Positions 1 to 64,000 of a stretch of 64,000 nucleotides of DNA are shown here, one piece after another. The notes under the pieces were generated by a model. That model was not told the origin of the DNA and did not search any database. It saw only the letters and a list, made by a program, of their open reading frames with translations. The stretch covers positions 1,002,391-1,066,390 of the forward strand of contig CAJNDT010000147.1 in assembly GCA_905221615.1 (NCBI GenBank), given 5' to 3'. A program made the position numbers and the translations under genes. Position 1 is the first letter of the stretch. Every line of letters starts with the position of its first letter. This stretch comes from Symbiodinium sp. CCMP2592. Taxonomy: Eukaryota; Sar; Dinophyceae; Suessiales; Symbiodiniaceae.

Positions 1-235
1 TCCCAAAAGGCGCCCAAACTAGGGGAACAAACCGTCCAATGGTCATCAAAGGTGCGGGGGGTTGGAGGAGGGGGGGGGGGGGTAGGGCTAAAGGTGAACT
101 AAGGATATATGCATCTATCTGACAGAGGGCTGTTGAGGACTTTGACAGGAGAGTTGGATTTAGGTCTTCTGCATGATCTGGCCAGGGGTCTTGTGGACGT
201 CAGGAGCTGCACCACTGATTTGGGGTGTTATACAT

Positions 236-345
236 AAATAATATATATATATATATATACTATAAATATATATATATACATATATTTATGTAACTATATT
301 TATTTATATATATATATATATGTATTTATATGTATACGTCTATAT
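236..345. repeat. AT-rich microsatellite
   Basis: Alternating TA runs with interspersed ATTTATATA words. Simple sequence with no coding signal. The flanks on both sides (1-235 and 346-608) hold no gene that I recognise; there is a poly-G run at about 70-82. Confidence 0.9.
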
Positions 346-610
346 AGCGAGTCTTACAAGGGATTTCGGCTTTTCGGCTTTCTACATCCGGCAGGGGGCT
401 GTATGGGCACTGGGGTCTTAAGTTTCGGAAGGTCTCCTGTACTCAAGGGTGTTACGGCTTTTTTCTGGCCTCAGTGCACTTGCCAGTTCGCAGCAACTCC
501 GGGCAAATGGATGTCCTGCCGCAAATGTGGGACCGCGTGCTGAGGGCGGTGTGGGTTTAATAGGGGCTGAGGAACTAGTAAGACTGGTGTTTAGGGCTCC
601 TTGATAGGTA

Positions 611-719
611 CCCAGAGACTCCAATATCCCTTAATTAAGGAATATTCCTTAAATTATCGTAGGATCCCTAATATGATTTAAGGAATATTCCTTAATTGAA
701 GGGTATTGGAGTCTCTTGG
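611..719. mobile_element. Palindromic element, family A (MITE-like)
   Basis: 109 bp with long terminal inverted repeats starting CCCAGAGACTCCAATA and arms rich in CTTAATTAAGGAATATTCC around a short core containing GTAGGATCCCTAATATG. Flanked by TA on both sides (609-610 and 720-721), read as a 2-bp target duplication. There is no ORF across it. The second family A copy is at 5180-5331, and family B (38112, 57725) has the same inner arms with different outer ends. Confidence 0.8.
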
Positions 720-721
720 TA

Positions 722-1150
722 TAATGTGGGACCCTTCAAGAACGCTTCGGCGAAAAGTGCTGTCATCCTTCAACTCCACCACGTGGGCCGTGGCACTGCC
801 TAGCAGCCCTAGGCGTCCCGCGTATGAGAACCAACTGGAATCGTATTTCATGAATATGAACAGAATACTACGAGATGGGCATGCAGTACACTAGAGACTA
901 CAGGCAGCAATGTATATACCGCTTCAACCTACTTGTGAAGAAGACGAGAAAATAGACCTACACTGCCCAGAAGATCGCCGAACGCGCACGTCTCTCCGAG
1001 AAAAGGCACCACAAAATCCTGTCCCAAGTATTCTGGCCGCAATATTGTACCGAGTGGTTGGGACAGACCCCACTGCTTGCATAGCAGAGCCCTTGGCGCC
1101 ACAAGACGAGTAAGCTGGAAAGGACATGTTGTGCTCAGGATTCCAAAGAC
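722..1150. other. No gene recognised
   Basis: Mixed-composition sequence. The open frames here are under 70 codons, overlap on both strands and have no recognisable motif. I see no repeat or RNA gene. Confidence 0.5.
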
Positions 1151-1151
1151 C

Positions 1152-1245
1152 TAACCCTAAGGGTCCAAAGGACCCAATACAGTAACAAGGTACTTGGGTT
1201 TGGCATAGTAGTTATGGAGGTTACTATTTTGGACCCTTAGGGTAA
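1152..1245. repeat. Inverted-repeat element, family U
   Basis: Arms AACCCTAAGGGTCCAAA and TTTGGACCCTTAGGGT lie at the two ends, with a central AT-containing loop. The size and style match the other palindromic elements. No clear target duplication, so mobility is inferred by analogy only. Confidence 0.6.
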
Positions 1246-1259
1246 GCTTTAAACGGCAA

Positions 1260-1860
1260 GCCGAAGCTTGAATCCCGAACCCCTCAAACCCGAGTTGCTA
1301 CACCCTGAACCCGATTGCCTTGGCCCCTAAAACCCTAAGCCCTGAATCCTAAGTTTAAAAATCTAGGGTTTAGGGTTTAGGGTTTAGGATCCAAGTACCT
1401 AACCATACACTCTCCCAGTTACTAACCTACAAACTACTTTCCTAAATCCAAGTACCAAATTATCAGGTCCTTGTTAGAGCCCCTATAAAGCCTGATACAA
1501 TCGGTCCTACATCCTCTACCTAAACCAGATCCCAAGCCTAAGCTGCCTGAAACCCAAAACCCTGAATCCTACGTCCCCAACCCTAAACCCAAAACCCAAA
1601 AACCCTGAACCCTAAGTCCCCAACCCTAAACCCAAAAACCCAAAAACCCTGAATCCTAAGTCCTCAACCCTGAACCCAAAAACCCTGAATCCTAAGTCCC
1701 CAACCCAACCCTTAGCTGCAAACTCTCCCGCTACAAGGTCCTTGTAAAATCTGGTGCGCTTCTTAGCTCCTTTCCAGGGAACATCAACGGGCCCACAGGC
1801 TAGGCCGGGTTTAAGGCTTTTTTCCGGGGGTTTAGGGTTTACGGCTTTAGGAACACTTTA
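1260..1860. repeat. Degenerate telomere-like tract with strand switch
   Basis: CCCTAAA/CCCTGAA-type words run to about 1352, then TTTAGGG words (1357-1388), then CCCTAAA words again. At 1560-1715 a 36-44 bp tandem unit recurs about four times, each beginning CCCTGAAYCCTA and containing GTCCCCAACCC. A diverged copy of 1390-1490 recurs at 20520-20625. No gene. Confidence 0.75.
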
Positions 1861-1945
1861 GGATCTCGGTTTTAGGGATGAAGGCTTGGGATTCGGGCCG
1901 TTCAGATTACAAGGGTCCAAGGATCTACCTATAGGCTCCGATGTA

Positions 1946-2046
1946 GGGCTTTCCGAAAATAGGGTACCCTCATATGGTACTCTAAATAGTAGGATTCCTA
2001 TTATAAGGCCAGCCAAAAAAGGTACCCCGAATTTTCGGAAACTCCC
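1946..2046. mobile_element. Palindromic element, family C
   Basis: 101 bp. Left arm GGGCTTTCCGAAAATAGGGT, right arm with TTTTCGGAAACTCCC, core with AAATAGTAGGATTCC and TTATAAGG. Flanked by ATGTA at 1941-1945 and 2047-2051, a perfect 5-bp target duplication. Family C is the most abundant family in the window. Confidence 0.85.
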
Positions 2047-2332
2047 ATGTAGTTGCTCTGGTTGTGTGTCAATGTTTACGGTTCGGATCCCGTGGTAACA
2101 ACAGAAGGTAAACCAAAAAACAGGCACTGCAATCAAGACTTCATAGGTGGACCCCAACAGAAACGAAAGCCAACCCGCGACAAACAATACGAGCACCCCA
2201 AACTTGCAGAACTAGAATCCTCATAGAACCATCATAGAACCCTTGTAGAGCCATTGCAGAAACCTTCGAGAACCCGAACAGGGCGGAATGGGGAGGGGCC
2301 ACGAGACAGGCAGTTTAAACGCCATCTAGGGT

Positions 2333-2415
2333 GTACCTGGACCCTAAGGGTTACCTTTTTAGGGTCCCCTAATATGATTTCTTTATCCCTAAAAAAGTAG
2401 GTTATCTGGGGTTAA
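2333..2415. repeat. Weak inverted repeat with palindromic-element core words
   Basis: TAAGGGTTACCTTTTTAGGG is followed by CCCTAATATGATT and then CCCTAAAAAAGTAGGTTATC, forming imperfect arms. It contains the CCCTAATATGATT word shared with family A cores. Probably a decayed element. Confidence 0.5.
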
Positions 2416-2745
2416 GGTAGGGCTTATAGAGTTGAGGCTTTAGGGCTTATAGACGAGTTGAGAGCCCAAATAGCATTCTCAACACCGTTAGACCATTCAA
2501 GATGCTGTTTGGACTTCGATGGCATACACACCCAGTGACTCCCAAATTCGACCTCAACTCATGGTAAGGACACCTCACATTGAATGTCTGGGAAGCAAGA
2601 TTCTCGGTGGTTACCTGCAACTGAACCCCTGTTTCGCTTCCCGAGCCTCCTTTCCATGCGCAAAAGTGCACAGCCGGCCATGGCCTGTGGTCGCAAGGAG
2701 ATGTCGGCTTTTTATGCTGTTTGAAGGGGATGATGATAGAAACAT

Positions 2746-2747
2746 CT

Positions 2748-2805
<58 letters not shown>

Positions 2806-2835
2806 GCGCATATAGATGTATTTACATATATATGC

Positions 2836-2883
<48 letters not shown>

Positions 2884-2945
2884 CTATGCATACAGATGTA
2901 TATATATATATATATATGTATATGTATATGCACACACATATGTGC
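2746..2945. repeat. (TA)n / (CATA)n microsatellite cluster
   Basis: A long TA run at 2752-2796, followed by interrupted TATA, CATA and GTATA runs. The Tyr/Ile-rich translations through it are artefacts of simple sequence. Lines 3100-3240 beyond it are TTTAGGG-like filler. Confidence 0.9.
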
Positions 2946-3512
2946 ATTTGCTTAGAGCTGGCAAGCAATTCACACAGATGGCTAAAATTTAAACGATGCC
3001 TCATGGCTTCTACAGGGCTTTCTAAGGCAGCAGTGCAATCATGTAGAGAGATACTTTTCCTCAATTAGGATGACAAGACGGATCCTACAGCAGGCGTCGA
3101 ATTTGGGGTTTAGGGCTTCGGCCTAAAGGTTTAGGAGTTTCGGTTTAAGGTTTGAGGGTGGGCTTTAGGCTTTAGGGTTTAGAGTATAAGGTTTGGGAGG
3201 TTTTCTTCTTTAGGGTTTAGGGTTTAATATTTTGGGGGTGCTCATTACCTTCCCCAAGGACCCAACAAGGTCAATGGGTTCCACTGCCGGAAAAGCACTA
3301 AATTCCAAGTGCCAAAAAAGTGCAAAGCTTGCATAGCGGAGAACTGAATAACGGCATAGAATGGCTTGGAGCACAGGTCCTTAGAGCTTTGATTTCGGCG
3401 CAGGGACGTTTAGGGTGTACTGGAATGCTTGCAAAACCAGATCTAGCGCGTCGACAGAGCTTCTATATTAGCGATTAGCCACAGGCCTTGATTGCAACAC
3501 AAGATCAAAGCC

Positions 3513-3630
3513 AAAAGGAGGGACCCTGAATGGGGACCCTTACCCTATAATGGGCTATAAAATGGGTATAAAATAGCTATATTAAGGGTATATACCTATA
3601 GGGGTCCTTATTAGGGTCCCTCCTTTTACC
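3513..3630. mobile_element. Palindromic element, family V
   Basis: Arms AAAAGGAGGGACCC and GGGTCCCTCCTTTT bound a 118-bp interval with AT-rich TATAAAATGGG/AAAATAGC-type core. Single copy here; no clear target duplication. Confidence 0.7.
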
Positions 3631-4920
3631 CTTGGAATGACGAACTGCACAAAGGGGACGATCAGATGCTCGAGAGTCTCGTGGTTCGGCAAAGGCCGCA
3701 GCACGAAAGACACGAAAGCATCTACCATGATCCCTTCTCTGGCAGCTTCTCCGGCACAAGTGCTGTGAGCTGTCTGCAGGCATTGGCACCGTATTCGGGC
3801 CCCTTCCCTTCTCATTCGTCATGGGCTCGGGACCCTTAATGATTAGAATATGGTTTTGGGGTATAGAATACAGGCAATTATTGAGGCGCCTGTAGTAATC
3901 TATACAGTGCATGGTTGCCTTGTGGTTTGGATCCATGCCCAGAGCAGACGGAGCCCAGAAGCCTTAACTCAGCGTCGTACGTGTTATGCCCTGAACCCCT
4001 AAAACTACCAATCTCAAGACTCTGAACCCAACATCCCTTAACCCTAAGCCTTAAGCAAACTCCTTGGTTTAAGAACACTTGAGAAGGCCCACCCGAACCT
4101 ATGCATTGCATATATACATGCAAGCCCACTGCCCCAGCATTCATATCATAATAGGGCAGTTGAAAAGGGTGTTTTTGCGGCAATCCATGCAACTGAGCGA
4201 TCCATGCAAGTGAGCGAGACCACAAGAACACTCTCTGGCATGCACAAGCTAGAAATCTAACAAACTTGCAACAATAAGGAAAGCTGTGTTCGACATTTGG
4301 TATCCTGGAGCCCAACACCCCAGAGCCGAAACACCCTAAACCACCTAAACTCCAAACCCCCAACCCCCACCTAGACCCCCGAACTACGCTCTAACATACC
4401 TTACATACCCACTCTTAGGGACCATAGGGGGGTCTATTAAAGGGGGGCCGAACCCCTCAGTCGAAACGCTACACCCCATTATGCGGCTCAAGCCTTAAAC
4501 CCTCTGAGGATCCCAACGGCATCCCGTCTTGCTGCTGAAAAAGCTGCAGAGCCTCGTCCGACGTCTTCCACGTTGGGGCTTTAGGCGGATGCTTAACCGT
4601 CTGACTTGTAGTTCCTGTTTGGGTCACCTTCGAGGAACCTACATCAAAGATCGGTTTAACCAGACAGGAGCTACGATAGAGACTTTAGGTGCGTTTGCTA
4701 CAGAGCTTAAGACTCAACATTACAGTGGAAGGACTGCTTTGGGCTGATGTACTAAATGTAGGGTCTACGCACTAAACAGGTCATTGGGTTCGTCGTGTTT
4801 GCCTTGTAATGCATTGTGGATGGAGTTGTTTAAGGTTTGGCCGTTGGGTATGGGAAAGCACCCAACGACTGAGAGAAGATAGGAGTGCAATACGATCAAC
4901 AGGTGATGAAACGCTGTAAT
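3631..4920. other. No gene recognised
   Basis: Unique-looking sequence with CCCTAAA-like words around 3985-4060 and 4315-4380. The longest open frame (minus strand, about 3878-4363, 161 codons) has no recognisable domain and crosses telomere-like filler, so I do not call it. The words CCTTAATGATTAGAATA at about 3833-3850 recur at 43651-43667. Confidence 0.5.
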
Positions 4921-5006
4921 TAGGCCCCAAAGTAATTCCTTTTTGGGATTACCTTATAGAATTCTATATATGAACCCCCAAAAGGAACTACTTTGGGGCC
5001 TATGGG
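4921..5006. mobile_element. Palindromic element, family E (left tip lost)
   Basis: Arms GGCCCCAAAGTAATTCC and GGAACTACTTTGGGGCC around TTATAGAATTCTATATATG. The left terminus lacks the usual CCCAGA tip; the right terminus ends GGG followed by TA. Confidence 0.8.
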
Positions 5007-5179
5007 TAAGTATCAAGCCCTAAGACCATCTAAGACCCTAAACCCCTAGAGCCTAATACCCTAAACCCTAAACCCCTAGACCCTTACGTCAAAGCTCCGA
5101 AGGGTAGCCGGGGCCTCGTCTTCCACAGCGGGTTCATCGCCTGCAGAGAAGCGCGAGACGTGTTCCGAGCCAGGTGCTT

Positions 5180-5331
5180 CCCAGAGACTCCAAAACCACT
5201 TAATTAAGGAATATATCTTAAATTATAGTAGGATCTTTAATTTGATTTGAGGAATATACCTTAAATTATAGTAGGATCCCTAATATGATTTAAGGAATAT
5301 TCCTTAATTAAGGGATATTGGAGTCTCTGGG
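5180..5331. mobile_element. Palindromic element, family A, with internal duplication
   Basis: 152 bp, with termini CCCAGAGACTCC and GGAGTCTCTGGG flanked by TT/TT (5178-5179, 5332-5333). Compared with the 109-bp copy at 611 it has about 43 extra bp, because the block holding TTAAATTATAGTAGGATC is present twice in tandem inside the core. Confidence 0.85.
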
Positions 5332-5358
5332 TTGTGATGTAAGGTTTGGGGTTTAGGT

Positions 5359-5488
5359 TGGGTACTGCCCCCCCATACAATAACAGTCTATAACAATTAA
5401 TAAGGCTACTATAAAGGTCCTAATCTATCTATAAACCCTAAACCCTAAACCCTAAACCCTAAACCCTATACCGGGGCAGTACCCCCAA
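5359..5488. mobile_element. Inverted-repeat element enclosing a (CCCTAAA) tract
   Basis: Arms GGGTACTGCCCCC and GGGGCAGTACCCCC at the ends; the interior holds AATAACAGTCTATAAC and, at about 5434-5468, five uninterrupted CCCTAAA units. Relics with the same arm plus TACAGTAACAGTCTGTAA occur at 44015-44053, so the terminal sequence is repeated elsewhere. No target duplication is visible. Confidence 0.7.
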
Positions 5489-6029
5489 GGTTTAGGGTTC
5501 CCTTAGCGGTGCAGCGCTCTTAGGGTGTAGGGTATCGGTTTAGGGCTTAAGGCAATGGCCTGCCTGCAGAAAGGGAGTTTGATTATCGACCAGGGATCTA
5601 CATCCGATTTATTCACCTGGATGCTCTTGAAGCTGTCCCGTATTCCGGTATTCGGCATTCTGGCGTCTTCTGTGGAAAATGTGGCAAATATGCTGCGCAA
5701 TGGAAGCATGACGATCACATGGCAAGTTTGCATACACAAACCATTCGGGTCCAAGTACTACACCGACTAAGCAGATACGCTCCAGTATCTCTCCCAGATA
5801 CTACCCTAAACATTAAACCCTAAACCGACTAGCCTACAAAGCAGCACACCACTACAAACCCAAGTACCTAAAGATTCGGTCGCTGGGATCCTTAGGGAAC
5901 GATGCGCCATGCACGTTAGAAGGAGAGAGCCAGGCGGCACAGAAAGTTGGATTCAGGGTTTAGGGCTTCCGGTTTAGTGTTTTAGGAACGGTTAGTGTTT
6001 AGGGCTTCGGGTTCAGGGTTGCTGGGATA

Positions 6030-6159
6030 CTTGGAGGATCATGGGGCTTAGTAAGCGAGGTTACAAGTACCCTAATTACTTGTGGCGATATTATATGTAA
6101 GAAATATGAGTATAGCTTACTTAAACCACCTGCTTACCAAGCCCCCCTGATCCTGTAAG
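6030..6159. mobile_element. Palindromic element, family D (variant)
   Basis: Begins CTTGGAGGATCATGGGG and ends CCCCCCTGATCCTGTAAG, with TA on both sides (6028-6029, 6160-6161). The interior carries CTTAGTAAGCGAGG and its approximate complement CCACCTGCTTACC. More diverged than the other D copies. Confidence 0.7.
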
Positions 6160-6487
6160 TACTGTTGAGCATGACTTACACCACAAGGGGCAGTCATGTA
6201 CTCACGGAGCCTTATCACTTATGTAAGGTGCTGCAGTTTAGGCAGTGGAGATGGCGAGGCAGGTCTACAGAATAAAGATTGCATCGCAGTTCTTGGTTCG
6301 CGGACATGGACAACACAGAAGCTGCTCCTGATGCTGCTTCTTTCTCCAAGACGTGGCATTGGGCAGTTTGGTGGGCGGTATAAGCTGGGGGGTGGTGTGC
6401 CCCACTGCTCTGCCAAACGCTACCTAACTATCGATCTGTCTGTCTATCTGTCCGTCTATCTACCTACATTTGTATGATAAAGAAGAA

Positions 6488-6572
6488 ATAATATATATAT
6501 ATATATATATACATACATACATACATATATATATATATATACATACATATATATATATATATACATACCTAT
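6488..6572. repeat. (TA)n / (CATA)n microsatellite
   Basis: TA and ACATACATA runs, preceded at 6430-6465 by TCTG/TCTA tetranucleotides. Non-coding simple sequence. Confidence 0.9.
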
Positions 6573-6854
6573 AGAATGTACATCATATGTACACGTATGT
6601 AGACACAGAAAGACTTACCGGGCATGATACCCTACAGCCTGGAACACCGGCCTGGCCTGTGGCGGAGCCACCTGAGCAAGCAGCCATGAGCAAGCGAGCC
6701 AGGGTTTCGTGCTGATCCAGGGAGCACATACGGTTGATGACATCTTTGTTGCTTGGACTCCTTTTTCCTAGGGGCTGCGAGTCGCTGCTCTAGAAAGGCC
6801 TGAAGGTGATGATAGCGTTTATGGTTTAGGGTTTCGGCATAAACCTATAGCTAC

Positions 6855-6904
6855 TACGATTGATGATATCCTTAAGGTAATGCAGGATTTACATCATCAA
6901 CCGT
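6855..6904. mobile_element. Family F element, internally deleted (50 bp)
   Basis: TACGATTGATGATATCC joins directly to CTTAAGGTAATGCAGGATT and CATCATCAACCGT. The two family F arms are present but most of the core seen in full 107-bp copies is missing. Confidence 0.7.
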
Positions 6905-7165
6905 GGCCCTCGCACCGAAAATAGTCTAAGGGTTGTTCAATAACTGGTATCGGGCATGTGGGATGACAAACGCTTTAGAGTTTCGAGTTTTAGGGTTGAG
7001 GGTACTTTGTTGTAGGGCAGGTGCTTTCCGAAAGGCACCTCGTTCATGGCGACGTGTTGCTGTTAGGACCCCCCCAGCCCAAAACACCGCTCCGAAAGCC
7101 GAAAGTAACGCTTTAACGCTTCGGGGCAGATCTAGAGCAGCTCCGGTCGCTACCCTTACCAGAAC

Positions 7166-7499
7166 TGTTGAAAACGCTCCAGCATGTCAGTGATCAGCAC
7201 TTGTAGTTTGCAGTTGTGGCTAGCTTTCAGGGCCCTTGTATAGCTGCTAGGTACCTGTAGTCTGCAAGTGTTTGTGCGCTGTTATGCTTCGGCTCGTAGG
7301 GCAAGGCTACGAAAGGTAAGCCTCTTGAGCCATGGGTACTGTAACCAACAACTTGTAAAGCTGTACAGGTCGTTTGTTGGTTTGTCGGTTCTCTTGTTGC
7401 TTCGTTGAGATCGTGAGTCGCCTCTGCGCCCAGCCATAGAAAACATTCTGCGTGAGCTTCGCTGCAGGGTATGGCCACCCAGGGTGAACACCTTCAACA
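7166..7499 (+). repeat. 5' LTR
   Basis: 334 bp, TGTTGAA...TTCAACA. It contains the ATG used by the Gag-like ORF (7471), so the frame opens in the U5 end of the LTR. The sequence just downstream (GGTGATGAGCCCAACG) sits where a tRNA primer-binding site is expected, but it does not start with TGG and I cannot assign a tRNA. Confidence 0.93.
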
Positions 7500-9105
7500 G
7501 GTGATGAGCCCAACGCCTGGGCCAGAAGCAACCGGAGCGGTGGCTTCTCCGGCCTCTCTGCCTGGAGTGCGGGGAGGCGGGGATGCACCGCAGACTACAG
7601 TGAATGGTACAACCGCCGGAGTTGGAGTGCCATCGCCCTCTGGGCTTGCGCAGCCTATTGGGGATGGAATCCAGCAAACTATGATGGATGCGTCGTCGGG
7701 GCCATCGACTTCCACAGCTGGTCCAGTGCCATCCCCTCAGCTGCCACAAGAAACTGTTGGAACAGCCGGCCGACCGAGAGTTTCAGCAGTCGGTAGGACA
7801 GGAGGCGATGGAACACTAGGCCAGGTTGGAGGCTTGGGTACAGCTGGCGTTACGTATGAAGCAGTATCTACCGCGGAGGTCGCTGATGCGAGTGGGGTGC
7901 ATGGAGATGCAACTGCAGTGACTCAGGGTTTCAGTGTGGCCACCGAAAGTGGAATGGCTAGCGCTCAGATCAATGTTGCCGCAGGCGTCTCAGGGTACAA
8001 CCCATCTGCAGCGAATCCTGGAAGTAGTGCTGAGGGCTTTGAAACGCCCAGATCAACGGCGTACGGGGCGTCAGCGGTCATGCAGACTGGGGCTCAGGCT
8101 TTTGCTAGTCAGTTGCTAGGAAGAGTGCAGTCTCTGTTTGGTGGCGCGGCGAACGTACAGCCACTGCCGCAAGGGTGGGCTCCCAGTCCACTGACTTCTC
8201 CTCCAAGGCCGTCGCGACCACTACAGCCCCTCGAGAGAGGAGGCCGCGTCCTGCAAGATGAGTGTCAAGTGCCGATGCCGTTGTTCACTGGTGCCAACGC
8301 GCAGCAGCTTGCTGCCATGGAGCAAAGGGCTCCCTTGCTCTACGGGTCTCCAGACAGGCATCCCCACACCGAGTCCTCATCTATTCCGCATGATGCGATT
8401 CAGGCAGAAGTGGCGCCACAGCTTGAAGGGTTGAAGCAGCGCTTGCGAAAGGAACAGGAGAAAACCGGTCGTGCTGAGGCTGAAGTCTGGAGGATTCAGT
8501 CTCAGCAGGCTGGTGGATATGAGGCGCCGGCGTTGCAGCAGGTGGGTGCTGAGGAGGTGAGTTTTAGTAGGTTTGGTGATAGTGGGCTTGGTTCGCGCAC
8601 TGCTACAACGTCCGGGGATGCACTGACCCCTGTCCCTTCCTCAACTCCTCCTCCTCCTCCTCCTCCTCCTGCCGCTGAGCCTCAGGGTTTAACTGGTTTG
8701 TTGTTAGGGTTGTTAGGTGCCGGTACTCGGTCCTCTAGCTCTGGACACCAGAGTAGCTCGAATGAGGAGGAGCAGGACAAGCTGCAGTTTGCAGCTGGCA
8801 CTGGCAGGAGATTACAGCCGGGAGCAATCCCAGGCCGTCAAGACTTACTGCAAGCGTTGGCGACTGTGTTTCAGGCTGCGCTTCAGGTCGTGCAGGCAAC
8901 ACAGCACGCTTCGCACGCTTCAGGTCCTCAAGCTTCTCATCATTCCCTCCAGCTTTCAACCCAGGAGGAGCAGCCATCATCGCAGCTTCAACTCGCACTG
9001 CCAAGTGCCCCAACGCAAGACTCAACAACTGTTTCGCCCCAGGTTCTTCAAGGCATTTGTCAGGCAGTTGCCGCGCTGCCAACCAATCAGTTGTTTGATG
9101 CATGA
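7471..9105 (+). CDS. Gag-like protein of the LTR retrotransposon
   Basis: 544 codons, by far the longest frame in the window and the only one I call with confidence. It probably builds the retroelement's particle. Composition is rich in Ala, Gly, Gln, Ser and Pro. Visible parts: a disordered Gly/Thr/Ala-rich region (about 1-260); a hydrophobic segment with the words PLFTG and RAPLLYG (about 267-290); a charged, probably coiled-coil stretch with KQRLRKEQEK (about 315-345); a polyproline run (about 390-400) followed by GLTGLLLGLLG; and a Gln/Ser/His-rich C-terminus. There are only two Cys, so no CCHC zinc knuckle. The first ATG lies inside the 5' LTR; an alternative Met at codon 12 (7504) lies just beyond it. 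Family assignment rests on position between LTRs and a remembered resemblance to dinoflagellate Copia Gag proteins, not on a search. Confidence 0.75.
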   Translation: MATQGEHLQQVMSPTPGPEATGAVASPASLPGVRGGGDAPQTTVNGTTAGVGVPSPSGLAQPIGDGIQQTMMDASSGPSTSTAGPVPSPQLPQETVGTAGRPRVSAVGRTGGDGTLGQVGGLGTAGVTYEAVSTAEVADASGVHGDATAVTQGFSVATESGMASAQINVAAGVSGYNPSAANPGSSAEGFETPRSTAYGASAVMQTGAQAFASQLLGRVQSLFGGAANVQPLPQGWAPSPLTSPPRPSRPLQPLERGGRVLQDECQVPMPLFTGANAQQLAAMEQRAPLLYGSPDRHPHTESSSIPHDAIQAEVAPQLEGLKQRLRKEQEKTGRAEAEVWRIQSQQAGGYEAPALQQVGAEEVSFSRFGDSGLGSRTATTSGDALTPVPSSTPPPPPPPPAAEPQGLTGLLLGLLGAGTRSSSSGHQSSSNEEEQDKLQFAAGTGRRLQPGAIPGRQDLLQALATVFQAALQVVQATQHASHASGPQASHHSLQLSTQEEQPSSQLQLALPSAPTQDSTTVSPQVLQGICQAVAALPTNQLFDA

Positions 9106-9755
9106 GGTCCGCGCTCAAATGATGGTGCAGTTTAGAGGGAGTGCAGCCACCCTAAGGGTAGGCCGTGTTGAAGCCTTTTGCTTCAGCCACGCTGTTTTGA
9201 AAAGCAGGTAGTGCTGCTCAAGCCAAAGAGAGCATATGTGCACTTGGCCCTGTGTTAATTCAGAGGTACAAGCCCAGGAGGAGCTGTCGTGATGAGCCAA
9301 CTCCTTGCAGCAGCGAAAGCCGGTCCCCTGTCAGACCTTAACTGGTTTGGGTGACCCGAATTAATAGGTACTCGTAGTCCCGAACCTGTGTGCAGAAGGC
9401 CTGTAGCACTCGCTTGTGTGCTGGGGGTAAACCAGCCAGGCCACTCGAAACCCTAATTTGTACCCTACGTGCACTTCTATGTACAGTCTTGGATATCCTC
9501 GAGAAAGTTTTGTTTATTACTTATGCAAAACGGCAAACTGGACTGATCACCCAGCTAGCCTCTAGATCAGACTTGTTGGGTGTTTAAGGCGTAATACACC
9601 CTTAACCACCCGCAACTTGTGCCGCGTCTGCAGAGACCGCCACCGCACAGGTCTCTAAACACGCTGAGGTGCCAGAAGGTTCGAGGTCAGGCGAAGATGA
9701 CATGCTGTAAATACGCAGCTTGTGGCGTCGCCCTGACGAGCGAGCCAAGGAGGAG
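9106..9755 (+). other. 3' non-coding interior of the retrotransposon
   Basis: Lies between the Gag-like stop and the 3' LTR. Only short overlapping frames with no motif. Ends in the purine run AAGGAGGAG that touches the LTR, the expected plus-strand primer site. The pol region of an autonomous element would lie here, so this looks like a deletion derivative. Confidence 0.75.
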
Positions 9756-10089
9756 TGTTGAAAACGCTCCAGCATGTCAGTGATCAGCACTTGTAGTTTG
9801 CAGTTGTGGCTAGCTTTCAGGGCCCTTGTATAGCTGCTAGGTACCTGTAGTCTGCAAGTGTTTGTGCGCTGTTATGCTTCGGCTCGTAGGGGAAGGCTAC
9901 GAAAGGTAAGCCTCTTGAGCCATGTGTACTGTAACCAACAACTTGTAAAGCTGTACAGGTCGTTTGTTGGTTTGTCGGTTCTCTTGTTGCTTCGTTGAGA
10001 TCGTGAGTCGCCTCTGCGCCCAGCCATAGAAAACATTCTGCGTGAGCTTCGCTGCAGGGTATGGCCACCCAGGGTGAACACCTTCAACA
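9756..10089 (+). repeat. 3' LTR
   Basis: 334 bp, matching 7166-7499 except for two substitutions I can see (GGAAGG for GCAAGG at about 9892, and CATGTG for CATGGG at about 9925). Ends TTCAACA followed by the target duplication AGAAC. Confidence 0.93.
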
Positions 10090-10382
10090 AGAACCCTTAG
10101 GGGACCCTATTATCGAACCCTTCAGTCCCTCGAATACGACCCGTAGGGGGTACCCCTATGGTGCTTACCACGGGTTGTGCAGATGATTGGGATTTACTAT
10201 ACTGAACTTAAAACCCTAGCAACAATTATGATTTTAGCTGTTTCTTAGGGATTATAATAACAAAAAAACTAAAAAATATTTCTAAGTACCCCTAAGTTTA
10301 CTTCTTTTCGAGGGTAGTTGTGGGCCCGCCGCTTGCCATGAAGGCTCAGAGGCTGGCGACGATGAGGGTTCAGGTTATATGT

Positions 10383-10483
10383 GGGAGTTTCCGAAAATAG
10401 GGTACCCTAATATGGTACCCTAAATAGTAGGATCATTATTATAAGGCCCCCAAAATAAGGTACCCCTATTTTCGGAAACTCCC
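10383..10483. mobile_element. Palindromic element, family C (left of a head-to-head pair)
   Basis: 101 bp, GGGAGTTTCCGAAAATAGGG to TTTTCGGAAACTCCC, core AAATAGTAGGATCATTATT. Separated by only ATAT from a second, inverted family C copy at 10488. ATATGT flanks the whole pair (10377-10382 and 10592-10597). Confidence 0.88.
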
Positions 10484-10487
10484 ATAT

Positions 10488-10591
10488 GGGAGTTTTCCAA
10501 AACAAGGGGTACCTCATTTTGGGGCCCTTATAGCAAGGATCCTATACTATTTAGGGTGCTACATTAGGGTCCCCTATTTTCGAAAACTCCC
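10488..10591. mobile_element. Palindromic element, family C (right of pair, inverted)
   Basis: 104 bp, GGGAGTTTTCCAAAACAAGG to TTTTCGAAAACTCCC. Its core AAGGATCCTATACTATTTAGGG is the reverse complement of the left copy's core, so the two are in opposite orientation. Confidence 0.88.
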
Positions 10592-10597
10592 ATATGT

Positions 10598-12862
10598 GTC
10601 GATGTATGGGAAATTAACAACTTTCCCAAAACCAAATCGATACCGAATAATTATAGGGATGGACGGGGACCGTGATCATGCCTTTCAGCCGAAAGACTTG
10701 TGACCATAAACTCCCCCCAAGTGACTAACCACCCCGAAGCCATGTGCCCGGTAATTGACTCGGTTGAACGAGCCGAGTACATGTCATGTAATTTTCTTTG
10801 ATTCCGAAGAAACCAGGGCTTGGTTAGTGGCTGAGCCCGAGCAGCACAGCAACAAACTCTGAACCCCCAACTCCAAACCGCATCCCCCTGAACTCACAAA
10901 ATAAACACATCAGGACCCCAAACAGCAAACCCGCCACCAACAGCCGAACATCGCATCATGGCTCTGCCTTGCTTTTAACCTCAAACCTGAAACCAACTGA
11001 AACCAGAGACTACAGTTTTAGGGTTCAAAACTTAGGGTTTGAGGGTTTAGCAGTTTTGGGCTGTGGGTTTGAGTTTTAGGGTTTAAAGGTGACGGTCTAT
11101 CAGGCATGGAAAACTCACCCTATATAGAGCCTAACTCCGTGAAAAAACTCAAGGCGTTGGGTGCCCAGCATCCAAAGAGGGGTCAGGGACGTGGCTGGCC
11201 TGTGCATCTTGGGGTTTGGGGCTCTTACTGTCTTAGGGTTTAGGGTTTACTCAGCATTGAGATTGCAGTCGAAGAATTCGGGATTCAGGCTTCAAAAGTC
11301 GGGTGTAGGATTTGGTATAGGACGTCTACATTAGTTGTTCAGGATGTGAAAATCATTGTTTAAAGACTTAGATTTTGCGGGATTAGATGCACTCGTCCGG
11401 GATTAACGGCTTCATGTTTAGATCAAATGCAAACTTGAGGTTTGGAATCAGAAATTTAAGATGCTTGCCGACACTGACTAGAAACCCAGAAGCCCGATAG
11501 CCACCAGTACTACAGAGGTTTCCTCGAAGCGCACCAACAAGACCTATTTAGTTTCACAAGGAATCCATGATTAGGGAGTGTTAGGCGCTATGGGTCGGGA
11601 CCCTGCCTGTAATTGAAACGCCACCAAAAACCCTACATCGTATTAACGAAGCACCCATCTACAAAGCCCTTCATTACTTTCGCGGGTCCTGGCAGTCCGA
11701 CACTTAGGCCCTAAATCCTGAAAGATCCACACTCACAGCTTCTGAACCCCTTTCAATTCCTAACACCCCAATGATCAACCCGAAGCCCCAACACCATATC
11801 TCAGACATGCCTAGCCTTTTCACAACACCCTTGAAACCGAAAAGGTGAACAACCCCCTATTGAACCCTAACATTAAAAAAAAAACAAAAACAGATCACTC
11901 TCATTTTAAGAATAGGTCCCTGGCACCCTGCGTTGCCGTGAACCCCAAAGCTCCGATCGTATTTCGAAACACGGATCAAAGCCGGCGACAGCAGTTCAAC
12001 CGAAACTAACCGACAACAACACCGAAACTCTAAACCCTTAAGCTCGCTACCCACCCACCCACCCACCCGCCCGCCCCCACCCACGCACCCACTCACACAA
12101 GCACACTCCTCAACCCACGCCACTGCCTGCCCACCCTCACCCTCACATACAGGGTCCCGGGCCTCGACCTCATCCGGTGTCGAAGAGGCTCGTCTCGCAG
12201 CGTGCGCTGGCTCCACCCCAGCACGCTGCCTCGGCTTCGGCCAATTTGTTTTAAAAGGAATCTTAGAAGGCCATCGACAGGTTGAGGCTGAAAAGTGACG
12301 GGGTGCGTTCGGGGCCTTCATAACCAGAAGCGGGTTTAGACTTCGTATACTAATCAAGGACGGAGAATTCAAGGGCGAGGTGCATAGTTGGGCTTACAGA
12401 TTTCGGAAACAGGACTCGATGTTAGAGTGATCTTAGACTCCTCAACTGAACCACCCGAAAGCTGATGCGAGTTTGGCACTGCACGTCCCAAAACAGCGTC
12501 AAACACAGCTCGAAGTGGAATGCGTGGGCATTGATAACTAAAGTAGGGCTTGGGTTTGGGACATATGATACCTCAGCTATAACAAGGGCCTGTAAGGAAC
12601 CCCGTTGCATTTATTCAGGTATCTACATTGGGTTGGATAGATACCAACATTCATCCTGCATCGGGCTGGCCAAAACTGAAGGCACCACTGTAGTCTGCGT
12701 ATGGTATCCTGACACTAAAACCTATGGGTCGGATCGCTTGTCCTTTGAGCCCTTTGTGCCCAGTCTGACACATGGAACCTAGAGACACACAAGACTATGA
12801 GGCCGAACCTACTGAAGTAAGACTGAAGAAAGTTGAGTACATTCTGGGATATATATATATAT
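10598..12862. other. Gene-poor stretch with telomere-like words
   Basis: Contains TTTAGGG-like words at 11015-11090 and 11235-11250, an (ACCC)n run at 12045-12090, a small hairpin ACTCGG-CCGAGT at about 10759-10780, and a TA run at 12850-12862. The minus-strand frame over 11857-12372 (171 codons) runs through the ACCC tract and has no recognisable domain, so it is not called. Confidence 0.5.
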
Positions 12863-12962
12863 AATGTAGAAACCTGATCAAGAAACCTTGAGCCTTTGTT
12901 CCTGATATGAATGCTACTATTTGGGGGTTGTAGGACCACGGCTTCTTCATACATTATCCTAG
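12863..12962. mobile_element. Decayed palindromic element, family H
   Basis: Left arm TGTAGAAACCTGATCAAG, right arm CTTCTTCATACATTATCC, core GCTACTATTTGGGGGTTGT. Matches the better copies at 37470 and 60756. Confidence 0.65.
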
Positions 12963-13318
12963 GTAATTGCAGCATCGTACTACTCTCTAACTCCCCCTTC
13001 GCCTCCAAGCACTTACACGCTCAGCCTGATCGAAGACAATATGTCCGACGTCCGCTATGCGCAGGAAGCGCTAAGCCCGTGTGTCCTGGGACGAAAGCCC
13101 TGTGCCACGCAACGAGACATGAATGCAACAAGCTCAACAAACAAGAAACTTTCGCTAACGCAAAGACACTCCGAAATCCTGAAAGAAGCCCTCAACCCCT
13201 ATACATCCTAACGGCCCAAAAGAATCTCTAAACTCTTATCTAAGCTCTATCAGCCCCGAAATCCCACAAACGTAAGTCCTAAACCCAACGAGACCCCAAA
13301 TGCCCTCTATTTAAAAAG

Positions 13319-13421
13319 GTTGGTTCATGGGTACTTATAAGTGCGGTTATAAGTCCCCTATGGTTTGATCCTTATTAGGAGGACCCCAAAATAAGGTACC
13401 CCTAATTTTCGGAAACTCCCA
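13319..13421. mobile_element. Chimeric element: left half family D, right half family C
   Basis: 13319-13354 matches the family D left arm (GGTTCATGGGTACTTATAAG). From about 13368 the sequence is the family C right half (GATCCTTATTA... CCCCTAATTTTCGGAAACTC). The two ends are not complementary to each other, unlike every intact copy. Confidence 0.8.
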
Positions 13422-13719
13422 TTGGGGCCCTCTTGATTTCTGGGAGCCCCGACGAGGTGATTCGACCTTTCGACCCGAATCGCCGACCTTGGCCCGAAAA
13501 AGGTGCTGAAAAGAGCAAACAAGGGCTCTAGGGGCTTCTCATGAGGTTTTGGGGAGGGTTTGGGGTTGGGGCGGTTGATGGGATTTTCGGTCTTCCGGTG
13601 GGTTTGTAAATTTCTCTTGAGGTTCGGCCTATGGACTGTTCATGGAGCTGTAAGGGTTGGGGTCTCGGAGGTTTTGGGTTTATGATTCATGCATCTAGGC
13701 TTTCAGGCTCTAGGGTTTA

Positions 13720-13809
13720 CCCAGAGGCCCCAAAGTAGTTCCTTGTTGGGACTACCCTAAAGGATTCCATATACGAACCCCAAAAAGGAACTACTTTGGG
13801 GCCTTTGGG
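13720..13809. mobile_element. Palindromic element, family E
   Basis: 90 bp, CCCAGAGGCCCCAAAGTAG to CTACTTTGGGGCCTTTGGG, flanked by TA/TA (13718-13719, 13810-13811). Confidence 0.9.
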
Positions 13810-13939
13810 TAGAGTTACTGGCTCTCCCACAGTCTGGTCTAGGGTGTTCGACTGGTTGGGTTCAGCCTTGAAAGGGCTTGGGGTTTAGGGCTTAACCAGC
13901 ACCCCCCACGTACCTTTCAACAGAGCCTTGTGGTCCTTA

Positions 13940-14048
13940 CCCTAAGGCTCCATGTACCGATATAGTAGGCACTTAGAACTTAAAGTGCCTATATAGGGAC
14001 CTCTTTAAGGCTTAAGTATCTACTATAAACGTACATGGAGCCTATGGG
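13940..14048. mobile_element. Palindromic element, family M
   Basis: 109 bp, CCCTAAGGCTCCATGTACC to GTACATGGAGCCTATGGG, flanked by TTA/TTA (13937-13939, 14049-14051). Interior inverted words: TATAGTAGGCACTTAG near the left end and CTTAAGTATCTACTATA near the right. Confidence 0.85.
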
Positions 14049-14599
14049 TTAATTGTGGGTATAACAGAGGGTGCTGTCAGGGCTTAGGCTATTGGGGCTT
14101 CCGGGGTTCAGGGTTTGGTGATACGGATTGGAGCTTAGGGGTTTAGGACTCAGCTTGTCAAATTGCAGGGGGGTCTGGGCTTTAGGGCTGTAGCCTTCCC
14201 GGATTTAGCACCGAAGCATTTAAGGTAGAAGACCACGAGGATGCCCGCTAAACACTGGCTGCAAGGGCCGGGCTTTCTGTAGTAGGGTCTCCAGAAAGAC
14301 GATACTGCGACCAAGACTGTCCCTTAAGACTTTAGATAGCCCCAAACTAGGTACGACTTATAAATTTTCGACCCCGGCGTAGGCACTGTTTGTATACTTG
14401 GAGTCTCAGGGTGTAGTATCTTTAACATGAAGGCGCGATAATTTCAACCGTACTTGCCATGCGAAAAGCCCACAGCCCCACGATTCCCTCTGTGAAAGCC
14501 CTTGCGTATAAATACTTGGTCGCGTCAGTCTTTTGAAAAACAGCTATATTATTTAGGTTAAGGCTTAACTAGATAAGGGCCAAGGGGTATCGGGCTCTC

Positions 14600-14925
14600 T
14601 TGGGGAACCCGGAACCCTAAACGCTAAACCCTACCTAGACCCCCCAACTACCCTCTAATTATGCCCGAAATACCCAGAATGATTAACCACCATAAGTGCT
14701 CTGTTAAAAGGCATCCCTGAACCCGCGAACCCTAAACCCCTAAATCCCAAACTCCTACACCCTAATCCTCATACCCTATAGCCTATAATCCCTAAACCCT
14801 GAAGCCATAACTCCCAAACTCCTAAAACCGAATCCTTGTACCCTAATCCCTAAACCCCTAACTCCCAAACTCCTACACCCTAATCCTCATACCCTATAAT
14901 CCCTAAACCCTGAACCCGGGAAGCG
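14600..14925. repeat. Degenerate CCCTAAA-strand repeat block
   Basis: CCCTAAACCCCTAAATCCC, CTCCTACACCCTAATCCTC and CCCTATAATCCCTAAACC recur about 120-130 bp apart. This is the complementary-strand counterpart of the TTTAGGG-strand array that begins at 14991. Confidence 0.75.
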
Positions 14926-14990
14926 CGGCCTGCCATCAGTCTCCCGCCTACCTCCTCTACCTGGGCGTCGGAGGGCAGGAAAGGGTTGAG

Positions 14991-15405
14991 GGATTAGGGT
15001 TCACAGTTCAGGGTTTAGGTTTTAGGAGTTTAGGGTTTATAGAGGGATTAGGATTTAGGGTTCAGGGTTTAGGTTTCAGGAGTTTAGGGTTTATAGAGGG
15101 ATTAGGATTTAAGGTTCAGGGTTTAGTTTTTAGGAGTTTAGGGTTTATAGAGGGATTAGGATTCACAGTTCAGGGTTTAGTTTTTAGGAGTTTAGGGTTT
15201 ACAGAGGGATTAGGGTTTACAGTTCAGGGTTTAGTTTTTAGGAGTTTAGGGTTTATAGAGGGATTAGGATTTAGGGTTCAGGGTTTAGTTTTTAGGGTTT
15301 AGGGTTTATAGAGGGATTAGGATTTAGGGTTCAGGGTTTAGGTTTTAGGAGTTTAAGGTTTATAGAGGGATTAGGATTCAGGGTTCAGGTTTTAGGGTGA
15401 TTAAA
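14991..15405. repeat. 54-bp telomere-like tandem array
   Basis: GGATTAGG recurs at 14991, 15045, 15099, 15153, 15207, 15261, 15313 and 15368, giving a 54-bp period (one 52, one 55). Each unit has TTCAGGGTTTAG and GGAGTTTAGGGTTTATAGAG. About 7.5 units. Confidence 0.92.
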
Positions 15406-15584
15406 AACCCTCTGCCATTAGATTTAGTTCGCAACGATGGGTTTGGGGTTTCAGGTTCAGCGCTTTAGGGTTCAGAGTCTAGGGCAAAAGCCTATGGCTC
15501 AACGCCTGGCTTTGGCATTGGCCCAAACCCGAGATTTTCAGATTCAAGGTGCAAGGGCGAGGTCCCCCTGACTCCCTGATTCCC

Positions 15585-15625
15585 AAACCCTAAACCCTAA
15601 ACCCTGAACCCTAAACCCTAAACCG
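15585..15625. repeat. Short (CCCTAAA)n tract
   Basis: Four to five near-perfect CCCTAAA/CCCTGAA units. A TAGATAGA tetranucleotide run follows at 15841-15858. Confidence 0.85.
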
Positions 15626-15870
15626 CTGAATGTTAAGTTTATGGCTTTCGTGGGTCCTTAAGGTTCAAGCCCTTGGGCTTCAGGTTTAAGGTTCGAAGTC
15701 TGAGACTCTAAGAGTTTTGGGGTTTAGGTGTAGCCCTGAGGGCAATGTCCATTAGGGTGCGGTTTGGGGGGTATTCGGGTGGCAGGCTTAGCCTTCACAC
15801 CCCAACCTTGAGACACTTGAATGCGCAATCGTCTAAGTCTTAGATAGATAGATAGATAGGGCTTAGGGTC

Positions 15871-15977
15871 CTACTGTTGATGATATAAATCCTGCATGAC
15901 CCTTAATAAGGAATATACCATAATTCCCATAATTTAGGGTCCTTAAGGTCATGCAGGATTTATATCATCAACCGTAG
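15871..15977. mobile_element. Palindromic element, family F
   Basis: CTACTGTTGATGATATAAAT to TTTATATCATCAACCGTAG, with AATCCTGCATGACC/GGTCATGCAGGATT just inside and a core AAGGAATATACCATAATTCC. Confidence 0.88.
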
Positions 15978-16148
15978 GGCTTGTGCTTTAAGCCCTCGAC
16001 CCTGTGAACCTAAACCCTTAACCCGACAGTTCCTGAACAAGAACCCAGCTTAGGTCCAAGGAAAGCTCTGGCATGGGAGTCATCCTCCGGCCCAAAGCCA
16101 CTTACCGGAATTCGGAATCAGGGTTTAGGCTTCAGGCTTAGGGATTTG

Positions 16149-16235
16149 AATAATTAGAATAGGGCTTAGGGGGTAATTTATGCTATAAATATAATAAGGA
16201 ACCCTGCAAGACCCTGTTCTAATTAATTAAGGCCC
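16149..16235. repeat. Imperfect inverted repeat, AATTAGAATAGGG arms
   Basis: AATAATTAGAATAGGGC and GACCCTGTTCTAATTAATT bound an AT-rich core with ATAATAAGGAACCC. The arm word GATTAGAATAGGG also occurs at 43659. Confidence 0.6.
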
Positions 16236-16339
16236 CTATGAGTCAGGTTTAGGGTTTACGGTTTCCGGGAGCTGAGGTACCCCGCGATGATGCTGCGAGA
16301 AGGTCTTTGGGCTTTGGTTCTGGTGGAAACAATGTTTAG

Positions 16340-16385
16340 GGCCTTTTAGGGTTTAGGGTTTAGGGGTTTAGGGTAGGGTTTAGGG
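16340..16385. repeat. (TTTAGGG)n tract
   Basis: Four TTTAGGG-like units with one extra G. A matching CCCTAAA tract of five units lies at about 16757-16795. Confidence 0.85.
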
Positions 16386-16924
16386 CTGCTAGAAACCAAC
16401 ACAAGCAAGCAAACCGTGCAGTTTGTCACATCACAAGCTTGCTGTTGCTTCACGACACTTGGTGACTTGGTGCATTAACACACAAATCTCCGAACCCAGA
16501 TCGAGTAATAATGATCCGAAGCAAGTACCCAGACCCCTGAAACCACATTCTTGAACACAAAGGCCCACCTAAGCCCTAACTAATTTAACCCTGAAGACCC
16601 TACTCTACTCTAGCTAGTTAGATCCACTCGGCTTCCACCATTGCATCCCGAGGGCACGCAAAACTTGGACACCGCCAGCACCATGCATAGCAGTTTTGAT
16701 TCAGGATGCTTGGGGGTTGCCCTAAGGCTCGAAGGATTGGTTGCTGGGCACCAAGACCATACCCTAAACCCTAAACCCTAAACCCTAAACCATAAAAGGC
16801 TGGGGGCTTTAGGCCTCGGCCTTCGTGCAGGCTTTCTTGCGGGTAACTGTGTGGGACTTGGGGGTTCTAGACTGCTCGGCTGTTCAGAAGAAAGCACAAA
16901 ACAAATTTAGGGAGCAGTCTTTCA

Positions 16925-17021
16925 CTAGGTTGGCCCCTTAAAGCCTCTGAAAAATATTCGTAAATAGGGTCCTACTAAACCCAATAAGGGAAAATATAAA
17001 ATGTCCCAAAGGCCTACCTAG
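16925..17021. mobile_element. Palindromic element, family P
   Basis: 97 bp, CTAGGTTGGCCCCTTAAAG to AAAGGCCTACCTAG. Flanked by TTCA on both sides (16921-16924, 17022-17025), a perfect 4-bp target duplication. The second copy (31719) is the same length with a different 4-bp duplication. Confidence 0.92.
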
Positions 17022-17723
17022 TTCATCTTGTGGGGGTCTTGCACTAGAACTGCTGGGGTTTAAGCTTCAGGATTTCGGGTTTGGGCGGTTCAACTAGCAC
17101 AGGAGGCAACGCTCAGAAGGATCGGAATTCCTGTGCTGGAGCCAACATCACCCGTTCTTTGCGAAGTCGGAATTGAAAACAAACCGCCAAAAGCCAATCC
17201 CAGACACCGAAACCCTATCTTAGGGGCCTTGACTCGCAGACCATGGTTTCTTCTGGGGGGGGGGGGGTTGCAGGACTCACTGGCCCAAAACCAAGGAAAT
17301 AAACGTTGAAACTTTCAGAATCGACTACCTTATACGAACCCCAAAAGTTGAAAAGTTGAGTTTGCAGTCAATAATGAGAGGATAAGGACCTAAGGTCAAG
17401 CACGAGTAATTATTGATTATCCACACTAATCCTTGCGCAATACCCAGATGCACGGCACGAACCCACGTGCTCCCAGCAGTACTGAAGGTAATCACGGACT
17501 TATAGTAACCCCCTCCCACGTATAGCAAGCATCTGCAGGTATCTCAGCCTATACGTGCACATACAGACACGTTAGAAACTGCGTGCATGTTTGTCTAACT
17601 GTGTGCATGCATGCATGTATGTATCGCGTATGTGTCCATCGCAACTACAGACGAAGAGGCCTCGTCCTGAGTCCATGCAAAAAGCAAGCATCCTCACACA
17701 ACTCCATACTCTAATCATCACAT

Positions 17724-17827
17724 GCGTGGTTGTCAAAATCATAGTCCCTTTGGGGTCCCTTTTTATAATACGGCCCTTATTATTTATAGGGTACCCCAAA
17801 AGGGGACCACGATTTTGGCAACCACCC
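17724..17827. mobile_element. Palindromic element, family I
   Basis: 104 bp, GCGTGGTTGTCAAAATCATA to CACGATTTTGGCAACCACCC, flanked by ACAT/ACAT (17720-17723, 17828-17831). Confidence 0.88.
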
Positions 17828-17920
17828 ACATCCGTGGCCATCGACTGCAATCAAGGGGTCGTTACCCGCCAAGAGGCTTAGGGGCTACAGGCGTTCCCCG
17901 AAAACGAAGCATCTGCAAAA

Positions 17921-18022
17921 GGGAGTTTCCGAAAATTAGGGGTACCTTCTTTGGGGGTCCTTATAACAAGGATCCTACTATTTGGGGTACTATATTAGGG
18001 TCCCCTATTTTCGGAAACTCCC
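17921..18022. mobile_element. Palindromic element, family C
   Basis: 102 bp, GGGAGTTTCCGAAAATTAGG to TTTTCGGAAACTCCC, core AAGGATCCTACTATTTGGGG. No target duplication seen. Confidence 0.88.
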
Positions 18023-18137
18023 GTATCGGGGACCTACCTGAAGGTTTGGGTGAGCATGACTCCAGTGCTAACGGCCTGTGCGGGCTGCTAGGTTTCGGCT
18101 TGCATCTCCGTCTTCCTGCTTTAAGCAATCACTAAAG

Positions 18138-18345
18138 CCTAAAACCCTCAACCTTAAACCTTGGCAGAAACCACCAAATCCCAAAACTTTATAAGCCCTA
18201 ACTAAGCCCCACGACCCTGAACCCTAAACCCCAAACTCTAACCCTTTGCCCTAGGCCCCACAACCCTGATTCCTAAACCCTGAACCCTCAACCCCCAATC
18301 CCAAACTCTAATTAAGCCCTAAACCCCAAAATCCCAAACTCTCCC
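18138..18345. repeat. Degenerate CCCTAAA-like filler
   Basis: Words such as CCCTGAACCCTAAACC, CCCAAACTCTAA and AGCCCTAAACCCC repeat irregularly. No gene. Confidence 0.7.
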
Positions 18346-18349
18346 AGAG

Positions 18350-18437
18350 GGTCCAAGTACTCCCTATTCTAGGACTTTGGGGCCATTTTAGGTACCAAAA
18401 GCCATAAATAGGAGCTACTTGGGCCCTTACGGTCTGA
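18350..18437. repeat. Inverted-repeat element, single copy
   Basis: GGTCCAAGTACTCCCTATT and AATAGGAGCTACTTGGGCCC form the arms; the core has TTTGGGGCCATTTTAGG. Family E-like size but different ends. Confidence 0.6.
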
Positions 18438-18563
18438 GCCCAGAGGCCCTCCACCCTGAACGCACCTGGATGGGATGTTGCTCCGACTGCTTGGAGGGGC
18501 CCGAGTTCCGTGCAAGGACGTAGTCGAAAGCAACCTCACAAGTCACACTACGGCGATGATTTT

Positions 18564-19519
18564 TAAATACCCGGACATCTAAACAAGTTAAACAGGTGTG
18601 TCATACTACTTCCGTGGGCATTGTCTCTGGGCCGACAAATTTTAAAACACACGGAAAGACAACAACACGAGACTCCAGCCCGCAGACTCCGTCCTCCAAC
18701 CTTCGCCTCTCCAGCCCTCTTCCCAGCCCTTCAGCCCTCCAGCCCTCCAGCCTTCCAACCCCTCCTGCCATCCAGCCAGCCTTCCAACCTTCCAGCCTTC
18801 CAGCAGCCTTCCAGCCTTCCAGTTTCAGCCCCTCCATCCAGCCTTCCACCCTTCCAGCGCCTCCATCCAGCCTTCCAGCCCCGCCAGTCTTCCAACCTTC
18901 CAACCTTCTATTGAGAATGACGGGCTGGAAGGAAGGCTGGAAGGCTGAAGGCTGGAAGGCTGGAAGGCTGGAAGGCTGGAAGGCTGGAAGGCTGGAAGGC
19001 TGGAAGGCTGGAGGGCTGGAGGGCTGGAGGGCTGGAGGGCTGGAGGGCTGGAAGGCTGGAAGGCAGGAGGGCTGGAAGTGGGGAGCCTGGAAGGCTGGAA
19101 GGCTGGAAGGCTGGAGGGCTGGAGGGCTGGAAGGCTGGAAGGCTGGAAGGAGGCTGGGAAGGCTGGAAGGCTGGAAGGCTGGAGGGCTGGAAGGCTGGTA
19201 GCCAACCTCCTCCCACCCACCCCCACCCACCCCACCCACCCCAACCCACCCCACCCACCCCACCCACCCCACCCACCCCACCCACCCCCACCCAACCTCC
19301 TCCCAACCCACTCCCAACCTCCTCCCAGCTGGAAGGCTGGAAGGCTGGAAGGCTGGAGGGCTGGAAGGCTGGAAGGCTGGAAGGCTGGAGGCTTGGCAGG
19401 CTGGAAGGCTGGAGGGCTGGAAGTAAACACCCGGAGCTAAAACATACGGATTAAAACAGGTGTCTCATACTACCTCTGTTTGGATCTTGGGTTGCCCGCC
19501 CCCCACATGTTTTAAAATT
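18564..19519. repeat. Inverted GGCTGGAAGG minisatellite between diverged direct repeats
   Basis: 18690-18905 is made of CCTTCCAGCC-type 10-bp units, then 18925-19200 of the complementary GGCTGGAAGG units. 19203-19325 is a (CCCACC)n block, and 19330-19425 is GGCTGGAAGG again. A unit of about 85-95 bp containing ACAGGTGT, TCATACTAC and TTTTAAAA is present at 18564-18652 and again, diverged, at 19426-19519. The long Pro/Ser or Trp/Gly-rich frames on both strands are products of the repeat, not genes. Confidence 0.88.
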
Positions 19520-19524
19520 CTCAC

Positions 19525-19582
19525 CGTACCCTAAACCCTATATACACCCTAAACCCTATATAAACCCTAAACCATAAACCCT
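19525..19582. repeat. CCCTAAA tract with TATA interruptions
   Basis: CCCTAAACCCTATATACACC is repeated with variation about three times. Confidence 0.8.
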
Positions 19583-21314
19583 TAAACGTTCCATTTAGGG
19601 CTCCTCAGGGGCGGGTGACATATTGTTCCACCCAAGCCTGCGAAGAGTCCCTTTGCCTTTTTTGGTGGTTTCGGACTTCGGGTCTCTTCCCAAGGCTCAT
19701 CAAATTCTCGCCCCTCGTGAGGTCAGGAGCCATTTCAAGAGGCTCATACACAAGGCACCCTAGGCCAATCGGTTTGGACACAGCTGTTCTTCGCTGGGCC
19801 ATCGATCGTGTATGTTGATGTGGCCGATAGTGCTTCGGATTGGCCCCGTGACACACCCGGAAGCCAAATCCTCAACTCATCAGCCCAAAGTAGCTTACAT
19901 CCCAAACCCCAAGCCAAACGCGGCCTGAACCTACACCAGCGGTGCCGTTTCAGGGATTGACGCCTAACAGCTTTTCGGAAGCCTCAACACAAGTCAGCAC
20001 TCTGAACCGTAGAAACCAGTCTCTTCCTTTAACGAGTTCATGTACTTATATCGTATATACTATGGCTGTAATGGGGTTCCTGTACATATCGGAAGTTTCT
20101 GGTCAAAACCATCATTTACCAGAGTATGCGCACATTGAACCTTTAGTGTTGTGGTTCCAGCTTGGGGAAAGCTCTTGGGCTGAGCTCCGAGGGCAATACT
20201 GGCGGCTATTAAACTGAAGCGCTTCGGCGATGAGATCTGACCAAATATCGAAAGAGTTCATTTCGCTCGTAAACTTCTACAGGGATTAGATGTTAATAAT
20301 GCTAATTACTTGCTCTTCAAGCTTTATCATTGCACTAAGAGATCAAGCTTAAACCCTAGACCCTAAACCCTAAACCCTGGACCCTAAACCCTGCCTCACG
20401 CGGAACCTGCACCACGATGCTCGCCTGGAAGTTAGCACCATCCTCCCACTTCTCGTCCTTCGAGTTGCAAGCAGCGGCTAGGGGTTATGGTCTAGGCTTT
20501 AGGCCTTTAGGCTTTAGGGCCCAAGTACCTAACAACCATACAACTCTCCCAAATACTCACTTACTGAACTACCAGCCTGAACCCGAGTACCTGATTATCG
20601 GGTCCCTTGGACCCTTGGAGCCGTAGGGTTACTCAAGGCTTACGGTTTAGAGATCTTCCTCGCGGAACCCGGTTTACTAAAACCGAGAAGTACCCGAGTC
20701 ATCGACTCATGTCGCCTTCATGGTGGGGAGGGGGAAAGTAAGTTTTTGCAAGCAATTGTGCCAATACACCGCTGCAGCACCACTCTTCTCCTGTTCCAGT
20801 TTTGGTTCATACCAGCAGTCCTGAAAATCGTGCTGTCCTGCATGGCCTGGATGGTTACACTGTTACCCGACGGCTATTGCAAGCCTGTTGTTGTTTCTTA
20901 TCGTGACTACTGTACTGTGGATATGTGTAGCAGCTACTATACTTGGCAGAAACTACATGGGCACATGGACCGTTAGGCTGTGTTGCTGCGAAACTCAAAA
21001 CTGTTGGACATCCGACCCCAATCACCTGGGCCGCAAAGCTTGAACAAGCCCCCAATGCACCGTTTGAGGCAAGGACGCATACTGAGTCTTCGATGCTTGT
21101 GGTATCTTCCACCGTTTAGGGTCTTGGCTTTCGGGCTCAGGGGTTTGGAACCCTTCACGCACCCCCCGCCCTCCACTCACACACTGGCCCTCTCTCGAAA
21201 GGGTAGCTGCCTCGATCTGCCCGTTGAAGACCTCATGCGGCTAGTCTTGGTTTGCGGATAGCTGTTGGAATCGCTCTTGCCTCATGACACAACTCTAGCA
21301 GGATTCCTCGTGGC
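19583..21314. other. No gene recognised
   Basis: Mixed sequence with short CCCTAAA words at 20350-20395 and a diverged copy (20520-20625) of 1390-1490 sharing CAAGTACCTAAC, ACTCTCCCA and GTACC..ATTATC.GGTCC. Short frames only. Confidence 0.5.
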
Positions 21315-21491
21315 ACGGTTGATGGTAAGAATCCTGCATTACCCATTATAAGGAATATACCATAATTCCCATAGTTCAGGGTCCTTAGGGTAATGCAGGA
21401 TTTGTATCATCAACCCTAAACCCTAAACCCTATAGATCCCATAAAGGAAGCCCTTAAAGGTATCCCTACAGATCCCTTTAAAGGAACCCGG
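21315..21491. mobile_element. Family F element joined by a telomere-like linker to a second module
   Basis: 21315-21415 is an F palindrome (CACGGTTGATGG to GTATCATCAACC). Then comes CCTAAACCCTAAACCC, then a module with AAGGAAGCCCTTAAAGGTAT and CCCTTTAAAGGAACCC. The terminal F arm found in the related composites at 35750 and 41948 is missing here. Confidence 0.82.
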
Positions 21492-21724
21492 TGTAGTAGT
21501 TCGCCTTCTAGGTTGTAGCCCAGTGGCGGCAGTCTTTACCCAAACCCAACCTTCGGGAAGCTAAGAAAAGACAGAACCTTAAAGCCTAAACTAGGTGCCC
21601 ATTTCAAGAATCCCCCAAACCGTTTAGAACTAAGGCTCCATTATAACTATGTTCAGCTATAAGACGAGCAATTACATAAAGCCCAAAATCCCTAAACCCC
21701 TAAGCCCTGAAGCCTAAACCCTAA

Positions 21725-21843
21725 AACATGTCCCACATTGATACCTAGGCCCAAAACCCCAAAACCTTTCCCAAATCGATACCCAGGCCGGAAACCCCGA
21801 AACATATCCCAAATCGATACCTACAGGCCCAAAACTCCAAAAC
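21725..21843. repeat. 38-40 bp tandem triplicate
   Basis: Three copies of a unit with ACATRTCCCA, ATYGATACC, AGGCC and AAAACYCC. The end of the array runs directly into the family I element at 21848. Confidence 0.8.
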
Positions 21844-21847
21844 ATAT

Positions 21848-21951
21848 GGGTGGTTGTCAAAATTATGGCACCTTTGTTGGGTACCCTAAGTACATTAGGT
21901 GCCGTACTATACTAGGGACCCAAAAAGGGACGCTAATTTTGACAACTACCC
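21848..21951. mobile_element. Palindromic element, family I
   Basis: GGGTGGTTGTCAAAATTATG to CTAATTTTGACAACTACCC; AT flanks both ends. Core includes GTACATTAGGTGCCGTACTA. Confidence 0.85.
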
Positions 21952-22059
21952 ATGCACCAATTTCACAGATAAACAACGCTTCCGGGCCCCAGGCGTAGGC
22001 CAACGAAGGCGGCCTCTCCGTTCGAACGCTCTGGGGGCCCTCTTTGAAGGTGTCCTCTC

Positions 22060-22500
22060 CATGGTTCTGTTTGGGGTTTTGGGGTTTAGGGTTTAGGGTT
22101 TATGGTGTCCTCTCCATGGCGTTTTAGGGCTTGGGGTTTCGGGTTTTGGGATTTGGGATTTAGGGTTCGGGGTTTAGGGTGTACTCTCTATGGGGTTTTG
22201 GGGTCGAGGGTTTGGGATTTGGATTTAGGGTTTTGGGGCTTTGGGGGTTTATGGTTTAGGGTTCAGGGGTTCAGGGTTTGGGGATTCAGGGTTTAGGGAT
22301 TCAGGTTTGGGGTTCAGGATTGAAGGCGTCAGGGTTGAGAGATTCAAGGCTTAGGGATTCAGGGTTGAGGGATGCAGGGTGTAGGGATTCAGGGTTGCGG
22401 GTTCCTAAACCCCACCTAAACTGTTTTGGAAGTTTGCGGGGTCGAGGTGTTGAGGGGTTTGGGCTTAGGGCTTGTCAAGGTTCAGGGTTTTCCGACCTAT
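22060..22500. repeat. Degenerate TTTAGGG-like filler
   Basis: GGGTTTAGGG, GGGTTCAGGG, GGGATTTGGG and similar words tile the stretch. Its forward translation is an endless Gly/Phe/Arg/Val/Trp pattern, which is the signature of the repeat rather than of a protein. Confidence 0.85.
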
Positions 22501-22685
22501 AGTAGGATCCTCGACAGCCCAAACATGATGAACATCAAAAAAATTCGGCGAAAAATGGCAAAGGTTTATGGGATTTGAGCTCAGGGTTCCGAGGCCTGGT
22601 GGGCTAGGGGTCTAGTATCTTGGGCTTGAGCTTCGGATCCCCCCACTCAGGTCCTCTTTAAAGTGGCAGTTTGGGGTTTAGGGTT

Positions 22686-22711
22686 AATTTTTTTGGACAA
22701 CTACCCGCACG
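22686..22711. mobile_element. Relic of a family I right arm
   Basis: TTTTTTGGACAACTACCCGC matches the family I right end (TTTTGACAACTACCC). No left arm nearby. Confidence 0.5.
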
Positions 22712-25300
22712 ATGTTGGGCTTGGGGTTTCATGCGAGAAATCCCGAACAGAGAGCTTCTCCAGGGCCCTCTATCTGCATTTTGATTTGGTCGGTGAGCTG
22801 GTTTTTGTTCGCCCGACGATTTGGGTCTTTGGAGTCTGGGTTTAGCTTTGAGGGTGAGGGTGTCTTCAAGGACTTGGAAGCATGGGATTTTGGGCTGAGG
22901 ATAGGGTGCCTGGGCTCAGATTTCTCGCTGTCGGGCCAAAAAGTGGCAGCTATACCCCACCGCGTAAACCCTGCGAGCCGCAAACCCTAGGCCCCAAAAC
23001 CATGAAGCCGAAAACTCCCCCCTAAACCCCAATACCCCAAAACCCTGAACCTGAAGATGTAAACCCAACACTGCGTCTTTTTCAAGACTGCTGGGCCACG
23101 CTCTCACTCTCGCAGGGGATGCTGCGCAAAACACGGCCGCAAGCATGCCCTTTGAGGGTAAAGGCACACAGCTGCTTGTTGGTGGGTTTTTGGCATCAGG
23201 GTTCAGGATTTTAGGGTTTGGGCTTGACTAGATTGCCTCGGAAATCTGGATTCTCTGATGTTGTCAAGAGGACTCTGCAATGCGTATCGAAGAGTTTGCA
23301 TACGCTTTCTGTCGTCTTCGGTTTAGCGTTTACCTCGGGATCTGGATTGTACCAACCTTGTCCAAACTACTCTTCTCCCTGCAAGCCCTGCGCCCAAGAC
23401 CCCAAAACACCACAAAAGGCCCGAACCCTACACCCCCTCAAACTGATAAAGCTCCCCACATCGAAAGTTTAGGGTCATAGCTGAAGCTTCTGTAGTGCCG
23501 GGCCTCGTCTAGGACTTAAGACAATAAGCTTTGACTCATAAACAAGACCTGATGCGATTTCGAACCCCGCAAACGCCAACGAAGAGGAGCTGCTTGGATT
23601 GCGAACCCCATAAATGCTGCAACTGGGACTTACTTGGCTTTCAAACAACCGAACAGGGTCGGATATCGGGCGTCCAATTTTTGGACGCTCACCGCCGTTT
23701 GCCTCCACCCTTCCTGCGCACAAGCTGCGGCGAGAGGACCTCCCTCTCTCAGGCTTAGCCCTCCCTGTCTAATGTACTCATGTAGTATATGCCTGTTAGG
23801 CCGTAAAGGACTTGCGACACAGGCACATTATTAAGGCCTAAGATATGCTTTGGAGCGTTTAGGGTATAGTGCCCGCTAAAGCCTTAATTGACCCCAAACC
23901 CTCATACCTTACACCCCCAAACCCCCAAACTCCTGAACCCCATAAACCCTTCGGGTTCAGGTGACAAAGGGAAACCCAATCCCCTGAAGGTTTCCTGCAG
24001 TATTCTATTCAGGATGTAGCGTGTAGTTGGCACCCACACCTGATGACTGGTTGTAACGTAAGGGCCCTTCATAGTTCTTAAAAAGTTTCTTCCCGTCATG
24101 GCGTGTGTTCTACTAGAAAGGGAATATTCCGAAACCTGAAAGGCAGTATTGCTATCTGCTGAGGACCCCATGCTAGTTGCGATATATTGCCCCCCCCCCC
24201 CGCCACAGGCCCGACGAAGATAAGTGCACCGGAAAGGACCAAATTCTGCTCGGGACTTTGGCCTACAGGATCAAGTTTCAGGTTTGTAGTTCTGGGTTTA
24301 AGGTATAAGAGGTCGAACCCTAAACCCTATAACCAAAGATCAAAGACTGTACAAACCATATTTCTGATGCCCTCGAGGTAAAGCTTCCCTCATCCAAGCC
24401 TGCGTAAAGCCCCGAAACAACCTACTGGGTTCTTCTTGTGAGTTCCTCACCACTTAGCCCCTGTAAGTTATATGGGTAGGTTGCTGATGGTTCGGGCAAG
24501 CCCAAGACCAAAGAATCCTGATGAAACCTCAACCCCAACACCTCAACCAGAACTCCCAACCTACAAGTCTTACACCAAAGAAACGTGCACAAATGCTCTG
24601 AGACCAGTGCTTGCCGCCACCACCTGCGGGGCAACTCAGGCCATAAGCGGTAAAAAACAAATTCTTCTGGGGATCCCTGGAGAAACCAAACAGATAATCA
24701 AGAACTGACTGAACCAAGAGCTACATGAAGTCATTTTCATAAATATGTGTGTATATATAGACAATGACATAAGCACAGATTGTGAGATATATATATATAT
24801 ATGTATATGTATATATGTATTTTTATTTAACATATGACATATTGATAATAAGGTAAATAACGTGCAAATACAAATATAACATAATATAATATAAAGAGTG
24901 AGTGAGTGTGGCTGGGTATTGTGAGGCCGCAGCAGGATCAGCCGTTGCTTCCGCCCGAAGGTTAAAGCGCAAAGCTGCAGGCCGGCTCCACACGAACGCC
25001 GTGCATCATGGCAAACCCGATGCACCCTTTACCATGACAGGGAGGACACTAGGCAAGCCCGCCACCTGCACCTCCTTGCAAAGGAAATTGCTAAGAAGGT
25101 CGGCATAAGGGCAAGACAGCATGCCATCCTCGATACCTCTGCCAGATCAAACGGCTCTTCCCGACTCAATCGCTCGCGACGGTACTGGGCCAGGTCTGGA
25201 CCGTCCCCGACAGGGCGCGGGGCTGCTGCCAAACATGCCTAGTGCTCTTCCCGTTGGATCCCTCCGCGGGTACTGGGCACCAAAGCAGCTCATCCTAATA
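22712..25300. other. No gene recognised
   Basis: Unique-looking sequence with occasional telomere-like words, a poly-C run at about 24191 and AT microsatellites at 24785-24825. Open frames are all under 130 codons and lack recognisable domains or conserved pattern. Confidence 0.5.
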
Positions 25301-25369
25301 TGGTATGATATGATATGATAGAATAGAACATATATAATATAGTATAATAGAATATACATGTATATATGC

Positions 25370-25400
<31 letters not shown>

Positions 25401-25415
25401 TGCTAGCCCCCCCCC
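25300..25415. repeat. ATATG/TA microsatellite and poly-C
   Basis: TATGATATGATATGATA, then ATATAATATAGTATAATAG, a TA run at 25375-25400 and a run of C at 25408-25416. Confidence 0.9.
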
Positions 25416-25429
25416 CCGAGGACCAACTT

Positions 25430-25985
25430 TGAATTGCCTAAATTCCTTAATTCCCGGCACCATGTGTTGGATTTAAGGAATTGCCTGATTCCCTAAATTG
25501 CCCAAGTTCCCTAAATCCCAGGCCCATGTGTTGGATTTGAGGAATTCCCTAAATTCTCTAAATCCCAGCCCCATGTGTTGGATTTAGGGACTTCCCTGAT
25601 TCCCTAAACTCCTTAAATTCCCTAAATTCCCTAAATTCTCTAAATTCCTTAAATTCTCTAAATTCCCTAATTCTGGCCCCCATGGATAAGATTCAATGGT
25701 TTCCGTTCATGGGGAGGGAATTTAGGGAATTTAGGGAATCAGGGAATTCCCTAAATCCAACACATGAGGCTGGGATTTAAGGAATTTAGGGAATTTAAGG
25801 AATTTAGGGAATTTAGGGAATTTAGGGAATTCAGGGAATTCCCTAAATCCAACACATGAGGCTGGGATTTAGGGAATTTAGGGAATTTAGGGGATTTAGG
25901 GAATGTAGGGAATCCAGGCTTGAGAACCAACACATGGGTCTGGGAATTAGGGAGTTTGAGCAAATTAGGGAATCTAGAAGAACTC
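25430..25985. repeat. Large hairpin built from GGAATTTA-type units
   Basis: The left half (to about 25680) carries CATGTGTTGGATTT at three places among TTCCCTAAA units. The right half (from about 25710) carries the complement AAATCCAACACATG twice, plus CCAACACATGG, among GGAATTTAGG units. The two halves form an imperfect inverted repeat with arms of roughly 250 bp, centred near 25700. Confidence 0.85.
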
Positions 25986-26319
25986 ACGCGTGTTGTAAAC
26001 TCAATGCAAGGAGGCAGTGATTAAGAAATTTAAGGACCTCGACGGCGCGGCATCGCCGTTTTGAGAAAACTGGGCAAGCTTCATTGCTTTCATATTAGGA
26101 TGATGGTTAAATGCTCCGGATATTGCTTGTGTTTAACATTGTTTGTTTCTAGTTCCGTTCATATATTATTTTGCTCAGAGGCATAACCCAAAGACGGGAC
26201 CAATACAGAAAGATGTGTGCATCCTACATCAGTTCGTAATAAGGTTGCATGTGTGCACATGTTCATTATTCATGAAGCTCTTAGGTCACTCATGCGCCAG
26301 TGAATACGCATGACTCATA

Positions 26320-28160
26320 CTAGTGCCAAAGCGAGGTAATACCAAGATGTCTATCCCTACGAATAAAGGCACATTCATAGTCAGTTTAGTCTTGTTCGTA
26401 ATACTCGTATTTAAAAAGATATTGATATTTATACGAACTTTGATACTATATATTAACATTAATACTCTTATGAGTATGAAGACTCATCGTAATTATAATG
26501 GTGAATTTAAAAAACTGATAGTATGAATATTAATGTTCGCAACAATACTGATAATCATGTTCATGTTAAGAACAATATTAAAATGCATAGCTAGTATGAC
26601 TGTTCATAATAATTGAATAATTGTTAATGCTCCTACGGATAATGATATGCATATCCGTAATGACGACTCTCAATACTAACACTATTAATTCTCTAGTACT
26701 CAAATTCATCTTAATATTAGCACTAAGGCTAATTCCGATGTTATAATAAAAATACTAACATATTGATGTTGGTGGCGCTTTAGCTAGTACGAACAGCAAC
26801 CTGAAGATGCATACTCCTGCGAGTACAAAAACAGTTTTATTCACAGTAATTTTATTCCTACTATTAGTATCTGCTACTAGTATTTACAAATAATACCAAT
26901 ACAAATTTTTGCATTGATATGATCATGAATCCTAATATTCTTACGACTACTAACTTGTATAGTAATATTAACACTAATATGAATACGAATGATCCTACGA
27001 ACACGAATAATCATATTCCTTTCTTCATATTCATTAGTATTAATACCATGATACATACTAATGCTAATATTCCTACGGATACTAATGCTCATGTTCTTAA
27101 AAGCTATTCTCAGTGCGAGTTACGACATTAATATTATGTTTATATCAATATTATTACTAAGATGAACACTAATACTTCGGCTAATACACACATGCGTACA
27201 GTAATACTAGTAAAAACCCTAGTGCTAATATCAAGATAGAAATATTATCACATGTTCATATCAATGCCAATATCACTATTGATATTAATATCAACACGAT
27301 TCATACATATACCACTACTACTCAACATACTGTTAGAATAAAGCACAAGACAATGTACGCATCAATATAGTAAAGTATCAATATTTTCATATACCAATAT
27401 ATATATTGTTATACTAACATACTAATATACTGATGTACTAACAGATGAATATGCTAATGTACTCAATACTAACATACTAATATATTTATATAGTATTATA
27501 CTAATATACTAAGACTAGACTAATAGACTACTGGACTAGTAGACTAATAGACTAATGGACTAATACACCAATAGACTAATAAACTAATATACCAATATAC
27601 TCATATACGAAAAATATACGAATATATTAATGAACTAATTATACTTATATACTAACATTTCAATATAAGAATATATTCATTTATTGGTGCACAAACATAC
27701 TGATTTTCGAGTATTAATATACGAAATGAATAATATATTAATACTGATTCAACTACTAAGACTAATTTTATGGCCAAGTCCAGGTCTAACACCAATACGA
27801 GTACTTTCACTTACTACCGACATATATTAAAACTGACGCACTAATACACATGTTCATATGACAAACTAACACTGACATTGACACTGACACCAGCATCAAC
27901 ACTAACAGTAACATTAATCAAACGAACAGTAATATTGAACAGATACCAGCAGTATTACTATTATTACTACTACTATTACTACTACTACTACTACTACTAC
28001 TACCAAAACTGATACTGACACAAAACAAATTCTAATACTAACACTAACAAAGATTTCGACAGATCACTATTCATCAGAATAGCAGTATTAAGATTCAAAC
28101 TAAGATCAAGAATAAGTCAAGACCAATATTGATATTATTATTAAGATTGAAACTAAGAAT
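26320..28160. repeat. AT-rich cryptic simple-sequence region
   Basis: About 1.8 kb dominated by ACTAATA, ATTAATA, ATATTAATATT and GACTAATAGACTAATAG words, with a (CTA)n run at about 27960-28005. It has no TTTAGGG words, in contrast to its surroundings. Similar short patches lie at 37875-37960, 51035-51130 and 63940-64000. No gene. Confidence 0.75.
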
Positions 28161-28474
28161 GAGACTACGGCAAGATGAAGACCGCTAATGAGGTAGTTTC
28201 TGTGTGCTCCTACCCGAGCAGATGTTTATATGCAGCGTGGGCTCTGAGATTAACATACAAGAAGAGAGAAGGGATGTATCATAAAATTTCACATAATAGC
28301 ACAATGAATAGAGACTGAAAAACTGAACCCTGTTTTTTTCCACTTCGACAAGACGCGCCGAGACGGTAAATAGTGTCCATGAACACCAAATCTATCGATA
28401 TTTGCAGGGGTTTCGGCTCGAATCCGGAACGGCGCCAATACAGACACGAGCAATCACATGGCCGAGGTTGGTCC

Positions 28475-28495
28475 TGGGGGGGGGGGGGGGTTACC

Positions 28496-28531
<36 letters not shown>

Positions 28532-28603
28532 AGAGAGAGAGAGACAGAGACAGAGAGAGAGAGAGAGAGATGTAGATATAGATATGTACATGCAGAGAGG
28601 GAA

Positions 28604-28648
<45 letters not shown>

Positions 28649-28705
28649 GAGAGAGAGAAACACACACACACACAGACAAACAAACAAACACACACACACA
28701 CACAA
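28475..28705. repeat. Compound microsatellite: poly-G, (TA)n, (GA)n, (CA)n
   Basis: Poly-G at 28478-28490, TA at 28496-28522, GA/GAGA at 28532-28658, then CACACA and CAAA runs. Several long frames cross it on both strands; all are simple-sequence artefacts. Confidence 0.95.
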
Positions 28706-29180
28706 TGTGAGCACACGCATGTATATGCACTCCCATAAAACGCTGGTTACGAAACATCGCTATCACCAAGCATCAACAAATCAACAAATCAATAACGCAC
28801 AATGATACTGATACCAATCCTACTGTACACAATACCGTCAAGATACTGCAGTCCTGAAGTGTCCGATGCCCGACGAATACGCCACAACTCAAAAACACCA
28901 CGCCTGAGCAATTTCCTCCAAAACTCAACTTCATAGCAGTCCTGTCTGACACCCTTCGAGGCACTTGTAGGAGCTAGAATCCTGAGCACATAGGCAGTGT
29001 ATCCAGCCTTTGCGGTTGCCGCCGCCCTTCTTGCCTGCAGACGTGAGTAGTTCTGCATTAAAGATACTGGTACAAGTTGGGTAACCCAAGTTCGGGTCAT
29101 CACTAAACCTCAAAGACCAAAGCCTCTGCTGGCATGGCTAAGAGAGCTCTGATCTTGCACGGTTCAGTGACGAAGCTTGC

Positions 29181-29234
29181 GCCTTCGGATTTTATCATGC
29201 TCATGGGCTCTTCGGATTTTATCATGCTCATGGG
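29181..29234. repeat. 27-bp direct duplication
   Basis: CTTCGGATTTTATCATGC plus TCATGGGC occurs twice back to back. No gene assigned. Confidence 0.85.
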
Positions 29235-29679
29235 CCTCATGGGCTGATGTAGAGGCCTCGATTAAGGGAATTGGGTGGGTTGGGGTAATTTCATCAGGAA
29301 AACGACATGAGGAGAACTGAACCCGGTCCCTAAGACCATGGATCCTAATTACACCCGAAGCCCGAAATCCTGAATTTTTGAACGAACATTCCTGAACGTT
29401 GCTTAGTTCTGAATTTCTTAACTTTGACGCAGCTTCTGGCAAAAACTTGTGGGTGGGCAGGCCTCCGCCACCACGGCCCTTTCCGCCAGGGCCGCCGCCT
29501 AAGAACGGAGGTGAAGGTTCGAAAAGTCAAAGTTTCAGTTAAACAGAGAGAGAGTGGTAACGCTGAATGTAAAGCCTCGACAGCAAGATCAGTAATGTTC
29601 GGCATTTGGCGCTTTAGGGCCTAGGGCTTTGTCGCCCTTACAGCTTCTAGAGCTTTATCCTCCCCCCCATACTTAAACC

Positions 29680-29990
29680 ACGAATAAACCCTAAAGCCAA
29701 AAAGCCAAAACCCCTAAACCCTAAACCCCTAAGCCCCCAAGCCCTACACCCTAAAGCCAAGAAACCTAAAAGCCTAAACCCCTAAACCCCTAAGCCCCCA
29801 AGCCCTACACCCTAAAGCCAATGAAACCTAAAAGCCTAAACCCCTAAACCCCAAACCCCTAAGCCCTACACTGTAAAGCCAATGAAACCTAAAAGCCTAA
29901 ACCCCTAAACCCTGAGCCCTACACCCTAACCCTAAACCCTAAAAGCCTTAAACCCCTGAACCCCTTTTCAAAACCCTGAACCCTAAATCC
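29680..29990. repeat. 61-69 bp telomere-like tandem array
   Basis: CCTAAGCCCCCAAGCCC, ACACCCTAAAGCCAA and AACCTAAAAGCCTAAACCCC recur three to four times. The unit includes the word CCCTAAAGCCAA, which is also the core of the 34-bp satellite at 45915. Confidence 0.88.
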
Positions 29991-30068
29991 TCCCTAAACC
30001 CCACGCCCCGATGCCAACTTGGCCCAGGGCCCCACGAGCCGCTGCTCTGCCAGCCTCGTTGGGATTTA

Positions 30069-30249
30069 GGCGTTTCCGAGAATTAGGGGGTCTATAGAGG
30101 TTCCTTTAAAGGGGTACTATAAGGGTTCTATGACTGGTTTAGGGTTTAGAGCTTCCGAAAATTAGGGGTACCTTATTTTGGGGGCCTTCATAATAGGGAT
30201 CCTACTATTTAGGGTATTCTATTGGGGTCCCCTATTTTCGGAAACTCCC
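30069..30249. mobile_element. Composite family C element with its own target duplication
   Basis: Order: a C-type arm (GGCGTTTCCGAGAATTAGG), a module (GGTTCCTTTAAAGGGGTACT, then AAGGGTTCTATGA), a linker GTTTAGGGTTTAGA, then a full C palindrome (30150-30249). ATTTA flanks the whole unit (30064-30068, 30250-30254). The locus at 49211-49435 has the same parts in the reverse order and orientation. Confidence 0.85.
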
Positions 30250-30380
30250 ATTTAGGGGCTTAGGGAAAAAAAAGGGTTCACGGTTCGGGGCTCAAGGCTT
30301 CTAGGGTTTTGCAGGGCTTCTTTGGGGGGGTTCAGGGAAACAGGGTTCACGGTTCAGGGAGGCCTAGGGCTCATAAGGTT

Positions 30381-30412
30381 TTACAGGTTTAGGGTTTAGG
30401 GTTTAGGGTGGG
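30381..30412. repeat. (TTTAGGG)n tract
   Basis: Three to four TTTAGGG units within degenerate filler (30260-30480). Confidence 0.8.
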
Positions 30413-30650
30413 TTTCGGGCTACAGGGATATGAGGTTCAGGTTTCATGCCGTGCTTTTAGGGCTTGCAGGGTTATATTGCTTAGGAGGGATCTGGACATT
30501 CAGGGTTTTTTCTGGTAACCTTGTTGTGGTAACTTAAACCAAACCTCCAGAAGCAGGAGCCCTAAATAACCCCTATAAACTCTTAACCCTTCAACTCCTC
30601 AAAAAGCTGTGCTTTACGGTCTAAAGTGAAGGGTTTTCCACAGACCTGCG

Positions 30651-30745
30651 GCTCATACCCTACCCCTTTTAGGGGTACCTACTTTGTATATAACAGCTCC
30701 TAACCATAAAACTAGGTACCCCCCAAAAAGGGGTAGGTATGAGCC
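30651..30745. mobile_element. Palindromic element, family L
   Basis: GCTCATACCCTACCCCTTTT to AAAAAGGGGTAGGTATGAGC, with a core CTAACCATAAAACTAGG identical to the copy at 43701. Confidence 0.85.
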
Positions 30746-31602
30746 TCTAGGACAGGTTAAGGCATTGGGGTTTAGGGTTGGGCTTACGAGATACACAGCT
30801 TTCTGGTTTGAGGGCTTTGGTGGTTTAGGGTTCAGGGGTGATGGCATGCTCTAGGGTGCTTGTATGCAGCCTTAATGAGGAGACCTCCCCCAGAGACCTA
30901 GAAAGCTAACTGTTCAATGCCCTGAAACACGGAAAGGTCAAGACCCTGACACACCTGCTTTTTTGGTAGCAGACAGAGCCACGCATCAACCACAGTCGCC
31001 TGGCCCCAAGAACTTCAAGCCTGAAAACAAAACCCTTGAACCCTAAACACCCCTGAATCAAAGTTCACCGAAGCACCACCAAACCCTGAACCCTAAAACC
31101 TAAAACCCTAACACACCGGACACACCAACGGCCTCCTCCCCAGCCGCCATCATCCCAGGCGTCCCAACCTTCCTCCCACTGCCCTGGCAAAGAAGTGGCC
31201 AGGCCGTCAGGTTCAAGGCAAAAAGGTCCGTTAAGCCATGCTAAGCATGCCTCTTCCCTAAACCCGTCTACCCTTAACCCTCAAACCCCTACCCCAATCC
31301 CCCCCCCCCCAATTTTGGCACATGGCTTGTTGAAGTTCCGGGCATATTTCAGGCCTTCGGGTCCAGCTGGACTTTGAAGAACAGAGATAAAGAGCATAGA
31401 CTGTTGTTTCATAAGGGTTCCTTTAAGGAACAGGTCAAAAACGCATTCGAGTATGGTGCTTCGAGGTCTCGGGCTCAAGTAAGGTGCCAGGTGCCAATAT
31501 CGTGTCTGAAAGTACTACTATAGGACCTTTGGAACCAAAGTGTATGCTATATAGTCACTTGCAGCCGCAGGCTCTTGGACATATCAGCTCAGATTGATCT
31601 TA

Positions 31603-31711
31603 AGCCTGTTCCTTAAGGGAGGGGATCCGATGGAGGTATGCAACACAAGACCCCCTTATTCTCCCTAGTGCTCCCCGTAAGGTTCCCTGACGGTCCATAG
31701 TCCCTTCCCCA
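31603..31711. repeat. Relic related to family T
   Basis: CCTTAAGGGAGGGGATCC at the left and CTCCCTAGTGCTCCC, AAGGTTCCCT, CAGTCC-like words to the right parallel the better copy at 48709. Confidence 0.55.
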
Positions 31712-31718
31712 CCCGAAA

Positions 31719-31815
31719 CTAGGTGGGGCTTTTAAAGCCGTTGAAAAATATTAGTAAATAAGATCCTCTTAAGCCCAATAAGGGAAAATATTAAATGTCC
31801 CAAAGCCCTACCTAG
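31719..31815. mobile_element. Palindromic element, family P
   Basis: 97 bp, CTAGGTGGGGCTTTTAAAG to AAAGCCCTACCTAG, flanked by GAAA/GAAA (31715-31718, 31816-31819). Confidence 0.92.
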
Positions 31816-32398
31816 GAAAGGATCCTACAGAACGAGAATCCGGCACAGGTTGTGGGGCAGCAGATGCACGTGGACGTAAGACTGCCAGAGTTGAGAGATT
31901 GATTGCAAGCGTATGGTAGGCAGTGGCCACAGTAATATAGCCGCCTTGGTAGATTACGATTTGGTATTTAGGGTTTAGGAAGGGTCGGTTTGGGGTTCTG
32001 TGGAACCTTGTTGCAGCGAGTTGTCCCGTGAAATAAAGCAATCGCATCTGGAAGCGCCCAAGCGCGACAGCGTTTTGATTCACCCGTGCTTGTAGCAGAT
32101 GCTGCAAGGAACACGCACCGGTGCATTTCAGCACCTGTTCCTTTAAACAGCCACAGATGTGCCCCTCCGGGGCACATGCAGGGACCTGATCAATAATTAA
32201 AAGTTGGCACAGCGCAGTGGCAAAACGTCCGCCATCTCCCAGAACAGTAAGCTTGCACATCGTAGCAGCGGCTCGACAAACTCTTCCCAAACCCTAAATC
32301 CCAGCACCCCCCTACAAAAGTCCCAAATCCTCCAGAACATCTTGGGACATGCGAAGGCACCCATAAACCGAGGCCTTCATCCGTGGAGCTACAACCCG

Positions 32399-32470
32399 AA
32401 GCCCTAAACCCTAAACCCTAAACCCTACAACCCTAAGCCCTAAACCCTACAACCCGAAGCCCTATAAACC
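32399..32470. repeat. CCCTAAA / CCCTACAACCCGAAG tract
   Basis: Three CCCTAAA units followed by a unit of about 22 bp with CCCTACAACCC repeated two to three times. Confidence 0.8.
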
Positions 32471-33120
32471 CTGAAGCCTGCTCCCCAAACGATGGGCTTT
32501 CAATTTTGGAGTTTGGGGCCTGAGGGCTTAGGGTTGAGAGTCTACATAAGGTTCATCTTTTCGGGCTCTACCGCCCGAAGAGCATACAGATTCGGCTGTA
32601 CGGGGTATAGGGTTTAGGGCGCGTTGTAGGCTGGGGTTTAACGGAGGGTTTACTGGGTGAGTTGGTACGGGTTCAAGTGTGAGCTAGGCAGCAAGCTCCC
32701 TGCCCTTGAGATGGCGAGCTGACCCGGCTGAACGAAGATGCCTTCTCTTCCCGGCTTCGCCGGCAAGGCAGTAAAAGTTTTGCTCGAAAGACTCCACAGT
32801 CTTGAAGAGAATGTGCATAAACACACCTTCCACCCTAAACCCTAGCCTATGCTTTAAACCCTTAGCCCTAGCTATAACCTTATAACTCCCTCTGACCTTC
32901 TCGTTGGCTCATGGAAAAACGCACCAGCCGGTCGAGTTCACAACGGACGAGTCGTAACCACCACCTACGCTTGCTTTGGATATTGAAGGAACAGGGCTCG
33001 GGCCTTAAAAAGGATTTAGACATTCAGGGATTCAGGGATCGGAGGTTCGAGGTTGAGGGTTTGGGTTTGGCTACTGAAGGGACCTCATTGACTAGAAAAG
33101 GGTTTTGGGCTGAATTTAAG
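32471..33120. other. No gene recognised
   Basis: Degenerate telomere-like words around otherwise unique sequence; only short frames. Confidence 0.45.
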
Positions 33121-33182
33121 CTGTAAGCATTATAAGGAACCCTGAGGAATAATGTTGGTAGTTGCTTGGGCTTCTATACTAG
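33121..33182. mobile_element. Truncated family K element
   Basis: CTGTAAGCATTATAAGGAAC, GGAATAATGTTGGTAGT and GGGCTTCTATACT. Nearly the same 60-bp form occurs at 49667, so the short form itself is repeated. Confidence 0.6.
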
Positions 33183-33839
33183 GGCATGAGAGTGATTTAA
33201 GGGTTCAGGGGTCCAGAGATTTAGGGCTTAAGGGTGAGGGCTTAGGGTTTGGTCTAGGCTACTTCAGGCGTTCATGCTCCTATCTTCGCCCATCAGGGGT
33301 CCTGAAGTCCCGAACCTCGCTCCCAAACCTGAACAATAAACCTAACCCGAAACCAAACGCCTAAGCGGAACCCAAAGCCCGGAATGCATAATCGAAAGCA
33401 GATGCACCCTCCGGCATTCACTCACAGAAAGCTCAGTTCCTGGGAAAATCTTACAAGCATCAACAATTCCAGTCAAGCCACGGCATTCCAGTCCAAAGCA
33501 GCACTCCACCTCCCGGTCGCAAAAACTGAGCCTGGGCTGGCTCATGTTCCACCGGGTACTTGGGGCTTTGAATTCCAAACCCTGAGCTAAGCCCTGTACC
33601 TTGAACCGACCCAGAAAATTTGAGGGTTTAGGGTTGTGACGTGTCCCGGCCCTTGAGCTTTGACATTTGAGCCAAGTGCTGCCTGAAACCACCGTTGCCA
33701 ACATGTTCATCGGGCCTTGGCAACATAGACCTTACAGGGTGGTACTCTGGTACTGGGGCCCTGCGCAACAAGTATATACTTTGTTCGCCCCGCCAAATAC
33801 CAAAACTAAGGAGGACTTGGCGGCCAACGTATGTACTAT

Positions 33840-33961
33840 GGGGGTTTCCGCAAATTGGGGGGGAGGGGGGTACCTTAGTTAGGGGCCCTTATAAGGATCC
33901 TACTATTGGGTACTACATTGTTAGGGTACTATATTAGGGTCCCCTATTTTCGGAAACTCCC
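33840..33961. mobile_element. Palindromic element, family C (expanded)
   Basis: GGGGGTTTCCGCAAATTGGG to TTTTCGGAAACTCCC. The core shows a duplicated GGGTACTA word (GGGTACTACATT then GGGTACTATATT), and G-runs are lengthened in the left arm. Confidence 0.82.
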
Positions 33962-34610
33962 ACTCTTTGTGCAAATGGAGCTGTAGCCTGAAGCCATCTT
34001 AAACCCCAAGCGCTCTAGAACTCTTACAGAACCCAAATTCAACCCTAGATACATGACCCTCTTGGGAAGTGTAAGTGCCCGATGAACAACACTTGAAGAG
34101 TTGGCCCTCTGAATCTTCGGGATACGTCGCTATAGGTGTAGGGTTTCGGGTTTAGGCTGCGGAGGCCTCCAACACCCTCCACCCGAAACTCCATTTCGGA
34201 AACCCTGCCCTGCCCTATAAAGCTTAAGCCTTACACTAGAGCCAAAACAGCGCTCCACCTGCGCCTTGCTGACACTAATCGTCCCGTCGAATCAGCGGCC
34301 CGAAACTTGCCGACACTCATGGTCGTGTTGAACATGAGCCAGGCTTTGGACTGATGATTCCCTTAAACCCTAAGCCATTTGGGGTTTCTTAACATCCAGG
34401 TGTAGGATCCTATCATGTTGCGAGCTTTGCTAAGGTCCGGTTTCAGGGTTTAGGATTTAGCTAGTTTAATTCATTTTTGCTATGAGCCTGCACTTGTCAC
34501 CTCTTCAAGACGAGAGGGCCAAGACGCCTAGTGGACCTAAAGCCAAACCTCCGATCCCATTCTGAGAACACTTGGTGGCTTAGCGATGCTCAAGCCAACT
34601 CGAGAGTACT

Positions 34611-34720
34611 ACTGTACTGTTGATGATATAAATCCTGCATTACCTTAAGGACCCTAAACTATGGTATTTATGGTATATTGCTTATTACGGGTAATGCAGG
34701 ATTTATATCATCAACCGTAG
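34611..34720. mobile_element. Palindromic element, family F
   Basis: TACTGTTGATGATATAAATC to GATTTATATCATCAACCGTA, with its core (GGACCCTAAACTATGG) reversed relative to 15871. Confidence 0.88.
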
Positions 34721-34905
34721 GAAGCCGTTCCAAGACCTATCAGGGTTCGTGAAACATCATCGGGCACGTGGTATGGAACAGGGTGGAGGCTTCGTAAAAA
34801 CCCTGATAAAACACACAATATGCGAAGCTGCTCGCAGCGCGCGCAAAGGGCGCCCTCCCTCAGTCAAACACGAATGGCAGGATGATCTTACAAGGCGTAG
34901 GGTCT

Positions 34906-35025
34906 ACTTGTAGCCGAAAACACCTACCTTTTTGGGGTTCCTTATAATGGCTTCGAAAAAATAGTTCCTTATAATGGTTTCTATATATAGTTCCTCGAAA
35001 GAAGGTACGTCTTTTGGGCCACAGG
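34906..35025. mobile_element. Palindromic element, family Q
   Basis: CTTGTAGCCGAAAACACC to GTCTTTTGGGCCACAGG, flanked by TA/TA (34904-34905, 35026-35027). The interior has three TAGTTCCTTATAATGG-like words. One arm recurs at 54290-54312. Confidence 0.8.
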
Positions 35026-35147
35026 TAGGGCTTACAGGATTTAATTGTGCGTCGCCCCTGCTCTGTCCGCAGAGCTCCCATCTAGGGTTTAATGGAGATG
35101 TTTGGAGTCTAGCGTCTGGGGTTTAGGGTTTGTGGACTGTAGGGTGC

Positions 35148-35260
35148 ACTAGACCTAAGAGTAACCTCGGTATAAAAGGGGTGCCGTTTTTGGTTTCAAG
35201 GCGGTTATAAGGGAACCTGAACCCTAAAAACGGGAATAAGGGATTACTCTGGGTCCTAGT
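35148..35260. mobile_element. Palindromic element, family J
   Basis: CTAGACCTAAGAGTAACC to GGATTACTCTGGGTCCTAG, with TTTTTGG and AAAAACGG in the arms. Confidence 0.78.
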
Positions 35261-35637
35261 AGGTATATGATTTAGGATGAGGAAGGATAGTACTAGTACG
35301 AGCAACACTATTGGTTGCAAGCGGGAGGGTTTGAAGGGTTTAGCGGAGTTTAGTCCTATTGACGTCTGTTAGATGCTATGAGGGTTCAGGCTTGAGGCGA
35401 ATGACAAGACTTTGTATCATGCCCATCACCAGACCCCTCAGAATCCTTTCTATGTTTGCAGGTGTGTGGTTGAGGGTTTCCGGAGTGCTATATATAAACG
35501 TTGAACCCTGCCAAACACGAGACCTGCTGCCATTAGCCGCAGCCAGCCGCCTCCCCAAACCCAAAGTCCTGACTTGCCCTACTCACCGCAATCCCCAAAG
35601 CCTAGTCTTGGCTTTTCAGTAACCAGGGAGCAAAAGG

Positions 35638-35720
35638 TATAAACTGTTATTTCATACTGGTTCCTGTATGAAAAAAAGTATAAACTGTTACTTCATAATG
35701 GTTGCTTTAAGAAAACAGGG
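35638..35720. repeat. 50-bp tandem duplicate
   Basis: GTATAAACTGTTATTTCATA and GTATAAACTGTTACTTCATA start two copies, each followed by TGGTTNC. A related copy (GACTGTTGTTTCATAAGGG) is at 31399. Confidence 0.75.
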
Positions 35721-35731
35721 TATTAAAGCAT

Positions 35732-35984
35732 CGTACCCCAAAGCCCAGTAGTACGGTTGATGATAAAAGCCCTGCATTACCCATAATAAGGAATATACCA
35801 TAAATCCATATAAATCCCATAAGTTAGGGTCCTTAAGGCAGTGCAGGATTTATATCATCAACCCTAAAGCCTAAACCCTATAGATCCCTTAAAGGAAGCC
35901 CTTAAAGGTATCCCTATAGGTCCCTTTAAAGGAACCCTAGGGATTTATATCATCACCAGTATGGTACCCCAAAGCCCAGTAGTA
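35732..35984. mobile_element. Composite family F element between 21-bp direct repeats
   Basis: 35750-35864 is an F palindrome, then CCTAAAGCCTAAACCC, then the module AAGGAAGCCCTTAAAGGTAT... CCCTTTAAAGGAACCC, then an F arm GATTTATATCATCACC. The whole is flanked by an exact 21-bp direct repeat starting GTACCCCAAAGCCC (35732-35752 and 35964-35984). Confidence 0.85.
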
Positions 35985-36071
35985 GGAGGGCATGGGCTAG
36001 GAAGGCCCCACACCACTGGAGCGACCAAGGGCAGCCAGTGAAAAGAGGAAGGAACCCAAAAAACAAAAAGG

Positions 36072-36212
36072 GGCTTTGGGTTTAGGGGTTTAGGGGTTTA
36101 GGGGTTTAGGGGTTTAGGGGTTTAGGGTTTAGGGGTTTAGGGGTTTAGGGTTTAGGGGTTTAGGGGTTTAGGGTTTAGGGGTTTAGGGGTTTAGGGTTTA
36201 GGCTTTAGGGTG
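36072..36212. repeat. (TTTAGGGG)n / (TTTAGGG)n array
   Basis: About 18 units, mostly 8-bp GGGGTTTA with interspersed 7-bp TTTAGGG. This is the most regular telomere-like tract on the G strand in the window. Confidence 0.95.
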
Positions 36213-36934
36213 TGCAAAAACACAACCCAGCCTGAAGAATGATAATGCATATCCGTTGGACGTGTACATACACATATTTATATGTCACGAGAGAGAGAGA
36301 TACATGTGTATAAATAGTATATACATATGTATGTGTACATCCCAGATCCTTGACCTTGCACCTTACCTTAGACTGTTGTAGACATGAAAACTACCAGGCA
36401 TCATCGCAGAAGAAATTCCAATCGTCTTCGAAAGTCTCTATGTCCCTGAAAAAACCGTTCCCGCAGAAACTATGCGACTGAGGCCTTCATGTTTATATCG
36501 CGGTATACGCCAATGTCATTCCACTTTTCCACAACTTACATCGGGGCCTAAAGCGTACGTCTTGCAGCTACAGTCACACTCTGCCACCAATCCCAAACCC
36601 GAACAGCCATCACCGCTGCGAAGTCGCACGCATTGCGCGCAGCGAAATGTCCCATTTGCCTGAAGGGTTAAAGGAATCTTTTGCTATAAGCCCAAGTCCC
36701 GGCAAATCTCGAAAGCTTTGCTGTTTTCAAGTGGGTTGGAGGATCCGGGGCACAGATGAATGTCAAAGTATCGGAAATCCACACAAAAAACACGGTCAGA
36801 AGTCACATCTGTGCCTGAACCGTTCTTGCGTTTGGGAAGGGCCCTTACAATCTGTGCCAGATATCCGTTTCAAAACCCTCGTTTCGCGTGTTGGTTGAGA
36901 GCTGGTTTAGGATTGCTTGGGGTAGGCGTTAGAA

Positions 36935-37052
36935 TTTACAGTAAACCTCATAAAGTTGGAAACCGGATTAAAGCCAAATAGTGCTGCGATTCCCTGTACA
37001 GCACTCTGAAGGATTGAGGCTATGGGGTTTCCAACTTTTGGGCTTCTACTGT
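36935..37052. mobile_element. Palindromic element, family K
   Basis: TTTACAGTAAACCTCATAAAG to TTTTGGGCTTCTACTGTAA, inner arms GTTGGAAACC/GGTTTCCAAC. The core has GATTCCCTGTACAGCACTC. Confidence 0.8.
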
Positions 37053-37143
37053 AAGCCTTAAGGATTCTTTTAGTTGGATGAAATTGGGTCTTAAGGTTTC
37101 GGGGTTAGGGTCTCACAGGAGCCAAGGACTGTTCGGGGTATAT

Positions 37144-37247
37144 GGGTGGTTGTCAAAATTAGGATGCCTTTTTGGGTCCTTCATAATTTATACGGCACCG
37201 AATATTAAGGGCACCCAAAAGTGACCATAATTTTGACAACCGCCCCC
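37144..37247. mobile_element. Palindromic element, family I
   Basis: GGGTGGTTGTCAAAATTAGG to CATAATTTTGACAACCGCCC, flanked by ATAT/ATAT (37140-37143, 37248-37251). Confidence 0.88.
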
Positions 37248-37373
37248 ATATAGGGTTTGTTGATCAGCTGGCATCATCCTAAACCCTAAACCTAAACCGG
37301 GCTGGCATCCCTGATGCTCCGGCTGCCCGAACTTCGCGCTGCCAGGATGCTATGGAGCTTTGGTGGTGCCCTA

Positions 37374-37465
37374 CCCTCAGGCCCCCAAAGTAGTTCGTTT
37401 TGGGGGTTCGTATATAGAATCTATAAGGTAATCCAAAAAAGGAACTATACTTTGGGGCCTATGGG
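37374..37465. mobile_element. Palindromic element, family E
   Basis: CCCTCAGGCCCCCAAAGTAG to ACTTTGGGGCCTATGGG, flanked by TA/TA. Core reversed relative to 37699. Confidence 0.88.
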
Positions 37466-37469
37466 TAAT

Positions 37470-37580
37470 GTACGTAGGAACTTGATTTAGAAACCTTGGG
37501 CCTTTATAGGGGTTCCTCATAATATGAACCCCACTTTTTGGGGTTATAGGGCCAGGGCTTCTTAATCAGAGTCCTACATT
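37470..37580. mobile_element. Palindromic element, family H
   Basis: GTACGTAGGAACTTGATTTAG to CTTAATCAGAGTCCTACAT, core TTCCTCATAATATGAACCCC. Only a few bases separate it from the family E copy to the left. Confidence 0.85.
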
Positions 37581-37698
37581 ACAGTCCTAGCTGGCTCCAT
37601 CCTTAAACCATGCTCCAACGGTGCGGAGTTGTTGACGAGAAAGCTGGCATTTAGACACCATAACCAGCAAGTAACCTTCAAATGTGCATGCATCTCTA

Positions 37699-37788
37699 CC
37701 CAGAGGCTCCATAGTAGTTCCTTTTTGGGATTACCTTATAGGATTCTATATATGAACCCCAAAAAGGAACTACTTTGGAGCCTTAGGG
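37699..37788. mobile_element. Palindromic element, family E
   Basis: 90 bp, CCCAGAGGCTCCATAGTAG to CTACTTTGGAGCCTTAGGG, flanked by TA/TA. Almost identical to 52001-52090. Confidence 0.92.
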
Positions 37789-38111
37789 TAGATCGTGGCT
37801 GCTCCGACGAAGTTCCTGAACAAGAGAGCGGCTGAATGTTTTTGAATCAGGGGGCCAATCACCCCTGAACCTTATTAATTTTACTATTAGTATTAGCATT
37901 AGTATTAATATGAATATTAATATTAATATTACTATAAGTATTAATATTAATATTACAATGCCTACTGACAGCCCATTTATCCACGGCACCGTGTGGAGGC
38001 ACTCTGCACTGCAGCAGTTCATGGTATCGCACACCTCCCCGTTGGCAGCACCTTCGTTGAGCTTCGACCGTTCAGCTAGCGTTACGCGGCAGACTTATGG
38101 ACTCCAGGATT

Positions 38112-38220
38112 CCCAGACCTTCCAAAATCCCTTAATTAAGGAATATACCTTATATTATAATAGGATCCCAAATATGATTTAAGGTCTATTCCTGAATTAA
38201 GGGATTTTGGAAGGTCTGGG
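38112..38220. mobile_element. Palindromic element, family B
   Basis: 109 bp, CCCAGACCTTCCAAAATCCC to GGGATTTTGGAAGGTCTGGG, flanked by TT/TT. Same length and inner arms as family A but different outer 15 bp; core reversed relative to 57725. Confidence 0.92.
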
Positions 38221-38328
38221 TTACAAGCAGCGGCAGCACCTGTAACTGTGAGCTGCTGCTTCCTTGCCTAAACCCTAAAACACTGTAAACGCTAAAACCC
38301 AGGCCCAAACACCCTTACAGTACGCTTA

Positions 38329-39128
38329 TTATGGGCCAGGCGAGGTGCAAGCTTCTTCCGTGGCGCTGTTGGCGTCCGGCGTCGCAGGCGCGGCAATGAC
38401 CGGCTTTGCTGTGGTCGTGTTTGTAGCGTTCGGAGGAGGAAGGGTGGTGTTGGTGGTCGCATCCTTAGCAGTAGAGGTCATAGGCCAAAGAAGAACGAAG
38501 TTCGATCTGTCCAAGGCGTTTACGTAGGACGAAAACGTTAAACGGCTATAAACTCAAGGACTTAGCCGCTGGAGGAAGGGTGGTGGTGTTGGTGGTCGCA
38601 ACCTTAGCTGTCGAGATCAGAGGCCCAAGCCACTTGCGAACTTCATAGGCCACACAAAGCAGACTTTCCTGGTAGAGGGGTTGGAATAAGCCAAGCCGAA
38701 AACAGTTAAAGTCTATAAGCTCACGTACCAAGCAAGCAGCTGGAGGAATTGTTGTGTTGGTCGTGGCATCCTTAGCTGTGGAGCCCATAGGCAGAAAAGG
38801 CCTTCTTTCATAAGGTTAAGGTGATTGCATAAGCCCACGAAGTTCACAGTCCACAAATCCCTATTAAACCTCAAACAAAAATAGTCAACAACTAAGAAGC
38901 TGGAGGAAGCGTGGTGGTGTTGGTGGTTGCAGCAACATCGGTAGGCGCAGGAGTCACCACATTGATGATGGGGGCCGGAGCCTGCAGCGCCCATGCCAAG
39001 CACAAGACGAGTCGAGGCCGCCATGGTGTGTAGTAGGGTTTAGCGAAGTAGGGTAGTAGGGTAGTAGGGTAGTGGGTAGTAGGTGGTAACCTGAGGGTCC
39101 ATGTACCCAAAATACACTTTGGCCCCAA
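38329..39128 (-). CDS. Possible minus-strand gene with four repeated exon-like blocks (uncertain)
   Basis: Reading leftward on the minus strand, a block of about 50 bp occurs four times (near 38903-38945, 38741-38785, 38572-38615 and 38434-38480). Each encodes a version of TAKDATTNTTLPP (for example TDVAATTNTTTLPPAS and STAKVATTNTTTLPPA). Spacing is about 138-169 bp, and the intervening sequence also repeats loosely (TTATAGACTTTAACTGTTTTC versus TTATAGCCGTTTAACGTTTTC). One frame upstream of the first block has a hydrophobic LVLCLAWALQAP that could be a signal sequence. This may be a Thr/Pro-rich secreted protein with duplicated small exons, but I cannot place splice sites, and a non-coding tandem repeat would look similar. 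The outer bounds are those of the open frames, not of a proven gene. Confidence 0.3.
39030..39086. repeat. GTAGTAGG-type repeat
   Basis: TAGTAGGG words in tandem. The same trinucleotide theme returns at 39197-39320. Confidence 0.75.
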
Positions 39129-39196
39129 TGTACCTATATAGGTGCTACTTTAAGGCCGAAGTATGTATTAATTATTTGGCCACATGGACCGTTACG
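39087..39196. mobile_element. Palindromic element, family M
   Basis: TAACCTGAGGGTCCATGTACC to GGCCACATGGACCGTTA, with inner CTATATAGGTGCTACTTTAAG resembling the copy at 13940. It overlaps the start of the candidate minus-strand frames above. Confidence 0.75.
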
Positions 39197-39339
39197 GGGT
39201 GTTGGGTAGCAGTGGGTGGTAGTAGGTGTTCGCAGGCAGGCAGGTATCGCTGGGTAGATGGCAGGTAGCGGTATTGGGTAGCACGTCGCGGGCTGTGTAA
39301 TGGGTAGTGGGTAACCGGTAGCAGGTGGCGAGTAGCCGG

Positions 39340-39392
39340 AAACAAGTAGCAGCAGGAGCAGGAGTAGTAGCAGCAGTCGTCGTAGCAGTAGC

Positions 39393-39465
<73 letters not shown>

Positions 39466-39625
39466 CTAGTCGTAGTAGTAGTAGTAGTAATAATAAGAGT
39501 TATTGTAAGTATTATTGTCATTCGTAGTACAATTATTAGTAGTAGTAGTAGTAGGAGCAGTAGTAGTCGCAATTGTAGTAGCAGTAGTCGTAGTAGTCGT
39601 CGTAGTAGTAGTGGTAGTAATGGTA
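39340..39625. repeat. (GTA)n trinucleotide array
   Basis: A clean AGT run from about 39381 to 39464, flanked by degenerate GTAGCAGCA and GTAATAATAAG. Poly-Val/Thr frames across it are artefacts. Confidence 0.95.
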
Positions 39626-39870
39626 GCAGTAGATCTGGCAGCGCTAACTCTAGGACCAGACTTGTTGGGTTAACCTGCTGATACTGGTATTGGCTTACCG
39701 GTTTACAAGGCCTTTTGGGGATGTCTAGGTCTTACAAGGACTTTAGGATACTGTGTTCTCGGGATTAAAAAGAGGTTTCTTTCACGACCCATCTTGCAAA
39801 CTGAAGATCTAAAGGTTGCACGGAACCGTTCAAGGATGCTACACCCAGCCCGTTAAATCTCAAACGTTGT

Positions 39871-39984
39871 CTAGGTTCCTGAGTACGTAGCCCTCTTATA
39901 ATAAGGGTACCCTTTTCCTACTATTGGGTTCAATAAAGGGGCCCTAGACTGAAAAGGGCAAAAGGGTACTACTCAGGAACCCAG
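39871..39984. mobile_element. Palindromic element, family O
   Basis: 114 bp, CTAGGTTCCTGAGTAC to GTACTACTCAGGAACCCAG, flanked by TTGT/TTGT (39867-39870, 39985-39988). Confidence 0.88.
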
Positions 39985-40611
39985 TTGTTGTACACCTGTT
40001 ACCAGGAGACAGGATTGTACCCAGCGCTCTAAAGGAGTCAAAAAGGCACACTCCCGCTGCCACCCGCAGTCGAGCCTCGTTGTCACCGGGCGGCAAATCT
40101 GGTACGATTGTGTCCTGGTTGTCGACGGGTGTGGATGCTGGTGCGACTGTATCTTCATTGTCGCCGGACGTCGGTGCTGGTGCGATTGTGTCCTGGTTGT
40201 CGACGGGGGTCGATGCGGGTGCCACCGTGTCTTCATTGTCGCCGGGCGTCGATGCTGGTGCGATTGTGTCCTGGTTGTCGATTGGTGTCGATGCGGGTGC
40301 CACTGTGTCTTCATTGTCGCCGGGCGTCGATGCTGGTGCGATTGTGTCCTGGTTGTCGGAGGGTGTCGATGCGGGTGCCACAGTGTCTTCATTGTCGCCG
40401 GGCGTCGATGCTGGTGCGATTGTGTCTTGGTTGTCGCTGGGTGTCGATGCTGGTGCGATTGTGTCTTGGTTGTCGCTGGGTGTCGATGCTGGTGCGATTG
40501 TGTCAGCATTGTCGCTGGGCTGCGGCATCGTCGTCGCATAGTACCCAGAGTGGCCAGGCTTATAGTAGCGAGGGCCAGTGACACCTCAGCTAAAGTCACA
40601 CACACACTCAC
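39944..40611 (-). CDS. Possible minus-strand repeat protein (uncertain)
   Basis: A 39-bp minisatellite (about 40107-40520, roughly 11 units) has a period divisible by three, so several frames stay open on both strands. The most protein-like minus frame is 194 codons of a 13-residue unit, DNQDTIAPASTPS / DNEDTVAPASTPG, alternating in an ordered way; it is acidic and Pro/Thr/Ala-rich. An overlapping minus frame (40611 leftward) starts MSVCVTLAEVSLALATISLA, which resembles a signal peptide, but is in a different register. Low codon-level purity and both-strand openness make coding status doubtful. The leftmost part overlaps the family O element. Confidence 0.3.
40107..40520. repeat. 39-bp minisatellite, about 11 units
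   Basis: GTGTC(C/T)TGGTTGTCG and GTCGATGCTGGTGCGATT form one unit type; a second has GTGTCTTCATTGTCGCCGGG. The two types alternate through most of the array and then give way to three units of the first type. Confidence 0.93.
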
Positions 40612-40925
40612 GCCTCCTAATACCTAGACCAAACTCTAACACGCAGATCATGCCTGTGCCACCAATGAGACGCGGACGCACGCTGCAGCAGCAACCCCTG
40701 CAACTACTTGCGAAGTCGTCCGTAAACCCGGCGCGGCGCTGCACTCATTAAACAAAAACTTCACCGTAATGTATTCGGACGTACTGTTGCTAAAGAATCC
40801 GACCTCCATAATTACTCTTATCGTAGCCCTATACGTCCAGATCCCTGGATGAGGACAGCGACTTTCGAGGAGTGGGGAACTCCTGGACCTGATGGTCTTC
40901 CCTTAAAAAAAAGGATTCGGGTCTA

Positions 40926-41020
40926 CCTTAAGGCTCCCAAAGTAGTTCCTCTTTTGGGGGGTTCATATATAGAATCCTATAAGGTACTCCCAAAAAGGGA
41001 ACTACTATGGAGCCTCTGGG
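40926..41020. mobile_element. Palindromic element, family E
   Basis: CCTTAAGGCTCCCAAAGTAG to CTACTATGGAGCCTCTGGG, flanked by TA/TA (40924-40925, 41021-41022). Confidence 0.88.
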
Positions 41021-41165
41021 TAGGGGATTGGGGGCTCAGGGTGTGCCAGACAGATCCTTCTCAACGGTTTACACTACGGGGTTCAGGGATTCGGGCGCGA
41101 ATTGGGGTGCCCACTATCTGTCACTGGAATGTAATCCACCAGTCGGAAGAGAAGACTAACCCCAA

Positions 41166-41268
41166 AGGTTTAAGCCGGATTAGGGAATATTAGTGCTGGG
41201 ATTCCCTATACATTACTCTTGAGGATTGAAGCTAGTGGATGTCCAACTTTTGGGCTTCTACTGTATAC
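41166..41268. mobile_element. Family K element with diverged left arm
   Basis: The right half (GTCCAACTTTTGGGCTTCTAC) and the middle (GATTCCCTATACATTACTC, AGGATTGAAGCTA) match 36935-37052. The left arm no longer pairs. Confidence 0.65.
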
Positions 41269-41542
41269 TCTGGCCTTGCATTAGGCCGAAGGTATTTGTA
41301 CTATTTCGGTACATGGACCCTCAAGGACTAAAGACACCAAAGAGCCCCAAAGACCCCCAGCCCTCCCCAAGAGATTCCGATCCCTCCGACGGACATACCC
41401 GCACCCCCCTTCCCCTAAACCCAGAACCCTTAAAGGAGAGACGCCATGATGGCGCAACCGGTGGAAGAAAATGCGACGTATTGGCCGGCGGATTGGGCCC
41501 TGCAGGAGAGCGGAGGTGTCCTCCTCCTGCCAGCTGTCTTTA

Positions 41543-41667
41543 CCCCGACCCCCGGGAGGATCTAGAAAGTAGATCCCCTCATCTGGGGCCCTAATTATAC
41601 TACTGCGGGTACTTTATAGGCATTCCCATTAAGGGATCTACTTTTTGGATCCTTCCCGGGATCTGGG
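41543..41667. mobile_element. Palindromic element, family S
   Basis: CCCCGACCCCCGGGAGGATC to GATCCTTCCCGGGATCTGGG, inner AAAGTAGATCCC/GGGATCTACTTT, flanked by TA/TA. Single copy. Confidence 0.8.
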
Positions 41668-41796
41668 TAGGTGCTACTTATGTTGAAGGTTTCACGGCGT
41701 TGTAACCCTGCGGGTCCACGGCAAACTCGGCGCATGGGCTCAAGTTCTGGTGATTTGTAGCTACAGCTTAGGACTTGGGCGAGGCCCGAAAGACAT

Positions 41797-41902
41797 GGGA
41801 GTTTCCGAAAATGGGGGGGACCCTAATATAGCACCTTAAATGGTAGGATCCTTAAATGTAAGGACCCCCCAAAAAAGGTACCCCTAATTTTCGGAAACTC
41901 CC
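41797..41902. mobile_element. Palindromic element, family C
   Basis: GGGAGTTTCCGAAAATGGGG to TTTTCGGAAACTCCC, core TAGGATCCTTAAATGTAAGG. Confidence 0.88.
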
Positions 41903-41947
41903 ATATGGGGATCAGTACAGCAAGCGATAGCTCATCCTCTGGGCTTC

Positions 41948-42159
41948 TAGGACTGATGATATAAACCCTGCATTACCTTAAGGACCCTAAATTATGAGAT
42001 TTATGGTATATTCATTATTTATGGGTAATGCAAGATTTATATCATCCTAAACCCTAAACCCCAAACCCTTAAAGGAGCCCCTTAAAGGTACTCTTATTAA
42101 TCCCTTTAAAGGAACCCTAGGGATTATGGGTAATGCAGGATTTATATCATCAGCCGTAG
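41948..42159. mobile_element. Composite family F element
   Basis: F palindrome (41948-42046), then CCTAAACCCTAAACCCC, then module (AAGGAGCCCCTTAAAGGTAC ... CCCTTTAAAGGAACCC), then GGGTAATGCAGGATT and TATATCATCAGCCGTAGG, a second complete right arm. The most complete example of this architecture. Confidence 0.88.
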
Positions 42160-42866
42160 GACTGAAGCCCGTTGTGTTCAGACAGTGGCTGTCAGGTTCT
42201 CGCTTTGGCATGGCACAGGGCATGGGATGTACCTATAGCCTCCAGTGTAGTTCAGTTTTCTAGTCAACCAAACTGAACTTAAAGTACAACAGTAGTTAAC
42301 CAAAGAAGGAACTTCAAGGGAGACAAAGGTAGGGCCAAATCCTAAACCCTGCACCTCTGAAGCCCCAAAGCACTGAGTCAATGCAGAGCTTCAGACTGGG
42401 AGTTCAGGCGTCGCATTCTGTTCCCACCTAAAACCAGCCTCTTTTAGAGGCTATCTTAACGGCTGTATTTGGATACTGCCCCCACCCCAGAAACTGTCGA
42501 TATTAGGGGTCAGGAAACCGGCTGTTTATAATTATGTTAGAAATAGCGTCCAAGTGTTAAAGAGTGGGGTCAGTACCCAACTTGTGCTTCAAAGGACCCT
42601 ATCAGTACTCAGGGGTGAGGGATTAGGCTATCATTTCTACAGACATACATATATTCTTGTGCATCTGTACAGTATACATATAGAAATATATATACACACA
42701 CATCCACACAGAACTGTGACTATTTACTTATGGATTTTGCAATACACATGCTCTGACACCGCCTGGGCCTCGCAAAGCGCTTGCTCAGCCACCGCCGCCT
42801 GCTTTCAGCTCGAGGCAGAAGCGGGTTTAGGGTTGGGGCTTAGGGGGGTTTAGGGCTTAGGGATTA

Positions 42867-42977
42867 CTTGGAGGTTCATGGGTAGTTCTAAGTGAGGTCA
42901 CAAGTGGGGTAACTATACTTATAACTCTTGATTAGGGGACTTATAACCCCACATTTGACCGACCATGAACCTCCAAG
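42867..42977. mobile_element. Palindromic element, family D
   Basis: CTTGGAGGTTCATGGGTAG to GACCATGAACCTCCAAG, flanked by TA/TA. Core AAGTGGGGTAACTATACTTA. Confidence 0.85.
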
Positions 42978-42979
42978 TA

Positions 42980-43660
42980 GGTATGAGGTTTAGGGTTGGG
43001 GGTTCAGGATTTCGGGTTTAGGTTAGGGTTTACATGGGGTCAAGGGTTGAGGGTAAAGGATCGCGGGACTTAGCAGGTAAGGTGATACGGACCCTAATTG
43101 GGTTTATATGTAAGTACAGTTACTTCACTTAGCACCCGAGTTACTGCGTCCTGTTATCCTTTCGGCACCAGGACCGCCCACATGCCCGTTAATCGAGCCC
43201 TTATGGCATGGTGCTTAGTAGTGGATATTCAAGATATATCAGAGGGTAGTTCGGGGGCCTAGGTAGGGCTTTGTTTGGGTTTTACGGTGCAGGTCTTTCG
43301 ATTTAGGATCTGGTGTTCGGCGTTTAGGTTTATGGTCTACAGGTCAAGGCTTTACAGTTTAGGGACTAGGGAGATGCTTTTGGATGAAGCACGGAATGGA
43401 AGACAACCTCCACCCTGTTTTGTGCCGTACAGGGCCAAAACAACACATAGTAATAAAGTACTTGTGTGGAGGGGAGAGGTGAAAGGTAAAGTTTAATTCA
43501 GTTGTATAGTTCAGTTTAATTGTACCGGGACCGCCTATTTGCTACTCCTAAACCCTAAACCCCAAACCCCTAAACCCTAAACCTCCATATTCCGCCTGGT
43601 CCGAGAACTACCATTTATCCTCAACAAGTCGACAAGCCGAACAAAGGGGCCTTAATGATT
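42980..43660. other. No gene recognised
   Basis: TTTAGGG-like filler at 42990-43060 and CCCTAAA words at 43550-43580 surround unique sequence. Short frames only. Confidence 0.5.
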
Positions 43661-43700
43661 AGAATAGGGTTTTCGGCTCCTTTTTTGTATCAGTATAGTA

Positions 43701-43810
43701 CCTATAGGGTCATACCTTACCCCTTTTTTAAGGTACCTACTTTTCTATATAAGAGAACCTAACCATAAAACTAGGTATCCCAAAAAAGGGGTAGGGTATG
43801 ACCCTCTAGG
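43701..43810. mobile_element. Palindromic element, family L
   Basis: CCTATAGGGTCATACC to GGTATGACCCTCTAGG, flanked by TA/TA (43699-43700, 43811-43812). GGCTCC / GGAGCC lies just outside. Confidence 0.85.
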
Positions 43811-43812
43811 TA

Positions 43813-45120
43813 AGGAGCCGCAAGGAATAACATTGCCAACTATTTGGGCGTCCATGGTGTTCAACACACCAGCGGCGCCAAATGGAGCCACAACCGGAAA
43901 AGCAAGAAACTAAAGCCCCAAAAGAAGCTTAAACTCCAAACCTTTAAAGCCCTACACCCTAAAGCCCTCAACCTGAAAACCATTAATCCTACAGCCGTGA
44001 ACCTCAAAACTTGGGCACTGCCCCAATACAGTAACAGTCTGTAATCGGGCCTTGCTGGGCCTAATACTATCCAGCAGTTGGATCCCAACAGCCCCTTGCC
44101 CGGGCCTGGCTAACGGTGCAGAGGAAGGGCAGAAAGAGCCCAAGAGCCCGGGAAGACAAGGCCAACGTCATAGCTCCAGCTTCGCCGTCGTCGGAGGATT
44201 TTAAGGTTTCAGGGTTTCAGGGTTCAGGGTCTTGGGGGAGAGGATGGAAAGCCACTGCAGAGTAGAATAAGCCTCAAAATACCATTCCTTCCTGCTACTG
44301 CTGCCACACTACCACTGCTACTACTTCTGCTGCCGCTGCTGCAAGAACACTGAGCACAACATCTCAGCGATGCGGCGACGATTTCGGCTTGACCTTTGGT
44401 TTTGCTTTAGGACGGTTCGGTCTGAGCCAAATGGCTGCATGTGAAGGCCATCGTGGCTTTAAAGATTTGGAGCTTTCAGTGTCGGTGTAGGTTTAGGGTT
44501 TAGGGTTTAGGGTTTGGGATCGAGACAGCTCTGCAACACAACAGGAGAGGATGTAGCGGACTCCAGAACTTGCAACACCGATCAAGGATGCCTGGTGACG
44601 GAATGCGTCCTAGCTTGTCTTGAGGACAAAAACGATCGTCTCAATGCATATGATGCATGTATGTTTAAACATACACAGCCGGAACAAGTCGTACATGCAA
44701 CCTCCTGCATGCACATACAAAACCCACCACCAACAATCTGTATACGTAGAAGGTGCACGTTATATACACTCACAACACCCTCGTATAAGTACCAGCATAT
44801 GCGTGCAACACCCGCCCGTGCACATCATATGGATTTGTAGACTTGGGTATATCATGTGCTCTTCAAGGCTTGCCCTACAAAGCCCACTGACGGTCCAAAC
44901 TAAACTCAAGAGCCTTGTCATCTGTCCATCCTCCTCCGGCAAGGCAAACCCCTTCTAAACGCAGCTATCAACAATTCTAGACCACCAAAACCCGAAGTCA
45001 ACAATCTCTAAACCCCAAACCCCTAGATCATAATACAGAACCCTACCTTAACCCACCAAAACCTGCCTTTCTCTAGGTTCCTACTATAAACCCCATATGA
45101 CCCTGAACCCTAAACCCCTA
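43813..45120. other. No gene recognised
   Basis: Contains a relic at 44015-44053 (CACTGCCCC, TACAGTAACAGTCTGTAA) of the telomere-enclosing element at 5359, a CTG/CTA trinucleotide patch at 44295-44345, and three TTTAGGG units at 44491-44515. No convincing frame. Confidence 0.5.
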
Positions 45121-45152
45121 AACCCTAAACCCTAAACCCCTAAACCCTAAAC
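45099..45152. repeat. (CCCTAAA)n tract
   Basis: Six to seven CCCTAAA or CCCCTAAA units. Confidence 0.88.
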
Positions 45153-45609
45153 AAGTTGGTAGAGCAGGCCTTCCCATGACTCCTCTGCCGGGGCTGTCAG
45201 AACCTTGATCGCAGCCTGCTTCTCGGAGCTTTCGACAATTTAGCGCTGTGGGTTCGGGGTGTGAGATTTAGGGTTAGGCCTAGGGTTTTGGGTTCAGGGC
45301 TTAGGGTTGGGGGTTTGATGTCCCTGCCTCGATGTAAGCAGTTTCTGCCGTGTTTTGCGCTGCCTTCTCTTACAGGGGCAGCTGCTCGCATTTTTGCGCG
45401 CTCGTGGCATGCCACCGCCCTTTTGTGCATTAGTCTACAGTCTTGCTCCGTGCATGATTAGCCCCTGAGTGGTCGAATCCGAGGTGTTCTAAGGATGTCT
45501 GAAACAGTTTGTGGGGCTTTGAGGGTTCAGGGCTCCGGGCCTACGGCGCAGAGTGGTTTGGTGTCTTCGTCCCAGCCGTGTAAATCTACCTTACCCATAC
45601 AAGTAATAT

Positions 45610-45719
45610 ACTAGGATTCCCAGTAACCTAGGAATCAAAAAGGCTCCCTTTTTGGTATTGGGTAAATAAGGAACCTAGGACTACAAAAAGGGAATAAGGG
45701 TACTATACTGGGCATCCTA
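45610..45719. mobile_element. Palindromic element, family J
   Basis: CTAGGATTCCCAGTAACC to ACTGGGCATCCTAG, inner AACCTAGGAATC and GGAACCTAGGAC. No target duplication. Confidence 0.82.
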
Positions 45720-45914
45720 GCAAAGGGGCCTGTTGCACGGCAAAAGTAGCAGACATCGCACGCGCCGTATAATAACAAGGTAGACGGGAACAGAACACGA
45801 AACAAAGGCAAAGTTGTCTGTAGCCTGCCAACTCTCTCTACCACCCTGCCAAGTACCCAAAAGCCCTTCCACACCCTTACATGCACGAAATCGAAATAAT
45901 GACAAAAGAATCAA

Positions 45915-47978
45915 CCACAACTTTAAACCCTAAACCTCAACCCTAAAGCCAAAACTTTAAACCCTAAACCTCAACCCTAAAGCCAAAACTTTAAACCCTA
46001 AACCTCAACCCTAAAGCCAAAACTTTAAACCCTAAACCTCAACCCTAAAGCCACAACTTTAAACCCTAAACCTCAACCCTAAAGCCAAAACTTTAAACCC
46101 TAAACCTCAACCCTAAAGCCAAAACTTTAAACCCTAAACCTCAACCCTAAAGCCAAAACTTTAAACCCTAAACCTCAACCCTAAAGCCACAACTTTAAAC
46201 CCTAAACCTCAACCCTAAAGCCAAACTTTAAACCCTAAACCTCAACCCTAAAGCCAAACTTTAAACCCTAAACCTCAACCCTAAAGCCAAAACTTTAAAC
46301 CCTAAACCTCAACCCTAAAGCCAAAAACCTTTAAACCCTAAACCTCAACCCTAAAGCCAAAACTTTAAACCCTAAACCTCAACCCTAAAGCCAAAACTTT
46401 AAACCCTAAACCTCTAAAGCCCAAAAACCCTAAACCTCTAAAGCCAAACTTTAAACCCTAAACCTCAAAAGCCAAAACTTTAAAGCCACAACTTTAAACC
46501 CTAAACCTCAACCCTAAAGCCAAAAACTTTAAACCCTAAACCTCAACCCTAAAGCCAAAACTTTAAACCCTAAACCTCAACCCTAAAGCCAAAACTTTAA
46601 ACCCTAAACCTCAACCCTAAAGCCAAAACTTTAAACCCTAAACCTCAACCCTAAAGCCACAACTTTAAACCCTAAACCTCAGCCCTAAAGCCAAAACTTT
46701 AAACCCTAAACCTCAACCCTAAAGCCAAACTTTAAACCCTAAACCTCAACCCTAAAGCCAAAACTTTAAACCCTAAACCTCAACCCTAAAGCCAAAACTT
46801 TAAACCCTAAACCTCAACCCTAAAGCCAAAACTTTAAACCCTAAACCTCAACCCTAAAGCCAAAACTTTAAACCCTAAACCTCAACCCTAAAGCCAAAAC
46901 TTTAAACCCTAAACCTCAACCCTAAAGCCAAAACTTTAAACCCTAAACCTCAACCCTAAAGCCAAAACTTTAAACCCTAAACCTCAACCCTAAAGCCACA
47001 ACTTTAAACCCTAAACCTCAACCCTAAAGCCAAAACTTTAAACCCTAAACCTCAACCCTAAAGCCAAAACTTTAAACCCTAAACCTCAACCCTAAAGCCA
47101 AAACTTTAAACCCTAAACCTTTAAACCCTAAACCTCAACCCTAAAGCCAAAACTTTAAACCCTAAACCTCAACCCTAAAGCCAAAACTTTAAACCCTAAA
47201 CCTCAACCCTAAAGCCAAAACTTTAAACCCTAAACCTCAACCCTAAAGCCACAACTTTAAACCCTAAACCTCAACCCTAAAGCCAAAACTTTAAACCCTA
47301 AACCTCAACCCTAAAGCCAAAACTTTAAACCCTAAACCTCAACCCTAAAGCCAAAACTTTAAACCCTAAACCTCAACCCTAAAGCCAAAACTTTAAACCC
47401 TAAACCTCAACCCTAAAGCCAAAACTTTAAACCCTAAACCTCAAAAGCCCTAAAGCCAAAACTTAAAGCCAAACTTTAAACCCTAAACCTCAACCCTAAA
47501 GCCAAAACTTTAAACCCTAAACCTCAACCCTAAAGCCACAACTTTAAACCCTAAACCTCAACCCTAAAGCCAAAACTTTAAACCCTAAACCTCAACCCTA
47601 AAGCCAAAACTTTAAACCCTAAACCTCAACCCTAAAGCCAAAACTTTAAACCCTAAACCTCAACCCTAAAGCCAAAACTTTAAACCCTAAACCTCAACCC
47701 TAAAGCCACAACTTTAAACCCTAAACCTCAACCCTAAAGCCACAACTTTAAACCCTAAACCTCAACCCTAAAGCCAAAACTTTAAACCCTAAACCTCAAC
47801 CCTAAAGCCAAAACTTTAAACCCTAAACCTCAACCCTAAAGCCACAACTTTAAACCCTAAACCTCAACCCTAAAGCCAAAACTTTAAACCCTAAACCTCA
47901 ACCCTAAAGCCAAAACTTTAAACCCTAAACCTCAACCCTAAAGCCAAAACTTTAAACCCTAAACCTCAACCCTAAAAC
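45915..47978. repeat. 34-bp telomere-derived satellite array, about 60 units
   Basis: Unit AACTTTAAACCCTAAACC plus TCAACCCTAAAGCCAA, 34 bp, running essentially unbroken for about 2.06 kb. Each unit contains CCCTAAA twice in altered phase. Variants: ACAACTTT instead of AAAACTTT at about 45919, 46053, 46188, 46487, 46657, 46997, 47250, 47536, 47708, 47742 and 47844; short units lacking an A at about 46222-46260 and 46725; two disordered patches at 46410-46500 and 47440-47475. No ORF. The array ends abruptly at unique sequence (ACACAGAAGAAGG). Confidence 0.97.
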
Positions 47979-48063
47979 ACAGAAGAAGGCCCCCGCCTCC
48001 GGGAGTTCGCCGTTCTTCGTGGGCTTGATAAATGCGGCCAGGGAAGAGGTGGCCTCTTGGGGT

Positions 48064-48154
48064 TGGTTTAGGGTTTAGGGTTTAGGGTTATTGGTGGTTT
48101 TAGGGTTTAGGGTTATTGGTGGTTTTAGGGTTAGGGTTATTGGTGGTTTTAGGG
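48064..48154. repeat. 29-bp TTTAGGG-containing tandem triplicate
   Basis: GGTTTAGGGTTATTGGTGG recurs three times with TTTTAGGG joins. Confidence 0.88.
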
Positions 48155-48700
48155 TTGAGGACTTTGAGATGGGAGGAGTTCATATTCGACCCTCGTAGGA
48201 GAAGTGTAAACGGTTGAGCTCTAGTTATAGTCTTTGCTACTCTTCGTGTCAACATGCGGGTGTGTGCATCGTCCCAGTGTTGTTTTTCGCAGAAATACAG
48301 GAAAGTAATTCGGTCTCCAGGGAAGGACTTGCGGATCGGTAGCCATGAACTTACTCGCGCCTGGGTCGGCGCTCTCTTCTCCTCCTGATCGTCGTCGCGT
48401 CCTTCGTGATGATTAACCCTTAATAAGGGGTCCGAAAGTAGACCTCTGATTAGTGACGCCGCCCCTCCCTATCTCAAAAGGGTTTTTTAATATTGATGCC
48501 AGGATTCAGGCCCTTTAAAAATAGAGTTTGTTAAGCAAAAGCTTATACATCGTGCAAGGCTTATTTGGGTCGGGGATATTGGGCTCCGAGTTTCGCAGCT
48601 TTGACTGGTGCACCAGCCCTAAACCCTAAACCCTAAACCCTAAATCCTAAACCTATAGGATATATGTACGGTTTATTTAGGTCTGGGCCCGGGCATAGGG
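48155..48700. other. No gene recognised
   Basis: Unique-looking sequence with a five-unit CCCTAAA tract at 48616-48650. Confidence 0.5.
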
Positions 48701-48708
48701 TGTGTTGT

Positions 48709-48857
48709 AGTATCCTTAAGGGAGGGGGGTCCCTTAGGGGGTTAGGTAGCCTAGTGATCCCTAATCCTCCCTAGTACTCCCTAAGGTTCCCTTACAGTCC
48801 CCTAAGGATTCCTTATACCCTCCCCCCTTGAACCACCCTCCCTTAAGGATCCTATAA
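48709..48857. mobile_element. Palindromic element, family T
   Basis: AGTATCCTTAAGGGAGGGG to CCACCCTCCCTTAAGGATCC. The interior CTCCCTAGTACTCCCTAAGG is itself palindromic in part. No clear target duplication. Confidence 0.75.
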
Positions 48858-48954
48858 GTGTGGGACGTGTAGGATCTGGTACTTCAGGGTTTAGCACAAT
48901 CCCGAAACTTAAACGCAGCCCGAATCCCCCGAAAACCACCACACCTTGAAGCTG

Positions 48955-49030
48955 ACCCCTTAGACCCTAAACCCTAAACCCTAAACCAAAACCCCGAACC
49001 CTCAATCTCCAAACCCCAAAAACCACGAAA
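48955..49030. repeat. CCCTAAA-like filler
   Basis: Three CCCTAAA units, then degenerate CCGAACCCTC-type words. Confidence 0.75.
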
Positions 49031-49210
49031 CCGTATACTTTCAACCCCGGGGCCCTAATCCTAAATTCTACACCCTGAGTGTCTATATTTGTGTGAAGCC
49101 ATTGGTAGAGCCCCATAAGGAACCCCTAGAGAACTTAGAACTCTCTTCAAAACCTTAAAACAAAAGACCTCGTGCCTAACGTCTTCTCCCTGCACCCGCC
49201 GATTCTAAAT

Positions 49211-49435
49211 GGGGCTTCCCGAAAATGGGGGACCCTTATATAGCACCCTCAATAGTAGGATCCATATTACAAGGACACCAGAAAAAAGGTACCCCTCATT
49301 TTCGGAAACCCTAAACCCTAAACCATTCATAGAACCCTTATAGTACCCCTTTAAAGGAACCTCTATAGACCCCCTAGTAGGATCCTTATTCTAAGGGCCC
49401 CGAAAAAAGGGAACCCCTCATTTTCGGAAACTCCC
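49211..49435. mobile_element. Composite family C element with its own target duplication
   Basis: Full C palindrome (49211-49309), then AACCCTAAACCCTAAACC, then a module (TCATAGAACCCTTATAGTAC, CCCTTTAAAGGAACC), then the right half of another C element (GTAGGATCCTTATTC ... TTTTCGGAAACTCCC). AAAT flanks the whole (49207-49210, 49436-49439). Same parts as 30069-30249 in reverse order. Confidence 0.85.
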
Positions 49436-49589
49436 AAATCTAATTCGACCAGGAACCCGGGACCTGGCACCATCGATCAGTCGAACCTTCAGAACAGAAC
49501 CAGTCCCCAACCTTCGATCATAATACAGACAGCTCTGTAGTTAGAGTAGGGCTTGAAGGTATTGTATATGTATAAGTAGATGCAAAAAT

Positions 49590-49645
49590 AGAAATAAATC
49601 AATATATATATATATATATATACATATATACATACATATATTTCT
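49590..49645. repeat. (TA)n / (CATA)n microsatellite
   Basis: TATATATA then TACATATATACATACATA. Confidence 0.9.
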
Positions 49646-49666
49646 TTATTTACACAGTAGTCTAGC

Positions 49667-49722
49667 TGTAATAAGGGACCCTATGGAATAATGTTGGTAG
49701 TGCTCGGGCTTCTACAGTACAC
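49667..49722. mobile_element. Truncated family K element
   Basis: AGCTGTAATAAGGGACCC, GGAATAATGTTGGTAGTG, GGGCTTCTACAGTAC. Parallel to 33121-33182. Confidence 0.6.
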
Positions 49723-49814
49723 CGTCCTTTCCCTCGGCGAGGAGGCCCATCGTCACCCTTGCCCTTGCCTTTTCCTTTGCCTCCCGATCTTGCCAGGGCT
49801 TGCGGTTTGGTGTA

Positions 49815-49870
49815 GGGTTTAGGGAAGTTTAGGGTTTAGGGGTTTACGGGTTTAGGGTTTAGGGTTTAAG
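49815..49870. repeat. TTTAGGG tract
   Basis: About five TTTAGGG-type units with single-base variants. Confidence 0.8.
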
Positions 49871-50204
49871 GTTGAGGGTCAGGGCTTGCGATTTGGTGTA
49901 TAGGGTTTCGGCTTATCGAGGGTATGCGAGGGTGGAATTGTGGACAAGTCTCTGTAAAGAAATGGGTCCATGCATAAACATGGATAAACCCTGAAAAGTT
50001 TACAGCTCCCTGCATTCCCGACACTCATTCGGGGCCCAGGCGCTGTATGCTTATGCAGAACATAACATTCGGCATAACCGCTACGAAAATACTTGTCAGA
50101 CTCAGCATTCAAGCTCTACCCCTAAACTCGAGATGATTAGACTCGACAGCAAACGTCGTTGAACCTGAACCAGCCTTCTCTTGGGCTCCACGTGAACTGT
50201 TGGT

Positions 50205-50335
50205 ATACGCATCTATCTGTCTATCTGCCTACCTCTCTATCTCTCTATCTTTCTACGTGTCTCTTTATCTATCTATCTATCTACCTATCTATGTATCTAT
50301 CAATCTCTATCTATCAATCAGCCAACCTATCCGTA
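50205..50335. repeat. (CTAT)n tetranucleotide repeat
   Basis: CTATCTATC with CTAC, CTGT and CTCT interruptions. Confidence 0.9.
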
Positions 50336-50837
50336 CACCTCTATACCTCCTAAGCAGGGATCACACAAAACAAAAAAAACACAAGAGAGAAGAGGAATAG
50401 TAGGATCCAGAAACTCCGGCAAGGGGCCGCCAGTAGTAAGTAGCCTTCAGTCAGAATCGCCCACAACCCAACAAAGCACAGATTGGGCAGGGTTTAGGGC
50501 TTAGGGTGACACACTGTAGCTCCAAACGAACAGTTGCAAACCCTACACCGCCAGCTAAACACCCCCACCTCAAAAACAAAACCAACGAAAAAGACACCTC
50601 ACCATCAAACCAGCTCCTCCGCACAAGAAAAACACCTAAATCCAACCCGGATCCAATCCCTTAACACCAAAACTCTCAAGACTTAACCCTAAACCCTAAA
50701 CCCTCAACCCCCCTTAACGTTAAGACGGGGAAGGCCTTCCCCTTTGCCTTTCTTCGAGGACTGGTCTTGCGTGAAAGCATTGCTGGAGACCTCAAGGACC
50801 AGCTTTCCGCTCAATTCGGAGTGTACTGTACATGCCT

Positions 50838-50910
50838 ACATGGGCCTTATTTTGGGGCCCATTATACTATAGTTATAATAAGGAACCCCCCAGTAATAGT
50901 ATAAAGGTGA
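50838..50910. mobile_element. Element fragment, family N
   Basis: GGGCCTTATTTTGGGGCCCA, ATAGTTATAATAAGGAACCC, AGTATAA. A related copy at 63803-63863 shares the first word exactly. The words also match family C cores. Confidence 0.6.
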
Positions 50911-50929
50911 CGATTAATTAGGGCCCCTA

Positions 50930-51032
50930 CTTGGAGGTTCATGGGTACTTATAAGTGGGGTTATAAGTAAGGTAACTATACTTAGAACCTTTATTACGGC
51001 ACTAAACACTCTACTAAGCATGAACCTCCAAG
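50930..51032. mobile_element. Palindromic element, family D
   Basis: CTTGGAGGTTCATGGGTAC to AGCATGAACCTCCAAG, flanked by TA/TA (50928-50929, 51033-51034). It lies directly against the family N fragment. Confidence 0.88.
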
Positions 51033-51226
51033 TAAGAATAGTAAGAATAATGCTAATACTAATGCTGATGCTAATGCTTTAATACTTAATGCTATTTCGC
51101 ATACTACATACTAGTAAGAACAATACGAGTATATAAGGTTATGGGACTCATTTTGGAGCTAAGAATCAGGTTACGGACTATGTTCGACCAAAAGTTTGGG
51201 AATAATAGGATAGGATTTAAGATCAG

Positions 51227-51325
51227 GGTGACCCTTGGGGGACATAAACCATCTCAATAAGGTCCCTTTCAAGAGAGCCTGAAGTAGGGTTAGGAAGGTT
51301 CCCTTTTTAATACTTAAGAGGTCAC
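51227..51325. repeat. Weak inverted repeat
   Basis: CAGGGTGACCCTT near the left and AAGAGGTCACCCTAC near the right. The interior has AAGGTCCC and GGTTCCCTTTT words. May be a decayed element. Confidence 0.45.
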
Positions 51326-51399
51326 CCTACTAGCACGTAGGATAAGAGTAAGGTGATGGGGTATGCTCGACCCAAATTTAATTCGGCATATCCAGTCCC

Positions 51400-51998
51400 A
51401 GCCATTCAGACTCTAGACTAGGGCATCGGGTAGAGGGCTTCAGGGATTTCAGGGCCGTAGGGCTTCAGGGTCGTAGAGTTTTAAGCTATTGGGGTCTATA
51501 GGGCATTCAGAGATGGTTTCGGGTTGCGGATTATGGTCGTGATTTTTGGACCAAGACGTTGGGCCAAAGTGAAAGTCGAAACGCGAGGTCTGACCACTCA
51601 ACCCTTCAGTCTTGGCGCACCGAAGCTTAAAATCTCACGCTCCAGAGGTTTGGGTGCAGTTGAGAGCCTTCGACCTACACAGGTCGCTCCGGTTCGTCTT
51701 TGGCTGTTCTTTTGCCGTTTGCTGTCTTAATCTGTGTTCTTTATCAGGTGCTTGAAGGACCGAGCTTCGGTATCCTCGCACCCCTTAACCCTAAAATGCC
51801 TTCGGGCCTGTGTCTTCACGAAGGTGGTGGCGCTGTCGTCGACGAAGTCTTGCTTGGCAAACCTCTCAGGACCGGGGACAGGTTTCTAGAAGGGTTCCTA
51901 CAAGGTGTTCTATAAGGGTTCCAATAAGGCTTCAGGGTCCATGCGTCACTTCGTGGTGAAAGCTTTGATACGGATTGCATACGCTTCTTGAATGCCAT
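51400..51998. other. No gene recognised
   Basis: Unique sequence; short frames. AAGGGTTCCTACAAGG and ATAAGGGTTCCAATAAGG near 51889-51928 echo the module words of the composites. Confidence 0.45.
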
Positions 51999-52000
51999 TA

Positions 52001-52090
52001 CCCGGAGGCTCCATAGTAGTTCCTTTTTGTGATTACCTTATAGGGTTCTATATATGAACCCCAAAAAGGAACTACTTTGGAGCCTTAGGG
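52001..52090. mobile_element. Palindromic element, family E
   Basis: 90 bp, CCCGGAGGCTCCATAGTAG to CTACTTTGGAGCCTTAGGG, flanked by TA/TA (51999-52000, 52091-52092). Confidence 0.92.
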
Positions 52091-52215
52091 TATTGCGGTT
52101 GTGTACGGATTTGTAGGGCTTGTTGGAGTATGCGGGGCGGAGCTTCAAAAGGGCCCTGGGGCTCCGGGTGCAACATATGGATGCTTTGTGGGTACTTGGC
52201 TCTCCAGGTTGCGGT

Positions 52216-52326
52216 AACTTACAGTAGAAGCCAGAAAGTTGGAATATCATTATCGTAACCCCTTTAAGGTAAAATTATAGGGGGTCCTACCATTAATCCA
52301 TATTCCAACTTTCTGGCTTTTACTTT
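52216..52326. mobile_element. Palindromic element, family K
   Basis: CTTACAGTAGAAGCCAGAAAG to CTTTCTGGCTTTTACTTTAAAG, inner GTTGGAATAT/ATATTCCAAC. Perfect central arms. Confidence 0.85.
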
Positions 52327-52632
52327 AAAGAATCCCTTGCTGAACAAGGGCCCAGAGCAGTCTCCGGGCATGGATATCTGCTGGGGTCACATGGAAGTTT
52401 CAGAAAAGGTTTGGGCTACACCGCTCGCTAAACCCGAAAGCTCATCGGAATGACCTCCTAGCAGGGGTTGGCAGACTGCACATGGGTAGTTCTCCAAATT
52501 GAAGACAAATTTAGGAACCGAAAGAAGAATGCGGCACCCCTACGAAAAGAACCCTGAGAGAGACCATAATTGAGAGAACTACCGACGTGGCAAATTCTGA
52601 ATGTCTAGGTGGCTGTGAATAGATAGATCTAG

Positions 52633-52722
52633 CTCATGGTTGGGATAGGATTAATAATTTACATGTTATTCCTAATTGGGTTTAAGTACCCATAAAAATG
52701 TAAAATGTTACCCAACTATGAC
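52633..52722. mobile_element. Palindromic element, family W
   Basis: TCATGGTTGGGATAGG to GTTACCCAACTATGA, inner TTTACAT/ATGTAAA. Single copy. Confidence 0.65.
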
Positions 52723-54229
52723 AAAGAGATCATGTTGCAGACCCAACTGTCCTCAACCGTTTGTACAGCCAGTAACTAGTTAACTGTTAGACTCAATACT
52801 ACAATACAGTACTATGCATGGCTACCACTCACAGCAATAGTAGAATGCATTGCTAAACCCGAAACCCCACACCTCTAGAAATCAAGGTAGTTAAAACTCC
52901 AAACCCTAAAGCCCTACACCCTAAAGCAGTTGCCTGGGTCCTGCTTCCTCTCCGCCGGCTTTATCCGAGGTGCCTGTCATCGTTACTCGTCTCGGAACTG
53001 GAACTTTGGGCTTCAATGCTTCTGTTCTGGGCTTCGGGAAAGGGTGCTGCTAGGGAGTCTGAGATTGAGGCTTGCCTAAATAGAGATTTCAGTGTCGGTC
53101 CTAGGGTAATAATAAGCAGACTGCTGACTGCTTTCGAACAAGCAATTGATGGTGCTTCAGAGTTTTAGCTTCGCTTCGTGCTTCGGATGTCACGGTCTGG
53201 ATTGCACATTTCAGGGCTTCGGAAAGTTTAGCATTCGGCTCAGGAGCTCGGCTTTATTCGGGACGAGTCCGGGCTTGCGAAACTACGTTTGAGGGTTCCG
53301 ACGCCGCAGCCCCCTAAAATCTTCGCATCCAGAATCCATAAAATAACAATCCAAGGCTCCCTCACTGAACATCAAATGCCAATAAACATACATCAAACTA
53401 TCAAGCTCGCAAACCCAAAGCCAAATCGACCTTTCGGTGCTACAGAACGACAAAGATGCCTCAACGCTAGGAGACCACGAAGAACCCTTGTTATCCGACC
53501 TCAGCGCGCTAATCCCCTACTAGTTAGCATGCCCTGGACCCATAAAGACTTTTCGAAGCCACGCAACATCCAATGTCATGGATCAGCACACTTAAGCCCC
53601 CTTGCACCACAAAAAAGTCAGATGTTTGGATCCTTGCGCTGTGTTATCGTACAAATAGAAACAACAAAAACATGAAGAACATCACTGCTGAGCAACAAGA
53701 TCTGGGTTCAAGGCTCACAATGGTTCACATTTAAATTTAAGTCAGTGTATTTAGATGTTCAGATCTAGGGTCTCTGGTTCAGGTTTAGGTGTACTGTAGC
53801 GCGACAATAAACAAGGAACGCCGCCGAATAGCAGCAACCTTCAGTTCTCGTGTCCCGAAACCCTACGACTCATGGGAAACCATCGGATCAACTTTCGTGA
53901 AACCTCCTTGCCAAAAGCCTGAGAAGCCCCGGCACGCTAAGACGCCGATATGACATGGTCAGCTCTTGAAATTACCGTCCCATCTAAGGTTCTGAATAGC
54001 GCCTTCTGTCTGGCATGCAAAGAGAGACCTAGGGCGTGAAATGTAGGGGTTCAGGGTTCGGGGTTTAAGGGTTGGGGGTGTTGGACATATTTTGGGTTTG
54101 GGCTTAAGGGTGTAGGGGTTTCGGGTTTAGGGACCCCCTTGCAGAGAAGTAAAGCGGCGGGTGGGCTCACCACAGCCTTTCCCTTGCGCCACTCGGCGCG
54201 CTCCTGCAAAACAGTTGGAAAACTAATCC
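52723..54229. other. No gene recognised
   Basis: Sequence largely free of telomere-like words from about 52940 to 54020. The longest frame (plus strand 53289-53675, 128 codons, basic, Pro/Arg-rich) has no recognisable domain and is not called. TTTAGGG-like words return at 54050-54135. Confidence 0.5.
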
Positions 54230-54312
54230 TGGATAACCTACCGCTTTAAGGCGGCTTATAGCCAAATAATAATAAGGAACCCTGAAAAGGTAGGTCCTTT
54301 CGACTACAGGTA
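54230..54312. mobile_element. Family Q fragment
   Basis: AGGTAGGTCCTTTCGACTAC and ACAGGTAG match the family Q arm. The upstream TTATAGCC and ATAATAAGGAACCC are core words. Confidence 0.55.
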
Positions 54313-54992
54313 GAGAAGCCCCAGGTGTGGGTCTTGAGGAAGGTTTTAGGGGCTGTCGGATTTGAGATCGTCTTAAGCCAGGCTTATACGGTTCATGTAG
54401 GGCGCGGGGAATGTCAGTATTAAAATGTCGCACACTCAGAAGCAACTGGATTTTGGTTTTGGCTTATGAACTTGAAGCTTAGGAAACTGAAAGCCAAGCT
54501 TGTGCAGTCGAGGGTTCCGCGTGAAGGATTCCGGGGCCTAGTGTACTCTACACCTAGTACTCTACTCTTAGTCTTGGAAATCAAACTGACACGCTCGCAG
54601 CCGCTGGCACACTCCAACTCCGACAACGACTCCGAGTCAAGCGACTTCATCCTGAGGTGGTTTTCAAAAAGACAGCGCGGGCCGGCATACAAACGCACTG
54701 GTCACTGGTTCCATGTGTCTGCAAAATCTGACAGCCTCACGTTGGCTGGCGATGCGAGACGCTGAAACGCAACCACACTTAGACTTGTAATGCTTCATGT
54801 ACTGCGATGCGACACTATGAGAATCCGCCTCCGACAAGGACAGTTTTCCAGACGTCTTCGTCATCAGCCCGTCTTGGAGAAAGGCGCAGTCTCTCAGTCC
54901 ATCATGCAGCTCTTGCGCTTGCACCGATCGCACACGCTCGACCCTTTAGGCGGAGCTCCTTCATACGGCCTCGATTCGACAAACACCATATT

Positions 54993-55110
54993 TTGGGATG
55001 CCCAGTAACCTAGGAATAACAAGGGCTCCCTTTTTGGTATCCGGTAACTTTATATTTACAAGAAACCCAGGCCTACAAAAAGGCAATAAGGGTACTACTG
55101 GGCATCCTAG
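54993..55110. mobile_element. Palindromic element, family J
   Basis: GGGATGCCCAGTAACCTAGG to GTACTACTGGGCATCCTAG, flanked by TATT/TATT (54989-54992, 55111-55114). Confidence 0.88.
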
Positions 55111-55410
55111 TATTACATGAGGAATGGACTCGAGAACCCGGCTTTCAAACTTTGGCAAGCCCTGCCCGCGAAGGGCTAGAGCCTAACATTTGTTCTTAGT
55201 TTGGGGCTTCAGGTTTAGACCTTGGGGTTTATAAGGTTTAGAGTTTAGGGTTTAAGATTATGAACTTCTTAGGCTTAGAGTTTATGGTTTGAAGGCCTGC
55301 GTTCAGGGTTTAGTCCAAGGCGAGATCGCCAACCGGCCTTCGATCTGCCTAGGCATTGAAGGTGCGGAAATGCAGAACAGGGCGGCTTAGGTTCCGGTGC
55401 ACGATGTCTG

Positions 55411-55490
55411 GTAGTTTCCGAACATAATATGGGACCCTAATATAGTACCCTGAATAGTAGGAGCCTCATTATAAGGACCCCAAAATAAGG
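55411..55490. mobile_element. Family C element, right arm missing
   Basis: GTAGTTTCCGAACATAATATGG, GGGACCCTAATATAGTACCC, AATAGTAGGAGCC, TTATAAGGACCCCAAAATAAG, then an abrupt switch into GGGTTTAGG filler where the right arm should be. Confidence 0.75.
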
Positions 55491-55660
55491 GTTTAGGTTT
55501 GGGTTCACCATCCAGGATTTTGGGCTTTAGGGACTTATGTCTTAGGGTTGAGGATTTAGGGGTTCGAGGTTAGGCTTTAGGGTAGGGCCTTTAGGGTTTT
55601 GGATGTGGGGTTTAGGGTTTAGGGTGTTGGGTTTAGGGTGTAGGGTGTCTGCGTAGCCTA
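55491..55660. repeat. TTTAGGG-like filler
   Basis: GGGTTTAGGGTTTAGGGTG and variants, starting exactly at the truncated end of the C element. Confidence 0.8.
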
Positions 55661-56229
55661 GGCCGGGGCCTCTAACTCCAACGCAACATCCCTACTGCTT
55701 CGGGTTCGGGCTAGTTAGCCCTAGATCATAAGTCTTTGCAAAATGAGATGATTAGCTGAAAAAGTCTCCTTCATCGCATCCCGAGCCTTAAAAATCACGA
55801 GCTTACATAGACTGGCCTTTCCGACTCTACCTATCTGCGGGCTTTCAAGCATCACCTGTCCATTTCCCCCACTCATTAAGGCTCGCCAGCTCTCTATCAT
55901 CCGTTCCGTGAATCCGTAAATCTGAAATCCGGCAGCCATGAAACCCGAATCCCAAAACCTTTGACCCTGAAATAGGGCCCTAACACCCGAAACCGCAACT
56001 CCAAAATCAGGGAAAGTGCTCCTCCTCCATGTTCTTCCGATGCGACGTACCCCGGGGAGCCTTTTGGCTGTAGGCCGACTGCTCTTGTTCTTATACCATG
56101 ACTCAGGCTAGTGTAGTCCTGTGTCTGCGTATGTATGTGTATACATATATATATATAAATCATATGCTATCTTGCTTTGTGTAAACCGTTGTTACGGATA
56201 GCAGCAATGGTGGCAGTACTACCATAATG

Positions 56230-56465
56230 ATACCAATATGAGCAGTAGCAGTAGCAGTGGCAGTAGTAGGAGTAGGAGTAGGAGTAGGAGTAGGAGTAGG
56301 AGTAGGAGTAGGGGTAGGGGTAGGGGTAGGGGTAGGGGTAGGGGTAGGGGTAGGGGTAGGGGTAGGGGTAGGGGTAGGGGTAGGGGTAGGGGTAGGGGCA
56401 GGGGCAGGGGTAGGGGTAGGGGTAGGGGTAGGAGGAGGAGGAGGAGGAGGAGCAGCAGGTGGTCG
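56230..56465. repeat. (TAGGGG)n / (TAGGAG)n hexanucleotide array
   Basis: GTAGGAGTAGGAGTAGGGG through about 35 hexamer units, followed by GGAGGAGGA and CGTCGTCG triplets and a GATGACGATGACG patch (56480-56515). Frames in all phases are open because the period is six. Confidence 0.95.
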
Positions 56466-57093
56466 TCGCCGTCGTCGCATGATGATCGATGACGATGACG
56501 ACGATGATGGTGATGATGTTTGTTATTAGTAGTTTGTAGGAGGTGTTCTGGGTATTTTTCAAGCTCAAGCTAACAGGGAATCTACTGCAGACTTCTGTGT
56601 GTAACAGATACTGAAGCACTCAAAACAGTGAGCCTTACGTGGGTCGAAGTCCACCCATCGAGGAGCACCCTCGCCTGGCACCACCCACAGCTGCGTTGTT
56701 TGGCCTTTGTATATATGTTATGTGCTCGGAGCAACTACTTGTCTACTTGATTTTATAGGATAGTAATAGTAGTAGTAGTGTAGTGTAGGAAGGTGCGAGG
56801 ATACGGCTATTATAGGTACTTGGGCCCTCGCGGTTTGCGTCTGGGGCAGGAAACTTGAGGATTTAGGGTAAGGTTTGGGCGGTTTAGGTTTCAGGCTTCA
56901 GTTATTTTCAAGCTCGAAGATGAAAGGAAAGCTGCACCGCTCAAGTCAGGCAGTGGTAGTAGTAGCAGCAGTAGTAGCAGTATCAACAGCACCAGCAGTA
57001 GCAATAGCATGAGCATTAGCATTGGCACTAGGACAAGTCGGGCTTTGGTTCGGGGTTCACGGCTTCAGGTTTCGGCACGGATCGGCCTTAAAG
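56466..57093. other. No gene recognised
   Basis: Trinucleotide patches (AGTAGTAGTAG at 56763-56780 and 56950-57010) in otherwise unique sequence. Confidence 0.5.
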
Positions 57094-57188
57094 ATCCCTT
57101 AACTAAGGAATATACCATAACTGTTAATAGGATCCCTAAAATGATTTATGCTATCTCCTTAATTAAGGGATTTTGGAAGGTCTGGGGA
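57094..57188. mobile_element. Family B element, left tip missing
   Basis: ATCCCTTAACTAAGGAATATACC ... CCTTAATTAAGGG, then ATTTTGGAAGGTCTGGG at the right. The left CCCAGACCTTCC is absent. Confidence 0.75.
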
Positions 57189-57299
57189 GATGAGCAGAAG
57201 TGGCAAGCCGCAATTTTGACACGTCTGGTCTGCGAAGTCTGTGCGAACACATCGAGCCACCGATCCCCACTCCAGGTTTAGGGCTCCGGGTTCCGGGTT

Positions 57300-57335
57300 C
57301 AAAGGGCTTAGGGTTTAGGGTTTAGGGTTTAGGTG
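57300..57335. repeat. (TTTAGGG)n tract
   Basis: Four TTTAGGG units. Confidence 0.88.
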
Positions 57336-57529
57336 GTTGCTTAGGGGTAGGAATATGACGTCTATCGTCAGTGCTTGGAATGCTTTTCACCACACAGGCT
57401 TGGGGTTCATGTTCGGGCTTTTAGTGGTGCAGGGAACTAAAATTTCCGCACTGTAAGTGCTGCAACAAAATTCTCAGCAAGGTTCTGAATGCTGCTAGTA
57501 TAAAGATGTCTATTAAATAACGCCCCCTA

Positions 57530-57700
57530 CTCGGAGGTTCATGGGTAGTTGTAAGTGGGGTTATAAGTAAGGTAACTATACCTACAACCCCTAGCAGGGG
57601 ACTTGTAACCCGACTTATAGCTACCCATGAACCTCCAGGCCCTAAACCCTCTACCCTTATAGAATCCCTATAGATCCTTTTAAAGGGACCATTGGAGGAA
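57530..57700. mobile_element. Family D element joined by a CCCTAAA linker to a module
   Basis: D palindrome (CTCGGAGGTTCATGGGTAG to AGCTACCCATGAACCTCC), then CCCTAAACCCTC, then ACCCTTATAGAATCCCTA and TCCTTTTAAAGGGACC, which are module words also present in the C and F composites. No closing D arm. Confidence 0.75.
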
Positions 57701-57724
57701 CCTTGAGAGCGAGCCCCACATCAT

Positions 57725-57833
57725 CCCAGACCTTCCAAAATCCCTTAATTAAGGAATATACCTTAATTCATATTTGGGATCCTATTATAATTTAAGGTAT
57801 ATTCCTTAATTAAGGGATTTTGGAAGGTCTGGG
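57725..57833. mobile_element. Palindromic element, family B
   Basis: 109 bp, CCCAGACCTTCCAAAATCCC to GGGATTTTGGAAGGTCTGGG, flanked by AT/AT (57723-57724, 57834-57835). Confidence 0.92.
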
Positions 57834-57924
57834 ATTGTCCGGTTGATCCCAAGCCATGGAGAGCTGAGCCTTCGATGCAAGCTGACTGCTGCTTCGATCA
57901 CGACACCAGGATGCTGCTACGTTA

Positions 57925-58400
57925 GGTTGGCCCTAAGCCCTAAACCCTCAGCCCTAAAACCCCTAAACCCTTGGGAGGAGTTTGAGGGAAGTGCGAGATC
58001 TAAAACCCCAAAAAACACGTCAAGTTGGAGCCACGCTAAATCCGCATGCCCTAAAGCCCTAAACCCTAAACCCTACAATCCTTAAACCCCAAACCCCTGA
58101 ACCCTCGGTTCCTAAACCCTATGAACTTGCAACCCAAAATCCGAACTCGCCATCCCTTAACCCTAAGCCCTTCAAGCCATAAGACCGGTAGTCCCACAAT
58201 GCTTGCGCTTTCGACCGTCCAGACGTCTCATCTCTAATCCTACCAGTTTAGGGTTCATGGGGCTTAGGGTGTAGGGTTTACGCGTGAGTATAGGGTGTAT
58301 GGTTTAGGGTTTATGGGGCTTAGGGATAAGGGGCTTGCGGTTTGGGGGCTGATGGGGTTTAGGGCTGAGGGTTTTGGGTTTTGGGGTTGAGGATAATCAT
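57925..58400. repeat. CCCTAAA filler switching to TTTAGGG filler
   Basis: CCCTAAACCCTAAACCC words to about 58165, then GGGTTTATGGGGCTTAGGG words from about 58250. Opposite-strand telomere-like blocks face each other across 85 bp. Confidence 0.75.
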
Positions 58401-58625
58401 TTCTGAGCTGTACCCTCCTGGGCTTAACTTCTGGATTCCAACCTCTTCGAACTCAAGCTGCAGCTGGGCTCTCAGCCATACACACACAGCCAGAGCTTTC
58501 GCACCAGAAGCAGCAGCCTTTAAATGCAATGGCCTCCTCGATGCAGACATCCAAAAGTGTCCGCTCAAGGGGCCTTAATTTGGAAACAGGCCGAGACGGC
58601 ATCAGGCACCTGGACGCGAACTAGG

Positions 58626-58740
58626 CTGATGGGAGGCCAAAAGGGGGGGTTTAAGATTCTTGGGGTAGATTCCTTCATGTGAACCCTATTATGGGAACCT
58701 AAACCCCCATAGGCTAAACCCCCTTTTGGCCTCCTATGAT
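58626..58740. mobile_element. Palindromic element, family R
   Basis: ATGGGAGGCCAAAAGGGGGG to CCCCCTTTTGGCCTCCTAT, core GAACCCTATTATGGGAACC. Single copy. Confidence 0.8.
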
Positions 58741-58869
58741 AGGCCCCTCATCGCCTCCCCTGCCCACCCAAAGCCCCGCGGCACGAAAGGTCGTGAAACA
58801 TGGGTCGCAAGCCAACACCTACGTATCCAAGTACCCAGTTATAGGCACTGGGCTAACAGATTGATTGGG

Positions 58870-58985
58870 GTACATGGGATTCATGGGTAGTTATGAGTGG
58901 GGTTATAAGTCCCCTCATTATTGAGGGTTATAAGCATTATTACTTTACCTTGCTGATCATCCCGCTTATACCTACCCATGTACCG
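58870..58985. mobile_element. Family D-like element (diverged)
   Basis: TTCATGGGTAGTTATGAGTG to CGCTTATACCTACCCATG, with a direct copy of the GGGTTATAAG word on each side of the middle. Confidence 0.7.
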
Positions 58986-58999
58986 CGAAGTATTACTTG

Positions 59000-59820
59000 C
59001 AATTGCAGGGTACAAATTTAGGGTGCCAGGTACTGGCACGGGGGATACTTCCCCAAAATATCTACATTCTACCATATAGGCACTTTGGACCCTTTGTGCA
59101 GTTAGGGGACTATACATCGGTAGCCGTTTAAGCCGGGACTTAGTGTTCACGGCTGCGATTGCAGGGATGAGTCTTTGAAGCTTTCGTCCACCATGATTGA
59201 ATTTTTCGAAGCGTGGCGCAGGTGAGGTACCCAGAAGATGGCGGCTGGACAGATTTGTGTTGTAGGATTTCGGATTTACAGCGTTTAGGACTCGGAAACA
59301 TCGGGTTTGACGGATCAAGTTTCAACGACCTAGTTTCAAAGCAAATCGAATACCCGCTAGCCATTCGCGCGTGGGCTCCGGCGGAAGTCTTTAAACCTTC
59401 AAAGTATCTCCAGGCGAAGTCTGCCATACAGGTCACGTGCGTCGAAATGCAACCGATGGCAAGGATACGCCAACTTGACAATCAGAAAGTAGCATACGCC
59501 AACTTGACAACCAGAAAGTAGCAAAAGCCGCGACGGCAACCACGACGACAACAACTACGAGAGCAGCAGAAAAAGCCACAGCTACTTTCTAGTGTTGCCA
59601 ATGCTGCGAGAGATACTGCAAGACTGAGACGACATATCTTCAACCAGCACCGAACACCCATGCAGCATGCAGCTCTTACGAGGTTTGCATGTGAAGATAA
59701 GTCAGGCCCGCAAAGCAACAACGAACAATCACAGAGCCAAATCGCAACTAGGGCTATGATGTCCCCGAGCACAGATTTGGGGGGGCATGAAAGAAATACA
59801 GCGTACGTGTCATATACCAG
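59000..59820. other. No gene called; small local repeats
   Basis: A 30-bp unit with TACGCCAACTTGACAA and CAGAAAGTAGCA is duplicated in tandem at 59466-59524, and the complement GCTACTTTCTAGTGTTG lies at 59581, giving a potential stem. Frames of about 100 codons on both strands overlap and have no recognisable domain. Confidence 0.5.
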
Positions 59821-59824
59821 TACA

Positions 59825-60160
59825 CGCACATGTGTGTGTGTGTGTGTGCATCTGCACCACTGCAGGAGTATACACTCGCATCAGATTTGATAGACATGCA
59901 GTAACTCAGCATCTAAACCATCATGTGTAATTGCATACATGCAGGCATACATACATACACATGCGCACACATACATACACATACATACACATACATACAT
60001 CCACACATACACACACCCACACGCACACATACATACGCACATACCTACACCACGCAAACAAACAAACAAACAACTAACCAGCCAAGCACGTGTACATACA
60101 TACAAAGATACAGACACACACAAATAAATACAGACATACAGACATACAGACATACACATA
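59825..60160. repeat. (GT)n and (CATA)n microsatellites
   Basis: GTGTGTGTGT at 59830-59848, then CATACATACA, CACACATACA and CAGACATACA runs to about 60160. Confidence 0.95.
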
Positions 60161-60344
60161 CCTACATATGTCGACACCGTCGCATGCCGTGCTTGAGGGC
60201 GAACTTCGCCAAGAGCTGAAATGACACACTGGCTCTGACAGTGGCACCACCGCCCTACGCGCCAGAGAACACCTGAGTAAGAACCGACAACACCGAAGTC
60301 AGAGCCTCAGAGCTTCGCCGGTGGGTTGAGCCTTAGTCATAGTC

Positions 60345-60460
60345 AGGAGCCCCAGTGTCCCCTTATTCATTCGGGTACCCTGTTCCTCCTATGCAACTGT
60401 AATAATGGAACTGTAACTGAAAAGGGCAACTCTAGGGTGCTCCTGAGGAACCTAGTTTAG
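60345..60460. mobile_element. Palindromic element, family O (diverged)
   Basis: AGGAGCCCCAGTGTCCCCTT to GGGTGCTCCTGAGGAACC, inner GAAAAGGGCAACTCTAGGG as in the 39871 copy. Confidence 0.7.
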
Positions 60461-60755
60461 GGTTTCAGGTTTTGGCTTGGGGCTTTAGATGGAGGGTTTG
60501 TGGGTTTAGGATTTAACGGGCATGGGGGTTGGATTTTCAGAGATTAATTGGAACCTGCATTTCATGTGATTCTAATCTATGGGCTCTGAATTCAAAAGAA
60601 AATCCGACGGGGTCTGGACTGTTTGCAGCGTTGAACCCTAAACCCATAAACACACGGTACCGCCTTACCCCAACGCAGACACACAACAGAACTGCATCCT
60701 CGAGCTTTGTCCCGGACCAGCCCGTGGAACTACCACTGTAAAGTTCAGGGGGTTA

Positions 60756-60864
60756 ATGTAGAAGCCTGATTAAGAAACCTTGGGCCTTTATTAGGGTTCC
60801 TTATAAGAATCCTATTATTTGGGGTGTTATAGGCCCCGGGGTTCTTAATCAGGTTCCTACACTA
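60756..60864. mobile_element. Palindromic element, family H
   Basis: TGTAGAAGCCTGATTAAGAAAC to GTTCTTAATCAGGTTCCTACA, core TTATAAGAATCCTATTATTTGG. Confidence 0.9.
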
Positions 60865-62199
60865 GGGTCTAGGATCTACAGACGGCTACCATTTGCAGGA
60901 CGTATAATGATAATGAAGTCATAATGAACCTCCTCAGGCAGGTTGTTTCAGGGTCCAGGTTAGCGTTACGGTCTGGGGCTTATATACTTCAAGCACTCCC
61001 CTGACTTTTGGGTTTCAAGGGATTGTGTGTGGCACCTAGGTCCGCGGGAAACGATGCGCTGGAAATATTCAGGTGATGTAATATTATGTAGGGTAGACCG
61101 TTTTGTTGCAGGGCACGGGCAAGAAGGAGCCATTATGAATGATCATGCTATACTGTGGACCTCTCATGGCTAATGTTGACCTAGGATTAATAATCCCCCT
61201 ACGATTAAAGGCGGCCTGCGGGCGGCTCCGGCCCCAATCTGTACTACTTTAAAGGCAGCACCCAAATAAGGATCGTTTTTTGCAGAAAACCCCCACGATT
61301 AAAGGCAACACCGTCTGGGGATCTAAAATTTCAAAAAGTGCTTCGAAGACTACTTTTAAAGGGGGCAAGACTTGGTCTAGGCCTAAACCTTCCCCGATAT
61401 TAAACTTGAAACCTCATTGGCCCCAAAACCGCTTCACGTTTTAATCCTCCAAAGTGGTGATTTCAACACTACTTGCTGTGTCGTTTCAAGCCCCCAAACA
61501 GGCTTTTTGAGCTATCCCCAGCAATCGTGTGTCACCCACGATTAATCAACGTCCCACGATTAATCAAACTCCTGTGGCACTGCTACTGCTACTGCTACTG
61601 CCACCGCTACTACTGCTGCTACTACGACTACTACTACTAGCACCACTGTTTACTGCAATTTGGCTTCACGGGATTATTTGGGGGTCTGTGATCCTGTGGG
61701 GGGCCTGCGACCTTGACAACCTTGAGGGGGGGGGGCGGGGGTCAACATTAACCCCCCGCTTTCAGGGTCTCAGTGTTAGGAGCAAGAACACAAGTTTAGC
61801 GACATGTGGGGGGAGTCGCGAACTAGGGGCTCTGCATTTTCAAGTGGGTTTGTTGATTTCTAGTAGTCAAACAAGGAAATCAAGTAATTACACGCTCGTG
61901 AGACCTGCGCAGACTCCTCAAAACCCCTGCCCCATTTTATGTGACAATGACCATGGTGAAGTACCCCATCATCTAGGCAAATAGGCCTCCTATCCAAGAG
62001 GGTCCGAAAAAACACACAATTATGGACAAGTCCCTGAAATGGTGTGCTTGGGCCTAATTCCGTAAAGGTAGTATATATGGACTCGAAAATATAGGAAGTA
62101 GGCCTCGTAACCAGCAAAAGGGCCCGAACAAGCACTGGACGAAGGTCGTCAAAACCATGCTAAGGACGGTCTGCTTGGGCCTAGTTCCATAATGGTGGC

Positions 62200-62255
<56 letters not shown>

Positions 62256-63620
62256 TCTGAAAAAATGGACTCTCTAGGCATGCCCAAAATCGGAACAAGA
62301 ACAACCCCTAAAACATTATCGGTGTTTCCTAAGGAAATACCAAGCAATCCAGATCCCAGAAAAAAAAAACTCAGGCAATCTCAGGCAGCAGCCACTTCAT
62401 CCCTTCACCATCGGCTTGCTCCTGTGCTTCGCTCACTTGTAGAGGTGCCATATGATGGTTTTCATAGAGATTGATATGGGGAGTCTTTATCAGATTTCAA
62501 CATGAGTTTTTGATACAAAGGCCTTGGGTTAAGGGTTCGGGCCTTCATCCTAATGCTGGGCCCGGGCTGAAGGATTAAAAGCGTAAGTTTGCATTTGAGG
62601 AATAGGTAGTGCTTATTAAAATGTTTAAAGTTTAAGGCCTAGGGCTTAGGGCTTAAGGTCTAGATGGGTCTAGGGTGCGATCAAGACACCAAGTGCGACT
62701 CATGATTTGCAGAACTCTCTTCAACACCACTCATAATAAAAACACTTTAGCCCAAACAGGTTGACGCAAAAGGAACTACGGGATGATACTGCTGGTGATC
62801 ACAGGAAGTTATGATAGTGTGCTATCTGATAGTGCTTTATGTTATGCTGCTGGATGGCTGGGGCGTTGAAACCCTTGAGTTTGGTTTAATACTTGGGCAT
62901 TGCGCCTAATATAAAGATTCTTGGAGTGGTACATAGATTCTACTGTCCAGGGATTTGGGGGCGTTGTGAAGTAGTACTGCAGCAATTCAACACAGCCAGC
63001 AGTGCTAGTCATTGCCGTGGCTCGATTGCGAGATGATCACCGAAACCCTAAGCCCTAAAACCTATACCCTAAACCCCCCAAACCCCGTACTATGGATTGA
63101 ACACATGACTTCATGGAGTGTGAAGATTCCGACACTTCGTACTTAGAGCCTATCGGGATCTGGTTCTGCCTTCGAAAGCCATGTTTAAACATACCGGTCT
63201 TTTGTCTAGCATCATCCTAAAGTGGTTTCAGGAGGTAATCAAACAAATGCAACTATAATGGCAATCGTAGAAGCATAGCTCAGGTCAATTCGGGTCCCTT
63301 TCTGATACTTCCACCTTGTCGCTAGGAATGGAGGAATCGGCTTCCAGCGTCGCGAGAAGTGGGACTTGTGATTTGAAGTGTTGAAAAGCCATGAGCCCCA
63401 ATTAATGGGTGTAATTGCAAGCAATATATGCGATGTCTACATTCAACATTGCACTTTTTGGAACCAAAGCACACCCATGAATCCTTGACCCTGTCGGCTC
63501 CTTGCGACCGCGAGCCACGCGGTCTGCGAGCGGGGCATGCACGAGCCTGTCATCATCTCGGTTTGAGGTCTTTAGGGACTTGAAGCTGCTACTCTATACA
63601 GCCTTTCTTGGGGTGTAGGG
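60865..63620. other. Long stretch nearly free of telomere-like words; no gene recognised
   Basis: CCCACGATTAA or CTACGATTAA recurs at about 61199, 61290, 61536 and 61552. A 35-bp unit with TGCTTGGGCCTA is duplicated at 62047 and 62171. A TA microsatellite lies at 62200-62255. No frame is convincing. The region differs in texture from the rest of the window and could be a degraded mobile element. Confidence 0.5.
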
Positions 63621-63631
63621 TTTGGGGTTAA

Positions 63632-63686
63632 TTAAACCCTAAACCCTGAACCCTAGATTTGTATTAGGGTTTAGGGTTCAGGGCAT
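63632..63686. repeat. Head-to-head telomere-like inverted repeat
   Basis: AACCCTAAACCCTGAACCC followed after nine bases by TTAGGGTTTAGGGTTCAGGG, its near-perfect complement. Two short telomere-like tracts meet in opposite orientation. Confidence 0.85.
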
Positions 63687-63802
63687 AGACCTAAGCCTTA
63701 CATCCAATATCTCTGAAGGTGAGGAGCACCACACTTGACCCAGGAAGCCACAGAACAACCCCAGCCCACAAAACTGAAAGCTAAGTATTTCTAGTTAATA
63801 CA

Positions 63803-63863
63803 GGGGCCTTATTTTGGGGCCCATTTTCTTTTAGTTCTAATAAGGAGCCCCAAATAGTATAAC
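63803..63863. mobile_element. Element fragment, family N
   Basis: GGGCCTTATTTTGGGGCCCA, TAGTTCTAATAAGGAGCCCC, AATAGTATAA. Related to 50838-50910. Beyond it (63940-64000) is TTATTATTATTG simple sequence. Confidence 0.6.
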
Positions 63864-64000
63864 GTCCTGTTCCTCAATTCCTCAACATCTGAATCGAAGC
63901 TGCTTAGTATAAACTTCTGTCATCGTCATAACACTATTGTTGATAAAATAGTATCGGCAGGATTATGGTTGTTATTATTATTGTGGTTATTATTACAGAT

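Follow-up and report, generated by a model that had tools for sequence, protein, structure and literature searches.

Hairpin-shaped elements of a Symbiodinium genome carry one-sided, polar extensions of CCCT-words

Results

Six composites in one window share a layout

The window, meaning the whole 64,000-nucleotide stretch of Symbiodinium sp. CCMP2592 DNA that was analyzed, contains six composites built on short palindromic elements of families F, C and D1 (Table 1). At all six, as the original prediction described, an element is followed by one or more telomere-type units and then by a module with a CCCTTTAAAGGAACC-like word, which is exact in five composites and reads CCTTTTAAAGGGACC at 57676 in the sixth. 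An arm of the element's own family closes the composites at 35750, 41948, 30069 and 49211, again as predicted, and no third arm was detected in the two others, at 21315 and 57530. Each of the six linkers comprises no more than two units. Their predicted make-up needed correction at two places: the first unit at 35864 is CTAAAGCC, not CTAAACCC, and at 57639 one clean unit (CCCTAAACCC) is followed by TCTACCC. Searching the window for CCCTTTAAAGGAACCNNTANNG with up to three mismatches gave nine matches against 0.10 expected (100 shuffles); all nine fall at the six composites, three of which are matched on both strands. Rfam and tRNA scans of the window returned no matches.

Table 1. Features of the six composites, in window coordinates
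Start	End	Strand	Feature
21316	21415	+	F-family two-armed palindrome (arm1-loop-arm2'), third arm not detected
21416	21431	+	Telomere-type linker CTAAACCCTAAACCCT
21432	21488	+	CCCT-word module, CCCTTTAAAGGAACC at its end (21474-21488)
30149	30250	-	C-family two-armed palindrome
30136	30148	-	Linker TAAACCCTAAACC of C composite
30085	30135	-	Module of C composite, CCCTTTAAAGGAACC at 30099-30113
30069	30084	-	Third C arm (AATTCTCGGAAACGCC)
35754	35863	+	F-family two-armed palindrome, TA immediately outside left end
35864	35878	+	Linker CTAAAGCCTAAACCC of F composite
35879	35936	+	Module of F composite, word at 35922-35936
35941	35959	+	Third F arm GGATTTATATCATCACCAG, TA immediately outside right end
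41950	42046	+	F-family two-armed palindrome
42047	42062	+	Linker CTAAACCCTAAACCCC of F composite
42063	42116	+	Module of F composite, word at 42102-42116
42123	42156	+	Third F arm, inner stem included
49211	49309	+	C-family element, first arm diverged (GGGGCTTCCCGAAAAT)
49310	49322	+	Linker CCTAAACCCTAAA of C composite
49323	49379	+	Module of C composite, word at 49347-49361
49380	49436	+	Third arm, repeating part of the C loop and the 3' stem
57533	57636	+	D1-family two-armed palindrome
57639	57651	+	Single telomere-type unit of D1 composite
57652	57690	+	Module of D1 composite, diverged word CCTTTTAAAGGGACC (57676-57690), third arm not detected

Arms surround modules with a fixed polarity

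The exact word CCCTTTAAAGGAACC occurs 16,458 times in the 1.098 Gb genome, against 4 for the reversed control; the window holds five, about five times the genome mean of roughly one per 64 kb. We read 88 module sites from the first 100 listed genome matches (contigs C1-C11), a non-random draw in which exact words less than 130 bp apart count as one site, and from which L005-L008 (repeats of L004) and the diverged 57676 site are excluded. Because loci were found through the exact word, composites lacking it are under-counted, as exemplified by two I-family composites that have lost it (L015 and L024). Arm queries were composed after the first loci had been read, and L069-L082 were added later as a check. 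The module is an array of CCCT-words whose vocabulary is common to the families. Its layout is found repeatedly in C, F, D, D1, G and I, and T, K, E and N contribute one or two loci apiece. A scan of viral contigs for the module gave no matches.

An arm of a palindromic element lies directly upstream of the module at 51/88 sites, against 9.2% at random, and a third arm of the same family lies downstream at 25/88, against 0.5%. With the CCCTTTAAAGGAACCNNTANNG matches in the window, this excess rejects chance adjacency, as originally argued. Downstream arms face one way: 34/88 sites have one in arm2' orientation (random 6.4%) and 3/88 in the opposite orientation (random 6.7%). Upstream arms of the other orientation, found within the same 115 bp at 18/88 sites (random 9.3%), we take to be arm1 of short elements. 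Of 15 sites at the later-fetched loci, counted by reading, 11 have an arm directly upstream and seven have one of the same family downstream, in one case at 94 bp. No recognised arm precedes the module at 37/88 sites, including six at which arm-free modules stand among CCCTAAA-type words. Seen from the side of the elements, the polarity has exceptions: around 87 two-armed elements in 264 kb, a one-sided module word points away from the element in 17 cases and towards it in three. An earlier ungapped test, too weak for the purpose (score of at least 13), scored direct repeats at 32/74 sites against 28/300 random ones, inverted repeats at 14/74 against 18/300 and upstream palindromes at 24/74 against 34/300.

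The elements are short, dispersed and often flanked by TA

The two-armed elements in the 264 kb span 14 arm families. Consensus lengths are 94-123 bp (11 families with at least three copies of 80-150 bp), so that the short length and terminal inverted repeats of MITEs are both present, as are dispersed copies with different flanks, seen in 39 composites. TA stands at the left and right ends in most copies of F (9/10 and 10/10), D (7/8 and 7/8), H (6/8 and 7/8), G (5/7 and 5/7) and I (9/14 and 9/14), and at both outer ends of 7/16 composites. It is weak in C (6/21 and 9/21) and E (3/10 and 2/10), and in T (0/16) and N (0/3) it does not occur where the ends are assumed to lie. Target-site duplications did not exceed shuffled flanks: 3-bp repeats occur in 30/107 cases against about 22, and direct repeats of exactly 4 bp, the size seen in introners, at 6/107 against about 7.6 from shuffled pairs. 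A Pfam search with ten stop-free ORFs found no transposase; eight had no match, one had three kinase-like matches below cut-off and one matched PF06024 above it.

Composites have different flanks and recurrent junctions

Among the 39 composites compared, no pair is alike on both flanks, which rules out a single segmental duplication, the outcome that would have undone the original prediction; the layout occupies many loci with distinct surroundings. Within family C, junctions fall into several classes, some including a linker and some not, and certain classes occur at more than one locus: CTCCCATAACCCTAAACCCTAAACCC at L016 and L017 (and, with one change, L012), AACTCTAAACCCTTATAGAG at L040 and L072 (with one change, L024), CTCCCATATGGAGCCC at L081 and L082, and a further class in the window pair. 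Because several junction types recur in this way, the composite forms did spread, which bears out that part of the earlier proposal. Simple elements are also nested, with T inside a G loop at two loci and H inside I, which supplies related empty sites for simple elements but not for composites.

We tentatively favor a joint reading in which these are non-autonomous, MITE-like, hairpin-shaped TIR elements of a Symbiodiniaceae dinoflagellate, a minority of which gained a one-sided extension by repeated template-switch capture of CCCT-word arrays and then spread. The extension consists of a few arrayed CCCT-words (CCCTAAA, CCCTATAGAT, CCCTTATAGNN, CCCTTTAAAGGAA), in many cases with the element's own 3' stem repeated behind them. 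It most likely arose several times, perhaps by template switching during the copying of an element or the repair of its excision gap. The new strand would have run off the element end, copied a piece of a telomere-like CCCT-word minisatellite and used brief identities, for example AAGGAACCC or ACCCTA (noted by eye), to re-enter the inner 3' stem of the element. Each three-armed form may then have been copied to other places, presumably by a transposase for which the outer arms 1 and 3 would act as ends, and tandem slippage of the unit of array plus 3' stem could yield local arrays. The anatomy, polarity, differing flanks, recurrent junction classes and tandem arrays are observed, whereas the copying mechanism, the transposase and the role of arms 1 and 3 as ends are inferred. 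The fixed polarity across several families exceeds what simple capture predicts, unless the matching words impose it.

Families are partly related through their cores

The element ends, originally described as unrelated, belong to families that are in part connected: among 91 pairs of cores, C-T, C-G and D-D1 score clearly, and C-E and E-F narrowly, above all 300 shuffles. These relations, together with the same polarity and layout in at least six families, speak for a reading that we hold less likely than capture, namely that the three-armed form and its module are ancestral to a superfamily whose arms diverged and whose core, module and layout were handed down. Two-armed forms would then be deletion products of recombination between the direct repeats arm2' and arm3'. 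Modules of different families do align with high scores (three hand-typed consensus sequences; G-I reached 41.5 in a later comparison), which argues the same way, although this homology is overstated because the consensus sequences were typed by hand and the shuffles preserve dinucleotides but not words. When words were permuted with the last ones fixed, no common order emerged in 9/10 pairs, I-D being the sole rare pair (9/500); this weighs little against common ancestry, because with short modules, where G-I leaves two words to permute and pairs with C leave three, such a test can detect little or nothing. Inheritance of the module as one block between families is thus not shown rather than rejected. 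Less easily accommodated by ancestry are the several junction classes of C, with and without linker, and the 87 two-armed elements against nine with a detected third arm in the 264 kb, which were partly module-centred.

In seven C triples, arm2' resembles arm3' (0.847) more than arm1 (0.720), which speaks for capture; the difference is slight in I (0.631 against 0.593), and G, F and T show the opposite (two or three triples each). In family G the loop itself has the module's closing word, AAGGAACCCTAATAAAGG. It is unlikely, in our estimate, that one machinery serves all arm families, with the module, always on one side and in one orientation, as a common functional signal (in replication, in choosing ends or in binding a transposase) and with three-armed elements as alternative-end transposons in which arm1 can pair with arm2' to give a short form and with arm3' to give a long one. 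Ends with at most one mismatch number 33/34 for arm1, 25/34 for arm2 and 11/17 for arm3; because arm3 ends are kept no better than arm2 ends, a role for arm3 in transposition stays hypothetical, also under capture. If one machinery did serve them all, telomere-variant repeats would have been recruited as part of a transposon superfamily, and a functional module would be a control element common to it.

The telomere-like linker is polar but not general

CCCTAAA is found on the module's strand, no more than 60 bp upstream, at 29/88 sites and TTTAGGG at none (free modules included); the linker therefore keeps one orientation relative to the module, a point the original prediction had marked for checking. 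Excerpts of two reports give the dinoflagellate telomere repeat as a heptad, of which the linkers hold exact copies (PMC11453091, PMC11508785). By eye, the heptads are in phase with the module's GGG on the G strand and the element side of the join varies. All this would suit repair by telomerase or on a telomere template, in which TTTAGGG was added to the broken end of a module before an element end was joined to it. As the common factor, however, the linker fails: heptads are present at 22/51 arm-flanked sites and missing at 29, with none in I (0/12), G (0/5) or T and absences at 7/19 C and 2/5 D sites, where the layout is the same. The shortness of the linker in the window also speaks against telomerase. 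Relative to element ends alone (200 sides) the orientation is not constant: CCCTAAA-type words point outward eight times, four with a module, and inward six times. A joined-flank test for recreated telomere words gave three against 1.2 expected.

Linker and module can be read as a single unbroken run of CCCT-words, and no telomerase activity is required to explain it, since this array also stands free among CCCTAAA-type words (the 6/88 arm-free sites), and array capture predicts the same pattern because the module words are in CCCT phase anyway. We consider telomerase stitching possible but improbable, and not needed for the founding events.

Tandem units are local and downstream arms are half elements

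Another exact word lies within 130 bp at 9/88 sites, with spacings of 58 bp at L004 and 70 bp at L033, and L077 holds two units of module plus D arm. Such tandem units (also at L042, L052 and L054) could suggest that units of CCCT-array plus stem, as at L004, were the source, hairpins being born at array ends by inverted duplication. This is very doubtful given the 87 two-armed elements against few arrays in the 264 kb and the nested insertions of simple elements. Least probable is a compound transposon, in which two same-family copies inserted into one CCCT-array and their outer ends mobilised the piece: CCCT-arrays are TA-rich and several families have TA ends, but two whole insertions into one array are rejected because a whole same-family element follows downstream at 0 of the 51 sites that have an arm upstream, and the third copy is only half an element in the composites read.

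Discussion

Several hairpin families are tied to telomere-like words by one architecture of constant polarity, and the genome's thousands of words allow it to be tested. It offers a natural experiment on DNA capture by mobile elements, and on the spread of interstitial telomere-like sequence, in large dinoflagellate genomes.

Stowaway and Tc1-mariner-like MITEs are short, hairpin-shaped and dispersed and target TA. The present elements are likewise short, hairpin-shaped and dispersed, and families F, D, H, G and I have TA at their ends. What sets them apart is the third arm, together with a CCCT-word module on one side that several arm families have in common. Interstitial telomeric sequences are CCCTAAA heptads away from chromosome ends, as here, whereas the heptads described here are bound to a module and an arm in a fixed orientation. 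Tm1 is an element of the foldback type (PMC3169594). Foldback elements in general have inverted repeats, with repeats inside or beside the arms, and are alike in this; the elements here are far shorter and asymmetric, with the extension on one side.

The introners of Symbiodinium microadriaticum, in the portion of the report cited (PMC9860276), have terminal inverted repeats, a length of 115 bp in one example and 4-bp target-site duplications, and are spliced. Algal group, similar size and inverted repeats are shared; our elements show no excess of 4-bp duplications, and that portion describes neither module nor third arm. Finally, an excerpt on Porphyromonas gingivalis (PMC4596501) describes a minisatellite inside one MITE, likewise a TIR element with tandem words, while in Symbiodinium one vocabulary is joined to several families, outside the inner palindrome.

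A composite layout recurs across arm families

In the composites considered here, a two-armed palindrome (arm1-loop-arm2') is followed by a CCCT-word module, in many cases after a telomere-type linker and in many closed by a third arm (arm3'). All six composites claimed for the window by the original prediction are present, four of them closed by a third arm as proposed, and the module word CCCTTTAAAGGAACC is exact in five. Genome-wide (1.098 Gb, 5,383 contigs), CCCTTTAAAGGAACC has 16,458 exact copies, against 4 for a backward-read control with the same letters. The host is a Symbiodiniaceae dinoflagellate, judging by the Symbiodinium protein matches of a 634-residue stop-free ORF at locus L015.

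We read 73 module sites (the window and loci L001-L068, leaving out L005-L008 as repeats of L004) and then 15 more (L069-L082), 88 in total, and scanned their surroundings with 14 arm queries. At 51/88 sites (random, 9.2%) the 115 bp upstream of the module hold an arm in arm2' orientation, and a two-armed element lies upstream at 34/88 (random, 5.5%). Arms of opposite orientation occur within the same upstream distance at 18/88 sites (random, 9.3%) and are provisionally taken to be arm1 of short elements. A third arm of the same family follows within 90 bp downstream at 25/88 sites (random, 0.5%); downstream arms run in the arm2' direction at 34/88 and in the opposite direction at 3/88. Counted from the listing, the later 15 sites have an arm directly upstream in 11 cases and a same-family downstream arm in 7. 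A whole same-family element downstream was found at none of the 51 module sites having an upstream arm. Among 87 two-armed elements in 264 kb (10-kb loci and window), the module word points outward on one side of 17 and towards the element in 3, and is found on both sides of none.

The layout recurs in arm families C (TGGGAGTTTCCGAAAAT), F (CGGTTGATGATATAAATCC), D (TACTTGGAGGATCATGGG), D1 (GGAGGTTCATGGGTAG), G (TAATGTAGGAACCTGATTAAG) and I (TAATATAGGGGCCTTAATAATTAG); T (L010), K (L030), E (L038, L039) and N (L057) show it at one or two loci apiece. By eye, E and K composites retain the outer arm pair and have a truncated inner arm.

The linker belongs with the module

Words matching CCCTAAACCCTAAA with at most one mismatch occur 134 times in the window against 0.13 expected, and telomere-like words are therefore common filler there; the dinoflagellate telomere repeat is given as (TTTAGGG)n in passages of PMC11453091 and PMC11508785. 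Counting armless sites, CCCTAAA is found in the 60 bp preceding the module at 27/73 and 2/15 sites, and TTTAGGG at 0/88, so that the linker is one-way relative to the module (29/88 against 0/88), the orientation on which the original prediction had asked for a check. At the 51 arm-flanked sites, a linker accompanies C (12/19), D (3/5), D1 (1/1), F (5/6) and N (1/2), and is absent from G (0/5), I (0/12) and T (0/1), where the layout is still there; the linker is thus not a defining part of it. Beside element ends, telomere-like words read outward in 8 cases (4 with module) and inward in 6, of 200 sides. One-way orientation relative to the module, two-way orientation relative to element ends and the linker-free G, I and T sites together show that the linker belongs with the module and not with the element.

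Cut at each CCCT, the module consists mainly of CCCTAAA, CCCTATAGAT, CCCTTATAGNN, CCCTTATAGTAA and CCCTTTAAAGGAA, a vocabulary common to different families. A permutation test with the last words fixed did not establish a word order common to the families: 1/10 family pairs came out as rare, and the test has little power for short modules. Of the 37 module sites lacking a recognised arm, 6 lie among CCCTAAA-type words. The most fitting view is that linker and module together form a single piece of a telomere-variant-like minisatellite.

Mobility and spread

No pair among 39 composites shares flanks on both sides, which speaks against the segmental duplication named as a refutation of the original prediction; matches on a single side seem to be telomere-like words and further copies of repeats. 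F, D, H, G and I elements carry TA at their ends; C and E elements do so less often, and T and N elements lack it at the end position assumed for them; 7/16 composites have TA at both outer ends. No target-site duplication longer than TA rose above shuffled flanks. Joined flanks matched a continuous stretch elsewhere in 18/139 cases, and the 11 of these 18 inspected include nested insertions (T inside the G loop at L003 and L012, H inside I at L014), most others matching telomere-like or module-like words. The T element occupies about the same point of the G loop at both loci, which reflects either the spread of one nested unit common to both or a preference for this target.

Positions of composites and other features
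Feature	Location	Observation
Composite, family F	window 21315	
Composite, family F	window 35750	
Composite, family F	window 41948	
Composite, family C	window 30069	
Composite, family C	window 49211	
Composite, family D1	window 57530	
21-bp direct repeat GTACCCCAAAGCCCAGTAGTA	window 35733-35753, 35964-35984	flanks F composite; sole case among 107 elements
Two C elements	window 10382-10592	head to tail, few bases apart
T element in G loop	L003:1617-1721	about same point of loop as in L012
T element in G loop	L012:3401-3468	about same point of loop as in L003
Large tandem array	window 45915-47976	34-bp unit CCAAAACTTTAAACCCTAAACCTCAACCCTAAAG; also 102-bp period
Strand asymmetry at 34-bp array	window 46001-48000	strong; GC skew -0.83
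AATTCCCTAAATT-type minisatellite	window 25429-25913	long inverted repeats (81 bp, 93%)
Stop-free ORF	L015:3079-4980 (-)	634 residues; best matches Symbiodinium proteins, eleven best at 57-76% identity to named species; no Pfam match
All frames open	L026:1-4600	almost no sequence complexity; N runs or simple repeats
All frames open	L022:1-2430	almost no sequence complexity; N runs or simple repeats

Origin of the composites

The composites were probably founded more than once, since families C and D show several junction classes, some including a linker and others lacking one. The resulting forms then probably spread, and local slippage probably produced the tandem arrays at L004 and L077. Template-switch capture during element copying or gap repair is the best account of the composites, because it explains why the third copy is a half element that starts near the inner 3' stem and why, as read by eye, short words are shared where synthesis re-enters the element. 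Arm2' and arm3' of a single copy resemble each other in C, weakly so in I, and not in G, F and T. Arm ends that match in at least five of six bases number 33/34 for arm1, 25/34 for arm2 and 11/17 for arm3; the expected pattern of decaying arm2 ends beside intact arm3 ends is not seen in these counts.

The strongest rival is common ancestry of the composite layout. The original prediction had described the families' ends as unrelated, which holds for the arms alone: when consensus sequences minus their outer 24 bases were compared with 300 dinucleotide shuffles (91 pairs), C-T, C-G and D-D1 stood clearly above all shuffles, and C-E and E-F narrowly so. Telomerase stitching of elements, compound transposition and a satellite-first origin were weighed as weaker rivals.

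Judged by title and abstract start, none of the open-licence PubMed Central matches listed was recognised as treating dinoflagellate TIR elements that have three arms and a telomere-like module. Dinoflagellate introners are the subject of Roy et al. 2023 (Curr Biol), as summed up in PMC11453091, and that work may cover some of the elements described here.
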